From positions 1 through 47,888 of the IMG/VR virus record IMGVR_UViG_3300015371_000065: a stretch of DNA of 47,888 nucleotides. One strand, given 5' to 3'. Within the stretch, counting starts at the first letter, position 1; every line of letters starts with the position of its first letter. The notes below the pieces were generated by a model. The model worked only from the letters and a program-made list of their open reading frames with translations, had not been told where the DNA came from and made no database searches. The stretch comes from a virus. The position numbers and the translations under genes are program-made. Positions 1 to 47,888 of the stretch are shown here, piece after piece.

Positions 1-9
1 ATCTATGAA

Positions 10-38
10 GAGGGGGGCTAGTTTTTAATGACCCCCTC
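10..38 (-). terminator. hairpin after the last gene of the leftward operon
   Basis: A GC-rich inverted repeat (GAGGGGG at 10-16, CCCCCTC at 32-38, 15-base loop) sits just past the stop codon of the last minus-strand gene. In the minus direction the bases after the stem are TTCATAG, so there is no long U-run and termination efficiency is uncertain. The position at the end of the long leftward gene array supports a transcription terminator. Confidence 0.5.
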
Positions 39-46
39 CCCCCATC

Positions 47-229
47 TTAGATCGTCCCCAAATTTTTATATTCTTCATCTTCAAGTTCTTTCTGTAACTT
101 TTTTATTTGCTTTTCTTGTTTTGCTAACACCATCTGCCTATGCCAAACATTTAAATCAACACTAAGTCCAAGCTCTTCGCTTAGCTCTTCGTCATCAATC
201 TCTGTTAGTAGATGGATGTTACGAATCAT
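47..229 (-). CDS. small acidic hypothetical protein, last gene of the RNAP-like operon
   Basis: This 60-residue protein begins MIRNIHLLTEIDDEELSEEL and ends in a lysine/glutamate-rich helix (roughly residues 30-55) that looks coiled-coil-like. A longer reading from 271 is possible. I chose 229 because an AGGAG element lies 8 bases upstream and the ATG overlaps the upstream TGA (ATGA), which is typical translational coupling. I do not recognise the family. Co-translation with the next gene and with the RNAP-like gene suggests a linked role, but that is inference. Confidence 0.6.
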   Translation of the reverse strand: MIRNIHLLTEIDDEELSEELGLSVDLNVWHRQMVLAKQEKQIKKLQKELEDEEYKNLGTI

Positions 230-495
230 TGCTCGATCTCCTGAAACGAAGAACGTGAAACCTTCTTCCACATTCCTGAAACATTCTCTTCACAAATCTC
301 ATCAATTGCTTCTTGTATAGCAAGAGCCTGGTCAGGCTCAGACAACTCATAAGAAACTTTAGCTATCCTGTCTAAAAAGGATGGGGTGTTATAACCCATT
401 CGTTGATCGTAAGCATACCATGCTTCGAACTCAGTGAATGGATTAAACGGATTGTCAACTGTTGTAAGCATGTACTCTGTTGGTTTGCTACTCAT
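226..495 (-). CDS. conserved phage protein coupled to the RNAP-like gene
   Basis: This 89-residue protein has the core VDNPFNPFTEFEAWYAYD followed by a helical segment ending in DQALAIQEAIDEI. From memory this pattern (DNPxxPFxxFxxWYxFD) recurs in small phage proteins encoded next to DFDGD-containing proteins, but no function is known to me. A GTG at 510 would add five residues but has no ribosome binding site. The ATG at 495 is preceded by GAGG five bases upstream and is preferred. The gene is tightly packed against its neighbours, so all three products at this end are probably made together. An accessory or regulatory partner of the polymerase-like protein is the natural guess. Confidence 0.7.
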   Translation of the reverse strand: MSSKPTEYMLTTVDNPFNPFTEFEAWYAYDQRMGYNTPSFLDRIAKVSYELSEPDQALAIQEAIDEICEENVSGMWKKVSRSSFQEIEQ

Positions 496-502
496 GTCCA
501 CC

Positions 503-3199
503 TCACTCACTAAGACTTACTTTGAGTGTACTTAGTGAGACACCAAGTGCATCAGCTACATCCTGTTGTGTATAGCCAGATGCTAGCATTCGTTGTGCAC
601 GGGCTAGTTTAGTGGACGTCATCTTGGGCGCATGCTTAGGCAAAGCAAGGTTACGGACAGTATCAACATCACTATGAGTAAAGATTTCTTGCAACTTAGA
701 AGGACTAACAGCACCTGCTTGGATGGCGTTCCATTCGGCTTGGGTAATGATGATCTTGTGTTTCTTAGCCTTTGTCCTATTCCTTGCTTCAGTCAAAGCT
801 TGTTGTTTAATCTTCTTAACGTCCTCAGGCTCCATGTGTGGATTAGACTGGCGTTTCTGAGAGACCTGGGCATTTGCTAGGAGCTGGGCCTGTCTTTCAA
901 GGGGCGCATTCTTTTTAGCCACATTCAGTTTGTGATTTAGAGAGGCCACTTCATTTCGGTAGGCGGTCTTTGCTGACTCATTAGCTTTATCTGGCTTGAT
1001 GTGTACAGCTTCTTTTCTAGCCTGGTTAGCCATGGCCTTAAGCTTGTTCGAATGGCCAGCATAGAGATTCTCCATAGCAGTATTACGAGGCCCAACCAAT
1101 TCGAAAGCATCATCTCTTACTTCTAGTTTCTTAACTGTTTGTGTAACCGGAACCATACGACCTGTTTCTCTACCCTTCTTAAACTCAGGCCGCATACGAC
1201 CAGTTGGTTCATATATCTTCTTTCCCGTAACAGGATCAATAGGTCCGCCTCTTTTGGCAGGCCTTAGTTCTCTTTGTGGAATTCTTTCTGTAGAACCTTT
1301 CCTACTGATCAGAGTCTGAGCACCAGCCCGCTTTCCACCCTGATACCGTTCTTTCAAAGCAAGAATACCGTGATCCTTTTCAGATTGCCGATAATCAAGG
1401 CCATGCTTTTCTGCATCGATGACAACCATGGAATGCTTAATTGCACGGGCAAGTTCGTCGGTGCTTGCTCCATGAATCGTCATGTCAGTGATCAAGTTGG
1501 AAATCTTACCCATCTCCTGTCCCTTTTGCACACTGTTCATTCTAGGGATAGGAGAATCTTTCGGAAGCTTGTAAGTCTGAGGATCGAATCCTTTCAATCC
1601 TTCAAGTGGATCTGTGGTCTTCACGGCTCTACGATTATTGGGAATAACAAGAACAGTATCGCCATCAAAGTCCGCACCAGAAAGATGGTGAGCTACCTGA
1701 TGATTAATACCAATTGCGTCTTGAGCTGAGGTTCCCAATAGTTTACGAGCTTCTCGGTTGCGGTTGTTTACCGTCAACTGAGGAATCTCGAAAGTACCAC
1801 CATGAGGAAATCGAACTAGCGCTACCTGTTCGCCATTCCTCATACTTGGTGCATACACTTCAGTTGGCTTCATCGAGGAAACCGGAAGAATCACTTTTGT
1901 CGCTTGCCTTGGTAGGTTCGCGGCTTTGAGATGAACTGATGCTGAATCAGTCTGATCGGCAAACTTTAGCAGAAGTTCTTTGCGAACTGTCGAATTGGTA
2001 AGCGAATTGATTTCGTCGAACTCTCGCTTTCGACGTTCAAAAGTGAGATCTAGCTGTTGCTTTGCAAGAGAAGGATTTTGCTTTGACAGCATCTGTGAAG
2101 AAAGAGTTCGAGACCATCGGTCCCAAGAACCCTCAACACCAGAACCTTCTTTTACACCAACGATATTTAAAGCAGACGTGACTTTACCTGTTTTTGGGTC
2201 ATGAATCTGTCGAATCACAGAGCCAAAGGGAAAATCAGGATCATCCTCGAGCTCTTTCATTACATCCTTCTTGCGTGGATTATCACTATGACTTTTACTA
2301 GTATTGAAGACAAGGTCCACGCCGGGAGGAAGATCGTCCTTGTAGACAGCCATGCCCTTGATGTAGTGCGTTCCATCGATAGCGATTCGGACCTGACCAT
2401 AATGGTCAGATCCTAGGTCTAGATCTTTTCTGCCGGGACGCACATAAATAACACCGTCTGCTTTGGCGCCACCATCTTCTGCGTAGTTAACTCGCAAACG
2501 CTTTGAGTTGACTGAGATGGGTGGCTGAGTCTGGAAGAAGCTACGGCCATGATCATCTGAGTAACCAGCAATTTGCTTAATATCTTTTCTATTCTGCTGC
2601 ACATGAGAAAGTGTTGTTCCTGGGGGAGCCAAAACTTTCATATGTGTAAACTGATCTTGACCGAAGATCTGTCGGATCTGGATATTATGAACCGCATATC
2701 CTTCTTCTCTTAGCGCAGCGACAGCTGTGTCAAGTCGAGTTCTAGTGACACCCATCCATGCTTCAACACCACGACCGACGTCAACCATACCTTTTTCTTT
2801 TACCTGATCCTTAAGGAAGTTAGCTGTCGTCTGCAGAGCATCGGCTTTGTCTTTTTCACCAGGAGCAAGAAGAGCTCGCACAGAAGACTCATTGCGACCC
2901 ATTCGCTTACCAATCTCGACGTTCGACCAACCTTTTTCTTTCAAACGTTGAGCGGTAAGAATATCCTGTTGTTTCTGCTGAGCACGAGCAATAGATCGAG
3001 CCGCAGTAAGCTCGTTCCTTGAAACGCCGACACCTCGAGCGATTTCAGTATCGGTCATACCTTTTTCTCGAAGGCCACCAATGTAATCCAGAAAGTCTCG
3101 ATTGCGTTTATTTTGTGTACTACCAGATCCCCAAGGATAGCGACCAGAACGGCGAAGGATGCCGTAATGCGCAAGATGCTGTTCTTCAGTACGAATCAC
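503..3199 (-). CDS. putative single-subunit DNA-dependent RNA polymerase (DFDGD, double-psi barrel type)
   Basis: This is an 898-residue protein. Residues 510-514 read DFDGD within SGADFDGDTVLVIP, which matches the NADFDGD loop that binds catalytic magnesium in the beta-prime subunit of cellular RNA polymerases and in single-chain YonO/crAss-phage-type enzymes. Upstream, residues 225-300 contain a beta-rich stretch with YIKGMAVYKDDLPPGVD, a candidate for the lysine-bearing second barrel; this is inferred. Two helix-turn-helix-like segments lie near residues 46-66 and 83-110, and a third near 872-893 (GYTQQDVADALGVSLSTL). The N-terminus carries HYGILRRSGRYPWGSG (residues 11-26). The GTG start has an ideal GGAGGAG element and overlaps the upstream TGA. 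It is likely to transcribe phage genes. A barrel protein without polymerase activity cannot be excluded. Confidence 0.75.
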   Translation of the reverse strand: MIRTEEQHLAHYGILRRSGRYPWGSGSTQNKRNRDFLDYIGGLREKGMTDTEIARGVGVSRNELTAARSIARAQQKQQDILTAQRLKEKGWSNVEIGKRMGRNESSVRALLAPGEKDKADALQTTANFLKDQVKEKGMVDVGRGVEAWMGVTRTRLDTAVAALREEGYAVHNIQIRQIFGQDQFTHMKVLAPPGTTLSHVQQNRKDIKQIAGYSDDHGRSFFQTQPPISVNSKRLRVNYAEDGGAKADGVIYVRPGRKDLDLGSDHYGQVRIAIDGTHYIKGMAVYKDDLPPGVDLVFNTSKSHSDNPRKKDVMKELEDDPDFPFGSVIRQIHDPKTGKVTSALNIVGVKEGSGVEGSWDRWSRTLSSQMLSKQNPSLAKQQLDLTFERRKREFDEINSLTNSTVRKELLLKFADQTDSASVHLKAANLPRQATKVILPVSSMKPTEVYAPSMRNGEQVALVRFPHGGTFEIPQLTVNNRNREARKLLGTSAQDAIGINHQVAHHLSGADFDGDTVLVIPNNRRAVKTTDPLEGLKGFDPQTYKLPKDSPIPRMNSVQKGQEMGKISNLITDMTIHGASTDELARAIKHSMVVIDAEKHGLDYRQSEKDHGILALKERYQGGKRAGAQTLISRKGSTERIPQRELRPAKRGGPIDPVTGKKIYEPTGRMRPEFKKGRETGRMVPVTQTVKKLEVRDDAFELVGPRNTAMENLYAGHSNKLKAMANQARKEAVHIKPDKANESAKTAYRNEVASLNHKLNVAKKNAPLERQAQLLANAQVSQKRQSNPHMEPEDVKKIKQQALTEARNRTKAKKHKIIITQAEWNAIQAGAVSPSKLQEIFTHSDVDTVRNLALPKHAPKMTSTKLARAQRMLASGYTQQDVADALGVSLSTLKVSLSE

Positions 3200-3753
3200 G
3201 ACTCCTCCTCTAGTCTTCGATGACTGAGCAACGCGTCGAATTCTTGAATTTTATCCATGATAAATATAATGTCTTCTGGATCAGCATCATACACCATAAC
3301 CTCATTATCTTGATAGATGCGCAGCTCGATTTTGATCTCGCGAGGGTCTTTGTCATACTCGAGACAAAATAGTGCAGCATAAACTTCAAGTTGATGAACT
3401 GAACCGGGAAACACACCAGTCTTTAAGTCATGAATTCGAAGAGTGTTGTACCGAAAAGAAATGGTGTCAGCAGTACCAAAACAATTTTCAGAATAGTACA
3501 GAACCTGTTCGCATTGCATCTTGTACCTGATGGCATCGTTAATGTATAAGCCAACGGTTCCGACTAGCGGTGATTCTCTGCCTGCCTGAATTTCTCGCAT
3601 TGCGTACTCGTGTTGTGCGACACCATATGCTCCAGCTTGAGCTGCGGTCCAACGCTCAATCAAACGATGTGGCGTGTAGTGAATCCAGTGCCACTGACTA
3701 GGGCTAAGAAACGCGTGTTCTCCTTGGAGATTCAAATGCCTGTTGAAGCGCAC
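3196..3753 (-). CDS. PD-(D/E)XK (Cas4/RecB-like) nuclease
   Basis: This 185-residue protein has the core FGTADTISFR...LRIHDLKTG...HQLEVYAALFCLEY (about residues 91-130). These match the GxxD, (I/V)xDxKTG and QLxxYA motifs of the PD-(D/E)XK superfamily, with catalytic Asp in GTAD and Asp-Leu-Lys. The N-terminus (HAFLSPSQWHWI) resembles DUF2800-type phage exonucleases. It lacks the four-cysteine iron-sulfur cluster of true Cas4, since only scattered cysteines are seen. It lies between the VRR-NUC gene (50-base overlap) and the RNAP-like gene (GTGA overlap). A role in recombination, repair or host DNA degradation is inferred. Confidence 0.8.
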   Translation of the reverse strand: MRFNRHLNLQGEHAFLSPSQWHWIHYTPHRLIERWTAAQAGAYGVAQHEYAMREIQAGRESPLVGTVGLYINDAIRYKMQCEQVLYYSENCFGTADTISFRYNTLRIHDLKTGVFPGSVHQLEVYAALFCLEYDKDPREIKIELRIYQDNEVMVYDADPEDIIFIMDKIQEFDALLSHRRLEEES

Positions 3754-4015
3754 CTAAAACCTCCTCCTCATTTTCCGGGCAAATATAAGCAGCAAACGAC
3801 ATATCGTTCAGCCTGCTGATGTAGAAATCTTGGTTAGGCTGCGATGCTGCCATCGGAGAAGTCTTCACTTCTAAGGCTGCCCAACATCTGTTCCAAAGGA
3901 TGACTAAATCAGGAAAGCCTTGACGATAGTTGGCATCGGTCTTGAATACTGAACAACCCGGAAAGATAGATTCAAGCCTTCTAATTATCCTATTTTGGTA
4001 TGCTCCTTCCCTCAT
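3704..4015 (-). CDS. VRR-NUC domain nuclease (Holliday-junction-resolvase-like)
   Basis: This 103-residue protein shows the compact VRR-NUC core. There is a basic N-terminal helix, then GFPDLVIL, then AALEVKTS, giving the Asp...Glu-x-Lys catalytic set, followed by QPNQDFYISRLND and a C-terminal helix. Its length fits stand-alone phage members, which act on branched or flapped DNA. Its 3' end overlaps the next nuclease gene by about 50 bases. The two nucleases probably process replication or recombination intermediates with the SF2 helicase encoded upstream. Confidence 0.85.
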   Translation of the reverse strand: MREGAYQNRIIRRLESIFPGCSVFKTDANYRQGFPDLVILWNRCWAALEVKTSPMAASQPNQDFYISRLNDMSFAAYICPENEEEVLGALQQAFESPRRTRVS

Positions 4016-4061
4016 TAGCGTCTCCTTCGCAAAAAAGACGTAGGGTTAGCTTCCCCCTTCT

Positions 4062-4095
4062 ATTATATTATGCGTTTCAATCACTAATTAATATC
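4062..4095 (-). promoter_or_regulatory. possible promoter ahead of the nuclease/RNAP-like operon
   Basis: The 152-base gap upstream of the VRR-NUC gene is AT-rich and has a good -10-like TATAAT on the minus strand (4062-4067). No convincing -35 hexamer is present at 16-18 bases, and the repeated TCGCAG element seen elsewhere in the window is absent. An AAGGAG ribosome binding site precedes the downstream ATG. I rank this as a weak promoter candidate only. Confidence 0.25.
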
Positions 4096-4167
4096 TAAAG
4101 TGAAATTTAGCCTTTCCATGAATACCAGTTGACGAATCTGTACCATAACTTTTTCAAGTATCGCATC

Positions 4168-4662
4168 TCAGACCTCCACTATCCCAAATTCCTGGTATGT
4201 TGGCCAAACGTAAGTGCGATTCAAAACCGAGAGAACTAGATCTTGTTCAAGTAGACCATATTGCTTAAAGCACTCGGTTGAGTTTGGGCTTACCTCACCT
4301 GTTTTCAAATCGACCAGCGGCTGTAGGATTGGTTGTTCGTACGGATGTCTAATCTGTTGGTTGTACTTAACTGCAAACCAACGTGGACGCCAGGCTAGGT
4401 TTTCGACACGATTGTTATGACGATCACCATCAAGGTTGATAGGAGTATCAAAAGCACCAGAGGGTTGGGGAATAAAAGCCTTAGCCACCAGTAGTGGGAC
4501 CGACCTGTGTTTTTGAACACCATCACGCATCATCCCTACCTGCACCAATCCATATTGATTTTCATTCAAGGCCAAGATTCTATAAGTCTCGTTAGCGCGA
4601 ATCCTACCCATGTCGCTAACACTGTAGTCAGGGAAATTTTCTATCTGTTTCCAGAGCTCCAT
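4168..4662 (-). CDS. NUMOD4/HNH-family DNA-binding protein, probably catalytically degenerate
   Basis: This 164-residue protein starts with a NUMOD4 DNA-binding motif (MELWKQIENFPDYSVSDMGR) and continues into an HNH_3-like region, PINLDGDRHNNRVENLAWRP. In active relatives the second segment is usually (V/I)NHxDGxxxNNxxxNLxW, with an upstream HRLVA. Here the histidines are replaced (VPLLVAKAF and NLDGD), so nuclease activity is doubtful while the DNA-binding fold seems intact. An upstream ATG at 4776 would add a non-conserved leader. The ATG at 4662 has GGAG five bases upstream. It lies directly beside a cluster of palindromic sites, so a sequence-specific DNA-binding or regulatory role is plausible but inferred. 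Confidence 0.7.
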   Translation of the reverse strand: MELWKQIENFPDYSVSDMGRIRANETYRILALNENQYGLVQVGMMRDGVQKHRSVPLLVAKAFIPQPSGAFDTPINLDGDRHNNRVENLAWRPRWFAVKYNQQIRHPYEQPILQPLVDLKTGEVSPNSTECFKQYGLLEQDLVLSVLNRTYVWPTYQEFGIVEV

Positions 4663-4715
4663 CCATACTCCAGACTTTAAAAAGCACTCGGGCAAGCTGC
4701 TAAAAGCACTTGGGG

Positions 4716-4925
4716 AAGCTGTGGCCAAAAACCCGGCCAAAAACTTTTGTAAAAAAGTTTCTATAATCATCAACATAATATCTATTATGCCTATATTCTA
4801 TATATTACTTATTAGGTCCGCGCGTAGGGAAAAGTTTTTAGGAATGTTTTTGGCCACAAGGTATTTACACGTTTTGGCTTGTTTTAGCCAAATCGCCCTA
4901 ACAAGCTGTGGTCAAATTTGGCCAC
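4716..4925. repeat. cluster of TGTGGCCAAA-type inverted repeats with AT-rich core
   Basis: The non-coding stretch 4663-4883 and the adjoining 3' end of the helicase gene hold related sites. These are AAGCTGTGGCCAAAAA at 4716-4731, CGGCCAAAAA at 4734-4743, TTTTTGGCCACA at 4847-4858 (a 12-base inverted copy of the first), TTTGGCT/AGCCAAA around 4873-4892 (7-base stem across the helicase stop codon) and AAGCTGTGGTCAAATTTGGCCACA at 4903-4925 (near-perfect palindrome). Between them lies about 90 bases of very AT-rich DNA (4745-4835). This could be an operator cluster for the adjacent NUMOD4 protein or a replication origin. The sequence shows the repeats but not the function. Confidence 0.55.
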
Positions 4926-6059
4926 ATTGAAATTTTCCTTCCGTTTTAGGCTCGAAAAGATCGCACCGTCGACAACACTTTTGCTCCTTAGCACAAAATA
5001 GTACAAATCTATGTAATTCGTATTAATTCTATCTATTCTTCCATGTGCCTGTTCCCACTGTTTGTAGGAATATGTGGGCGAATAGAAGACAACCGTGTCC
5101 GTTTCGGTACAGTTCCAACCCTCAGATCCGGCCGCATACTGAACCAGATAGACCCAAGTATCGGTGTCTGGAATCAGCTCGTGCTTGTGGCCGTTCCACT
5201 CAGCTACCATTGTAAGGTCCTGTAAGCGCCTGAGAAGCATCAGTTCGTAGTCAAAGTTGTAGAACACCACTATCTTAGGATTCGAGCTTAGAAGCTCTCT
5301 GATCGCTTTTACCCTACTTGGATGCTCATTGACAACCCGCCGCATAACCAGAAACAGCTCGGCAATATCACGAATCGGCTGGTTCTTGTAGATGTTCCAG
5401 CGATTCTTCATCACACTGTCCAGCAACTCTTTGTTGAAGGCTACTTCTCTGCTCAAATTGTGCCGAATCGTCAGCTTCTCGTAGGGCATGTGCACTTGGA
5501 TCTGATTGCGCAGTTTGACTAGCCGTGCTTCCCCCAGATAACGATCAACTTTTGGAAACTTCGCGTAGGGCTTATAGACCACATGCTCGCGCTTAAAAGC
5601 AGTCCGGTTCTTGTAGAAGCCATTGGCGATGAATACCGGGATATAGTCCAGCCAGGTATCGCCCGGGGTGGCGGAGAGTAGAAGCCAGTTATTTGTCTTG
5701 GTGATCTTAAGAAACGATTTGACCCACAGTCCGGAGCCAACCACTTTCTGCTCGTCGAAAATAAAGAAAGCACCATCGACTCCGACGTAGTTACGAATAT
5801 TTTGCCAGCTATCGACGGTAAGCACACCTGCCACTGTGGCATCTCTCTCCGTACCAATCGCCTGCGCAGCGAACTCCCGATTCCAATCGAGACTGTCACG
5901 CTTTTTAGCGGTGGTGATGACATAGATGTCCTTTGGCTGCTCCTTTTCCAGGTAGTAGGCGACTGCGACTCGAGACTTACCAGAGCCGACGCCGCCCCAG
6001 AGGATGTTCCCGTTCTGTAACTGGGTCAGCGCCAGCTTCTGGTGAGGTTTTAACTCCAT
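4884..6059 (-). CDS. SF2 DNA helicase (SNF2/DEAD-like)
   Basis: This 391-residue protein has the SF2 motifs in order. They are Walker [10 protein letters not shown] (residues 21-29), a Walker B variant FIFDEQK (DEQK in place of DEAH), motif [11 protein letters not shown], and a C-terminal motif [13 protein letters not shown]. The length fits compact phage SNF2-type helicases used in recombination-dependent replication and repair. It starts at the base after the stop of the small zinc-finger-like gene and is followed by the palindrome cluster. Work with the neighbouring nucleases and the fused polymerase is inferred. Confidence 0.88.
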
Positions 6060-6266
6060 CTATGGCTGCAGCTTCTTACACCCAGCGTTACAGAACTTTG
6101 CACCCTTTTGCTTCTGAGCGGTCTCCAGTCGCCGACGGCGATAATTGTCTTCGACATCGCGACGTCCTCCGCCATGTCCACAGCCGGTGTTACCGTGGTC
6201 GTTGAAGAAGTGGATCGTGCCAGAGCGAGCATGCTGAAGCACCATCGGATTTTTCGAATTAGCCAT
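6060..6266 (-). CDS. small putative zinc-binding protein
   Basis: This 68-residue protein has TGCGHGGG near residue 28 and AKFCNAGC near its C-terminus. The cysteines and histidine could form one zinc site (C-x-H...C-x3-C). The middle is strongly basic (DVEDNYRRRR). A TAGGAGAA element precedes the ATG. Its stop abuts the helicase start, so the two are probably co-translated. Family not recognised; nucleic-acid binding is a guess from charge and cysteine spacing. Confidence 0.65.
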   Translation of the reverse strand: MANSKNPMVLQHARSGTIHFFNDHGNTGCGHGGGRRDVEDNYRRRRLETAQKQKGAKFCNAGCKKLQP

Positions 6267-6275
6267 AGTATTCTC

Positions 6276-6491
6276 CTATTTCTTCTCGCTACCTGCGTCG
6301 GGGTATCGCTTGCGCAGCTCTGCGTCTACTCGATCGACAGAATCGATCATGCCGATCAGATGTCCATCGGTCACGATTGCATCCGACCAGATCGTGATCA
6401 CCCAGGAATAGACACCAGCAGCTGTTCGTCGCAATTCGATTGAGCCGCGACCAGGAACAGGGTCTCGATAAGGCTTCACAGTATCAGGCAC
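6276..6491 (-). CDS. hypothetical protein
   Basis: This 71-residue soluble protein begins at a GTG with a strong AGGAGG five bases upstream. It has a beta-rich middle (GSIELRRTAAGVYSWVITIW) and an acidic/basic helical end. I do not recognise it. It sits between the SLT-like muralytic gene and the zinc-finger-like gene in the same leftward operon. Confidence 0.6.
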   Translation of the reverse strand: MPDTVKPYRDPVPGRGSIELRRTAAGVYSWVITIWSDAIVTDGHLIGMIDSVDRVDAELRKRYPDAGSEKK

Positions 6492-6526
6492 TTATTCCTC
6501 CTAAAAAAATTAAAAGTCCTAGTCTC

Positions 6527-6961
6527 CTATACGACTGGCTTCATTCGGTTCAAGACAGCCAGGAAATTTGCTACTCCAACACAGGCCTGCGGCAGGTACT
6601 CTTTGTAGCGTCCGCTGTTGTAAGCGGCCCAGGGTTGGAAGCCACGATCCTTGTACAGCTCTCGAGCGATGATGATTGCCTGCAGCGGATTCCAAGCGCG
6701 ATCTCGGAACTCCTTTTGCTTCGGATCGAGCACTGCTCCGCCTGGACCCGGCTCTTTTCCACCCTTAATTCCGTCGTTCAACTGGAACAAACCCCAGTCG
6801 GTAGTGCCGTCCTCGTTCCAATGGTAGGCCTGCTCGTAAAAGGCACTCTCTGCTCCGACTGTAGCGGTCATCAGGCAAAGATTGTTTACGTGCGTCCAAC
6901 CACCGTTGTAGAGCAACAGCACTACCTCACGGGGTCGCCACTCTCTTCCTTGAAGTGGCAT
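6527..6961 (-). CDS. SLT/lysozyme-fold transglycosylase-like protein
   Basis: This 144-residue protein has the lytic transglycosylase pattern: a helix ending VGAESAFYEQAY with candidate catalytic Glu (about residue 38), then TTDWGLFQLND, then a helix AWNPLQAIIIARELYKDRGFQPWAAYNSGRY in two parts. There is no signal peptide, so export by a holin or presence in the virion would be needed. Its start overlaps the stop of the upstream small gene (TGATG) and has a good AAGGAGG. It is probably a second cell-wall enzyme used at lysis or at DNA entry. Confidence 0.8.
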   Translation of the reverse strand: MPLQGREWRPREVVLLLYNGGWTHVNNLCLMTATVGAESAFYEQAYHWNEDGTTDWGLFQLNDGIKGGKEPGPGGAVLDPKQKEFRDRAWNPLQAIIIARELYKDRGFQPWAAYNSGRYKEYLPQACVGVANFLAVLNRMKPVV

Positions 6962-7128
6962 CAGCCCTCCTTCTTGACTGGGTCGACATCGATCCCTTCC
7001 GCGATCAGCATTGCACGGAAGTCTTCCTTGTCCTGATCGGTCAGCGACTTGAACTCACTGATCTCGATCTTCTTGCCGTGCGGAGGCGCAGTGAAGTAGT
7101 TCTGCAGCTCCTTGACCCAAGAGGCCAT
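6961..7128 (-). CDS. small conserved phage protein (FTAPPHGKK family)
   Basis: This 55-residue protein contains WVKELQNYFTAPPHGKKIEI and then SEFKSLTDQDKEDFRAMLIAEG. I know this arrangement from short hypothetical proteins of actinophages; its role is unknown. An upstream in-frame ATG at 7179 lacks a ribosome binding site, whereas AAAGGAGAGCA precedes the ATG at 7128. It is translationally coupled to the transglycosylase-like gene. Confidence 0.75.
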   Translation of the reverse strand: MASWVKELQNYFTAPPHGKKIEISEFKSLTDQDKEDFRAMLIAEGIDVDPVKKEG

Positions 7129-7266
7129 TGCTCTCCTTTCGTCGAAATGACCGGCGGAGACAAAGACACTTTTCAGCACCCTCTCCCCTAAGGCGGTGCT
7201 TAGAGTGCCTTTGCCTCCACTAAGAAAGAGCGCCGCAAATGCCCTTCCTTATACCGGTAGTGTGTC

Positions 7267-7421
7267 CTGCACATAGGGAATCGAACCCTATCTCCGGTGT
7301 CTTCCGGGACTGTGCTGGGTCCGGAGCTCGGACATTCCCGAGTTGGATTATCAGCCGAAGCTGTGCGCGCTCTCGGGAAGTTAATCCCATCATTCCTGGG
7401 GAAGGTACGTAGAATGATGGG
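7267..7421 (-). ncRNA. multi-helix structured RNA with a tRNA T-arm-like hairpin
   Basis: The gene-free stretch 7129-7432 carries several strong helices on the minus strand, in 5' to 3' order: a 10-bp hairpin (7412-7421 with 7386-7395); an 8-bp helix (7372-7379 with 7335-7342) enclosing a CAGC-UUCG-GCUG tetraloop hairpin; a 5-bp GTCCG/CGGAC hairpin; then a compact three-way junction closed by CAGCACA (7311-7317) and TGTGCAG (7267-7273), 6 of 7 pairs. Inside the junction are CCGG-AAGACA-CCGG and TAGGG-TTCGATT-CCCTA, a canonical-looking T-arm. No anticodon arm fits, so this is not an ordinary tRNA. An 87-codon reading frame across it has no good start and is rejected. Confidence 0.45.
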
Positions 7422-7432
7422 AACTTTGAAAT

Positions 7433-7651
7433 TTATGCGTCTCCTCTTTCCTCCGCGGACCAACTTCGCATCTCTTCCTCGGTCAGCTCGTTGAGACGGT
7501 TGATCACGGCATCACCAATCTCACGCAAAGTGTAAACCGGTCCGCCACTCATGTCCATCAGTCCGGACCATTCGCCACGTTCTTGTTGTGCGTAGAGCTC
7601 AGTTTTAGCTTCCGCAATTTTTCGCTGTTGTTCGTATTCTTCGTTAGCCAT
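7433..7651 (-). CDS. hypothetical protein
   Basis: This 72-residue soluble, charged protein has a helical N-terminus (ANEEYEQQRKIAEAKTELYA) and a C-terminal helix rich in Glu and Arg. The ATG at 7651 overlaps the stop of the upstream gene by eight bases, with AGAGG six bases ahead. The family is not recognised. It is followed by the structured RNA region. Confidence 0.65.
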   Translation of the reverse strand: MANEEYEQQRKIAEAKTELYAQQERGEWSGLMDMSGGPVYTLREIGDAVINRLNELTEEEMRSWSAEERGDA

Positions 7652-7832
7652 CAAGAGCCTCTTGTCGTTCTCTCTGCGTAGCCTCGATCAGGCTGATCAG
7701 ATGGCCAGAGGAGATACCGTGCATCATCATCTGGGCGACGATGGTAAGAAATTTGTCCTCGAATTCCTCCGTTCGCTCTTCGGCTGTTCCACCCATCAGA
7801 ACGAGATCCTCAGTCCATTTCATTTCAGCCAT
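7644..7832 (-). CDS. hypothetical protein
   Basis: This 62-residue protein has the core GTAEERTEEFEDKFL and then helices (TIVAQMMMHGISSGHLISLIEA). Two adjacent ATGs occur at 7835 and 7832; the AAGGAG five bases from the second favours 7832. It overlaps the next gene by eight bases. Small proteins of this type occur in phage accessory regions; function unknown. Confidence 0.65.
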   Translation of the reverse strand: MAEMKWTEDLVLMGGTAEERTEEFEDKFLTIVAQMMMHGISSGHLISLIEATQRERQEALDG

Positions 7833-7852
7833 CATAGCTCCTTAAAATTTAA

Positions 7853-7889
7853 GGGGGACCCGCGACTGAGCCCCAACCCCGAGTCCCCC
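7853..7889 (-). terminator. GC-rich hairpin immediately ahead of the 7832 gene
   Basis: GGGGGAC (7883-7889 on the minus strand) can pair with GTCCCCC (7853-7859), and is followed by TTAAATTTT and then the AAGGAG of the next gene. The stem is strong but the loop is long (23 bases) and the U-tract is imperfect. It may be a terminator, an attenuator, or the last helix of the upstream structured RNA. Confidence 0.4.
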
Positions 7890-7914
7890 CTGTGGCCCAC
7901 CTGTGCACCCGTCT

Positions 7915-8081
7915 CATAACCGGGAGGTGGGAATTTAGTGTGCGCCACGTAGTCCCGTGCATCGCAAAGCGGATTCTATGGGGAACCGTACTGCGCACTC
8001 TCCAGTCTCGCCTCGACAAGGCCGCCCGTTGCATGACGTTGTCTCCCGCACCTGGAGCCTTTTGAGAGCTCTTCGGTTATG
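7915..8081 (-). ncRNA. multibranched structured RNA element
   Basis: This lies between the 33-residue membrane protein gene and the 7832 gene. An 8-bp closing helix CATAACCG/CGGTTATG (8074-8081 with 7915-7922) encloses two branches. One is a 6-bp helix CTCCAG/CTGGAG (8000-8005, 8052-8057) holding a GCCT-loop-AGGC hairpin (8010-8022). The other is a 6-bp helix GTGCGC/GCGCAC (7940-7945, 7993-7998) holding a CACG/CGTG hairpin near 7946-7959. All helices are perfect by eye. There is no convincing reading frame. The strand is inferred from the surrounding genes. Confidence 0.45.
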
Positions 8082-8086
8082 CGTTC

Positions 8087-8188
8087 TTACCCGTTCCCAA
8101 CTCCCAAGAAAATCAGGGAGAGCAACGCCGTTACGAAAATGAAGATCGCAATGACGATAAGAACGTTGATGAATCTACTACTCGTCAC
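8087..8188 (-). CDS. 33-residue single-span membrane protein
   Basis: This short frame starts with GTG overlapping the stop codon of the secreted protein gene (GTGA), with AAGGGATG some ten bases upstream. The product is almost entirely a transmembrane helix: TSSRFINV then LIVIAIFIFVTALLSLIFLG. The size and the location beside muralytic genes would suit a lysis accessory or holin-like peptide, but that is only inference from context. Confidence 0.6.
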   Translation of the reverse strand: MTSSRFINVLIVIAIFIFVTALLSLIFLGVGNG

Positions 8189-8733
8189 ACCCAGTCACAT
8201 CCCTTCGACTGTACTGCCGAGCCACCGAGTGCTCCGTAGCGGACATTGAGCCAACAATCCGGATGCACTGTGAGTGGTGAATATGGAAAGCCCACATCGC
8301 AAGCGAAATGAGCACGACTGGTTACGTAGATTGCTGATGTCCCTAGTGCGCCACCGTAAATATACGGCGTGTCATAACTGCTCAAATGACAGGCCGTTCC
8401 AGAAGTATACTGAAGACCGTAGCCCCAACTGGTGACTTTACTGTTGTTCTTGACGCACCACCGAACATACAAGGAATACCGACGTGCCTCATGCAAAACA
8501 CCACGTCCAGAATACTTGGTGGTGTGGTAGCAACGGACGGTACTATCGAGGGACTTGTAGTCCAACGCGTCCAGAGTGTCGGCAGGCATTCCTGCGTATG
8601 GTTGATTGGCGTAATACTCGTTCATGCAGATGTAATCACAATCTGCCGGATAATCGGTAGTTGCACCGGCAGAAGCTGCTACTACTGCACACGTTGCCAA
8701 TAGCACGACAACAAACAATACTACCTTACGCAT
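8185..8733 (-). CDS. secreted cysteine-rich protein
   Basis: This 182-residue protein has a clear Sec signal peptide (MRKVVLFVVVLLATCAVVAA, cleavage after about residue 25). The mature part carries about eight cysteines (DCDYIC, VRCY, RWCV, TACH, FACD, PDCW, KGCDW), so it is probably disulfide-bonded outside the cell. There is no recognised catalytic motif. AAAGGAAG precedes the ATG. It lies downstream of a promoter motif and a hairpin at 8.8 kb. Possible roles are host surface modification or superinfection exclusion; both are speculative. Confidence 0.75.
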   Translation of the reverse strand: MRKVVLFVVVLLATCAVVAASAGATTDYPADCDYICMNEYYANQPYAGMPADTLDALDYKSLDSTVRCYHTTKYSGRGVLHEARRYSLYVRWCVKNNSKVTSWGYGLQYTSGTACHLSSYDTPYIYGGALGTSAIYVTSRAHFACDVGFPYSPLTVHPDCWLNVRYGALGGSAVQSKGCDWV

Positions 8734-8784
8734 CAGCTTCCTTTCATAGTAGGTCGTGCCGCAGTCCTACCGCAGGAAGAGCTC

Positions 8785-8843
8785 TCAAAAAATAAAGAGA
8801 AGAGACGGTAATGCATGGCAAACGCATTATTTGTCTCTTCTCT
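8785..8843 (-). terminator. intrinsic terminator or attenuator in the leader of the secreted protein gene
   Basis: An 11-bp perfect stem (AGAGAAGAGAC at 8833-8843 in minus sense pairing with its complement at 8796-8806) is followed by TTTATTTTTT. It starts about six bases after the -10 box of the promoter motif at 8844-8868, so transcripts would begin at the stem itself. This would either yield a tiny hairpin RNA or act as an attenuator for the 8185-8733 gene. Confidence 0.7.
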
Positions 8844-8868
8844 ATTATGATCGATGTTTTTTCTGCGT
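8844..8868 (-). promoter_or_regulatory. repeated phage promoter motif, copy A
   Basis: In minus sense the site reads ACGCAG, 13 bases (AAAAAACATCGAT), then CATAAT. It is one of seven copies with identical spacing in this window. It overlaps the last codons of the 8868-9038 gene and drives into the hairpin at 8796-8843. Confidence 0.65.
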
Positions 8869-9038
8869 TATGGCTCGACTCGATCGGCCATCACTCGCAA
8901 GGCGTCAGCAGATATATCCTCGCCATTCTCGGCTTTCATTGCAGCCTGGTCTCGCAAGGACTCAGCTAGCGAACGCAAGGCAATATCTACTAGTTCCTGG
9001 ATCTCTTCTTCTGTGAAATCTTCTTCACTCAATCCCAT
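8868..9038 (-). CDS. small acidic hypothetical protein
   Basis: This 56-residue protein begins MGLSEEDFTEEEIQELVDIA and is predicted to be all helix, with strong negative charge at the N-terminus. The start lies inside the end of the upstream gene (14-base overlap) with only a weak CGGGA upstream. Unknown family. The end of the gene coincides with promoter copy A. Confidence 0.6.
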   Translation of the reverse strand: MGLSEEDFTEEEIQELVDIALRSLAESLRDQAAMKAENGEDISADALRVMADRVEP

Positions 9039-9192
9039 CTGGATCCCGTTCGGTTGCTCTCAACATGTCGGGTAGTGTCTTAGGGGTCGCTTTGAATTTC
9101 TCAATCTTGACGTTGGTCCAGGAAACCCAAGCGAACAACAGGCATACTAGCGAAACAACTCCGAGAATTAGCACAACCCATTCCCAGCTCAT
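9025..9192 (-). CDS. small membrane protein
   Basis: This 55-residue protein has one N-terminal transmembrane helix (VVLILGVVSLVCLLFAWV, about residues 6-23) and a short polar tail. Its ATG overlaps the stop of the preceding gene (ATGA). It belongs to a run of three coupled short genes, two of them membrane proteins, next to the Rpf-like gene. A lysis-related function is possible but not shown. Confidence 0.65.
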   Translation of the reverse strand: MSWEWVVLILGVVSLVCLLFAWVSWTNVKIEKFKATPKTLPDMLRATERDPDGIE

Positions 9193-9269
9193 CGGCGAGC
9201 CCTGCCCCAGACGCTAAAGATTAGAACGGCTAGTACGATGATGATTGCGATCCACCACCAGCCGCTCAT
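9189..9269 (-). CDS. 26-residue membrane peptide
   Basis: The frame starts MSGWWWIAIIIVLAVLIFSV and ends WGRARR, so it is one transmembrane helix with a basic C-terminus. An AAGGGGAAAG element precedes the ATG, and ATGA overlaps join it to genes on both sides. The compact size, Trp-rich start and coupling support a real gene despite its length. Confidence 0.6.
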   Translation of the reverse strand: MSGWWWIAIIIVLAVLIFSVWGRARR

Positions 9270-9406
9270 TTCTTTCCCCTTCGTGTTTGACTGGCCTTAA
9301 TTGCTCGGCCCTGTTTGGCTGCTTTTGCTTTGGCTCCTTTGCCTTTGTACAATTTCCCGCCGGAGCCATACTTGTAGCCGCCTCCACTTTTACGAACTGG
9401 CGACAT
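9266..9406 (-). CDS. small basic phage protein (KGKGAKAKA family)
   Basis: This 46-residue protein, MSPVRKSGGGYKYGSGGKLY followed by KGKGAKAKAAKQGRAI, is very rich in Lys, Gly and Arg. I know similar short basic proteins from actinophage genomes; they are unassigned but look nucleic-acid-binding. The longer reading from 9493 lacks a ribosome site, while AAGGAGG seven bases before the ATG at 9406 is ideal. Confidence 0.75.
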   Translation of the reverse strand: MSPVRKSGGGYKYGSGGKLYKGKGAKAKAAKQGRAIKASQTRRGKK

Positions 9407-9650
9407 CTGCTTTCCTCCTTGGTCCAAGGAACGCAGGAAGTTCGAGCGATCCTTGAGCGGGGATTTTGAAGTATTCGTGCAGACACATACCACGGCAATT
9501 TGGACACAAGTCGGCTTCGAATTTTTCCGAACCAGCGGGAAAGCGGGAGTCTTCTACGACTATCAAAGAAACTGACTTAATTTGTCGCTTTGCCTTCGCT
9601 ACATTGTCTGGTTCGGTGAATCCACAGCCATCACAGTGCAAACGTCTCAT
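9390..9650 (-). CDS. zinc-ribbon protein
   Basis: This 86-residue protein has two metal-binding knuckles, LHCDGCGF at residues 4-11 and DLCPNCRG at about 47-54, the usual pattern of a zinc ribbon. The C-terminus is rich in Pro and Lys. The start is close behind the Rpf-like gene with a weak ribosome site, so it may depend on translational coupling. It could be a small DNA- or protein-binding factor; no specific role can be assigned. Confidence 0.7.
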   Translation of the reverse strand: MRRLHCDGCGFTEPDNVAKAKRQIKSVSLIVVEDSRFPAGSEKFEADLCPNCRGMCLHEYFKIPAQGSLELPAFLGPRRKADVASS

Positions 9651-9656
9651 AGTTAG

Positions 9657-9977
9657 TCATGCCTTTCCACAAATTGGCCATTGACCATAGCCACTTCTCT
9701 TGATTAGTTTAACGGCTCGGTATTTCTGTTCAAGAATGCTGTTACGGTGGGGATAGCTTCTTCCGCCCACGGATTTCCATGTGCTTAACGTAAACTGCAG
9801 TCCACCAAAATATCCGTTTCCTGTGTTCAGAAACCATCTCGGTCGTTTTCCGCCCGGATGTGTTTCGCAAATTGCCATCCGGATCAATTTTGCATTGTAC
9901 GGACGAACGACCTGCCAGCGATAGTCATGGTTCTGTGCAGGCATAAGGAGTACAAGGGCTGTCAGTAGTACAGTCAT
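9657..9977 (-). CDS. Rpf-like (resuscitation-promoting factor) secreted muralytic protein
   Basis: This 106-residue protein has a hydrophobic N-terminus serving as a signal or anchor (TVLLTALVLLMPA) and then the Rpf/transglycosylase-like core: ICETHPGGKRPRWFLNTGNG, YFGGLQFTLSTW, a linker with NSILEQKYRAV, and YGQWPICGK. The catalytic Glu would be in ICETHP. Rpf domains cleave actinobacterial peptidoglycan, which supports the host call. The ribosome site GGAGG is inside a perfect 10-bp hairpin directly before the ATG, so translation is probably regulated by RNA structure. Confidence 0.85.
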   Translation of the reverse strand: MTVLLTALVLLMPAQNHDYRWQVVRPYNAKLIRMAICETHPGGKRPRWFLNTGNGYFGGLQFTLSTWKSVGGRSYPHRNSILEQKYRAVKLIKRSGYGQWPICGKA

Positions 9978-10095
9978 GAACCTCCGATGTCAGGATGTCG
10001 GAGGTTCTAAGCTGGCCCTCTCCCAGTGTGACTGGGGGAAGAGAGAGGCCACTCCCCTTCCTGTGGCGACAAAGGGTCGCAGATCTGCGGAGATC
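9978..10095 (-). promoter_or_regulatory. structured leader RNA sequestering the Rpf-like gene ribosome site
   Basis: On the minus strand four hairpins follow one another. They are GATCT-CCGC-AGATC (10082-10095), GCGAC-loop-GTCGC (10066-10080), a bulged 13-bp stem with GGCC/GGCC, CTCTC/GAGAG and CCAG/CTGG (10014-10050), and a perfect 10-bp stem GAACCTCCGA/TCGGAGGTTC (9978-10007). The last stem contains the GGAGG of the Rpf-like gene and ends at its ATG. This is the architecture of a thermosensor, riboswitch-like or protein-controlled translational switch. No known class is recognised. Confidence 0.6.
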
Positions 10096-10121
10096 CCACT
10101 CAAAACCCCCAGAGCAAAATG

Positions 10122-10439
10122 CTAACTCGACTCAACTGGGTCGAAGTTTGCTTGAAAGGCTTTGGTAGTGTAGACCTTATAACCGCGCTCTGTGTAGAGA
10201 ATCCAATCTCCCACAAACGCCTTTGTTTGCCGCGGGTTTTTCGGATTGTGAACCCGCACATGGATGTACTGCTTAGTCGGCTGAACTTCCTGTGACCGGT
10301 CCACTGGGGACTCGTCGATATTACCGATTTCACCAAAGCACCAGCGGGCAATATCGGCGAAGTTCTGCTCTGTTACCTGCACAGCATCCACGAATAGTGG
10401 CTTTCGCACATACTTGGTGGTCAAACTTGTATTTTCCAA
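10122..10439 (-). CDS. conserved phage protein (PGDYG-like fold)
   Basis: This 105-residue protein contains YVRKPLFVDAVQVTEQNF near the start, then YIHVRVHNPKNPRQTKAFVG and GDWILYTERGYKVYTTKAF near the end. This DAVQVT...GDWI pattern is common in small phage proteins of unknown function. It lies between the ssDNA-binding-type gene and the structured leader. Its 3' end is about 25 bases from the first hairpin. Confidence 0.75.
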   Translation of the reverse strand: MENTSLTTKYVRKPLFVDAVQVTEQNFADIARWCFGEIGNIDESPVDRSQEVQPTKQYIHVRVHNPKNPRQTKAFVGDWILYTERGYKVYTTKAFQANFDPVESS

Positions 10440-10453
10440 GAGAGTCCTATCCG

Positions 10454-10921
10454 TTAGGCTTGGTCAAGTTCGGAATACTTCATCTCCAAAGCATCCTCTT
10501 CGATCGTTACATAAATACTCTGAAGGTATGCTTTGACTCCAGATTTGTTGTTGACCGTCCATTCATAGGGACGAACAATCAAATCTACATTGATGATGTC
10601 AGCCCAGTCGAGCATTTCCACTTGGCTTTCATCGAGATTAGTACGACCACGGGAGGTAATTAACACTATTCGAGGCGGCCGACCTTTGAAGTTGACTGAG
10701 ACAGGAAGATAGGCCTGGGGAGTTTCCTCCTCATCTTCATTGCGTGGTCTCAGCCACTTGACGTTCCAGTTGTCTTCTGCCATCGCATGTGCGGTAGGAT
10801 CGTCGAGAAGCACAGCGAAGTTGCGATCACCTTCACGATTGTACTGGCCTTCTTTGCCTGCAAAATTACGGAAGATGATTCGAACGCCTTCCATCAGTAC
10901 GGTGTTGTCATTCGGTGGCAT
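10454..10921 (-). CDS. putative single-stranded DNA-binding protein
   Basis: This 155-residue protein begins with MEGVRIIFRNFAGKEGQYNR about nine residues in and continues with beta-rich segments (VSVNFKGRPPRIVLITSRG, VDLIVRPYEWTV) and an acidic C-terminal tail typical of replication ssDNA-binding proteins. From memory, phage relatives are annotated as ssDNA-binding. It overlaps the end of the fused helicase-primase-polymerase gene by 14 bases, consistent with a replication role. Confidence 0.6.
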   Translation of the reverse strand: MPPNDNTVLMEGVRIIFRNFAGKEGQYNREGDRNFAVLLDDPTAHAMAEDNWNVKWLRPRNEDEEETPQAYLPVSVNFKGRPPRIVLITSRGRTNLDESQVEMLDWADIINVDLIVRPYEWTVNNKSGVKAYLQSIYVTIEEDALEMKYSELDQA

Positions 10922-13900
10922 CTACGAACTCCTTAAAGGATCCGAACTCCTCGATCGCTTTAACGGCCTCATTGCTTAGCTTCTCGAAATAGGACATGTC
11001 GATTTGTAGATCAGGCATCGATTTGGCAATCTCCGCCTCGAGCCACTTATGTCCTTTAGTGCCGGTTACGGCGTAGTATTTGTCGTCTTTAACGCGGTAT
11101 AGCGTGGCTCCACCTTCAAGTACCGGTATGAAGCTACCGCTGCGACCAACGAGGCGCATGTTATGATAGTCAAGGTCTGTTTTCTCGTCATGATCCTCAC
11201 GATCCAGATACATTAATCCCTGGCGAACTTCTCGACCTTCGCAGTAGTCTCCGAACTCGAGTTCTTCTCCTGAGAATAGAGTTTTGAAAACGTACGGATG
11301 CTGGAATTGGCTTCCGACAGCCGTCCATTTACTATCTTTACAAGCGATGTAAACTGCGTCATTAACGAGACACAGTTTGTCATACGTTGTTTCGTGCTCG
11401 AATTCATACTGATACCCCTTACCGTGTTCTTTGACAAAATCGATAACGTTTGCTCCATCACCAGTTGCGTAGGGAAGTTTGACTGAATCAGTTTTGATGT
11501 GAATTACCGCATGATGATTATCTTTGAGATCGTGTTTCAGATCGATCATATAGAGAGCACCACGTTTAGCCACGATGTTGTCTTTGTTGCGATGATCCTT
11601 GAACGGGTTGGGGAAGCTTGCGGAAGTGAGCCCATAGACAATGTTGATCACAATCTTCAAGGCGTAAGCAAGTTTGTCCGCGCCGCTTTCGTCTTTTAAG
11701 AAAGGAGCTAGGCGACCATCCATCATCTGGCGGGCCACACTGAAGTCGCGGCGTTTGATCGCCAGACGAGCGTCTAAGAGGGCTTTGAATTTTTCGGTGT
11801 ACTTGCCAAACAAATTTAAACATACAATTGACGTTGGATGCATAGACGCCACGTCCAGTAGAGCAACACCTGTATAAATTCCGGGTTCGGCATAGACGTA
11901 GCCGCCTTCGCCGGGGTCTTCCCCACGATAAGAACTCTTCCCTGCGTCGAATGTGTAGCCATGGAATTCCTCACTTAGGTCGGTATAGACAAAATATTGC
12001 TGAGGGTTCTTATCGTCGCCAAAGATGATTTTGGCGGTGTGCCTCTGGGTAGTATCGTTGATGCTTAGTCCACTCAATTCGGCCAAGATTTGTCGAGCAA
12101 CGAAATCTTCCCAACGGTCTTCAAGCACGTGCTCTGTTGCTAGAACATCGTTGGCGCAATACTCAACGACTCTTGGCCAGTCAGCTTCGTCTACTGGTTG
12201 ATCATGCGGGAGATCCAGCTCCATATGGTGAATACCAAGCTCGATCTCGAACTTCTTCAAGCTTTGCTTAATCGAGCTGAAATCCCAAACGTCAGAATAA
12301 GAAAGATTGTAGGCTTGAGCGAACATCGCATTGCGGTTGTTGTCAACAACGATTTTTTGAGCCAACTCAAATAGCTGTTTGATGGTGTAGCCCAAGACTG
12401 CTGCATAGAGAATATGGTTGTCGAAACGACGATTGTAGAAGCCGACAAGCTTTAGTTTGGTCAGCGCTTCCACCTCGGCCTGTGACGGATTAACCATCCG
12501 AACAACAGTATCATCACCGCGAAACTTCCAGCAGATGACAAACAAATTTGGATAAACCTCAACATCGAAGATTGCCATCCTATCGTCGTGGACTTGAATA
12601 TGCTTATCCGACTCGAGCTCATCCTCGGATTTGAACTTCATCGTCTGCACGATCTTCATGCAGGTGGAGGCCTGGTGGGTGCTGTTGTTGGCAAAAGCCA
12701 GAATTCGAGATCGGAGATCGCTGACGTCGTAGCTCATCTCCGAATTATAAGCCTCTTGCAGAATATGCTCGATGAAGTCGATCGACGGCTTGGTTCCAGG
12801 ATGAATTTCCTTCTTCAGGTTCCGCTCGATCAGATCCCTAAGACCCTTTTCCGTGGTAATCGTCTTAGCCTTAAGCATCTTCTCCTTCTTCTTTTTAAGC
12901 GGAAGTCCTCCACTTATTTCAGCTATTGGAACCGCATTACAAAGCGTCAGACGTCGACGCAAGGATGCATCTCCAATGAAGGATTTGATCTCGATCCCTT
13001 CGGAATATACCGACGCCAGCTCGCTAGGATCGCCCAGGTAGTGGTAGTGCAGATGAACACCATCGCCCGATTTGCTGATCTCTGCATAGGTAGCGGGCCA
13101 CTGGCTAGCAGCTTCCAGATTTCGCTCCAGACTGGTGTGGCCGTTGATGTCTTCCAGATCGAAGTCAATCACAATATGTTTTTCAGGCAGCTTCACATAG
13201 TGCAGTTGTGACGTATCAATATCTGAAAGCCGGGTTTCTACTCTCGACCAGACTCGAGCTGGTGTGCCATCTTGATTAGCTGGCTGAGCAGGCTGATCCC
13301 GCATGAGAGTATCAAAGAGAGAATCAGACTCATCCATGACAAGAGAAAACGCAGGTAGATCCTCGTCGCCATCTTTAGGAGCTTTAAATTTCTCTGCATT
13401 GAATCCGAGATATAGGCTTCGTACTCTTTCTCCATCTACAAGACCTCGATCTTGGAATGAATCGAAATAGTCACGTAGCATCTCACGAATTTTGTACTGA
13501 GCCAACGGTCGCTCGATGCCCGTCTCCGCGCAGTATTCCTTGTACAAACCGTACGCCTGCTTTAAAGTGGCGTAGTCTTGCGTTCGAAATACGTCGTAGT
13601 AAGCCTCGATGAAGTTGAAAAAGATGTCTGTTTGCAGCATCATTTCCAACGGCCGGTATCCGTTGTAGTAATTTTTACCCATCTCCAAGTACACGTGCAA
13701 GCAATGATGGGCGATTGCTCCGAGCTCGAAATCGATCCGGTTCATCAAGGTTGTGTAGTGTCGAATTGGAATTCGTACACCGGTTGGATGAATATCAATC
13801 AGTCGTCGAATGATTCCTGATTTAGCATCGGTGATCTTCACTGGCTGGTTGGAGCCAATGAACAACAATGCCTCCGCTCGTGCTGTGTAGCTCGGCTTGT

Positions 13901-14675
13901 ATTTTTCGTTGATGGTCATTCGTTCGTGCGAAACGATTGAATTCAGCCGAGTGTTATCCTCCAGTTTCGACAGATCACCGTCGTGCTGAATGGCAACCAG
14001 GGGGTTATGTTTGAAGGCTTCTGTCGAGAAATTACTATCGGCACGACCGAGTGCCTTCCCATCAAATGCGGTCGTATAGCCCTCAAACAATTTATGCAAC
14101 ACGTTTAGAATCGTGGACTTACCGGATCCAGCGGGACCGTAGAATACAAAGAATTTCTGAATTTTCTTTGAGTCCCCTGCCACGATGGATCCGATAGCCC
14201 ATTCGATCTTAGCGCGTTCTTCTACTGAATATAAGGTGCCAACGAGTTCGTCCCAAGCTGAGAAATCACCCTCTTCGAGCGAATAGTTCAGGTACCTGCT
14301 CGCGTAGTCTTCTTTTCTGATTTCTGAATTCGAAAACAGAATCTTCGAATCCAGTGGGCGATTGTTGTCACTGAGATTCGCCAGGAATTTCTTGAAAGAC
14401 GCCCAGGTATTGCTTTGAAATGAGCGCATGTACTTTACTACGTACTCGATTCCTGTCTCTTTCTGCAGTCTTTCGGCTTCGGCTTCCAGGTCTTGATCGA
14501 CAAGCCGTTGGACATCATACTCGTCGCGAGACCAAAGACCTCGTTCTGCATCCCAGATTGCATAAAAGGTCCGCCCTTGCACCATCAGATCCTGAGAACG
14601 ACCGACAATGAAATCAGGGTACAATTCCATTCTCTTATCTTTCGTTTGTCTCGAACGGATCTGATAGAAATCCAT
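10908..14675 (-). CDS. fused SF3 helicase / AEP-type primase / family B DNA polymerase
   Basis: This 1255-residue protein carries the core replication activities in one chain. Residues 130-300 are an SF3 helicase with Walker A YGPAGSGKST (179-188) and sensor motif LFIGSNQP (about 271-278). Residues 480-600 look like an archaeo-eukaryotic primase domain, with VIDFDLED (502-509) and SKSGDGVHLHY (554-564). Residues 700-850 are the 3'-5' exonuclease: FDVEVYP (Exo I), FYNRRFDNH (Exo II), YCANDV (Exo III). Residues 930-1070 are the polymerase palm: LLDVASMHPTS (motif A), KIVINIVYGL (motif B), HIKTDSV (motif C). In motif C the first Asp of the usual DTDS is Lys. The start has GGGAAGGGAGGG upstream. 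Confidence 0.88.
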   Translation of the reverse strand: MDFYQIRSRQTKDKRMELYPDFIVGRSQDLMVQGRTFYAIWDAERGLWSRDEYDVQRLVDQDLEAEAERLQKETGIEYVVKYMRSFQSNTWASFKKFLANLSDNNRPLDSKILFSNSEIRKEDYASRYLNYSLEEGDFSAWDELVGTLYSVEERAKIEWAIGSIVAGDSKKIQKFFVFYGPAGSGKSTILNVLHKLFEGYTTAFDGKALGRADSNFSTEAFKHNPLVAIQHDGDLSKLEDNTRLNSIVSHERMTINEKYKPSYTARAEALLFIGSNQPVKITDAKSGIIRRLIDIHPTGVRIPIRHYTTLMNRIDFELGAIAHHCLHVYLEMGKNYYNGYRPLEMMLQTDIFFNFIEAYYDVFRTQDYATLKQAYGLYKEYCAETGIERPLAQYKIREMLRDYFDSFQDRGLVDGERVRSLYLGFNAEKFKAPKDGDEDLPAFSLVMDESDSLFDTLMRDQPAQPANQDGTPARVWSRVETRLSDIDTSQLHYVKLPEKHIVIDFDLEDINGHTSLERNLEAASQWPATYAEISKSGDGVHLHYHYLGDPSELASVYSEGIEIKSFIGDASLRRRLTLCNAVPIAEISGGLPLKKKKEKMLKAKTITTEKGLRDLIERNLKKEIHPGTKPSIDFIEHILQEAYNSEMSYDVSDLRSRILAFANNSTHQASTCMKIVQTMKFKSEDELESDKHIQVHDDRMAIFDVEVYPNLFVICWKFRGDDTVVRMVNPSQAEVEALTKLKLVGFYNRRFDNHILYAAVLGYTIKQLFELAQKIVVDNNRNAMFAQAYNLSYSDVWDFSSIKQSLKKFEIELGIHHMELDLPHDQPVDEADWPRVVEYCANDVLATEHVLEDRWEDFVARQILAELSGLSINDTTQRHTAKIIFGDDKNPQQYFVYTDLSEEFHGYTFDAGKSSYRGEDPGEGGYVYAEPGIYTGVALLDVASMHPTSIVCLNLFGKYTEKFKALLDARLAIKRRDFSVARQMMDGRLAPFLKDESGADKLAYALKIVINIVYGLTSASFPNPFKDHRNKDNIVAKRGALYMIDLKHDLKDNHHAVIHIKTDSVKLPYATGDGANVIDFVKEHGKGYQYEFEHETTYDKLCLVNDAVYIACKDSKWTAVGSQFQHPYVFKTLFSGEELEFGDYCEGREVRQGLMYLDREDHDEKTDLDYHNMRLVGRSGSFIPVLEGGATLYRVKDDKYYAVTGTKGHKWLEAEIAKSMPDLQIDMSYFEKLSNEAVKAIEEFGSFKEFVDATE

Positions 14676-14701
14676 TGCCCTCCCTTCCCAAGTCCGTAGG
14701 G

Positions 14702-15226
14702 TCAGGGATCTAGTTCCATGATCTCCAGGGCATAAGCATTCATTTGGAACCAGATTTCTACCTTTGTTTGATTTTCTTGGGGATTACGCAGAGGAAAGAA
14801 CCCACCTTTACCGTTGTACTCGTAGGTTCTCCAAATCAGAGTCTCGAGAGTCTCGTCGATACGATTAAGTTTAGCGCGACTCAAGGGATCCGATGCTTTG
14901 TTCAGTTTCAGGTTCTCAAGTAGATTCCAGGCCCACTCTTCTGAAAGACCGTCACAAATAAAAGCTGTTCTGCGACTAAGAGCGATCAGAATCTCGAGAA
15001 CTGAGATCGGTCGTCTGGGAGCTCGCCAAGATCCTTTTGAAAACTGTACGCGTAGATCCCGAGCATCTTGAACGCGATTGTCGTCACCTATCACTGTGAA
15101 CAGGAATTCCGTTTCATGCATCCGCTCGAACAAGCCTTGATACGTGTGCGGATTCCTTTCCGGAATAGCAATTTGTGCGATCAACCAGTCAAAATACTCA
15201 TAATCACGTTGTGTTTTCAGCTTCAT
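14702..15226 (-). CDS. conserved actinophage protein of unknown function
   Basis: This 174-residue protein contains YEYFDWLIAQIAIP, DDNRVQDARDLR, SVLEILIALSRR and TLIWRTYEYNGKGGFFPL. I recognise the pattern from replication-proximal genes in actinophages, but no function is known to me. It overlaps the neighbouring membrane-protein gene by 23 bases and is followed closely by the fused polymerase gene. Confidence 0.75.
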   Translation of the reverse strand: MKLKTQRDYEYFDWLIAQIAIPERNPHTYQGLFERMHETEFLFTVIGDDNRVQDARDLRVQFSKGSWRAPRRPISVLEILIALSRRTAFICDGLSEEWAWNLLENLKLNKASDPLSRAKLNRIDETLETLIWRTYEYNGKGGFFPLRNPQENQTKVEIWFQMNAYALEIMELDP

Positions 15227-15926
15227 CTGGATCTAGTCCTAACACTTCTTCGGCGTGACTCTTGAAGCTGCGGGTGATCTCCCACTCAATTTCGAGTCGG
15301 TCGTTACGAATATAAATCATGTTCGGATCACCCGAGCCATGACCGAATCTCTTCAGATTTGCCTCACCAACAACCAGCTCAGGCCGGACAACAACTTCGT
15401 CTCTTTCGTCGCAGAGAATATCGTCACCGGCGTAGTAGGTCCACTGAAGCTGCTGGTACTCTGGAAAAGATTCCTCGAACTCATTCTGGTGAATGATGTA
15501 AGGATGATTCCGATCACGTGTCTGGATCTCTTTGTTGTAGTTCCACTCGTCCTGACTTACTTCCTCGACCAACGTTCCGCGATCCCGTACCGGAACCGGC
15601 GGCTTGGTCGGACGCTCATACTCAGGCACATCAGAACGAGCTACCGGAGTGTCATAACCCTGCTCTTTGACAATCACTTCCGGAGCGGGCTTGTGTCGAT
15701 CCTGATACATTCGCCGAATCTGCTCAATATCTTTTTCGGCTTCATACAACACCTCAGCACGAATCTTCGCGCGATTGAAGCGATATCCAACGTAGAATCC
15801 GAAGGCCAGGCCAACGGCTAGACCGCCGAGACCAAACCCGATCCGTCCCATGTCCAGTTCACGGGTTACCTGAGCAGCTTCTTCAAGACCTTCGGCTACG
15901 TGCTCAACTACCTGTTCCGTTGCCAA
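15204..15926 (-). CDS. membrane-anchored conserved phage protein
   Basis: This 240-residue protein has an amphipathic N-terminus, one transmembrane helix (IGFGLGGLAVGLAFGFYVGY, residues 29-48), a charged helix (RAKIRAEVLYEAEKDIEQI) and a soluble C-terminal domain with WTYYAGDDILCDERDEVVV. The start codon is TTG with GGGAGG seven bases upstream. It overlaps the DUF6353-like gene by 19 bases. A membrane-associated virion or host-takeover role is possible; unknown. Confidence 0.75.
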   Translation of the reverse strand: MATEQVVEHVAEGLEEAAQVTRELDMGRIGFGLGGLAVGLAFGFYVGYRFNRAKIRAEVLYEAEKDIEQIRRMYQDRHKPAPEVIVKEQGYDTPVARSDVPEYERPTKPPVPVRDRGTLVEEVSQDEWNYNKEIQTRDRNHPYIIHQNEFEESFPEYQQLQWTYYAGDDILCDERDEVVVRPELVVGEANLKRFGHGSGDPNMIYIRNDRLEIEWEITRSFKSHAEEVLGLDPDEAENTT

Positions 15927-16834
15927 GACAGTGCCTCCCTAGGAACATTATCGAGTTTGTCGTAGATAATCCCGTCGACATTGAAGTCACACAGAACCGA
16001 TCCCTCGAAGCCATTCACGAAGTCTCGAGCCTTGTCGGTCTTACCTTCGAACACACCAAAGCTAACGAAGTTGTCAGTCGAGCCGTCACGAGTCAACAGC
16101 CAACCAACCACCGCGCCTGCTGTCGATCGCTCCATCCCGAGCATGTCGTAGACATCGTTCAGGAAGACATGACCACGAGCATGGAGCAGATCGTTGGCCC
16201 AATTCTGCTGGGCCTTGAGGAAGATCAGGTTGTACTCTGGTTCTTTACTCCAGGAACCACAAGTGCGATCGAAGAAGCGAGCGTAGATCGAGGGCTCTCC
16301 AGGCGCCACTCGAGTGATCATCTTCTTCTCTTTTGTCTCTGGATCTAGAACCGATACTTCTCTGGTGCCATAGCGTAAGTTTCGGTCCTCTTCCTTGCCA
16401 TATTTGGCTATCACCCTCTGACGATACTCATTGAATCCCTTGTCGAGAGCAGCGTAGGCAGCTGTCAGCGCTGCGTTTCGCCTGGTGAGGATGTTATGAG
16501 AGCGCATCAGGGCAGCGATCGAGAGCCCACCTACGATGACCGACGGAGCATACAGCCTGGCGATCATGATGACAGTCTGGACGCGGATGACATGCAGATC
16601 TCGACGACGATCGAAATCGCTGTAGTCATCGTGCTTCAGAGTATTGGCCAGCTCGACCTTACCCTTCGCCTCGCTTAGCACTTCGTCCATCTTCAGAGTG
16701 GCTCGGCAAGCCAGAACCGTACTTACACCCACGCCGACGATGCCCGCTCCGAGCAAAAGCCCTGGAGAGCTCTTCTGGGCGAGCAGCGTACCACGGGCGA
16801 CCCTTTGTGTGATCGCTCCCGGAACGAGCTTCAT
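15908..16834 (-). CDS. DUF6353-like membrane protein (paralogue 1)
   Basis: This 308-residue protein has two N-terminal hydrophobic segments (PGLLLGAGIVGVGVSTVLAC; YAPSVIVGGLSIAAL), then NAALTAAYAALDKGFNEYRQ and a soluble C-terminal half including LNDVYDMLGMERS and VGWLL. The layout matches the 20028-20825 gene of this window, so the two are paralogues. I associate the family with DUF6353 phage proteins of unknown role. Tandem ATGs occur at 16837/16834; AAGGAG five bases upstream favours 16834. Confidence 0.75.
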   Translation of the reverse strand: MKLVPGAITQRVARGTLLAQKSSPGLLLGAGIVGVGVSTVLACRATLKMDEVLSEAKGKVELANTLKHDDYSDFDRRRDLHVIRVQTVIMIARLYAPSVIVGGLSIAALMRSHNILTRRNAALTAAYAALDKGFNEYRQRVIAKYGKEEDRNLRYGTREVSVLDPETKEKKMITRVAPGEPSIYARFFDRTCGSWSKEPEYNLIFLKAQQNWANDLLHARGHVFLNDVYDMLGMERSTAGAVVGWLLTRDGSTDNFVSFGVFEGKTDKARDFVNGFEGSVLCDFNVDGIIYDKLDNVPREALSWQRNR

Positions 16835-16843
16835 CATAACTCC

Positions 16844-17020
16844 TTAGAATAGGGTGAGTTGTTCACCGTTGACTTTGACTTCTTTTTCTTTCTTTTCTTC
16901 GTGGTCTTTCCAGATAGCAAAGACTTGTTGATCGAACATCCGATCTACTCGTCGATGCCACGATGAGCTATGGGGATACAGATCCTTCACCCAGTTCCGG
17001 ATTTGGTTTATCTGGGACAT
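16844..17020 (-). CDS. small conserved phage protein
   Basis: This 58-residue frame starts MSQINQIRNWVKDLYPHSSS and continues WHRRVDRMFDQQVFAIWKD, then a lysine/glutamate-rich stretch ending GEQLTLF. The pattern of a short helix, W..RV, then QVFAI is one I know from short actinophage proteins. A GGAGGAG lies about ten bases before the ATG. It ends seven bases before the ribosome site of the DUF6353-like gene. Confidence 0.65.
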   Translation of the reverse strand: MSQINQIRNWVKDLYPHSSSWHRRVDRMFDQQVFAIWKDHEEKKEKEVKVNGEQLTLF

Positions 17021-17076
17021 CCGAGGTTAGCTCCTCCACGCTGGCTTTGACTTTCTTGGCGGCAGCACGTACTTCA

Positions 17077-17706
17077 TCAGTCGAGGGGGATTGGATCTGG
17101 GAGATCGAGAAGATAACCATCACGGATTCTCTGAACGCCTGCGCCGTGAAGATCCGCCCAACCCCACTTGTAATCCGTGTGATTTGAGGCAAGGCCCACA
17201 AGCTCATAGAGGTCGGCAACTGTAGCTGTGTCATATTTACCTACCAAATCGTATAGACGGTCGATGACTTCTTCTGCTTCTGTGCGTGAATCAAGAACGA
17301 TCTCGTCGAAGTCTTGTGCCTGACGTGCTCGCCGACTCATTGCTCTTTGTGCAGACGGCATTCTGGCGGAGGACTGCGAAGAATATCGCGTGTAATTGAC
17401 GTGACCGTAAGGGCCTGACTGTGGTATTGTCGATCCGCCTCGACGTCGACCCTCTCCGAAGAACAGACGCTCAAGCGCAGACGCTCCTGCTTCGACAACC
17501 ATGTCTTTCACCATTGGAAGCACCACGTCAAGAACGGCGTATTGCAGTGAACCTCGAACGGTGCCAGAAATGAATGTGTCTTTGAATTGCTTGCGCAGAG
17601 ACGGTCTTTTTCTTCGAACAGAGCCCGTTGTTACTTGTTCGATGTTCTTTTCGGAGCCCTGTCTCTTACTTACTTCACTATTTGGCGGAAATTCAGGATG
17701 CTCCAT
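17077..17706 (-). CDS. conserved actinophage protein with C-terminal TEAEEVIDRLYDLV domain
   Basis: This 209-residue protein has a basic, low-complexity N-terminal half with an amphipathic segment (LQYAVLDVVLPMVKDMVVEA) and a conserved C-terminal domain: FDEIVLDSRTEAEEVIDRLY, then TVADLYELVG, then DYKWGWADLHGAGV, then GYLLDLPDP. I know this ending from many actinophage accessory genes; function unknown. AAGGGAATAC precedes the ATG. A strong terminator lies immediately upstream, so it probably starts a new transcript or is fed by readthrough. Confidence 0.75.
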   Translation of the reverse strand: MEHPEFPPNSEVSKRQGSEKNIEQVTTGSVRRKRPSLRKQFKDTFISGTVRGSLQYAVLDVVLPMVKDMVVEAGASALERLFFGEGRRRGGSTIPQSGPYGHVNYTRYSSQSSARMPSAQRAMSRRARQAQDFDEIVLDSRTEAEEVIDRLYDLVGKYDTATVADLYELVGLASNHTDYKWGWADLHGAGVQRIRDGYLLDLPDPIPLD

Positions 17707-17730
17707 GTATTCCCTTAGTTAGAAAAAAGA

Positions 17731-17764
17731 AAAGCTAAAGACCATGTTTCAGATCTTTAGCTTT
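17731..17764 (-). terminator. intrinsic terminator after the 17771 gene
   Basis: There is a perfect 11-bp stem AAAGCTAAAGA/TCTTTAGCTTT (17754-17764 with 17731-17741) with a 12-base loop. In minus sense it is followed by TCTTTTTTC. This is the clearest intrinsic terminator in the window, six bases past the stop of the small gene at 17771-18019. Confidence 0.85.
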
Positions 17765-17770
17765 GCCCAA

Positions 17771-18019
17771 CTATGCAGCAGTTTCTGTCTTACGGCTCGC
17801 GTACCAGTCAGCAGCCTGGTCGACGCGTTCTCCGATGTGCTTCGCGGCCTGGTCAACGACCATCGATCCGATCACAAGCGACCCCGACCAAACCTTAACT
17901 GCATCAGCAGTGGTCTGAATCGTGGTGTTGTTCGTGATGACGTCGTTGATGACCTTCGTCACACCGAAGCTCGCGACAACCTGTGCCGCCAACTTAAGCG
18001 TGGTGAGCTGTCCCGACAT
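17771..18019 (-). CDS. small hydrophobic phage protein in its own transcription unit
   Basis: This 82-residue protein contains VVASFGVTKVINDVITNN and AVKVWSGSLVIGSMVVDQAA, then a helix with HIGERVDQAADWYASRK. It is moderately hydrophobic, possibly membrane-associated. The family is familiar from actinophages; role unknown. The gene is bracketed by promoter copy B (18046-18070) and the terminator at 17731-17764, so it is a one-gene transcription unit. TAGGAG precedes the ATG. Confidence 0.75.
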   Translation of the reverse strand: MSGQLTTLKLAAQVVASFGVTKVINDVITNNTTIQTTADAVKVWSGSLVIGSMVVDQAAKHIGERVDQAADWYASRKTETAA

Positions 18020-18045
18020 ATCAACTCCTAAAAATAGTGGGTTTC

Positions 18046-18070
18046 ATTATAGGCCGAGTTTTCTCTGCGA
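18046..18070 (-). promoter_or_regulatory. repeated phage promoter motif, copy B
   Basis: In minus sense: TCGCAG, 13 bases (AGAAAACTCGGCC), TATAAT, then GAAACCC and a ribosome site about 20 bases on. It directly serves the 17771-18019 gene. Its TCGCAG overlaps the 3' arm of the structured RNA at 18069-18226 by two bases. Confidence 0.7.
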
Positions 18071-18226
18071 GGGGCTTAGACCAGGATAGGCGAGCGAGAC
18101 CGTTCCCTAAAGGACTTCGATCATCGCGTTCCTGCGTGGACAGGCGAACGATTTGTGCCGGGTCAGTTCCACGCCGCCCGGTATTGTCGTTCCTCAATAT
18201 CTGACCTATCCTGTTCTGAGCCCCTC
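18069..18226 (-). ncRNA. 158-nt structured RNA closed by a 22-base inverted repeat
   Basis: GAGGGGCTCAGAACAGGATAG plus one base (18205-18226, minus sense) pairs at 20 of 22 positions with 18069-18090. Inside are a helix GAACGA/TCGTTC (18187-18192 with 18146-18151) extended by CCGGG/CCCGG (18177-18181 with 18158-18162), then CCTG-TCCACG-CAGG and further short stems. The hexamer GGAACG or close variants occurs four times in the interior. There is no reading frame of note. It lies between the stop of the 18236 gene and promoter copy B. Confidence 0.55.
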
Positions 18227-18235
18227 TCAGAGTTA

Positions 18236-18769
18236 TTAGTCCACTAGTTCCACTTCACCAGCTTGGATGCGAGCTCCAAGTCTAGCCAGGTCATCTTGCG
18301 GCATTTCTGCGACGTCTTTCCGATTAACGAGCTCGGGTTTAGTTATCGGCGTTACCACTGGAGTTTTCTGCTGTTGATTGGCAGCCACCAGTTTCTCAGC
18401 TTCTGCAACCATGTCTTGCGGAATGATGCCGTTGATGAACTCGGTAGCGGCGTCAGTATTCGTTACCAACTCCATAAACAAGGTCGAATAGGCTTCGGAC
18501 GAGGTAAATTCGTCTCGTAGTTCTTGATTCTTGATGAATCGCTTCCCGTCGTCCGAGCGCTTTCCATACGCACTCAATATGATGTTCTTGAACTCGGCGA
18601 TGATACTCTGGTTGTCCTCAGCGGCAACGATACGTTCCAATGCTGCGGAGAGACCACCTTTGTGACTCATCTCAAGTTCGACTAATTCCGCTTTGGACAA
18701 ATGGAAGAAGAAATCTTCACTTACTTCTTCATCATTGAAGTCTTTGTACGTAATCGTCTTTTTGAGCAC
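18236..18769 (-). CDS. possible tail-assembly-chaperone-like conserved protein
   Basis: This 177-residue protein starts with GTG in the frame (M)LKKTITYKDFNDEEVSEDFF, then FHLSKAELVELEMSHKGGL, EFKNIILSAYGKRSDDGKRF, TSSEAYSTLFMELV and EFINGIIP. I know similar proteins from tail modules, where they are sometimes called tail assembly chaperones. A separate chaperone-type gene is present at 34097-34639, and this one is 7 kb from the tape measure. GGGAG lies 10 bases before the GTG. The longer reading to 18841 would begin inside a hairpin and is unlikely. Confidence 0.6.
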   Translation of the reverse strand: MLKKTITYKDFNDEEVSEDFFFHLSKAELVELEMSHKGGLSAALERIVAAEDNQSIIAEFKNIILSAYGKRSDDGKRFIKNQELRDEFTSSEAYSTLFMELVTNTDAATEFINGIIPQDMVAEAEKLVAANQQQKTPVVTPITKPELVNRKDVAEMPQDDLARLGARIQAGEVELVD

Positions 18770-18799
18770 GCTCTTTATTCTCCCTTTAGAAGAAATTTT

Positions 18800-18836
18800 A
18801 TGGGTGAGCCCACTCGGGCCTGTCGATGTCTCACCC
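18800..18836 (-). terminator. hairpin between the collagen-like gene and the 18769 gene
   Basis: TGGGTGAG/CTCACCCA forms a perfect 8-bp stem (18829-18836 with 18800-18807), with a nested GCCC-GAGT-GGGC hairpin in the loop. It is followed by TAAAATTTC, so the U-tract is weak. It may terminate the collagen-like transcript or act as a processing site. Confidence 0.45.
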
Positions 18837-18884
18837 AGCACACTTTGAAAAGCCCGATAAGATGCCCGTGTGCCTGTTGTGGAT

Positions 18885-19856
18885 TTACGGTGCTGGCTTT
18901 ACCGTGCAGAGGACGTTCACTTCACCCGAGAGCGCAGCTCCCGAGGACTGCTTGATCGTCCAAGCATTGTTAAGCAGCGGATCGGAGTGACGAACACCAG
19001 CAGTGTCTGTGGCTTCGCTCCTGGTTACGCTACCCTGGATGTCGAAACCGCCACTGATGGCGAACTGAGTCGTCGGATCCGGACAAGCAACCGTGAATTG
19101 CTTGTCGCCGGTGGCAACAGCATTACCGGCACTGAAGACAGTCAGTCCAGGAGGACCAGCCGGGCCAGTCGGGCCAGCGGGACCAGCGGGACCAGCAGGA
19201 CCTGTTGCTCCGTCATCACCCTTGTCGCCCTTCAGACCCTGCGGCCCAATAGGACCAGCCGGACCTGTTGCTCCGTCATCACCCTTCGGTCCTTGGGCAC
19301 CAGTTGCTCCGGTATCACCCTTCGGACCTGCAGGACCCTGAGCACCAGCCGGGCCAGTAGCACCCGTGGCTCCCGTAGCACCAGTTTCACCCTTCTCACC
19401 CTGTGGACCAGCAGGACCCGTCAGACCAATCGGACCCATCGGGCCAACAGGACCGGTCAGGCCAGGAAGACCCCGCGGTCCAGTAGCGCCGATCTGACCC
19501 TGAATGCCCTGTGCACCCTGGTCACCCTTGTCCCCCTTGTCACCCTTCGGGCCAGCAGGACCAGGCGGTCCAACGAAGTTCTTCTTCGAGATCCTGATCC
19601 GAATCGGAACCTTGATGTAGCGCCGGACTTCGCCCGGATTGGTGCACTTCTGCTTCTGCTTGATGAAACGAGCGATACCGCCAAGCGAAACCGGGCCCTG
19701 ATCGCTCTGAACATGAATCCCGTTCTTTTCGAAACAGACCGGCCCAAGCTGAGCCGTTCCGCCAATACGAGGAGTGCCCGCTGTACTACCAGCGAACGCT
19801 CCTGTAGTGACCAGCGAAAGTGCACCGGCCACTGCCAGGAAAACATACTTCTTCAC
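18885..19856 (-). CDS. secreted collagen-like protein
   Basis: This 323-residue protein begins with GTG (AAAGGAAC upstream): (M)[20 protein letters not shown] is a Sec signal peptide, then an about 65-residue N-domain with two cysteines. A collagen-like Gly-X-Y tract of some 50 triplets follows (about residues 95-240, starting [19 protein letters not shown]), then a beta-rich C-terminal domain ([18 protein letters not shown]) with two more cysteines that could nucleate trimers. With a signal peptide and outside the tail module, it is more likely exported to the host envelope than built into virions. Its function is unknown. Confidence 0.8.
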
Positions 19857-19996
19857 TTTTTTGTTCCTTTCGGGGAGATTATCTTGAATTGCGAACAGCG
19901 AACAGCATGACGGCCTTTGGCAAAGCCGCACTCGAAACAGACTTGTAACTTAGCTTCGTCTGATTCTCTTTTCCGCCAAGGCTTCATATAACTCAT
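19853..19996 (-). CDS. 47-residue putative zinc-binding protein
   Basis: The frame starts [20 protein letters not shown] and has [15 protein letters not shown], giving C-x2-C...H...C, a plausible single zinc knuckle. AAGGA lies five bases before the ATG, and its TGA overlaps the GTG of the collagen-like gene (GTGA), so the two are coupled. Too short for confident family assignment. Confidence 0.6.
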
Positions 19997-20027
19997 AGAG
20001 TTCCTTCATGAAACGTTGGTGAGCTCT

Positions 20028-20825
20028 TCAATCGTAAAGAGAGCGCCTATACTCCGAATTAGGCGGTGGTGTGAAGTCGATTGCCAGACAGGGCTTCTCG
20101 TCATCAGACGTTACGGCCGAGATTTGTACCTCCAAATTGTCGTTACCATGCCAGCCGACCATATCGGTGTAAGTAGTGGGAGGAAGGCCAACCTCCTCAT
20201 AGAATTCAGTCAAGCTGGCATGCATGAAGTTGTTCAATTCGTGATTGATCCGATTTTCTGCTTTGCGGATCTTCTCTGCCGAGCTCATGAAATAGCGCCC
20301 GGTCAACATGTCGTAACAGAGAACGTCGCCCGTACCAGCGATGATAATCTCTCGAGTATCGCGAGGATTCTTCAAAACTCGCTCCTGCGCGATCTCGTCT
20401 CGCATCTTGGTAGCATCACGAGCTCCGAATTTCTCTGCTACCTTGTCTCGATACTCCTGGAAGCGTCGCTCGGACAAAGCCGAAGCAACAGTTAGTGCCG
20501 CAAGCCTTGTCGACGCAACACGATTCGCCATGACAATGCTAGCAACTGTGGTGACACCCACAGCAGCGGGTGGCAAGTAAAGATGCCAAACCAACTTGGC
20601 TTTAGCGGCAGTTGAGAGCTCCGGAGTGTCGATGACCTCTCCGTTGGATTGATCATACGCACCTTCTTTTCGGATCAGTTCTGCTGCCTTGAACGAAGCC
20701 CTCCCAGTCAAGACCGCGGTCGTAACTGTTCCGGTAACTCCTACTGCAGTCAGGATTGTAGGTAGATTATCGTCCACCAAGAACTTAGCTTTTTGAACTA
20801 GGCCTGACCATCCAGTCAAGTTCAT
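20028..20825 (-). CDS. DUF6353-like membrane protein (paralogue 2)
   Basis: This 265-residue protein has hydrophobic N-terminal segments (LPTILTAVGVTGTVTTAVLT and LYLPPAAVGVTTVASIVMA), then RLAALTVASALSERRFQEYR and a C-terminal domain with LTEFYEEVGLPPTTYTDMVGW. It has the same architecture as the 15908-16834 gene (two membrane segments, EYR helix, Asp/Tyr-rich end), indicating duplication. AAAGGTAAACT precedes the ATG. Confidence 0.75.
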   Translation of the reverse strand: MNLTGWSGLVQKAKFLVDDNLPTILTAVGVTGTVTTAVLTGRASFKAAELIRKEGAYDQSNGEVIDTPELSTAAKAKLVWHLYLPPAAVGVTTVASIVMANRVASTRLAALTVASALSERRFQEYRDKVAEKFGARDATKMRDEIAQERVLKNPRDTREIIIAGTGDVLCYDMLTGRYFMSSAEKIRKAENRINHELNNFMHASLTEFYEEVGLPPTTYTDMVGWHGNDNLEVQISAVTSDDEKPCLAIDFTPPPNSEYRRSLYD

Positions 20826-20840
20826 AGTTTACCTTTCATC

Positions 20841-21011
20841 TTAGTAGACCGGGTGACGATCGATTCCTGTCGCTGACGGATACTTCGCCAGCGCATGCTT
20901 TTCTGCGTCTCTTCTGTTCTTGCCTGACACAAATACAGACCTGCTTAGGCCAGGTGGGAAACGCAGTACAACGCGGTAGACCTTGCTATGTTTTCGTCTA
21001 GAAGACGTCAT
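20841..21011 (-). CDS. small basic hypothetical protein
   Basis: This 56-residue protein, MTSSRRKHSKVYRVVLRFPP followed by GLSRSVFVSGKNRRDAEKHA, is Arg/Lys-rich with a beta-strand then helix pattern. Its ATG overlaps the stop of the upstream membrane-protein gene (ATGA). No family recognised. Confidence 0.6.
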   Translation of the reverse strand: MTSSRRKHSKVYRVVLRFPPGLSRSVFVSGKNRRDAEKHALAKYPSATGIDRHPVY

Positions 21012-21157
21012 AGGTGAGTTGGAAACTGAGAATTCCGTTTGCGCATCTCACGCACGAAGATCCAGATCAACCACAGCCCACAGGTGATCAGGACCATGAA
21101 GCAGTCCCAGACAAAACTGAAGAAGCCGTACTTGTCCTTCTCGACGTAGACGATCAT
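21008..21157 (-). CDS. small membrane protein of the WIFVREMR family
   Basis: This 49-residue protein has MIVYVEKDKYGFFSFVWDCF, then a transmembrane helix (MVLITCGLWLIWI), then FVREMRKRNS. The ending WxxWIF(V/I)REMR(K/R)RN is shared with the 22639-22761 gene, so the two are paralogues. AAGGAGGTGTC precedes the ATG. It is fed by promoter copy C through a terminator-like leader. Confidence 0.7.
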   Translation of the reverse strand: MIVYVEKDKYGFFSFVWDCFMVLITCGLWLIWIFVREMRKRNSQFPTHL

Positions 21158-21169
21158 GACACCTCCTTC

Positions 21170-21240
21170 GGAAAAACAAAAGGAAGGTGCTAGGATCTCT
21201 TGCGAAATCCTAGCTGGATAGCTACATATCCTAAGCCTTC
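21170..21240 (-). terminator. terminator-like leader hairpin between promoter C and its gene
   Basis: Right after the -10 box of promoter C the minus-strand RNA can form GAAGG/CCTTC (21236-21240 with 21183-21187) enclosing CTAGGAT/ATCCTAG (21207-21213 with 21190-21196). It is followed by CTTTTGTTTTTC. It has the form of an intrinsic terminator or attenuator standing between the promoter and the ribosome site at about 21165. Confidence 0.6.
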
Positions 21241-21241
21241 T

Positions 21242-21266
21242 GTTATAGTGGAAGTTTTTCCTGCGA
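21242..21266 (-). promoter_or_regulatory. repeated phage promoter motif, copy C
   Basis: Minus sense: TCGCAG, 13 bases (GAAAAACTTCCAC), TATAAC, then AGAAGG. It lies just past the 3' end of the 21272 gene and reads into the leader hairpin at 21170-21240 and then the 21157 gene. Confidence 0.65.
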
Positions 21267-21271
21267 TGAAA

Positions 21272-21514
21272 CTACGCCGCTTCTTCCGGCTGTTCCGCAG
21301 GAACTGTCATTTTGATCAGCTCCACCAGGTTTGCCTTGTCGAGCATCTTCTGCTGCTCGGTCTTACCGAGGATTGCCAGCAGGATCAGAGCGAACGGCCC
21401 GATCAGAAAGCCGACGACTCCCCAGGTCGCTTTGTCACGGCCACGTGTCTCAGCCATTTTGCAGGAAAGAGCGATCCAAACGCCCAGAATCAGGATGACG
21501 AGTAGCCACTCCAT
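21272..21514 (-). CDS. two-span small membrane protein
   Basis: This 80-residue protein has an N-terminal membrane helix (WLLVILILGVWIALSCKMA), a charged loop ETRGRDKATW, a second helix (GVVGFLIGPFALILLAILG) and a polar tail ending EQPEEAA. The loop with RGRxK...W and the following Gly-rich helix resemble small phage membrane proteins linked to superinfection immunity or holins, but I cannot assign one. TAATG joins it to the upstream gene. Confidence 0.7.
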   Translation of the reverse strand: MEWLLVILILGVWIALSCKMAETRGRDKATWGVVGFLIGPFALILLAILGKTEQQKMLDKANLVELIKMTVPAEQPEEAA

Positions 21515-21858
21515 TAGAAGCAGCTACCCGGGCGAAGGACCTTCAGACGCCAGTAACCGTAACGGCGAGCCTTGACTACAGCAAAGCGCACGCTCGAACA
21601 GTACCGGTCATTCAACTCGGTGGTGCAATCGAACACGCGGAAGCGATCGTTGAGGAAGCTGCCGCGGATGTAGCCGAAGCGCTTGATCCCATCACAGAAA
21701 GCGAAGTCGTACGTGCGCTCGAGATGATTGCCGAGCCGCTCTTCGGTGATGTAGTACGGACTTCCGGGAACCCAGCGATTGGCCTGGGTCTGACCCTTGG
21801 CGGCAAAGACACCCGCCAGCACCGCCATGATGACGATGACGAGAACCGTGCTTTTCAT
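21514..21858 (-). CDS. secreted small cysteine-containing protein
   Basis: This 114-residue protein has a signal peptide (KSTVLVIVIMAVLAGVFAA) and then a basic mature domain with four or five cysteines (FAFCDG, FDCTTE, RYCSSV, PGSCF), consistent with two disulfides. The sequence RYGYWRLKVLRPGSCF ends the protein. It is probably exported to the host envelope. No homologue recognised; it is the second secreted Cys-rich protein in this region. Confidence 0.7.
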   Translation of the reverse strand: MKSTVLVIVIMAVLAGVFAAKGQTQANRWVPGSPYYITEERLGNHLERTYDFAFCDGIKRFGYIRGSFLNDRFRVFDCTTELNDRYCSSVRFAVVKARRYGYWRLKVLRPGSCF

Positions 21859-21885
21859 AATATGCTCCTTTCAGAGCCTAGGGGA

Positions 21886-22095
21886 TTACCTTTCAAGTGA
21901 GCGAAGTTTGTTCCGAATCTCGATCAACATCGGCGAGTCGCTGGGCATACCTTTACTGATGGCAGCCCACTTGATCGCTTGCCACAATTCTTCGGGGGTC
22001 TTGCCCTCGATCGAGATATGTTCAACCTGGCGCCCTACTCGTATGGTAATAGTTCCATCCTTATTCGCTGTAATCCCATACGTGATACGCGCCAT
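21886..22095 (-). CDS. hypothetical protein
   Basis: This 69-residue protein has a beta-hairpin-like start (ITYGITANKDGTITIRVG) followed by KTPEELWQAIKWAAIS and a C-terminal helix. The gene has a normal start and compact spacing within the leftward unit. Family not recognised. Confidence 0.65.
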   Translation of the reverse strand: MARITYGITANKDGTITIRVGRQVEHISIEGKTPEELWQAIKWAAISKGMPSDSPMLIEIRNKLRSLER

Positions 22096-22104
22096 GTCAT
22101 CTCC

Positions 22105-22305
22105 TTACTCGGCCTGAATGCCGGTCTTGGCGACGTGAACCAGAACCTGACGCAGCGTATCGCCGCCCATGTACGCTGCGATCACAATCACTGCACTCTT
22201 GGCGATTGTCTCGACAAGCTTGTTGTAGTCGGACGGCGTAACCGGGGTCAAGCTCATATCTGCGTCATGAACTGGCTTGACTAGGAATGACTTGTTCTTA
22301 AGCAT
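22105..22305 (-). CDS. small membrane-associated phage protein
   Basis: This 66-residue protein has a central hydrophobic stretch (IAKSAVIVIAAYMGGDTLRQ) preceded by SLTPVTPSDYNKLVET. A GTG directly upstream could add one residue; AAGGAGGTGTG fits the ATG at 22305. It begins downstream of promoter copy D. Unknown function. Confidence 0.65.
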   Translation of the reverse strand: MLKNKSFLVKPVHDADMSLTPVTPSDYNKLVETIAKSAVIVIAAYMGGDTLRQVLVHVAKTGIQAE

Positions 22306-22387
22306 CACACCTCCTTAGAAAAATAAAAAGATAAACGCAGTTGGGATTTATTCGTCTCGGTGTGGACGACGCCCGACCTGCATCTCT

Positions 22388-22412
22388 ATTATGGTGGATG
22401 TTTTTCTTGCGA
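22388..22412 (-). promoter_or_regulatory. repeated phage promoter motif, copy D
   Basis: Minus sense: TCGCAA, 13 bases (GAAAAACATCCAC), CATAAT, then AGAGATG. A weaker hairpin with the U-rich tail TTTATCTTTTTATTTTT follows in the leader (about 22320-22386) before the AAGGAGG of the 22305 gene, as in copies A and C. The TCGCAA overlaps the tail of the terminator at 22411-22448. Confidence 0.65.
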
Positions 22413-22448
22413 GAAAAAGAGAAGTCCGTGTGGGGACCTCTCTTTCTC
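22411..22448 (-). terminator. intrinsic terminator after the 28-residue gene
   Basis: A long A/G-rich stem (GAGAAAGAGAGGTCC with GGACTTCTCTTTTTCTC, one bulge or mismatch, 22434-22448 with 22411-22426) begins two bases after the stop codon at 22451. Its U-rich 3' arm merges with promoter copy D, so terminator and next promoter are back to back. Confidence 0.7.
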
Positions 22449-22450
22449 AG

Positions 22451-22537
22451 CTACTTGTGCTCCTGGACGTAGCTGACGAGGGCACGACTTCCCTGCACTG
22501 CCCAGTAAATGGCAACGGCGGTAAGTACGACCTTCAT
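22451..22537 (-). CDS. 28-residue peptide in its own transcription unit
   Basis: The frame reads MKVVLTAVAIYWAVQGSRAL and ends VSYVQEHK. A hydrophobic N-terminal half suggests membrane insertion. It has an excellent AAAGGAG eight bases from the ATG, promoter copy E upstream and a terminator directly downstream. This full set of signals argues for a real gene in spite of its size. Confidence 0.65.
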   Translation of the reverse strand: MKVVLTAVAIYWAVQGSRALVSYVQEHK

Positions 22538-22567
22538 CAGATGTTCTCCTTTGGTAGTAGTAGTCTC

Positions 22568-22592
22568 ATTATAGAATGTGTAATTTCTGCGA
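22568..22592 (-). promoter_or_regulatory. repeated phage promoter motif, copy E
   Basis: Minus sense: TCGCAG, 13 bases (AAATTACACATTC), TATAAT, then GAGACTAC and a ribosome site about 20 bases on. It serves the 28-residue gene. The TCGCAG lies at the end of the preceding terminator's U-tract. Confidence 0.7.
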
Positions 22593-22594
22593 GA

Positions 22595-22627
22595 AAAACT
22601 AAAGCCTATGGTGCAGACTCTAGTTTT
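22595..22627 (-). terminator. intrinsic terminator after the 22639 gene
   Basis: AAAACTA (22621-22627, minus sense) pairs with TAGTTTT (22595-22601) and the stem is extended inwards by AG and CT pairs. It ends in TTTTTC and runs straight into promoter copy E. Confidence 0.7.
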
Positions 22628-22638
22628 CGTCAGTATAT

Positions 22639-22761
22639 CTAGACGACGAGGGTGTTACGCCTACGCATTTCGCGGATGAAGATCCACGCCAGCCAAATCG
22701 GTCCTGTAAGGATGATCAGGATGGCATCGATCATGAAATTCCCGAATCCGTAGCGCTTCAT
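22639..22761 (-). CDS. small membrane protein, WIFVREMR-family paralogue
   Basis: The 40-residue product starts MKRYGFGNFMIDAILIILTG and ends WLAWIFIREMRRRNTLVV. The C-terminal motif matches the 21008-21157 product. One membrane helix is followed by a basic cytoplasmic tail. AAAGGAG precedes the ATG; promoter copy F lies about 30 bases upstream and a terminator just downstream. Confidence 0.7.
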   Translation of the reverse strand: MKRYGFGNFMIDAILIILTGPIWLAWIFIREMRRRNTLVV

Positions 22762-22792
22762 AACGACTCCTTTACGATAGATAATACCTTTC

Positions 22793-22817
22793 ATTATAGA
22801 CGATGTAATAACTGCGA
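22793..22817 (-). promoter_or_regulatory. repeated phage promoter motif, copy F
   Basis: Minus sense: TCGCAG, 13 bases (TTATTACATCGTC), TATAAT, then GAAAGG and the ribosome site of the 40-residue membrane protein gene. It is among the best matches to the consensus in the window. Confidence 0.7.
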
Positions 22818-22826
22818 GTTTATAGG

Positions 22827-22848
22827 AAAATCTCCCCCCGGGGATTTT
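22827..22848. terminator. compact A/T-flanked CCCC/GGGG hairpin
   Basis: The sequence AAAATCTCCCCCCGGGGATT followed by TTTT is a near-palindrome that could terminate transcription on either strand. It lies between the terminator of the 23227 gene and promoter copy F, so it may insulate the promoter. Confidence 0.5.
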
Positions 22849-22894
22849 TTCAGATTAAGAAAGAAAAAATTCAATCCCAGAAAAAAATATGAAA

Positions 22895-22911
22895 GGCCGC
22901 GTATAGCGGCC
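22895..22911 (-). terminator. intrinsic terminator after the 22931 gene
   Basis: GGCCGC-TATAC-GCGGCC forms a six-bp GC-only stem, followed in minus sense by TTTCATATTTTTTTC. It lies 20 bases after the stop of the 22931-23227 gene. Confidence 0.8.
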
Positions 22912-22930
22912 CTCCATATCTTAGACTCTC

Positions 22931-23227
22931 TCAGGGTCTCGGCATTCTTGGATTGGTTACCATAGTCCATGCTTTCGACGTGATGACGTTCCCGACATGC
23001 TCATGGCGGATAACCAGCAGGATGCCCAGCAGATTCACGGCTGCGATCAAGATTGTGTCTTTGTTGATCGAGTTCTCGCGCTTCATTCTTTCGCGCAACT
23101 CGTACAGCTTAAGCATTCTTTCAAACGCGGCTACGTGCTCTCCGGCATCTTTATCTAGTTCCACCACTTCCATGCCAAGTTCTGTCATTTGGTCAAAAAG
23201 TGGATCTGGCTTGCTTCTCCAAAACAT
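22931..23227 (-). CDS. membrane protein with charged N-terminal helix
   Basis: This 98-residue protein has the coiled-coil-like N-terminus FDQMTELGMEVVELDKDAGE and HVAAFERMLKLYELRERMKR, then a transmembrane helix (TILIAAVNLLGILLVI) and a short tail. This form is common for small phage membrane proteins near the tail module. AAAGGAG lies five bases before the ATG. It forms a single-gene unit with promoter copy G and the terminator at 22895-22911. Confidence 0.7.
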   Translation of the reverse strand: MFWRSKPDPLFDQMTELGMEVVELDKDAGEHVAAFERMLKLYELRERMKRENSINKDTILIAAVNLLGILLVIRHEHVGNVITSKAWTMVTNPRMPRP

Positions 23228-23250
23228 AGCGCTCCTTTAGATATAGTCTC

Positions 23251-23275
23251 ATAATAAGCGATGTTTTACTCGCGA
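23251..23275 (-). promoter_or_regulatory. repeated phage promoter motif, copy G
   Basis: Minus sense: TCGCGA, 13 bases (GTAAAACATCGCT), TATTAT, then GAGAC. It is the most divergent copy but keeps the exact spacing and the AAAACATCG core. It overlaps the last codons of the 23266 gene and serves the 23227 gene. Confidence 0.55.
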
Positions 23276-23484
23276 TTGTCTTTGACTACTCTAAAAAGCA
23301 CATGTTTTCGTAATTCAATCTTTTCCGGGTAATCCTCGAGCATCAGAGAATATACCGTCTTCCCCTCACTATCACTAACGACGATTGTCCCGGTGTAGTG
23401 GGAATATCGGTTCAAGAACACCCTGGTCAAGTACCCCACTAGAAACCCGACCAGCAATATACCCCAATATATTATGTAGTCCAT
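23266..23484 (-). CDS. small N-terminally anchored membrane protein
   Basis: This 72-residue protein has an N-terminal membrane helix (YIIYWGILLVGFLVGYLTRV) and then a beta-rich soluble part (GTIVVSDSEGKTVYSLMLED). I know similar short anchored proteins from phage tail-to-lysis regions. It directly follows the Gp37-like tail gene (2-base gap), so it ends the late operon before the accessory units begin. Confidence 0.7.
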   Translation of the reverse strand: MDYIIYWGILLVGFLVGYLTRVFLNRYSHYTGTIVVSDSEGKTVYSLMLEDYPEKIELRKHVLFRVVKDNRE

Positions 23485-23486
23485 GA

Positions 23487-24617
23487 CTAACTCAGCGCAG
23501 CCACGGTTGGATAAGCTCGTTCTCCCGCCTCGTCTTGTGCACGAATATACTCCGTTACTCGTGAGGTTTGTACGATATCGCTGTTACCCTGCACCTCAAT
23601 AATGTCGCCTAGGTTATAATCCCTGCCATATTGGAATTGATTGGTCGGTACGATCTCTCCGTCGACCATTCTGATAAAGCTGTTGTTACTCAGTGCCACC
23701 GCTGCCCTGCTATTAAGAGCTGTGAGCAAGGTTGAGGCACTGCCTTCAACTGAGTCTTTGGTAATATCATCGGCGAATACTTGCAAAGCACGCAAGTCGA
23801 AGCCGGTATACTGATCTCCAGTTAGAGCACTGCTGCCAGGAGTACCTGCATTCAAACCCGAAGCCGCATCAAGGTTAGAAGCAAAGGCAAACGCCAATGT
23901 CTTCAAAGCAGCGATCGAGCGTAGCTCCTTGATATTGATCAGTGACTCCATCGCCGGAGAGAAACGCACAATCGGATTAGCTGTCTGATTGCTGGTCCGA
24001 TTTAAACCCTTATAACTGCGAAAGCCGAGAAAATATGCGGTATCGGAGACCGACTCGAGTGTGATCTGCATACCGATCTCATAGCCGGTTGCGATCTCGC
24101 GCATAGCGTCATAGACCGGACCATAAGGAATTGCGAAAGTGGTAGCAACGCCCGATTTGTCGTAATCGCGCAAGCCGAGACCAGGAATCGCCAATCGCTG
24201 CGGATTGGGAATGCCAGTATTGATGCTGCCGTTCAAATATGGGCTACCAACGCAGCACATGTAGTAGACAATCGCCCACAGAGCGTGCCCAGGAGACAGC
24301 GCTCCGTAAGTCCAGGTTTTCTCGTCGTGTTTGTTCGAGACTCGGATGAAGCGATTGTTCAGCCAGGGAAGTAGCGACATCCCAACGACTTTCAAATCTC
24401 CTTGTTCGATGCTGGCCGTCTCGATGATCATGATCTCGCTCGAGCCGTCAAGACCGAGAAAAGCTCCTTCTGGGAGCGCCTTGATGCTCTCGGATGTCAC
24501 CGGCACAACTAGCTCGACTTCGCTGTCACCATAGTATCGCTCGGTCCAGATCACCGACTTGAAGACCTCGATCAGATCCTGCTTGAGGAACTTGCGATTC
24601 AGAGTATAGAGATCCAC
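23487..24617 (-). CDS. Gp37-like tail protein (Siphovirus ReqiPepy6 Gp37 family)
   Basis: This 376-residue protein has the N-terminal TERYYGDSEVELVVPVT and the later GYEIGMQITLESVSDTAYFL and VRFSPAMESLINIK. These fit the Gp37-like tail family found next to the distal tail protein in actinophages. It probably forms part of the tail tip or baseplate. It shares one base with the distal tail gene. Confidence 0.8.
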   Translation of the reverse strand: MDLYTLNRKFLKQDLIEVFKSVIWTERYYGDSEVELVVPVTSESIKALPEGAFLGLDGSSEIMIIETASIEQGDLKVVGMSLLPWLNNRFIRVSNKHDEKTWTYGALSPGHALWAIVYYMCCVGSPYLNGSINTGIPNPQRLAIPGLGLRDYDKSGVATTFAIPYGPVYDAMREIATGYEIGMQITLESVSDTAYFLGFRSYKGLNRTSNQTANPIVRFSPAMESLINIKELRSIAALKTLAFAFASNLDAASGLNAGTPGSSALTGDQYTGFDLRALQVFADDITKDSVEGSASTLLTALNSRAAVALSNNSFIRMVDGEIVPTNQFQYGRDYNLGDIIEVQGNSDIVQTSRVTEYIRAQDEAGERAYPTVAALS

Positions 24618-25465
24618 TAGAGACCTCCATAGCGCTCAGAATATACGAGCTCCCAGTCCTGCACTCCTTGATCGGTGATGACCGAGAAGTCACTCTCACC
24701 AGGTTGCAGCAGGGGCCACTGCGAACCTTCTTTGATCCGTATCTTGGACAAGAGATTGGTGATCACGCCCGTACTCAGATTGACGTTTTGAACGTATTTC
24801 GAGGTCGGTATCGAGCTCATCTCGAAATATAAACTCGAGCTGACACTGGCATCGACGTCGAAGAAGCTGATCAACGGGCTGCCTACCTGAATCCCGATCT
24901 TGGTCGGCAGCGCACCCGAGGCAAACATCACTTTGACGTAGATCCCGGCCTCGACGTTGCCTTGGTAGTCGATGTTCTCTACATCGCCTCCAGTCCGCAC
25001 TGACTGTCCGGAGACAATCGTTGGATTGTGGGCAGTGAAATATGGATCAGGACAAATAATCGAGACCAGGTACTCCGGGTCTTTGCTAAATATGTTTGCT
25101 TCTACACTCTCGACAATCCCGTCGATATGCACCGTTATCATGTCGTCGCTATAGAAAACCAAGCGTGTTGGCTGCTTGGGCATGAAATATGAATAGATCA
25201 GACGGCGTAGGACCTCGTGTGTGTAGTTGTCCCAATCTGGGTTCGGATGCAGGGTCAGCACGATATTTCGGCTTGGTACATTGCTGCCAACAAAGGCGTC
25301 GCCATCAACCGAACCCAGTGGAGACGTATTAACAGAAGCTTTGACAGGATCCAACCCGTCGATGTTGGTAATCTGGATCAAGTCGGTCTCAGCCCTGCCA
25401 TTGTCGGTCAACAGAAGTGCAGGAGCTGATTGCCAAGAGCTATATGCTTTTACTTCAGTTAGCAT
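24617..25465 (-). CDS. distal tail protein (Dit / Sipho_tail family)
   Basis: This 282-residue protein begins MLTEVKAYSSWQSAPALLLT. It contains the Dit-like core (DLIQITNIDGLDPVKASV...NIVLTLHPNPDW, then LIYSYFMPKQPTRLVFYSDD) and later SIICPDPYFTAHNPT, then a galectin-like C-terminal half. It should cap the tail tube and hold the tip. AAAGGAGG precedes the ATG at 25465; the longer reading to 25708 runs into the tape measure gene and is rejected. Confidence 0.85.
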   Translation of the reverse strand: MLTEVKAYSSWQSAPALLLTDNGRAETDLIQITNIDGLDPVKASVNTSPLGSVDGDAFVGSNVPSRNIVLTLHPNPDWDNYTHEVLRRLIYSYFMPKQPTRLVFYSDDMITVHIDGIVESVEANIFSKDPEYLVSIICPDPYFTAHNPTIVSGQSVRTGGDVENIDYQGNVEAGIYVKVMFASGALPTKIGIQVGSPLISFFDVDASVSSSLYFEMSSIPTSKYVQNVNLSTGVITNLLSKIRIKEGSQWPLLQPGESDFSVITDQGVQDWELVYSERYGGL

Positions 25466-25475
25466 CAGACCTCCT

Positions 25476-28400
25476 TTACGTAAGGGCGAGTGCTGACTTG
25501 ATCTGTGAAAGCTGATTCTTGGTCTGTCGGTAAATATCAACCTCCGACAAAGCTTCTGGAGAATAGTTGTTCTGCTCGAACTTGACCGAGGTTCCTCCCG
25601 CAGCGGCAGCCGTTTCCTCAGCAGTAGTTGCTTGTCCGGAAGAGATAGCCGAAGCTTGTCCGAACGACCTGGTGGAGGTGATTGGGGCCGTGCTGAGAAT
25701 CGAGTCAAGTGATTGAGCTGCTGTTTGTACCTGAGACAGGTCCAAGATAGGTTGAATCGTCGGATTAGGATCGATCTCGAGTGAGATCAAGTCCGACATC
25801 CCACTCAAGCTCTTCTGCATTGCGCTTGCTGCATCTCCAGCCAGAGTATCGATGGCATTAGTCACCATCGAGGCTGAATTGCTGATTCCAGTTGCCAAGC
25901 CTTCTACCGTCAGCTTGCCGAACTCGGCAAAGACCTGTGAAGGTGACTTGATCTTCAACTTCTTCTTGATTCGCTTGACCATCTCGTCGGCAATATCGTC
26001 CATCTGGGCCAGGATCTCCTTCTTGTGATCCTGTAGACCCTTGACGAAGCCCTGAGCTGCTCTCTTACCGACGTCGTACAGTTCCTTAGCAGCATTATCA
26101 GCCAGACCAGCTGCTGCGTTGTCGAGCTGCTTGTCGAGAGCGTTGACCTGCTGAATAGCCGCTGAGCCACCTTTGAGCAGTCCTTGAGCAAGAGCCATGC
26201 CAGCTTCGGGGCCTGCATCGAGCAGCATTTGATAGGTTTTGTCGTCCAGACCAGCAGCTTTGAGTTTCGCAAGAAGGTCCGAATATGCTTTAACATCTCC
26301 AGCTTGCTTCTTTAGCCTCTCGATATAAGCCGCCAAGGGATCGGTGATCTTGTTGCCCTGAGCGTCTTCGGTCGGAATCTCAGGCAAGTTGTCATACTGA
26401 TCAAGATACTGTTCGAACAAATTGGTAGCGATGTCCAACTGGTCCGAAACCTTCGCGTACTCCTTGGACAGTTCGATCAGTCGACCCTTGTGCTTGCCGA
26501 TCTCAACCGTGAGCAGCTTGTGGAATTGTGTGGACTTAGCCAAGATTGCATTCTGCTCGGTAATGATCTGGTTCAACCTCTTGTTTTCTGCAATCTGCTC
26601 CTTGGTTAGCTTCTTGCCTTTCTCTGCCCTGTTTATCTGCTGGCGAGCATCAGCAATCTTCTGCCTGGCATCGGCCATCTGCTGATTGACCATACCGACG
26701 ACGTCTTGAAGAGCCTGGCGCACGTCTGCCTCGGAGCCTTCTTTCACACCCAAGGCAAGTCCAGCAGCAACATCGCGGCCAAGTCTGCGCATCACCTTGG
26801 AGGGAGAGGTGATCTCAAATATCCCCTCGACTGTGCTGATTACGCTCTTACTCATGTTTGCTGCAGCGTCAACAGCTTCGGAAGTATCCGACAGTCCGGT
26901 GGCCAAGCCCGAGATAAGCAACTGACCGAGCCACTTACCATAGGCATCGGGAGGACTCTTCCAGAACTCGAGCTTTCTTTTGACCTTACCAACCAGGTCT
27001 CCAGCACTCCTGAGAACATTAGGAGCAGCCTGAGCAAGTCCCTTGACCATACCAGTGACAATTGCAGCACCGATCCGAGCCCCAGCAGCAATCATCTGTG
27101 GCTCGTACTGGTCGATCGCCGTGGCAACACCGTTCATGAACTTGATGATTGCCTTGGCGCCTTCGTTAACTAGCTTGAGTGCGCCGTTGGTAATCGCCCG
27201 AATGAACTTGGTGATTGCGTTAACACCTGCAGTAACGATTCGAGCACTGGCACTGCCAAGGCCCTCGATGAAGTTGGCCACTGCAGTAGCACCGACCTTG
27301 AACAGCTTGACATAGCTATTGGCAATCGCCCGAACAAGAGTGGTGACGATACTGAGCGCAGCGGTAACAACCTTACCAACACTGTTGGCAATTCCCTTAA
27401 TCAAATTAACCACGATATTTAGACCAGTGCGGATTATCAGCGCATAATTGCTGACAATCCCCTTGACGAAGCTAAGAATGATCGTGATTCCCGCGCGCTG
27501 AATCCGATTAAGCTGCTGTGCCAAAGAGCGGAGCAAAGTAATGACGATATCGGCAACCAGCTTGGTCACCTGAGGCAAGTTGTCTCTGATGCCCTCGAGT
27601 AGAGCAATCAGGAGATTGAATCCGGCCTGGATAATCTTGCCCTGATTCTCCTGCACCACTTGTAGGATCAAGCCAATCAGAACGTTCATCACTTCGTGCA
27701 ACTTCGGTGCTAGCTGGATGATCCCGTCGATTACAGTACCCAGGATCTTGACAATCGCACTTACAAACTTGGGCGCGACTTTGGCCAACTGATTGACTAC
27801 CTCGAGCAAACCGAGGATCAACAGCTTGGCGTTCTTAATGATTCCTTCCTGCAATTGAACGAACGCCTGTACAATTACGCCAGCTGCGGTAGGTGCTGCT
27901 ACAGCGATTGCGCTTAGGCCCACCCCAATCAGGGCAATCCCAACACCGGCCAAAGCCAGACCACCACCAATCAGCACCAGGGCTGCGCCAAGTCCCAACA
28001 TAGCGGGAATGGCGGGCTGCAATAGAACGGCCGCTACACCTAGAATTCCAATCGCTGCGGCGAGAGCGATCAATCCCTTCAGAATCTGTCCCCATGACTG
28101 CTTACCTAGGACAGCCAGAGCCGGGGCCAGGAGGGCGATTCCTGCGGCCGCGATTCCCAGTGCAACTGCGCCTCCAATCGCTCCTTGCATTGCGATCAAA
28201 CCGACGGCCAGGATTCCCAGCGCCAAAGCAAGACTAATCAAACCCTTAGCCAGGGCTCCGACCGACATTCCACCTAGACTCGAGACTGCCTTGGCGATTC
28301 CCTTCAAAGCAATCGAGACCAAGATCAAACCGGCAGCTGAGACGACCATTGTCGCTGGCATCAGCTGCATCGCTCCGGCAATAACTATTAATGCTCCGGC

Positions 28401-31106
28401 AATCCCGACTAGGCCCTTACCCATCGTACCCCAGTCCAAGTCACCGAACGCACTCACGGCTTTGGCCAGAATACGCAGGCCAACTGCGGTAACGACTAGA
28501 CCGGCTCCAGTTAGAATCAGATTGGGTGGCATCAACTTCATTGCCCCAGCGATGATGAGCAGACCGGCGGCAATTCCACCTAGGCCCTTGGCGATCTGAC
28601 TCAGAGGCATGCTGCCCATGCTGCGAACTGCTAGGGCGAGAATGTTGATACCAACCGCCATTGCCGTGATACCAGCTCCAGCTCGGATCATTCCGGCTGA
28701 ATTGGCAGATAGCGGAATGGCTGCGGCGGTGATACCAATTAGCAAGACGGTGACTCCGCCCAAACCCTTGATGAGCTCCGACCAACTGAGTCGACTAAGA
28801 GCAAAGACGGCAATAGCTAGAATATCGATCGCGCCAGCCAGCAAGATTAGAGAACCTGCGACGATTGGCATGCGTAGGAATCCAGCCGATTTGGTCACCT
28901 TGTCCATGATCGCCATGGCACCGAGCAACTGCGCGAACATGACCGTGATCGCTGCCATCGCCGAGTTAAGCTTCTTCGGGTCGACAAACGACAAGGCCAC
29001 CACCGATGCAGTCAGGAGAGCAACTGCAATCGCAATCTCCTTCAGTGTCTTCGCCTTGATGTTCTGCTGGATAGCGGTCATCGAGCCCTCGAGAGCCTTG
29101 AAGGCGCCGCTGATGTTACCCATGATTCCCCCAGCAAAGCCCTTACTGACTTGTTCGAGCAGCGAGCCCTTGCCGAAGAAATTCTTGAACAGCAGGAAGA
29201 TTCCACCCAGAAGACCAGTTCGGATCACAGCCAGAATAGCCTCGAAGTTCATGCTCTGAATCGCAGTGGTCAATCCTGGACCAAGTCCTTCGATCAATTT
29301 GACAATCGCGTCAAGCGCAGGCTGGAAGATATTGCCTGCGTTGGCGAAGCTTTTTGCGAATGTGTCCCACGCCGTGGCGACAGCTTCCAACACTCGCTGA
29401 AGAGGAGTCAGCGCGTTGGTCATTCCATCTACTTGACCAGAAAATCCCCCCGGGGAAAATCCGGAAAATAGGTTCAGCAATGCGTCCCGAAGGCGGCTTA
29501 GAAACGCTAGGGGAACAGAAAGAATAGCGCCGAGATGATCGAAGAAATTAGCCAGCCGATCGCCCTTCTTGAGGGCATTATCAACTGAAACCAGAAAATC
29601 GCCGATATTTCCGGTTAGATCAAGAAAGCCTCCACTACCGGCGCCCGAAGCTCCGACTAGACGGGCAAAGACCGAGACAATTCCGCCGATAACCTGTTTA
29701 CCGATGTCCAGCAAGGCAAACAGACCACGGAAAGTGCGGCGAATATTCTCGACTGTCTTGGCACTGGGCTCTAACCTGTCCATAAGATTCTTGAATCCCA
29801 CAGTCAGGTTATAAAGATCTTTACCTGTTTTTGCAGGGAAAATATCTCGAAAAGCGTCCTTAATCGGTCGAACTACTGCGGCTAGATCATGAAATCCCTG
29901 CTTCAAAGCATTGAGAAACAGCGTTCGTCCGCCAAGCTGCTTCCAGTCGCCTAAGACCTTGTTGCGAGCATTGGCCGATTCACTAACAAAGCCGTTGATG
30001 GCGTTAGACAGACCTGTAAACAGCGTCTTTGCCTCGCCGAAGTTACCAAATATAATCTCCCAGGTCTGGGCCCAGCCTGAACCGACCGCTTCTTTAGTCG
30101 TGTCGATTAACTGGGAAAGGGTCTTGACCTGCGTTGCCGCGTTTACGGCCATCTTGGCCTGTTGCTGAATGGCTTTAACCTGAGCGTCGTTATAGCCCAT
30201 TGCTTTCAGCTGGGCGTCCGTCAAATCCCCTGAAAGCTGTTTCAGCGTAGTCGTCAAGACTCCTGAGGTGAGCCAAGACTTCTTTCCCGGTCCAGCCGAG
30301 GCCAGCGACTGTCTAAATGACTCTCCATTGATGGTGACGTTCTTCATAGCACCCTTGAGGGTGACCGCACCATCTTTGAGAGTGCCCATATGCTGAGCGG
30401 TCTGCGCTAGAGCACGTTGGAAGAGAGTACCGCCCATACCAGCATTAACAACTGAGTTCCAATCCTGTAGTTTAACTGTACCAGCTGAGATTGCTTGGGA
30501 GAGCTGATACATCGCGGTCGATGCCTGTTCAGCATTCGAACCTGAAACAGCCGCCAGATTCGCAATACCCTTGATCGAGGCAACAGCCGTAGTCAGATCT
30601 ACACCAGCCGCGGTAAAGGTACCGACATTCCGAGTCATCTCGGAGAAGTTGTAGATCGTCTTGTCAGCGTAATGGTTAAGCTCGTTAAGAGCCGAGGTAA
30701 CGTCCTTCAACTTGACGCCCGCAGCCTGTGTGTTGGACAGAATTGTCTGAATTGCGGTCAGCTTGGTCTCATACTCTTTGTAACCCTGGATAATCGGATC
30801 CAGAGTTAAAGATTTAGTAAACGCTAATCCTGTCCGCACTGCCTGAGCGGAAAGATTGGCCAAAACGCCGATTGCAACCAGGTGGAAAGTGCGCAGCTTG
30901 TTACTGACTTGGTCGACAGCCTGACCAACCCGTCCTAGCTGAAGATGACCAAGCGCTCGGCTAACATTACTGATGCCCTTTCCCGCATCATCAAACTTGA
31001 GCGAGCTTTTCAGCTTGTCGAGAGCGTGAATAGCTCTATTAACGCCCTGTTCAAACTTACTCGACTCGAAACTCATCGCAACGACTTTGTCGTCGATGGT
31101 GGCCAC
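25476..31106 (-). CDS. tape measure protein
   Basis: At 1876 residues it is the largest product in the window. The N-terminal part (MATIDDKVVAMSFESSKFEQ) matches tape-measure N-domains. Residues about 720-1110 hold several hydrophobic, Ala/Gly-rich repeat units (KGLVGIAGALIVIAGAMQLM type, spaced about 50-65 residues). Residues about 1150-1330 have shorter IxxFIxGI-type repeats. The C-terminal part has three (S)PSKVM...GLxxGL-type repeats and a coiled coil (QQMADARQKIADARQQINRA). The rule of about 0.15 nm per residue suggests a tail near 280 nm. It sets tail length and is likely ejected at infection. Confidence 0.93.
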   Translation of the reverse strand: MATIDDKVVAMSFESSKFEQGVNRAIHALDKLKSSLKFDDAGKGISNVSRALGHLQLGRVGQAVDQVSNKLRTFHLVAIGVLANLSAQAVRTGLAFTKSLTLDPIIQGYKEYETKLTAIQTILSNTQAAGVKLKDVTSALNELNHYADKTIYNFSEMTRNVGTFTAAGVDLTTAVASIKGIANLAAVSGSNAEQASTAMYQLSQAISAGTVKLQDWNSVVNAGMGGTLFQRALAQTAQHMGTLKDGAVTLKGAMKNVTINGESFRQSLASAGPGKKSWLTSGVLTTTLKQLSGDLTDAQLKAMGYNDAQVKAIQQQAKMAVNAATQVKTLSQLIDTTKEAVGSGWAQTWEIIFGNFGEAKTLFTGLSNAINGFVSESANARNKVLGDWKQLGGRTLFLNALKQGFHDLAAVVRPIKDAFRDIFPAKTGKDLYNLTVGFKNLMDRLEPSAKTVENIRRTFRGLFALLDIGKQVIGGIVSVFARLVGASGAGSGGFLDLTGNIGDFLVSVDNALKKGDRLANFFDHLGAILSVPLAFLSRLRDALLNLFSGFSPGGFSGQVDGMTNALTPLQRVLEAVATAWDTFAKSFANAGNIFQPALDAIVKLIEGLGPGLTTAIQSMNFEAILAVIRTGLLGGIFLLFKNFFGKGSLLEQVSKGFAGGIMGNISGAFKALEGSMTAIQQNIKAKTLKEIAIAVALLTASVVALSFVDPKKLNSAMAAITVMFAQLLGAMAIMDKVTKSAGFLRMPIVAGSLILLAGAIDILAIAVFALSRLSWSELIKGLGGVTVLLIGITAAAIPLSANSAGMIRAGAGITAMAVGINILALAVRSMGSMPLSQIAKGLGGIAAGLLIIAGAMKLMPPNLILTGAGLVVTAVGLRILAKAVSAFGDLDWGTMGKGLVGIAGALIVIAGAMQLMPATMVVSAAGLILVSIALKGIAKAVSSLGGMSVGALAKGLISLALALGILAVGLIAMQGAIGGAVALGIAAAGIALLAPALAVLGKQSWGQILKGLIALAAAIGILGVAAVLLQPAIPAMLGLGAALVLIGGGLALAGVGIALIGVGLSAIAVAAPTAAGVIVQAFVQLQEGIIKNAKLLILGLLEVVNQLAKVAPKFVSAIVKILGTVIDGIIQLAPKLHEVMNVLIGLILQVVQENQGKIIQAGFNLLIALLEGIRDNLPQVTKLVADIVITLLRSLAQQLNRIQRAGITIILSFVKGIVSNYALIIRTGLNIVVNLIKGIANSVGKVVTAALSIVTTLVRAIANSYVKLFKVGATAVANFIEGLGSASARIVTAGVNAITKFIRAITNGALKLVNEGAKAIIKFMNGVATAIDQYEPQMIAAGARIGAAIVTGMVKGLAQAAPNVLRSAGDLVGKVKRKLEFWKSPPDAYGKWLGQLLISGLATGLSDTSEAVDAAANMSKSVISTVEGIFEITSPSKVMRRLGRDVAAGLALGVKEGSEADVRQALQDVVGMVNQQMADARQKIADARQQINRAEKGKKLTKEQIAENKRLNQIITEQNAILAKSTQFHKLLTVEIGKHKGRLIELSKEYAKVSDQLDIATNLFEQYLDQYDNLPEIPTEDAQGNKITDPLAAYIERLKKQAGDVKAYSDLLAKLKAAGLDDKTYQMLLDAGPEAGMALAQGLLKGGSAAIQQVNALDKQLDNAAAGLADNAAKELYDVGKRAAQGFVKGLQDHKKEILAQMDDIADEMVKRIKKKLKIKSPSQVFAEFGKLTVEGLATGISNSASMVTNAIDTLAGDAASAMQKSLSGMSDLISLEIDPNPTIQPILDLSQVQTAAQSLDSILSTAPITSTRSFGQASAISSGQATTAEETAAAAGGTSVKFEQNNYSPEALSEVDIYRQTKNQLSQIKSALALT

Positions 31107-31483
31107 TAGATTCTATTCACCTCCCTCCAGGCTTCCTCGGCGATTTGCTCAAATATGGGCCGCATCGCTGGCATGATGTAATCTCGACCCTGGACGTATC
31201 CTCCAGTTCCAGTACCGTGACCGTACTGAAGGATGACGGCAATCGGTACTCCATCCTCGATATGACTGTTATGCCAGCGAATGGAGTAATATCCCGGTTT
31301 TGCCACGATCGAATAGGACCATGATCGTGCTGTTTCGCCGCTTTCAACTGGGGGAGCATTGGACAACGCCACCATTCCCAAATTGCCGTACTTGTTCAGC
31401 ACTTGATCGAGCTCAGCTCGCTTTAAGCGCTGCAAATATCTTTCTGTGCGATTGAATGATCCTTTCTGAGTAATTGTGATCAT
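31106..31483 (-). CDS. HK97-gp10-like tail completion/minor protein
   Basis: This 125-residue protein has NAPPVESGETARSWSYSIV and VILQYGHGTGTGGYVQGRDY, then MRPIFEQIAEEAWREV. This is the usual pattern of HK97 gp10-type proteins, which act at the head-tail joint or tail end. It shares one base with the tape measure gene. Its place just ahead of the tape measure rather than with head-closure genes is seen in some actinophages. Confidence 0.75.
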   Translation of the reverse strand: MITITQKGSFNRTERYLQRLKRAELDQVLNKYGNLGMVALSNAPPVESGETARSWSYSIVAKPGYYSIRWHNSHIEDGVPIAVILQYGHGTGTGGYVQGRDYIMPAMRPIFEQIAEEAWREVNRI

Positions 31484-31489
31484 AAAACA

Positions 31490-32383
31490 TCATTCCGCGG
31501 TTAAACGAACGATTACGGCGCCAGGATCACCCACAGCTCGAGCTCCCTTGGACTGCCCAAATACATAGGGCAAACCGTTCAGAGGGGCTGCCTTGGCTCC
31601 ACTGGCTCCTCCAGGAATAACACTCTGTGAGCCGCTAGCTGCATCGTTGGCAGGACTTCCTCCTGGACCGTAAACAAGTGTATCTCCAGGATTGTACGAC
31701 CCTCGCCCGCCGGATGTAGCTGCATTACAAGTAGTTCCCCCTGATCCGTACTTGCCAACACCCCCAGCTCCACCCCCTCCGCCTTGTCCGATAGTTTGGT
31801 AGAGCAGATCGTAAAATATGGTGCCGTCTGTTCCTCCGCTACCAGGTGTTCCTGGGCCTGTAGACGTAGGCGTTCCAGCAACTCCTCCGGCAGCTCCACC
31901 ACCTGCAGCAGTGCGGTTTCCCAGTCCACCGTCGCCTCCATTTGCTTGGGTCGAAACTGTTAGGGAGTTGGACTGAGCGCGCTTGCCGCCCTTACCTCCT
32001 GAGGCACGACAAGTAGGATCGTTGAAGGAGGAAGTGCCACCATCGCCACCGTCGGTAGTTGAAGCTGGGTTAGAGGCGTGTTCAGTACCCAAGCTACCTC
32101 CGGCTCCCACGACAACAGAAACTGTCGACGGAAGCGCAGAGAGAAGGCCTCTGATTCGATGAAACCCTCCGCCTCCACCGGCTCCGCCATAATTTCTGAC
32201 CAGGGTGCCCGTATTTGCAGTGTCGATTCCTCCACCCATACCACCTCCCCCACCAATGCAAATCACATCGAAATGTGTGTAACCCATATCGCGATACTGC
32301 TCGACATCAAAGGTTTGGTTGCTTTCAAACTTGATCGCTAGTGGTTCTGGGCGAACTAGGCTTCCTGACAGTTCAAATCTCAT
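31490..32383 (-). CDS. glycine-rich adhesin-like minor tail protein
   Basis: This 297-residue protein has a short N-domain (FDVEQYRDMGYTHFDVICIG) followed by a poly-glycine sandwich of many GGGG and GGxGG runs (from about residue 44 to 290). It resembles Gly-rich phage adhesins of the T-even gp38 type. It probably sits at the tail tip or fibres and contacts the host surface. It lies between the collar fibre and the tape-measure-proximal gene. Confidence 0.7.
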   Translation of the reverse strand: MRFELSGSLVRPEPLAIKFESNQTFDVEQYRDMGYTHFDVICIGGGGGMGGGIDTANTGTLVRNYGGAGGGGGFHRIRGLLSALPSTVSVVVGAGGSLGTEHASNPASTTDGGDGGTSSFNDPTCRASGGKGGKRAQSNSLTVSTQANGGDGGLGNRTAAGGGAAGGVAGTPTSTGPGTPGSGGTDGTIFYDLLYQTIGQGGGGGAGGVGKYGSGGTTCNAATSGGRGSYNPGDTLVYGPGGSPANDAASGSQSVIPGGASGAKAAPLNGLPYVFGQSKGARAVGDPGAVIVRLTAE

Positions 32384-32384
32384 T

Positions 32385-33281
32385 TTAAACGTCGTCCAAC
32401 TTCACGATGTAAGGCACAAAGACCGTAGGCTGAACATTCTCGTGTCCACTACCGCCGCCAGCAGTATTGATTCCGTGCTGATGGTTATAGGCCGAAGCGC
32501 CGCCCGTGACGAAATTATGCGCGTGATCGACTGTTTCCGTATCCATGTCGACACCGGTGTTATACTGACCTGACCTACCGATAATCTCTACGATAATTGC
32601 CCCGATACCTGAGGTGCCAAAGGTATACGACGAGCGTGACTGAGACATGCCGTGCTTATGTGCAGCGGTGCGACCACTAGTCGTACCACTATGTGTGTGA
32701 GGAGCGCCGTTAGAAGCAACTAGTCCTCCCGCCCCACCAGCTCCGTCTGAGCGATGCGAATGGGCAGGCATCTCCGCCACGGCCATCGCATGTACTTCTT
32801 TACCAGTATTCTTAGCGAGCACAATAGCATCAGCTCGAGTCAACCGGTTAGCACGAGGACTTCCGTTAGGCATCGCATCAAGACAGGCCGGAACTAGACC
32901 TCGTAGGTCTGGTACCCGAAATTGACCAGCTGGCGGTGCAGCAGCACCCATTGCTGTGTTCCAAACATCGTCGATATTGGCCGCCGCCTCCGGATAAGCA
33001 GCTATGTCAAAAGGATCTCCATTAGCCCAAGCCCATTTGCCATATTTGACCAAATCGGGCAGAGCCAAGCTCGGCCACATTCGAACCTCGCCCGGAATCG
33101 CCACGATTGCTACACCAGGAGGGCCGATTGGTCCAACGGGACCAACTACACTGCCCGCGTTGATCTGGGAGCCGTCATGTTTACTTAGAATAAGATTACC
33201 GGCAACAACATCACCATCAACAACCGAACTAGCTTCGATTTCCAACATTCGTTCCGCAGTAAGACCAGTAACTGTAGCCAT
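32385..33281 (-). CDS. tail fibre with tail-collar domain
   Basis: This 298-residue protein has a short collagen-like linker (GPVGPIGPPG, about residue 48), then the phage tail collar pattern: VRMWPSLALPDLVKYGKWAW, YPEAAANIDDVW, RVPDLRGLVPACLDAMPNG, followed by His-rich repeats (MPAHSHRS, APHTHSG, VDHAHNF, YNHQHG) of the receptor-binding end. A second, longer collar fibre occurs at 45259-46674, so this is one of two paralogous collar ends. Confidence 0.82.
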   Translation of the reverse strand: MATVTGLTAERMLEIEASSVVDGDVVAGNLILSKHDGSQINAGSVVGPVGPIGPPGVAIVAIPGEVRMWPSLALPDLVKYGKWAWANGDPFDIAAYPEAAANIDDVWNTAMGAAAPPAGQFRVPDLRGLVPACLDAMPNGSPRANRLTRADAIVLAKNTGKEVHAMAVAEMPAHSHRSDGAGGAGGLVASNGAPHTHSGTTSGRTAAHKHGMSQSRSSYTFGTSGIGAIIVEIIGRSGQYNTGVDMDTETVDHAHNFVTGGASAYNHQHGINTAGGGSGHENVQPTVFVPYIVKLDDV

Positions 33282-33289
33282 TGCACCTC

Positions 33290-34093
33290 CTAACTAACAT
33301 TCGTGGACGAAATTTCATAAGTATCGGGATCCGAATATGTTGCGTCAGCACCATCGATCTCGAAGGTAGTGGCGTCGAGCATAGTGACGTAAGTATTTGC
33401 CTCGTCAATAGCCGACCAAGTACCATCCCGATGATCGACGATGATAAGCGCACCAAGATACCCGAAATATTCGGCAATCTCTGCTAGAGACGGAAGACTA
33501 GGATTACTTATCTCCGTACCATAAAACCGTTCTTCCAATAACTGTAAAATTTCAGGAGGTGTTGTGACTGAATCAAGAGAAACATGAAGCGTCGGTTTGA
33601 TTCCGATTCCTTTAATTACCGGCGGAGTTCCTGTTAAGGTCCAACTAAACTCGACTGGATTAGGCGAATCACCAATTGTGCTAAAGGTATTAGCATCAGG
33701 ATTGGCAAAGACGTTGTAGAGAATGTGAATCTTATAACCGTGATCAACTCCGTCTAGATCATTACCTTTTTTCGTTCGATAGGACATGTCAAAACTTTTC
33801 GCGGGTTGGTTGTAATAGGAAAACCCTGGATTAAGACTGACAATTCCATTAATCGAGTCGAAGATCTCGGGATAGGTGATTGCTTTTAGTTTCCCGGAAA
33901 AGTCCCCCGGAGTAAAAACCTCCAAATACTTTACCCCATCGAGATAATAATCTTTGATCTCGGTATCAGAAGATTCTTCTACGCTTGTAAGACCATTCCA
34001 AACCTCAACGCGGCCATCATGAAGATAAAGAACTCCGTGATCAACGCCCGTTTCAAACCTTCGTTCTCCGACTTGATCCCAAGCAAGTTTCAT
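33290..34093 (-). CDS. second major tail protein paralogue
   Basis: This 267-residue protein shares WD(Q/E)VGER, VDHGVLYL, VWNGLTSV and then ITYPEIFD...FDMSYRTKKGNDLDGVDHGY with the 34682 gene, but carries an additional about 50-residue C-terminal segment (IIVDHRDGTWSAIDEAN). Two tube-type proteins of the same family in one tail module suggest that one forms the shaft and the other a specialised ring or decorated subunits. It is separated from its paralogue by the chaperone gene. Confidence 0.8.
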   Translation of the reverse strand: MKLAWDQVGERRFETGVDHGVLYLHDGRVEVWNGLTSVEESSDTEIKDYYLDGVKYLEVFTPGDFSGKLKAITYPEIFDSINGIVSLNPGFSYYNQPAKSFDMSYRTKKGNDLDGVDHGYKIHILYNVFANPDANTFSTIGDSPNPVEFSWTLTGTPPVIKGIGIKPTLHVSLDSVTTPPEILQLLEERFYGTEISNPSLPSLAEIAEYFGYLGALIIVDHRDGTWSAIDEANTYVTMLDATTFEIDGADATYSDPDTYEISSTNVS

Positions 34094-34096
34094 ATG

Positions 34097-34639
34097 TCAC
34101 CCCTTAGTACCGAGTTGTTTCCTGCGTTGCGCATTGAGTTCTCGGTTCCGAGCTGCGATCTCAGAGCGACTCATCTTCGTCGGCTTTGCCTGCTTGATGT
34201 TACAAACACGAATCAAAGTGAACAACCAATTGAGATGCCACCTCTCGCACTCAAAAGGAATCTCAAAAGCGATCATCCAGTAGTAAATCAACTCAGCAGT
34301 AATCACGTCTCGACTTTGTGGAGCGCCAGGAGGCTCGTTGAACCAAGTCGCGGTCATCTTGGCATCGATATGCTCATTGATTGCCGTGATATTGGCTTCG
34401 TTGAGTTTGAGGAAAACTTCTTCGGGAACATTTGGGGTCAAAGTCATGAACTTGATGTAGTCCAAAACTTCTTCTGTCGTCTTCTCGTCCTTACCCAAGA
34501 AAGGCTTCTCGTATTTAGACTCCCATTTTGACAGTGAGACCAGAGAATGCTCTAGCTCCAATGTTACATCGCCTCGAGTGACGAACTCCTGGCCATGTTC
34601 GTCAAACATTTCGACACCTGGAACCACAATCGTAAGCAT
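34097..34639 (-). CDS. tail assembly chaperone
   Basis: This 180-residue protein has [59 protein letters not shown] and the C-terminal [18 protein letters not shown]. This pattern is one I know as a tail assembly chaperone in actinophage and Firmicutes siphophages. I see no convincing slippery sequence near its end, so no frameshift product is proposed. Confidence 0.8.
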
Positions 34640-34681
34640 TCTCCGGCCTCCTGTCGGGCGGGGAGAGGGGAGAGGGTAAGT

Positions 34682-35338
34682 TTACGGTCCTGCGAACAGC
34701 GCAATCACAGCATCCGGAGTCGGAAGAGCTGCTTCTGTTGCGCCGTTGCCGTACAGCAGAGCCTCGAGTGCAGTAAGGTCGGCTGCGTCGACTTCCGTAG
34801 AGTCGACCACAATCAGCGAGGTCGGCTTATGATCGGTAACAGGAACCGGAATAGTTGTAATCTCCCAGCTGAATGAAATTGCCTCCGGCGAATCGTTGAT
34901 GGTTGCGTAAGCCTTCTCCGAGGGAGCGGCCGTTGCACCATAAACGAGATGTAGCTTATAGCCAAAGTCGGCTCCATCAATGTCGTTACCGACCTTTGTC
35001 CGATAGGACAGGCCAAACATCTTGCGGCTCTGCTGGCCAACAGCTACACCCACGGAGGGCGCATAGGTACCGTCGCACTCGGCGAACTCGTCGGGGTATG
35101 TAAACGCCTCGATCGTTCCGCCGAACTCTTCGGCCGAAATCAGATTCAGGTACTTGATGTTGTCCGCATACTGCGGGTTGGACTCCGCCCCGGAAGGTGA
35201 TTCCGTGACAGTGGTGAGTCCATTCCAGGCAACTCCAGTGTTGTAAACACCAGCGTCGTCAGGAAGATACAAGACACCATGGTCTACGCCAACTTCGTAG
35301 AGGCGCTCACCAACTTCGTCCCATGTCAGCGGTGCCAT
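34682..35338 (-). CDS. major tail protein
   Basis: This 218-residue protein, MAPLTWDEVGERLYEVGVDH then GVLYLPDDAG, with GLSYRTKVGNDIDGADFGYK and a C-terminal AEALLYGN-type helix (LTALEALLYGNGATEAALPT), matches tube-forming major tail proteins. It lies directly after the tail terminator gene, the usual position. A divergent paralogue is encoded at 33290-34093. Confidence 0.85.
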   Translation of the reverse strand: MAPLTWDEVGERLYEVGVDHGVLYLPDDAGVYNTGVAWNGLTTVTESPSGAESNPQYADNIKYLNLISAEEFGGTIEAFTYPDEFAECDGTYAPSVGVAVGQQSRKMFGLSYRTKVGNDIDGADFGYKLHLVYGATAAPSEKAYATINDSPEAISFSWEITTIPVPVTDHKPTSLIVVDSTEVDAADLTALEALLYGNGATEAALPTPDAVIALFAGP

Positions 35339-35352
35339 TTGTTTCCCTTCTC

Positions 35353-35655
35353 TTAGAAGAACACATTATACACGTCGTGATTCAGATTATCAGCAGTATA
35401 AAAGCGGTTAAATAGGCTCATGGGCATTTCTGCCACTTTATCTGGAATCTCACTATCAGGATCTTGATCAATGACTGTAACCATATACCTTTTAGTGTGA
35501 TGATATGGCTTGTCATTCGCAAATTTCGTGTCTGCGAAATCACGTTTATAGATAATGCAAGGGTATTTCAGCTGCACGTTTGTCGGTGGCTGAAAATATA
35601 CGTTCTCTGTAAACGTCTCAAGGAGTTGGTGCAACTGGAGCCGCGACTGGCCCAT
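35353..35655 (-). CDS. tail terminator-like protein
   Basis: This 100-residue protein starts MGQSRLQLHQLLETFTENVY and has the phrase YPCIIYKRDFADTKFAND and YMVTVIDQDPDSEIPDKVA. This matches the small proteins that end the tail tube and join it to the head in siphophages. It overlaps the head-closure gene by 38 bases and precedes the major tail protein. Confidence 0.75.
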   Translation of the reverse strand: MGQSRLQLHQLLETFTENVYFQPPTNVQLKYPCIIYKRDFADTKFANDKPYHHTKRYMVTVIDQDPDSEIPDKVAEMPMSLFNRFYTADNLNHDVYNVFF

Positions 35656-35962
35656 TATACACCTCCCCTAAGCGCAACAACAGACGAGGGGCCTGCACTT
35701 CCACAGAGGAAACGGTCCACAGGACCCCCGCCCATTCCACATAACGAATGGCAAAGAAATGATCGTTGGCATAAGCATCGGCTACAATACTGATCGAGTT
35801 TTGTACACTGAGATCAGGGTTGAGATTCTCTCCTTCGCGAAGATTTCTGGCATTTCGGACAACATCTCCGAAATATGAATGCTCGACGATACTATCTTCC
35901 CAGACACCTGGCTCAGTTTCTACGGTCTCGCCGTAACCAACACGACCATGAAATCTTCCCAT
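35618..35962 (-). CDS. head closure/head-tail joining protein
   Basis: This 114-residue protein has MGRFHGRVGYGETVETEPGV, SYFGDVVRNARNLRE and FFAIRYVEWAGVLWTVSSVE. It is a typical length and pattern for the protein between the capsid and tail terminator genes. It is assigned by order and pattern; no catalytic function. Confidence 0.7.
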   Translation of the reverse strand: MGRFHGRVGYGETVETEPGVWEDSIVEHSYFGDVVRNARNLREGENLNPDLSVQNSISIVADAYANDHFFAIRYVEWAGVLWTVSSVEVQAPRLLLRLGEVYNGPVAAPVAPTP

Positions 35963-35975
35963 CGAGAACCTACCT

Positions 35976-37025
35976 TTACGCCTTCTGAAGCACCAGTGCA
36001 GAACGGATCTTCGTCAGACCACCGGAGACACGGGTTTCGAACAGGTACTTGTACTGGTTGTAGTCGATATCGAAGTCATCGAAGAAGTTGACCTCGCCAC
36101 CCTTATCCGCGCCAACCGTGTAGTCCTTCAGGTTGACAACGATGCCGATTAGGTCAGCCTCCTGCTCCATCACTTCGACGTAGACGATGTCCTGAACACC
36201 CATCTCAGCAGCGACTTCCGACTTATTGCGGTACATCCGCCGTCCCATACCATCCTTGGTCAGGAGGAGAGAGGTCATGAACGGCATCGTGGTGTAGAAC
36301 GTCGGCGAACCCGAGCCTTTGTAGAGGCCCATGTTCGTGATCAGAGCGTCGACAACCTCGCCGGGGTTCGAACCAGCGTCTGCAAGGTTGACCTCTACCT
36401 TGGGAGCGTAGAGATCGTGATCAAGCATGATCGAGCGAATGCCTGCACCCTCACTGGCACCCGCCGGATCCTTGATCTTGTCCTCGCTGGCAACGTCTCG
36501 ACCATCACCAATCAGAATCGCGCGTGCGAGCTCCTCGTCCAGCATCAACCGCATCTCAGCCTTCAGCCAGGCGACAACATCGAAATCAGTGATGTCGACA
36601 ATGTCGTCACGATCAAGCTGCTGCTTCTTGTACACGGTCGAAGGAGTCGTCACCCGCTTAACCAGCCCAAAGAATTCTTCCTTCTTCAGGTTGCCCTTGA
36701 TGTAACCCAGCGCCCTGGCCTCGTCCTGAGTGATGTCGGCTACGATCGACTTGATACGAGAGAACGGGGAGTGCCTCGTACCATTGATGACACCGGAGAC
36801 CCACTCGACACGCCGTGAATCAAATTCGGGCGTATCTGCAAGAGTGCGTGCATCGGGGAAGAGAATGTCGATGTCTTCGATGCCATGCCTAAGTGCATAT
36901 GCTTCTACCGCATGCTTCAGCGAACCGGCCCTCTGCGCCTCTTCGACGATCCCATTAATGGCGTCATGGCTAAGAACCGGCTTCTTCTTCTTGCCATTCT
37001 GCTCCTCGAAGACATTACGAGACAT
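35976..37025 (-). CDS. major capsid protein from internal in-frame start
   Basis: Within the fusion an in-frame ATG at 37025 begins MSRNVFEEQNGKKKKPVLSH, preceded by AAGAAGGAGAGCGC, an ideal ribosome site with six-base spacing. It would give a 349-residue capsid protein without the protease. Since capsid subunits are needed in far greater number than protease, initiation here is the simplest way to set the ratio. This is inferred from the sequence signal; proteolytic release from the fusion is the alternative. Confidence 0.6.
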   Translation of the reverse strand: MSRNVFEEQNGKKKKPVLSHDAINGIVEEAQRAGSLKHAVEAYALRHGIEDIDILFPDARTLADTPEFDSRRVEWVSGVINGTRHSPFSRIKSIVADITQDEARALGYIKGNLKKEEFFGLVKRVTTPSTVYKKQQLDRDDIVDITDFDVVAWLKAEMRLMLDEELARAILIGDGRDVASEDKIKDPAGASEGAGIRSIMLDHDLYAPKVEVNLADAGSNPGEVVDALITNMGLYKGSGSPTFYTTMPFMTSLLLTKDGMGRRMYRNKSEVAAEMGVQDIVYVEVMEQEADLIGIVVNLKDYTVGADKGGEVNFFDDFDIDYNQYKYLFETRVSGGLTKIRSALVLQKA

Positions 37026-37796
37026 GCGCTCTCCTTCTTCCTCTTTATTTTCCTCATGAACTAGTTCTGTCTTAGTCTCCTCGTCCGAGGTCTTCGACTC
37101 ATCTGAGGTACTCGACTCATCTGAGGCGCTCGACTGCTCAGTCGTATTAGACTGGGTTGCCGTTCCGTCGTTAGTAGTTTTTCCCGCAGTCTCAAGAGCT
37201 TGGGCAACCATGAAGTGAACAACTTCTTTCTGCTGAGCATCCATCGAGTCATAAATTTCCTGAACCGTCGGCTCCTCCGTGGAGTGTTCTACTTCCTCTT
37301 CCTCCTTCGAAGGCTCCTCATCGGAGTGATTGAGCTCCAGGCCAGTGTAGATAATTGCTTCATCTTCCAGCGTGACCATTTCGCCATCGCCGTGAGCCAA
37401 AGTGATGTTGTCGATAAGAGCGCCCGGATTCGCGCCGGACAGAACCAGACTTACCTCACGGATAAAGCCGTGCAGAACCTGTTTCGACTTCTCCGTCAGC
37501 TGATTGGCATAAATGGACAGCGACTTGATGTCCTTATGCGTCACCAGAGTCTTGGCATTCTGTGCCTGATCGGTCTCATTGAAATAACCGTAGGCGTAAA
37601 TGCCATCGTCACGATGCTCGAGAATCGCATGACCTAGTACATTGCTGGGCTCACCATGACCATGCTGCCAGACCAAGGGAACCTGCTCCTTGTCCTGATG
37701 CTTGAAAGCATCCGGCATGATCGTCCGGCCATCTGAGCATTTAAGACCAGCCTTCGTGGCATAGCCGCTAAAATCAGGCCTAGCCTCTGCTCCCAT
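35976..37796 (-). CDS. capsid maturation protease fused to major capsid protein
   Basis: This 606-residue protein begins with an HK97-type prohead protease domain: VPLVWQHGHGEPSNVLGHA (candidate His about residue 45) and DIKSLSIYANQLT (candidate Ser about 93). Residues about 155-255 are an acidic Ser/Glu/Thr-rich linker, a scaffold-like delta region. From residue 258 the major capsid protein follows, with EYGxxx-type helices (AVEAYALRHGIEDIDILFPD), EWVSGVINGT, and ALGYIKGNLKKEEFFGLVKR, ending FETRVSGGLTKIRSALVLQK. No stop codon separates protease and capsid. It overlaps the portal gene by 17 bases. Confidence 0.88.
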   Translation of the reverse strand: MGAEARPDFSGYATKAGLKCSDGRTIMPDAFKHQDKEQVPLVWQHGHGEPSNVLGHAILEHRDDGIYAYGYFNETDQAQNAKTLVTHKDIKSLSIYANQLTEKSKQVLHGFIREVSLVLSGANPGALIDNITLAHGDGEMVTLEDEAIIYTGLELNHSDEEPSKEEEEVEHSTEEPTVQEIYDSMDAQQKEVVHFMVAQALETAGKTTNDGTATQSNTTEQSSASDESSTSDESKTSDEETKTELVHEENKEEEGERMSRNVFEEQNGKKKKPVLSHDAINGIVEEAQRAGSLKHAVEAYALRHGIEDIDILFPDARTLADTPEFDSRRVEWVSGVINGTRHSPFSRIKSIVADITQDEARALGYIKGNLKKEEFFGLVKRVTTPSTVYKKQQLDRDDIVDITDFDVVAWLKAEMRLMLDEELARAILIGDGRDVASEDKIKDPAGASEGAGIRSIMLDHDLYAPKVEVNLADAGSNPGEVVDALITNMGLYKGSGSPTFYTTMPFMTSLLLTKDGMGRRMYRNKSEVAAEMGVQDIVYVEVMEQEADLIGIVVNLKDYTVGADKGGEVNFFDDFDIDYNQYKYLFETRVSGGLTKIRSALVLQKA

Positions 37797-39087
37797 TTTG
37801 AACCTTCTTTCTCAGTCCTGGACCAAGCTCGTCGACAGATGACGGCACGAGATTAAGAACTTGCTTTCCTTCTGTCGTAACTCCAGTTGGAGTTGGACTT
37901 CCCTGCGGCATGTTGCTATTCAGTAATTGATCTGCCTTTGGATCTGAATGGGGAGCCATACCAACTACCTGCCGCATCTCATTCGACGTCATGATCTCAT
38001 TACGAGTAAACTTGTCGGCAATCTCAGCGATGTTCTCAATTGGAACCAAGCGGAATGGGTCTCGGAAGAACAGAACACTTTGCCTTTGAGTCCGAGCAGT
38101 TTTAGTCAAGAAGGTACGACGCATAGCCTCAGCCATGGCCGTGAGAACAGGCTCGATTGTACGATTCCAATAGTTCAACATAGCTTTTTCATCAGCTGTA
38201 CCGTTCATAACCTCTTCGGTTAGACCGAGTTGGCCATACAGCATCTCGGTGAGGAACTCGATTTGAGCCATTAGATTATTCTCAGCTGGTCGATTTAGCT
38301 GAGTAATCTTCTCGGTCCCGTCTGTATAGGCAATGCCATACTTACTGCCCGACAGCTGGAATTCAATGTCTTTTCGACGCTGTTCTGCCTGCTGCCTGCG
38401 AGCTTCAGACTTAATTACGTACGGAAGCTGAATGATAATGTCTAGTTTTCCAGAAGCAGACGCATCATCCACCGCATCCAACAGATTCAGCTTGTGCAGG
38501 AGTCGTGAAAGTGTTGAATTTGGCTCGTTCATGACCGCATAAAGCGGGTTTTCGACGATTGCAACGGCTGATTTCGCTAGCGTAATCTCTTCGCGCTGAG
38601 CTGTTTCTTCGTTGTATAGACTCATTCGCACATGGTGGGGAAACCACTGAGTAATTTCGCCTACGCGAAGAGTTAAGATCTCATATCCGCCGTTTGTTTC
38701 CGGACTAATCGATGTATCAACCGGAACCAACGCACAAACACCTCGATCGAACAGTGTCATAGCGATGTCCTGCCGAAATGCTCGAGCTGCCTGATCGATG
38801 TTGGCTTCAACAGTCAAACAGTTATTAAGACCGCTATCAATGTCTTCTTTATACCTATTTTCCTCATCCAGTCTGACATGACGCATCTCAACTGACGCCA
38901 CATCGATGCTTAGACGAGTAAAAATCGAGGAGATCATCGAGCGCTCGTTAGGAATTAGCAGTCGTCCACGATCTGGTCGTCGCCCGGAATTTCCGGTGCC
39001 ATAATAAGGCCAAGAACTGAGTCGATCTTTGCGATCTTGGCTGGTGAAAGCATTCCAAGCGTGCCTCAGCCTAGATCCAAGCGCCAT
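37780..39087 (-). CDS. portal protein
   Basis: This 435-residue protein has an N-terminal basic segment (GSRLRHAWNAFTSQDRKDRL), then IFTRLSIDVASVEMRHVRLD, IAMTLFDRGVCALVPVD, and the stalk/stem helices FLTEMLYGQLGLTEEVMNG and YWNRTIEPVLTAMAEAMRRT. This fits HK97-type portals, the dodecameric DNA channel at one capsid vertex. It lies between the large terminase and the protease-capsid fusion. Confidence 0.88.
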   Translation of the reverse strand: MALGSRLRHAWNAFTSQDRKDRLSSWPYYGTGNSGRRPDRGRLLIPNERSMISSIFTRLSIDVASVEMRHVRLDEENRYKEDIDSGLNNCLTVEANIDQAARAFRQDIAMTLFDRGVCALVPVDTSISPETNGGYEILTLRVGEITQWFPHHVRMSLYNEETAQREEITLAKSAVAIVENPLYAVMNEPNSTLSRLLHKLNLLDAVDDASASGKLDIIIQLPYVIKSEARRQQAEQRRKDIEFQLSGSKYGIAYTDGTEKITQLNRPAENNLMAQIEFLTEMLYGQLGLTEEVMNGTADEKAMLNYWNRTIEPVLTAMAEAMRRTFLTKTARTQRQSVLFFRDPFRLVPIENIAEIADKFTRNEIMTSNEMRQVVGMAPHSDPKADQLLNSNMPQGSPTPTGVTTEGKQVLNLVPSSVDELGPGLRKKVQNGSRG

Positions 39088-39107
39088 ATCTCACCTCCTC
39101 CTCCAAA

Positions 39108-40853
39108 TCATTCGAATGCTTCCTTATTTGCCTTGTATGCCACCCAGGCATCCAGAAGCGCTGCGACATTGTCGATTTTCTCATCTTGTCGCTTCTTTAG
39201 AAGTTTACGATTTCCATTCGTATCTTCCAACGTAATTGCATTACCCATTGCAAAAGACATCAGAGCTTGATCAAAGACCAGCAAGCGTTCTCCAGCCATG
39301 ATTTTGAGCTCACCGAGTGGAACCGATTCGGTTTTGGCTCCTTGCAGAACCTTTTCAATTCCGAATGGCCCATTCTCGCCTTCCCAACGAGCAACAAACT
39401 CTTTCGCGTTGTAGGGATCGTAGCCAAGCGCTCTAACATCGTATTCAGACGTGAGAATGAAGCGATCAAGATCGTCATAGACCTCCATCATGTCGAGAAT
39501 GTTTCCTGGCATGACATGAAGGCTACCTTCGTTGACAAACTCCTCATACTTCTGCCGCATTGCAGCCGGAAGCTTCATCAGTGTCAGTTCAGTGATGTAA
39601 GAGCGTGTTTTTACGCCGTATTGTTCACGTCCTAACGGAAATAGAAACGTGAAAGCACAGAAGTCATCACCCTGCGATAGATCAGCACCAAGCGCACATG
39701 CCATTTGCCAAAATTCTCGAGAACGATGTGGAAGGGTCTCTTCGTAGGTGAAGAAGTAGGTATAGCCCTCCATTGGAATCCCAAAGCGCTTCGCGAGAAT
39801 GTCATTTCGAGAAGCCGGAGCTTTTTCGGCCCTTTCCACGTCAAGCTGATACGTCTCATAGGAAACCGTTGCTCCTAGATTCGGATTCGCCTTTACCCAC
39901 ATCGCCGGATCAGCAACTTCTTCGACTTCGTCTAGCTTGTAATGCCAGATCGAAACATGCGGCGCCAGGTATTCTCCCTTGAGAATGTCAGCAAGCTCCA
40001 TTTTGATGGTGTCACCGGAACCTGCTCTGACCGTTCCTTCTGAACTGATAGCTACGATCAAGTAATCTTCTAGCTTCGATGCTCCCTGTTCAACAGCACC
40101 AACAACATCCTCTCGAAGATCACCCGACAGCCATTCGTCAATAGTTGAAATCTTTGGACGTAGTCCCTGTAGCTTGTTGATGGCCATTGGACGAATCTCA
40201 AGAATGGAACCGGTAAGAAAGTTCTCGATTCCCTTCTTAGTCGAGGCTAGCTTTACTCGATTGGCTTTGGAGCCCGTAGTATTTTGTAGCGAGCCTTCAG
40301 TTAGAAACTTAAACAGCGGGCCCCGAGCTCGAGTAATCGAGGTCCTAAACGGCGAGAGCACCTCCTCTGCCTGTTTCATCGTCGGCGCGGTATTGATCTG
40401 ATGGGTGGTGGCTGTATCGACGTTTAGGAAAAAGCTATGGACCATAAAGGCGTACATCGACTTGGCTGCCCCACGAGCAACTATTAGATACTGCTTCAGC
40501 GTAAGCCGTTTTTTGATCGTTCGTTTCTCGTAGTGGCCGCCGTGGTTGTCCTGAGTCGGCACATAGACGCTACGCTCGACAAAGTAGTACCAACCGAAGA
40601 TCTGTTCTGCCCAGAGCTTAAAGGAGAAGAGAAGATGTAGATCAGAGCCATCTGTCAGCGTCAACTCAGCTTCGCAATAACGAATGAATCCTTCTACAGC
40701 TTCATCATCGTAATAAATATTGGGATTAGCAATGAGCGAATCAATCCGATTCATCTCCAAAGAGATCTCACGGTTTACGGGAATGTCGCCTCTGATTACG
40801 GCTTCCCGAAATTGACCATAATAAATCGGTACTGCTGTGTTGGATAGGCTCAT
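39108..40853 (-). CDS. terL: terminase large subunit
   Basis: This 581-residue protein has the ATPase domain with a Walker-A-like VARGAAKSM (about residue 125), a downstream STIDEWLS (Walker B region) and ISSEGT (coupling). The C-terminal RNase-H-like nuclease has GADLSQGDDFCAFTF (metal Asp), YDPYNAKEF and KIDNVAALLDAWVA (last Asp). The order is that of large terminases that cut and pump DNA through the portal. Confidence 0.92.
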   Translation of the reverse strand: MSLSNTAVPIYYGQFREAVIRGDIPVNREISLEMNRIDSLIANPNIYYDDEAVEGFIRYCEAELTLTDGSDLHLLFSFKLWAEQIFGWYYFVERSVYVPTQDNHGGHYEKRTIKKRLTLKQYLIVARGAAKSMYAFMVHSFFLNVDTATTHQINTAPTMKQAEEVLSPFRTSITRARGPLFKFLTEGSLQNTTGSKANRVKLASTKKGIENFLTGSILEIRPMAINKLQGLRPKISTIDEWLSGDLREDVVGAVEQGASKLEDYLIVAISSEGTVRAGSGDTIKMELADILKGEYLAPHVSIWHYKLDEVEEVADPAMWVKANPNLGATVSYETYQLDVERAEKAPASRNDILAKRFGIPMEGYTYFFTYEETLPHRSREFWQMACALGADLSQGDDFCAFTFLFPLGREQYGVKTRSYITELTLMKLPAAMRQKYEEFVNEGSLHVMPGNILDMMEVYDDLDRFILTSEYDVRALGYDPYNAKEFVARWEGENGPFGIEKVLQGAKTESVPLGELKIMAGERLLVFDQALMSFAMGNAITLEDTNGNRKLLKKRQDEKIDNVAALLDAWVAYKANKEAFE

Positions 40854-40868
40854 GCTAACCCCTCTCCC

Positions 40869-41300
40869 CTAAGCAGCGGCAAGCAGAGCAGTCTTAGCCA
40901 GATGTTTCTTAACCTGTTGTGTTGCAACGTCGTTTGCAGCTGACTGAACAGCAGTCTTACCGCTTTGTCCCAACACGTTCAGGACAAACTTCTTTGGAGG
41001 ACTTGCATCGTTGTAGCGAAGTCGTTTGGCCTGCTGTTCCAGATTCAAACGCCTCGTATACTCCTGCAAGTCCTTGTCCGAAAGAGCTTTCATTCCGCTT
41101 TTCGAACCGATCTGTCCGATTGTTCGTACGCGAACTGCATCAGGATGGGCGGGGTGCCCTGCTCCACCAGTTGTTTTGATCGATTTTCGTCTGTCACTGA
41201 CGATAACCTCTTGTGCCCCAACTGTTGCCTTTCGACGGACACCCCATTTCATCCCTTTTACACCATGATGCTCGAGAATGTCGTCTACAACGGAGGACAT
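40869..41300 (-). CDS. head-module protein with KGMKWGVRR motif
   Basis: This 143-residue protein starts MSSVVDDILEHHGVKGMKWG and is followed by VRRK. The H(H/Y)GVKGMKWGVRR motif is widespread at the N-terminus of phage head-module proteins in Gram-positive hosts. The rest is basic, with a helix (LSDKDLQEYTRRLNLEQQAK) and an alanine-rich C-terminus. It is probably a virion-associated or packaging-related protein; exact role unknown. A related N-terminal motif occurs in the RNAP-like protein. Confidence 0.75.
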   Translation of the reverse strand: MSSVVDDILEHHGVKGMKWGVRRKATVGAQEVIVSDRRKSIKTTGGAGHPAHPDAVRVRTIGQIGSKSGMKALSDKDLQEYTRRLNLEQQAKRLRYNDASPPKKFVLNVLGQSGKTAVQSAANDVATQQVKKHLAKTALLAAA

Positions 41301-41308
41301 AGCGCCTC

Positions 41309-41545
41309 CTATTCCGACGGCTCTTCGGTCTTCTCTTCCTTCTTCGCTCGAGTCTTTGCCTTCGCCTTTGGCTTAGGCTGTTCGGGCGACGTTAGCCTAG
41401 CAGCTAGCGCATCCATCTTCTCGTCGTCAGTTTGCGATGAAGGCTGACTGAGCCGCTCCTGTCGAGCCTGACGCTGTTCGTTTCGCGCGTCTTCTTTGCT
41501 CTTATGTTCCGCCTCCAACTCATCCAATGATCTTCCGTTTGCCAC
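41309..41545 (-). CDS. small charged hypothetical protein
   Basis: This 78-residue protein is highly charged and low in complexity (SLDELEAEHKSKEDARNEQR then a lysine/glutamate-rich tail). It is likely disordered. It overlaps the head-tail adaptor gene by 26 bases and lies among head genes. No family recognised; a scaffolding or accessory role cannot be judged. Confidence 0.6.
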   Translation of the reverse strand: MANGRSLDELEAEHKSKEDARNEQRQARQERLSQPSSQTDDEKMDALAARLTSPEQPKPKAKAKTRAKKEEKTEEPSE

Positions 41546-41954
41546 CGCTCACCTCCACAACTTCTCCGGAGTAGATATCTTCAAGGTAATAAACATCTGG
41601 ATCCGGATCAACGTATCCAGTCTCCTCACGATGCACATTTAGACGCCATTCCAGCTCTTCGATCTGTTTATCAAAGGCAGCAATTAGATATGACGTTGTG
41701 GGAGGGTCAAAGAGCTGTCGAACCCTGAGAAAAACGTACGATTTGACCGAATGATACTGCTTATCGTCCTCGATAAAATCGTGCCAGAGCTCAGAAGCAT
41801 CGTCGATCGTGAAACCTTCTGCAGGTCCGACGCCCAATTGGGTGAGCGTAGAAAGAGCCGTATTAATATGAATGATGATATCAAGATCGAATGCTGTATA
41901 TTCCTCTGCAACACCCAGAATTTTCTTTGTACTTAGGAGAATACTTTCTTCCAT
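41520..41954 (-). CDS. head-tail connector (gp6-like adaptor)
   Basis: This 144-residue protein starts MEESILLSTKKILGVAEEYT and has DLDIIIHINTALSTLTQLGV, then VKSYVFLRVRQLFDPPTTSY and ELEWRLNVHREE. This is the pattern of gp6-type adaptors that bind beneath the portal. Placing the adaptor upstream of the large terminase is unusual compared with the common terminase-portal-capsid-adaptor order. Confidence 0.78.
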   Translation of the reverse strand: MEESILLSTKKILGVAEEYTAFDLDIIIHINTALSTLTQLGVGPAEGFTIDDASELWHDFIEDDKQYHSVKSYVFLRVRQLFDPPTTSYLIAAFDKQIEELEWRLNVHREETGYVDPDPDVYYLEDIYSGEVVEVSGGKRKIIG

Positions 41955-41975
41955 CTACCTCACCTACTTGAATGA

Positions 41976-42101
41976 TTACTGCTTGGGAATCTCACCGCCG
42001 TCGTACTTCTGACCTTCTTTGTTGTCTTCCTGCTTCGGTTTCTTCTCTTCTTTAGTCTGCTCAGTCGCTTCATCTGGCGTCGGCAGCTTCGGATCTGCCA
42101 T
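41976..42101 (-). CDS. 41-residue charged peptide
   Basis: The frame reads MADPKLPTPDEATEQTKEEK and then KPKQEDNKEGQKYDGGEIPK. AGAGGAGG precedes the ATG. The sequence is Lys/Glu-rich and probably disordered. It is supported by position, an ideal ribosome site and codon phase, not by homology. Confidence 0.55.
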   Translation of the reverse strand: MADPKLPTPDEATEQTKEEKKPKQEDNKEGQKYDGGEIPKQ

Positions 42102-42124
42102 TTGTTTCCTCCTCTATTGGTTCA

Positions 42125-42910
42125 TCAGATATTGTAATGTCGAAATTGATTAATGTCGCTCCGATAGTTATAGGCGTAATAGCTCATTGGATAGTGTCCG
42201 TGTGAGAGAACCATCGGAACACCATTTCTAACTCCGACATAGACAGCAACGTGAGTTGGCGCTCCTCTACCGAATCCAGGTCCTCCTCGAGAGCTTCCAT
42301 AGAAGATCAGATCAAGTGGTTTCAAATCACGAACACTACCCATCCGAATACCGTGATCGATCAACGTTCCCGTGTATCCTTGATGATCGTAGCCACGACC
42401 ATTAGGATCAGGAGCACCGGCTGCATAATGACAAGCTGTGGCAAAGGCGGAACAATCCCAGCGACTCGGGATCCAGGCAGGCTTACCGAGTGAGAAAGGA
42501 CGATACTGCGAATATGCAATATGATTACGATGTGCATACCAGAACATCCCCGCACTTACACCCTTCTCTCGCTTAGCCTCTGCTGGAGCTTGTTGGTGTT
42601 GCTTCCAGTATTCCTGACAGAGCGCAATCGAGTGAGGATCAAACGCCCATTCGTCCGGCTTCTTCTTCGCGCGCGTGCGCTCGAGCGCGTTATGAGCACT
42701 CAGTCCCAATCGCGGAACCGTACTCAATTTCTTACTTCGCTTCCAAGCTACCACTGCGCGCATGAACGGCTTACCGCAGAGCTCGGTGAAGTCGTGCCAA
42801 GGATAGAGATTCGGAGCTGCTCGAGAAATCGCTCGCTTGTGAGCAACCACATCCTGACCCCGACAACCTACTGTTAGATCACGTGTAAACTTTACTTCAG
42901 GAGGCGCCAT
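42125..42910 (-). CDS. endolysin with peptidoglycan-binding and NlpC/P60-like domains
   Basis: This 261-residue protein has an N-terminal peptidoglycan-binding-like region (CRGQDVVAHKRAISRAA...AVVAWKRSKKL) and a cysteine peptidase domain. The Cys is in SRWDCSAFATACHYAAG (about residue 175), the His in APTHVAVYVGVRNG (about 230), and a later His or polar residue in LSHGHYP. It should cleave peptide bonds in cell-wall peptidoglycan at lysis. AAAGGAGG overlaps the first ATG at 42916; the second ATG at 42910 has better spacing and is chosen. Confidence 0.85.
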   Translation of the reverse strand: MAPPEVKFTRDLTVGCRGQDVVAHKRAISRAAPNLYPWHDFTELCGKPFMRAVVAWKRSKKLSTVPRLGLSAHNALERTRAKKKPDEWAFDPHSIALCQEYWKQHQQAPAEAKREKGVSAGMFWYAHRNHIAYSQYRPFSLGKPAWIPSRWDCSAFATACHYAAGAPDPNGRGYDHQGYTGTLIDHGIRMGSVRDLKPLDLIFYGSSRGGPGFGRGAPTHVAVYVGVRNGVPMVLSHGHYPMSYYAYNYRSDINQFRHYNI

Positions 42911-43073
42911 CTTCATCCTCCTTTGGCTCAGGCTCCGGCTCACGGACAGGCTCTTCGCCAGCCTCAATAATCAAGTTTTTGTCGATTACTACCGTGAGAC
43001 GAGCTTCAGATTCGTCGGCATCTACGCCTGAGACCTCGTCTGGCTCTACCTCTTCTTCGTCCGTGAACGGCAT
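42897..43073 (-). CDS. small acidic protein
   Basis: This 58-residue protein, MPFTDEEEVEPDEVSGVDAD then ESEARLTVVIDKNLII, ends in a Glu/Pro-rich tail. It overlaps the endolysin start by 14 bases and has GGGGAGG upstream. Unknown function. Confidence 0.55.
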   Translation of the reverse strand: MPFTDEEEVEPDEVSGVDADESEARLTVVIDKNLIIEAGEEPVREPEPEPKEDEDGAS

Positions 43074-43075
43074 TC

Positions 43076-43210
43076 TTATTCCTCCCCGTCGTTATCTCCC
43101 TCATCCGGAGCAGGCTCCGTCGGGCCGGGCTCGAGCGGTGGCTCTGGCACAGCAGGCTGATCAGGTTCGGTTGCTGGATCCTGAACAGGTGCTTCCGGTG
43201 TTTCAGTCAT
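43076..43210 (-). CDS. small proline/glutamate-rich protein
   Basis: The 44-residue frame is MTETPEAPVQDPATEPDQPA followed by VPEPPLEPGPTEPAPDEG. AAGGAGG is placed before the ATG. It is low-complexity and likely disordered; possibly a spacer or lysis-linked peptide. It is supported by ribosome site and close packing only. Confidence 0.5.
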   Translation of the reverse strand: MTETPEAPVQDPATEPDQPAVPEPPLEPGPTEPAPDEGDNDGEE

Positions 43211-43225
43211 TTCTCCTCCTTCTCG

Positions 43226-43627
43226 TTACGGGCCAAGACAAGTCCAAAGGTGAACCTGCCCACCCGGAGAGTTGATTACCAGAACTCCAGGTTCGTATCC
43301 AGCAGGAGCGCCCGCGCAGGGACCACCACTACCGCCCGGACCAGGAGGACCCGTCGGACCCACCGCTCCTCGATCCCCTTTAGGTCCTTGCACACCCACA
43401 GGGCCTGCAGGACCCACTGGACCGATAGCTCCAGCAGGACCCCGCTCGCCTTTTTCACCTTTCTCACCGATTGGTCCAGCTGGTCCAGTCGGGCCTGTAG
43501 GACCAACGTTAATCGTCACTGTTCTTGTTGGCGTTGCTGGTCCTTGACCTAGACTGACGGCGGTGAGAAAACCGCTTCCTCCTGCCATGACTAGACCCGT
43601 GAGCAGCAGCAGTGTCGCCTTGGTCAT
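43226..43627 (-). CDS. small secreted collagen-like protein
   Basis: This 133-residue protein has an N-terminal signal or anchor ([20 protein letters not shown]), about 20 Gly-X-Y triplets (from about residue 42: [20 protein letters not shown]) and a small C-terminal domain with two cysteines ([13 protein letters not shown] and LWTCLGP). It is a shorter analogue of the secreted collagen-like protein at 18885-19856. AAAGGG precedes the ATG. It lies within the lysis cluster. Confidence 0.72.
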
Positions 43628-43775
43628 CTCTACCCTTTCTAAGAGCTGTCACTAGGGAAGCAGCTCCGCTAAGTGCACTTCCAACGCCAAGTAAGAGCGC
43701 CCCCCATCCAGCCCAAGGAATTCCAGCCTCCTCAGCTAGTATTAGGTGGCTCGTAAGTAGTTGCATTTGATCCAT
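43509..43775 (-). CDS. small membrane protein, possible holin component
   Basis: This 88-residue protein has [20 protein letters not shown], then a membrane helix ([21 protein letters not shown]) and a basic C-terminal half. Its 3' part overlaps the collagen-like gene by 119 bases in another frame, and the ribosome site is weak. The first half resembles short phage membrane proteins; the tail may be a chance extension. Position between the two-span membrane protein and the endolysin fits a holin component. Confidence 0.5.
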
Positions 43776-43962
43776 CTCGTCGGACCATGTCAGTTACCCA
43801 GGTCACAACCGCCGGTATGAAGGACAGCGCGATGGCAATGTAGGCGATCGTGTCTGTGTCTTCCACGCCCAGAGCTCGACCGATTAAAATTGCGCCTACC
43901 GTGGCCAGCGGCATTGCTGATTCAGCTGGGCGCTCTTTGAAAAGTTCAACTGGACGTTTCAT
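43732..43962 (-). CDS. two-span membrane protein, holin-like (DUF7439-like)
   Basis: This 76-residue protein starts MKRPVELFKERPAESAMPLA, then VGAILIGRALGVEDTDTIAY and IAIALSFIPAVVTWVTDMV. The pattern of two membrane helices around (A/V)LGVxDxDT is one I associate with DUF7439-type holin-like proteins in actinophages. Two ATGs are possible (43968, 43962); GGGG spacing favours 43962. It is the best holin candidate in the window. Confidence 0.65.
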   Translation of the reverse strand: MKRPVELFKERPAESAMPLATVGAILIGRALGVEDTDTIAYIAIALSFIPAVVTWVTDMVRRDGSNATTYEPPNTS

Positions 43963-44206
43963 TACCATTCCCCTGAGCTGCTAGCTCTGCCTCAACCCGT
44001 TCGTTTTCCTCCGCCATTGCCTCGTCTGCGGTAGGCTGGCGCGTCAGCTCACCATCAGACCCTTCCAACGTCTCCTGGGCATCAAGCTGTTCACTCAGAT
44101 GAGAAACCACTACGCAACCCTCGTGCAACCGCCAGGACGCAATCTTCGCTTCGGCATCGGCTCGATCTTCGGCGGTAAACTGCACGCTTGTGTTTACTGT
44201 GATCAT
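43946..44206 (-). CDS. small hypothetical protein
   Basis: This 86-residue protein starts MITVNTSVQFTAEDRADAEA followed by KIASWRLHEGCVVVSHLSEQ, giving a beta-alpha fold-like N-terminus and then an acidic disordered tail. AAGGAGAATAA precedes the ATG. It ends inside the start of the holin-like gene. No family recognised. Confidence 0.6.
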   Translation of the reverse strand: MITVNTSVQFTAEDRADAEAKIASWRLHEGCVVVSHLSEQLDAQETLEGSDGELTRQPTADEAMAEENERVEAELAAQGNGNETSS

Positions 44207-44215
44207 TTATTCTCC

Positions 44216-46660
<2,445 letters not shown>

Positions 46661-46674
<14 letters not shown>

Positions 46675-47029
46675 CAGCGTAACACTCCACTTTACCCTGG
46701 CACAGGGTGCGCGCTTCTTCACCGGTCTTGGTCCACTGCACGTCCCAGACCCCGGTAAACTTGCCTGAGCTGTCGGTAATCAAATCTTGCGTTTGTTCTC
46801 CGGTCAAAGAAAGCGCGATAATGCCTCCCGAAGCGTCGTCCATATCCGCGGTAAAGTCTGCAAGGGACGATTCTCCCGTTCCGCGAGCTTGTTTTATCTG
46901 TGCTTTTACTTCGCCGGACACATCAACGGGCTGATTGTCATCATCTGTGCAAATTAATCGAAAGGAGATACCATCTCCAGCATATAGCGACAAATCCAAC
47001 GTGGGTGGCTGAAGGTTGATCTTCGCCAT
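46661..47029 (-). CDS. baseplate/fibre-attachment protein (BppU-like N-domain)
   Basis: This 122-residue protein has [36 protein letters not shown], and [20 protein letters not shown]. This matches the immunoglobulin-like BppU/fibre-base domain seen ahead of phage fibre genes. It probably anchors the following fibre to the tail. AAAGGAGG lies before the ATG at 47029; the upstream ATG at 47059 lies before that site and is less likely. Confidence 0.7.
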
Positions 47030-47039
47030 TCTCCTCCTT

Positions 47040-47450
47040 TCACCAAAGCGTAGTGTCACCCCGTTGTCTCACGATCGGACCTTTAGGAAGAAGACTTGCG
47101 TCCCCAAAGTGGATCGCATTATGCGTTTGTAGCGAAGTTGTGATCAAATATAGCGGCTCAATCAGCGCATCCTCGCCTTCTTCGATGTCAAAGACCGAAA
47201 GTGGATTCATATGGTGTACAATCAGGTCAGAGGCAATCTCATAGCCTGGAATCCCCAAATCACAGCCTTGATCACGAAGAATGACATAATTTCGAGCTCG
47301 ACGCCATTCGCGTGAGTGATAAAACGACTGATTGACCCAACGATCAAAACCAAACGTCTTCTCGCCAACTTGTCCCTTCAAACTCAGGTATTCAAAACGC
47401 TCTTCGAAGGTTCGGAGCAGGTACAGCTCAGCGTAAGTCCGGATCTTCAT
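47040..47450 (-). CDS. HNH endonuclease
   Basis: This 136-residue protein has HSREWRRARNYVILRDQGCD, LIVHHMNPLSVFDIEE and LITTSLQTHNAIHFGD, which give the HNH catalytic set (HH...N...H). Small HNH proteins of this kind lie next to the terminase genes in many cos/pac phages and are needed for DNA packaging. It overlaps the small terminase by 23 bases. Confidence 0.85.
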   Translation of the reverse strand: MKIRTYAELYLLRTFEERFEYLSLKGQVGEKTFGFDRWVNQSFYHSREWRRARNYVILRDQGCDLGIPGYEIASDLIVHHMNPLSVFDIEEGEDALIEPLYLITTSLQTHNAIHFGDASLLPKGPIVRQRGDTTLW

Positions 47451-47793
47451 CGTCTGGAAGAGGTAGATTGCCTGCGTAAGAACGCATTGCAGTCAAAGCT
47501 TCCATGTATAGCTCTTCAACCCGCTTTTGAGACTCCAAAGCTTCGATCTTTACCCGTGTAAGTTCGTTCTCATGCTCGAGACGCTGCTGTTCTAGTTGTT
47601 CGCGAGTCGATCCGAGCTTAAGAAAGTGTGTAATGACCTGAGATGATGCGGTTCCATTCCGAATCTGTTGCTCCGCCAGGTCAATTGCCTGTGAAACCAG
47701 CTGATTCTCACGTCCATCGGGAGTGGTCGCAGGTCTTCTTGCTGGTTTATGACCATTACTCGATGGTTCTGCTACTCTTCTTCTAGCTGGCAC
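47428..47793 (-). CDS. terminase small subunit-like protein
   Basis: This 121-residue protein has a disordered basic start, then GRENQLVSQAIDLAEQQIRN, GTASSQVITHFLKLGSTREQ and LEQQRLEHENELTRVKIEAL (coiled coil), ending KRVEELYMEALTAMRSYAG. I know this as the small terminase or DNA-recognition protein at the head of such genomes. AGGGAGGAGG precedes the start. Confidence 0.78.
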   Translation of the reverse strand: MPARRRVAEPSSNGHKPARRPATTPDGRENQLVSQAIDLAEQQIRNGTASSQVITHFLKLGSTREQLEQQRLEHENELTRVKIEALESQKRVEELYMEALTAMRSYAGNLPLPDDEDPDLR

Positions 47794-47888
47794 GCGACCT
47801 CCTCCCTTTTTCGAACTACTTTGACCCTACTTTAAACCCGCAAAAGTGAAATGTTTTTTCCAAATATACCCCCGGAGTTATTTTTTGG
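47794..47888. other. leader upstream of the first gene, possible genome end
   Basis: These 95 bases hold the ribosome site of the small terminase (GGGAGGAGG) and an AT-rich stretch with TTTCACTTTTGCGGGTTTAA in minus sense. No clear -10/-35 pair and no copy of the TCGCAG motif is visible. CTCCGGGGG near the edge could belong to a cos site or an end, but only the full molecule could show that. Confidence 0.35.

Follow-up and report, generated by a model that had tools for sequence, protein, structure and literature searches.

A dispersed phage motif as the candidate promoter of a phage-encoded single-chain two-barrel RNA polymerase

Which enzyme reads a promoter-like motif that recurs ahead of small genes in a phage genome? 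The window analyzed here is a 47,888-base phage record from IMG/VR, nearly all of whose genes lie on the - strand. A first-pass annotation had described in it seven copies of a motif made of TCGCAG and TATAAT, set 13 bases apart, which may be read either by an altered host polymerase or by an RNAP-like protein of the phage. We favor the second possibility, which is supported by the association of motif and polymerase across genomes and by co-variation between a recognition helix and one box of the motif. We put at roughly 0.83 the probability that the single-chain two-barrel RNA polymerase that the phage encodes at 503-3199 has this motif as its cognate promoter.

Seven motif copies in the window

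All seven copies are present on the - strand, which is the coding strand, and exactly 13 bases separate the boxes in 7/7. The hexamers themselves are less uniform than had been described. Both are exact only at 18046, 22568 and 22793, while the other four are altered, namely ACGCAG..CATAAT (8844), TCGCAG..TATAAC (21242), TCGCAA..CATAAT (22388), and TCGCGA..TATTAT (23251). The small genes said to lie downstream are there in every case, as ORFs of 28, 40, 49, 66, 82, 98, and 182 aa, each with a ribosome site; several look membrane-spanning by eye. The candidate promoter copies are as follows.

22568..22592, - strand: TCGCAGAAATTACACATTCTATAAT, then GAGAC; precedes the 28-aa ORF 22451-22537
22793..22817, - strand: TCGCAGTTATTACATCGTCTATAAT; precedes the 40-aa ORF 22639-22761
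18046..18070, - strand: TCGCAGAGAAAACTCGGCCTATAAT; precedes the 82-aa ORF 17771-18019
23251..23275, - strand: TCGCGAGTAAAACATCGCTTATTAT; precedes the 98-aa ORF 22931-23227
22388..22412, - strand: TCGCAAGAAAAACATCCACCATAAT; precedes the ORF 22105-22308
21242..21266, - strand: TCGCAGGAAAAACTTCCACTATAAC; precedes the 49-aa ORF 21008-21157
8844..8868, - strand: ACGCAGAAAAAACATCGATCATAAT, the weakest of the seven; precedes the 182-aa ORF 8185-8733

The exact pattern TCGCAG-N10..16-TATAAT occurs three times in the window, against 0.03 expected by chance. A loose search allowing two mismatches finds 7 sites versus 3.1 expected, which is barely significant alone, and for this reason a weight matrix trained on other phages was adopted (80 copies from eight isolated phages, with zero window sequence included). 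Used for a genome-wide scan, the check proposed by the first-pass annotation, this matrix picks out the seven sites and no others in the window, with scores of 14.3-39.3 bits; the next best site scores 6.1, and the maximum in 60 random genomes is 12.1.

Hairpins, some followed by T runs, lie directly upstream of several copies (22413-22880, - strand), where a terminator and the next promoter seem to abut. Because a small ORF lies downstream and a terminator-like hairpin upstream, several units of the window seem to consist of one gene under a promoter of its own.

Form of the motif

The consensus of 113 aligned copies is TCGCA-n-RAWWWACA-n5-TATAAT-GAGACC (a TCGCA-n6-ACA-n5 spacing), with nothing conserved upstream of TCGCA. 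The conserved stretch is thus longer than had been described, as it runs past TATAAT into GAGACC. Downstream of the box, GAGACC is followed by a ribosome site and then by ATG; both of the latter occur within 47 nt in 72 of the 113 copies, compared with 6.6% at random. Judged by these sequence features, the motif is a candidate promoter. Transcript starts 6-8 bases downstream of TATAAT, as foreseen by the first-pass annotation, presume a sigma-type geometry, and a phage enzyme could start elsewhere. Very short leaders (P162 23034, Linda, Petito) were considered as proof of a start beside TATAAT and set aside, the gene starts being uncertain. A de novo search with an EM script on Pepy6 and FP_oengus returned ribosome sites only.

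The polymerase and its operon

The proposed reader of the motif and the features around it are listed below.

503..3199, - strand: single-chain two-barrel RNA polymerase, 898 aa, phrog_4291, proposed promoter reader; DFDGD at 510-514
2627..3115, - strand: proposed promoter-recognition module, codons 29-191, with two helix-turn-helix units and a winged-helix-like unit
2876..2890, - strand: codons 104-108 (E-S-S-V-R) of the second helix-turn-helix, within its recognition helix; co-variation with the upstream CGC box at S105 and R108
509..616, - strand: C-terminal helix-turn-helix of the polymerase
3704..4015, - strand: endonuclease-like gene, VRR-NUC-like by our own reading, first in the polymerase operon
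3196..3753, - strand: exonuclease gene, phrog_3953, second in the polymerase operon
4060..4085, - strand: eighth site, diverged and lacking the upstream CGC box (..GAAACGCATAATATAATAG), ahead of the operon for nuclease, exonuclease and polymerase

The phrog_4291 match spans the whole length of ORF 503-3199. The metal-binding motif DxDGD is present as SGADFDGD, which is invariant in 14 diverse relatives. Among solved structures, the AlphaFold model, whose full-length pLDDT is only 68.5, finds its best matches in QDE-1 (Foldseek E 2.4e-5, prob 1.0), and the fold comparison gives a VIA Z of 9.0 over 293-348 residues but an rmsd of 5-7 A. By this model, the protein fits the single-chain two-barrel class, taken in the broad sense of the QDE-1/YonO/crAss type. 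No other conserved protein of the window has recognizable helix-turn-helix domains, and one of the N-terminal units of the polymerase resembles sigma-70 region 4. Searched against the PDB, the N-terminal model has no match below E 0.001 and gives weak hits to TFIIE winged helices.

GenBank holds 250 phage records that encode this polymerase, most of them isolates from actinobacteria. The phages come from Arthrobacter, Gordonia, Streptomyces, Lactococcus, Curtobacterium, Microbacterium, Rhodococcus and Faecalibacterium, and oral phages are also among them. At least 500 stretches in IMG/VR encode the polymerase too. The usual annotation is only HTH protein or 'RNA-dependent RNA polymerase'. In relatives, one motif copy usually lies about 940-985 bases before the polymerase, ahead of the nuclease-exonuclease-polymerase operon, and such an operon copy is also present in Petito, Pepy6, Mudcat, Linda, and FP_oengus. 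The eighth site of the window is degenerate, and its position, about -950 from the polymerase, is that of the strong operon copy of relatives.

The polymerases all start with HYGxxRxSGRYPWGSG (3125-3170 in the window), and a head-region protein of the same phages (40869-41300, - strand) has HHGVKGMKWGVRR close to its N-terminal end. These two tags resemble each other (x-H-Y-G...G-x-x-W-G) and may represent a virion-packaging or processing signal.

Association of motif and polymerase across phages and prophages

In phages of six actinobacterial genera (Streptomyces, Gordonia, Arthrobacter, Rhodococcus, Microbacterium, and Curtobacterium), each genome has 7-15 copies of the motif, placed on the coding strand of the non-structural half. 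The polymerase-bearing isolates tested, from these six genera and from the oral siphoviruses, have same-strand copies, with near-zero controls; Lactococcus and Faecalibacterium phages have variants of the motif. Arthrobacter phage Qui (113 kb, NC_070877) has 32 copies; at 37648-48012, about 27 of them fall within 10 kb, many about 300 bases apart, as if there were one per short gene. A blind search of P162, a Lactococcus phage with a 36% identical polymerase, returned TTTTACATACCCTATAATGAAAGG, which is the core of the motif without the CGC box. CHPC971 has the variant TCACA..TATAGTAG, and FP_oengus has ACGCG..ACA..CTTTATGG, which emerged only with the family matrix.

A strict 17-base pattern finds more than 120 contigs in IMG/VR, against 8 for the reversed pattern. 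The polymerase is encoded in 43 of 73 motif contigs overall and in none of the 8 reversed-pattern contigs. Those motif contigs without it that were examined mostly carry further copies of the motif, and contigs of this kind are probably fragments. Restriction of the motif to polymerase-bearing genomes holds in 26 of the 27 contigs of at least 40 kb. The exception, G057 (L080, L234-L236), is a linear 46-kb contig with 17 motif copies in which the polymerase was not detected; it ends 4 kb past the helicase gene and is likely truncated. A further 80 polymerase loci in bacterial assemblies, mostly clostridial, with polymerases 40-52% identical (prophages of Clostridia and others), give 97 hits of the motif skeleton on the polymerase strand and 1 on the opposite strand, with 1 and 1 in the controls.

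Association alone cannot single out the polymerase, since the whole genome backbone is co-inherited with it, and the conserved small proteins phrog_4303, 4282, and 4079 could be partners. Neither in the window nor in the isolates does a motif copy precede the structural genes. Judging from gene order only, late transcription would therefore proceed by other means or by read-through over the cohesive-end junction from the polymerase operon.

Co-variation of the recognition helix and the CGC box

A core matrix blind to the CGC box served to locate the operon site of each polymerase, and the recognition helix (residues 104-111, modeled with pLDDT 80 in the N-terminal model) was then compared. The set comprised 187 distinct polymerases; counts refer to those with a confident site, and are tip counts uncorrected for shared ancestry. 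G-16 is kept in 107 of 111 cases with Arg at position 108 and in 1 of 5 without it (p=4.7e-5 on uncorrected tips). Likewise, S105 or G105 goes with C or T at C-15 (p=1.8e-4, uncorrected tips). Helices with both S105 and R108 pair with CGC; S105G, found in L025, L277, L284, L317, and the later-fetched L340, pairs with CGT; and loss of R108 in L261, L282, L295, and P162 accompanies loss of the G. Exceptions are L387, which keeps the G although it has no Arg; CHPC971, where ESSVR stands with TCACA; four polymerases that have R108 but lack the G; and four S105 polymerases with T. In the held-out test, where nearly all new loci have ESxxR, L340 (EGTVR, TCGTA) came out as predicted and was the sole informative S105G case, while L387 was the one counterexample. 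Because the nearest relatives of most helix variants have the common state, several of the changes look independent. The co-variation of S105 and R108 with the CGC box suggests that the enzyme reads this box directly.

Alternative explanations

The motif might instead belong to host sigma-A promoters, with TATAAT an ordinary -10 element and the TCGCA and ACA boxes a site for an activator, encoded by phage or host, that makes up for the lack of a -35. Most actinophage and Lactococcus copies do have TATAAT or a box close to it, retaining A2 and T6 (A2 in 7/7 window copies), and the spacing to the ribosome site also fits a sigma-type start. Nevertheless, the 113 aligned copies contain neither a hexamer near TTGACA 16-18 nt upstream, position -35 overlapping only the TC, nor a TGn extended -10. 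The first-pass annotation had held a normal sigma-70 reading to be unlikely, which these absences and the drift of the box bear out, but it had also called the -10 part standard, and this does not survive comparison with relatives that have the same polymerase, where the box drifts to TTTTAT, CTTTAT, TATAGT, or TTTAAT. To illustrate, TTTTAT or CTTTAT replaces TATAAT in clostridial prophages and FP_oengus, half of the JoyLin copies have TTTAAT, and position 2 is A in only 22 of 83 prophage copies and 0 of 9 in FP_oengus, with T6 kept. Since the box is mostly TTTTAT in clostridial prophages, it is not a sigma-70 -10 element; this drift, together with conservation that continues into GAGACC, makes TATAAT a chance resemblance or, at the most, a host element only in part. 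An ordinary sigma-70 scan of window positions 8000-24000 gives fewer promoter-like sites than shuffles do, with no excess. The same core in hosts from different phyla and its co-variation with the polymerase helix also speak against host sigma-A promoters, which we regard as improbable.

Still less probable is a role for the phage protein as a factor that works on, or together with, the host RNA polymerase and does not itself start RNA at the motif. Its helix-turn-helix domains do resemble sigma-70 region 4, and co-variation shows recognition, not catalysis; against this stand the complete DFDGD catalytic motif, the QDE-1-like two-barrel fold, and a box that lacks sigma-A features in many relatives. 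We give the least credence of all to dispersed operator or stoperator-like repressor sites. One-directional, dispersed intergenic repeats do resemble the stoperators of cluster A/CA phages (PMC13313380), but the fixed distance to a ribosome site and ATG in many copies, the conserved GAGACC leader, and the terminator-like hairpins that isolate several copies from upstream are features against repressor sites.

Proposed mechanism

As a cognate promoter of the phage polymerase, the motif would work as follows. The N-terminal helix-turn-helix (codons 88-112) would bind the CGC(A/G) box, and other parts of the enzyme would recognize the ACA box and the T-rich/AT box, where they would also melt the DNA. 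RNA would start at the purine-rich GAGACC stretch. Each copy would serve a single small gene or a short operon within the non-structural half. The polymerase operon would, in most relatives, likewise be driven by a copy, creating a positive feedback loop, with the first polymerase molecules made from a host promoter or carried in the virion. A broader proposal, whose chances we put at about even, is that of a large polymerase family with the promoter-recognition factor fused in the same chain. A sigma-70 region 4-like helix-turn-helix would read the CGC box, which lies some 17 bases upstream of where melting occurs, by a simple code in which R108 goes with G and S105 with C. The enzyme would then need no sigma factor, and the N-terminal HYG..SGRYPWGSG tag may serve for carriage in the virion. 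If the helix code is true, it shows a minimal two-barrel enzyme recognizing promoters without a separate sigma factor.

Comparison with known systems

The virion RNAP gp66 of crAss-like phage phi14:2 is a single-chain two-barrel enzyme that acts early. It can be likened to the window polymerase by description, and belongs to another phage lineage. T7-type promoters consist of many near-identical dispersed sites, with conservation running into a purine-rich start. The present motif shares both traits, whereas the T7 enzyme has an unrelated single-subunit fold.

YonO of SP-beta, a single-chain polymerase related to msRNAPs, transcribes a number of phage genes, and the promoter that it reads was stated as undetermined in 2017 (PMC5467207). 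The likeness lies in a single-chain phage RNA polymerase serving a set of phage genes (PMC5467207); YonO differs in that it serves late genes as one operon and has neither the DFDGD string nor the SGRYP tag. SP-beta was considered as a further relative and set aside: the motif is not enriched in its genome, and hhalign of YonO against the window polymerase family gives a probability of 2.4% with a shallow profile. In Thermus phage P23-45, the non-virion RNAP gp64 has its own short promoter motif, derived from 5'-end mapping (PMC10770324). Compared by description, this too is a two-barrel phage polymerase with its own promoters, and such enzymes are thus already known (PMC10770324). The P23-45 motif, however, is less conserved and GC-rich, with 7 starts (PMC10770324), whereas the window family has a 30-bp motif in hundreds of copies across two bacterial phyla, with a co-varying helix.

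We found no description of the present motif in the open-access literature, subscription papers lying outside the search. With the consensus, the transcription programs of polymerase-bearing phages become readable from sequence. It also provides a substrate for the biochemistry of single-chain two-barrel polymerases, for which promoter recognition by YonO was left open (PMC5467207), and an orthogonal expression system for actinobacteria could result.

Other conserved genes of the window

A 1255-aa protein in which a primase-like part is fused to a DNA polymerase (10908-14675, - strand) is co-inherited with the RNA polymerase. Two paralogous DUF6353 proteins (15908-16837 and 20028-20825, - strand) are conserved in nearly all relatives.
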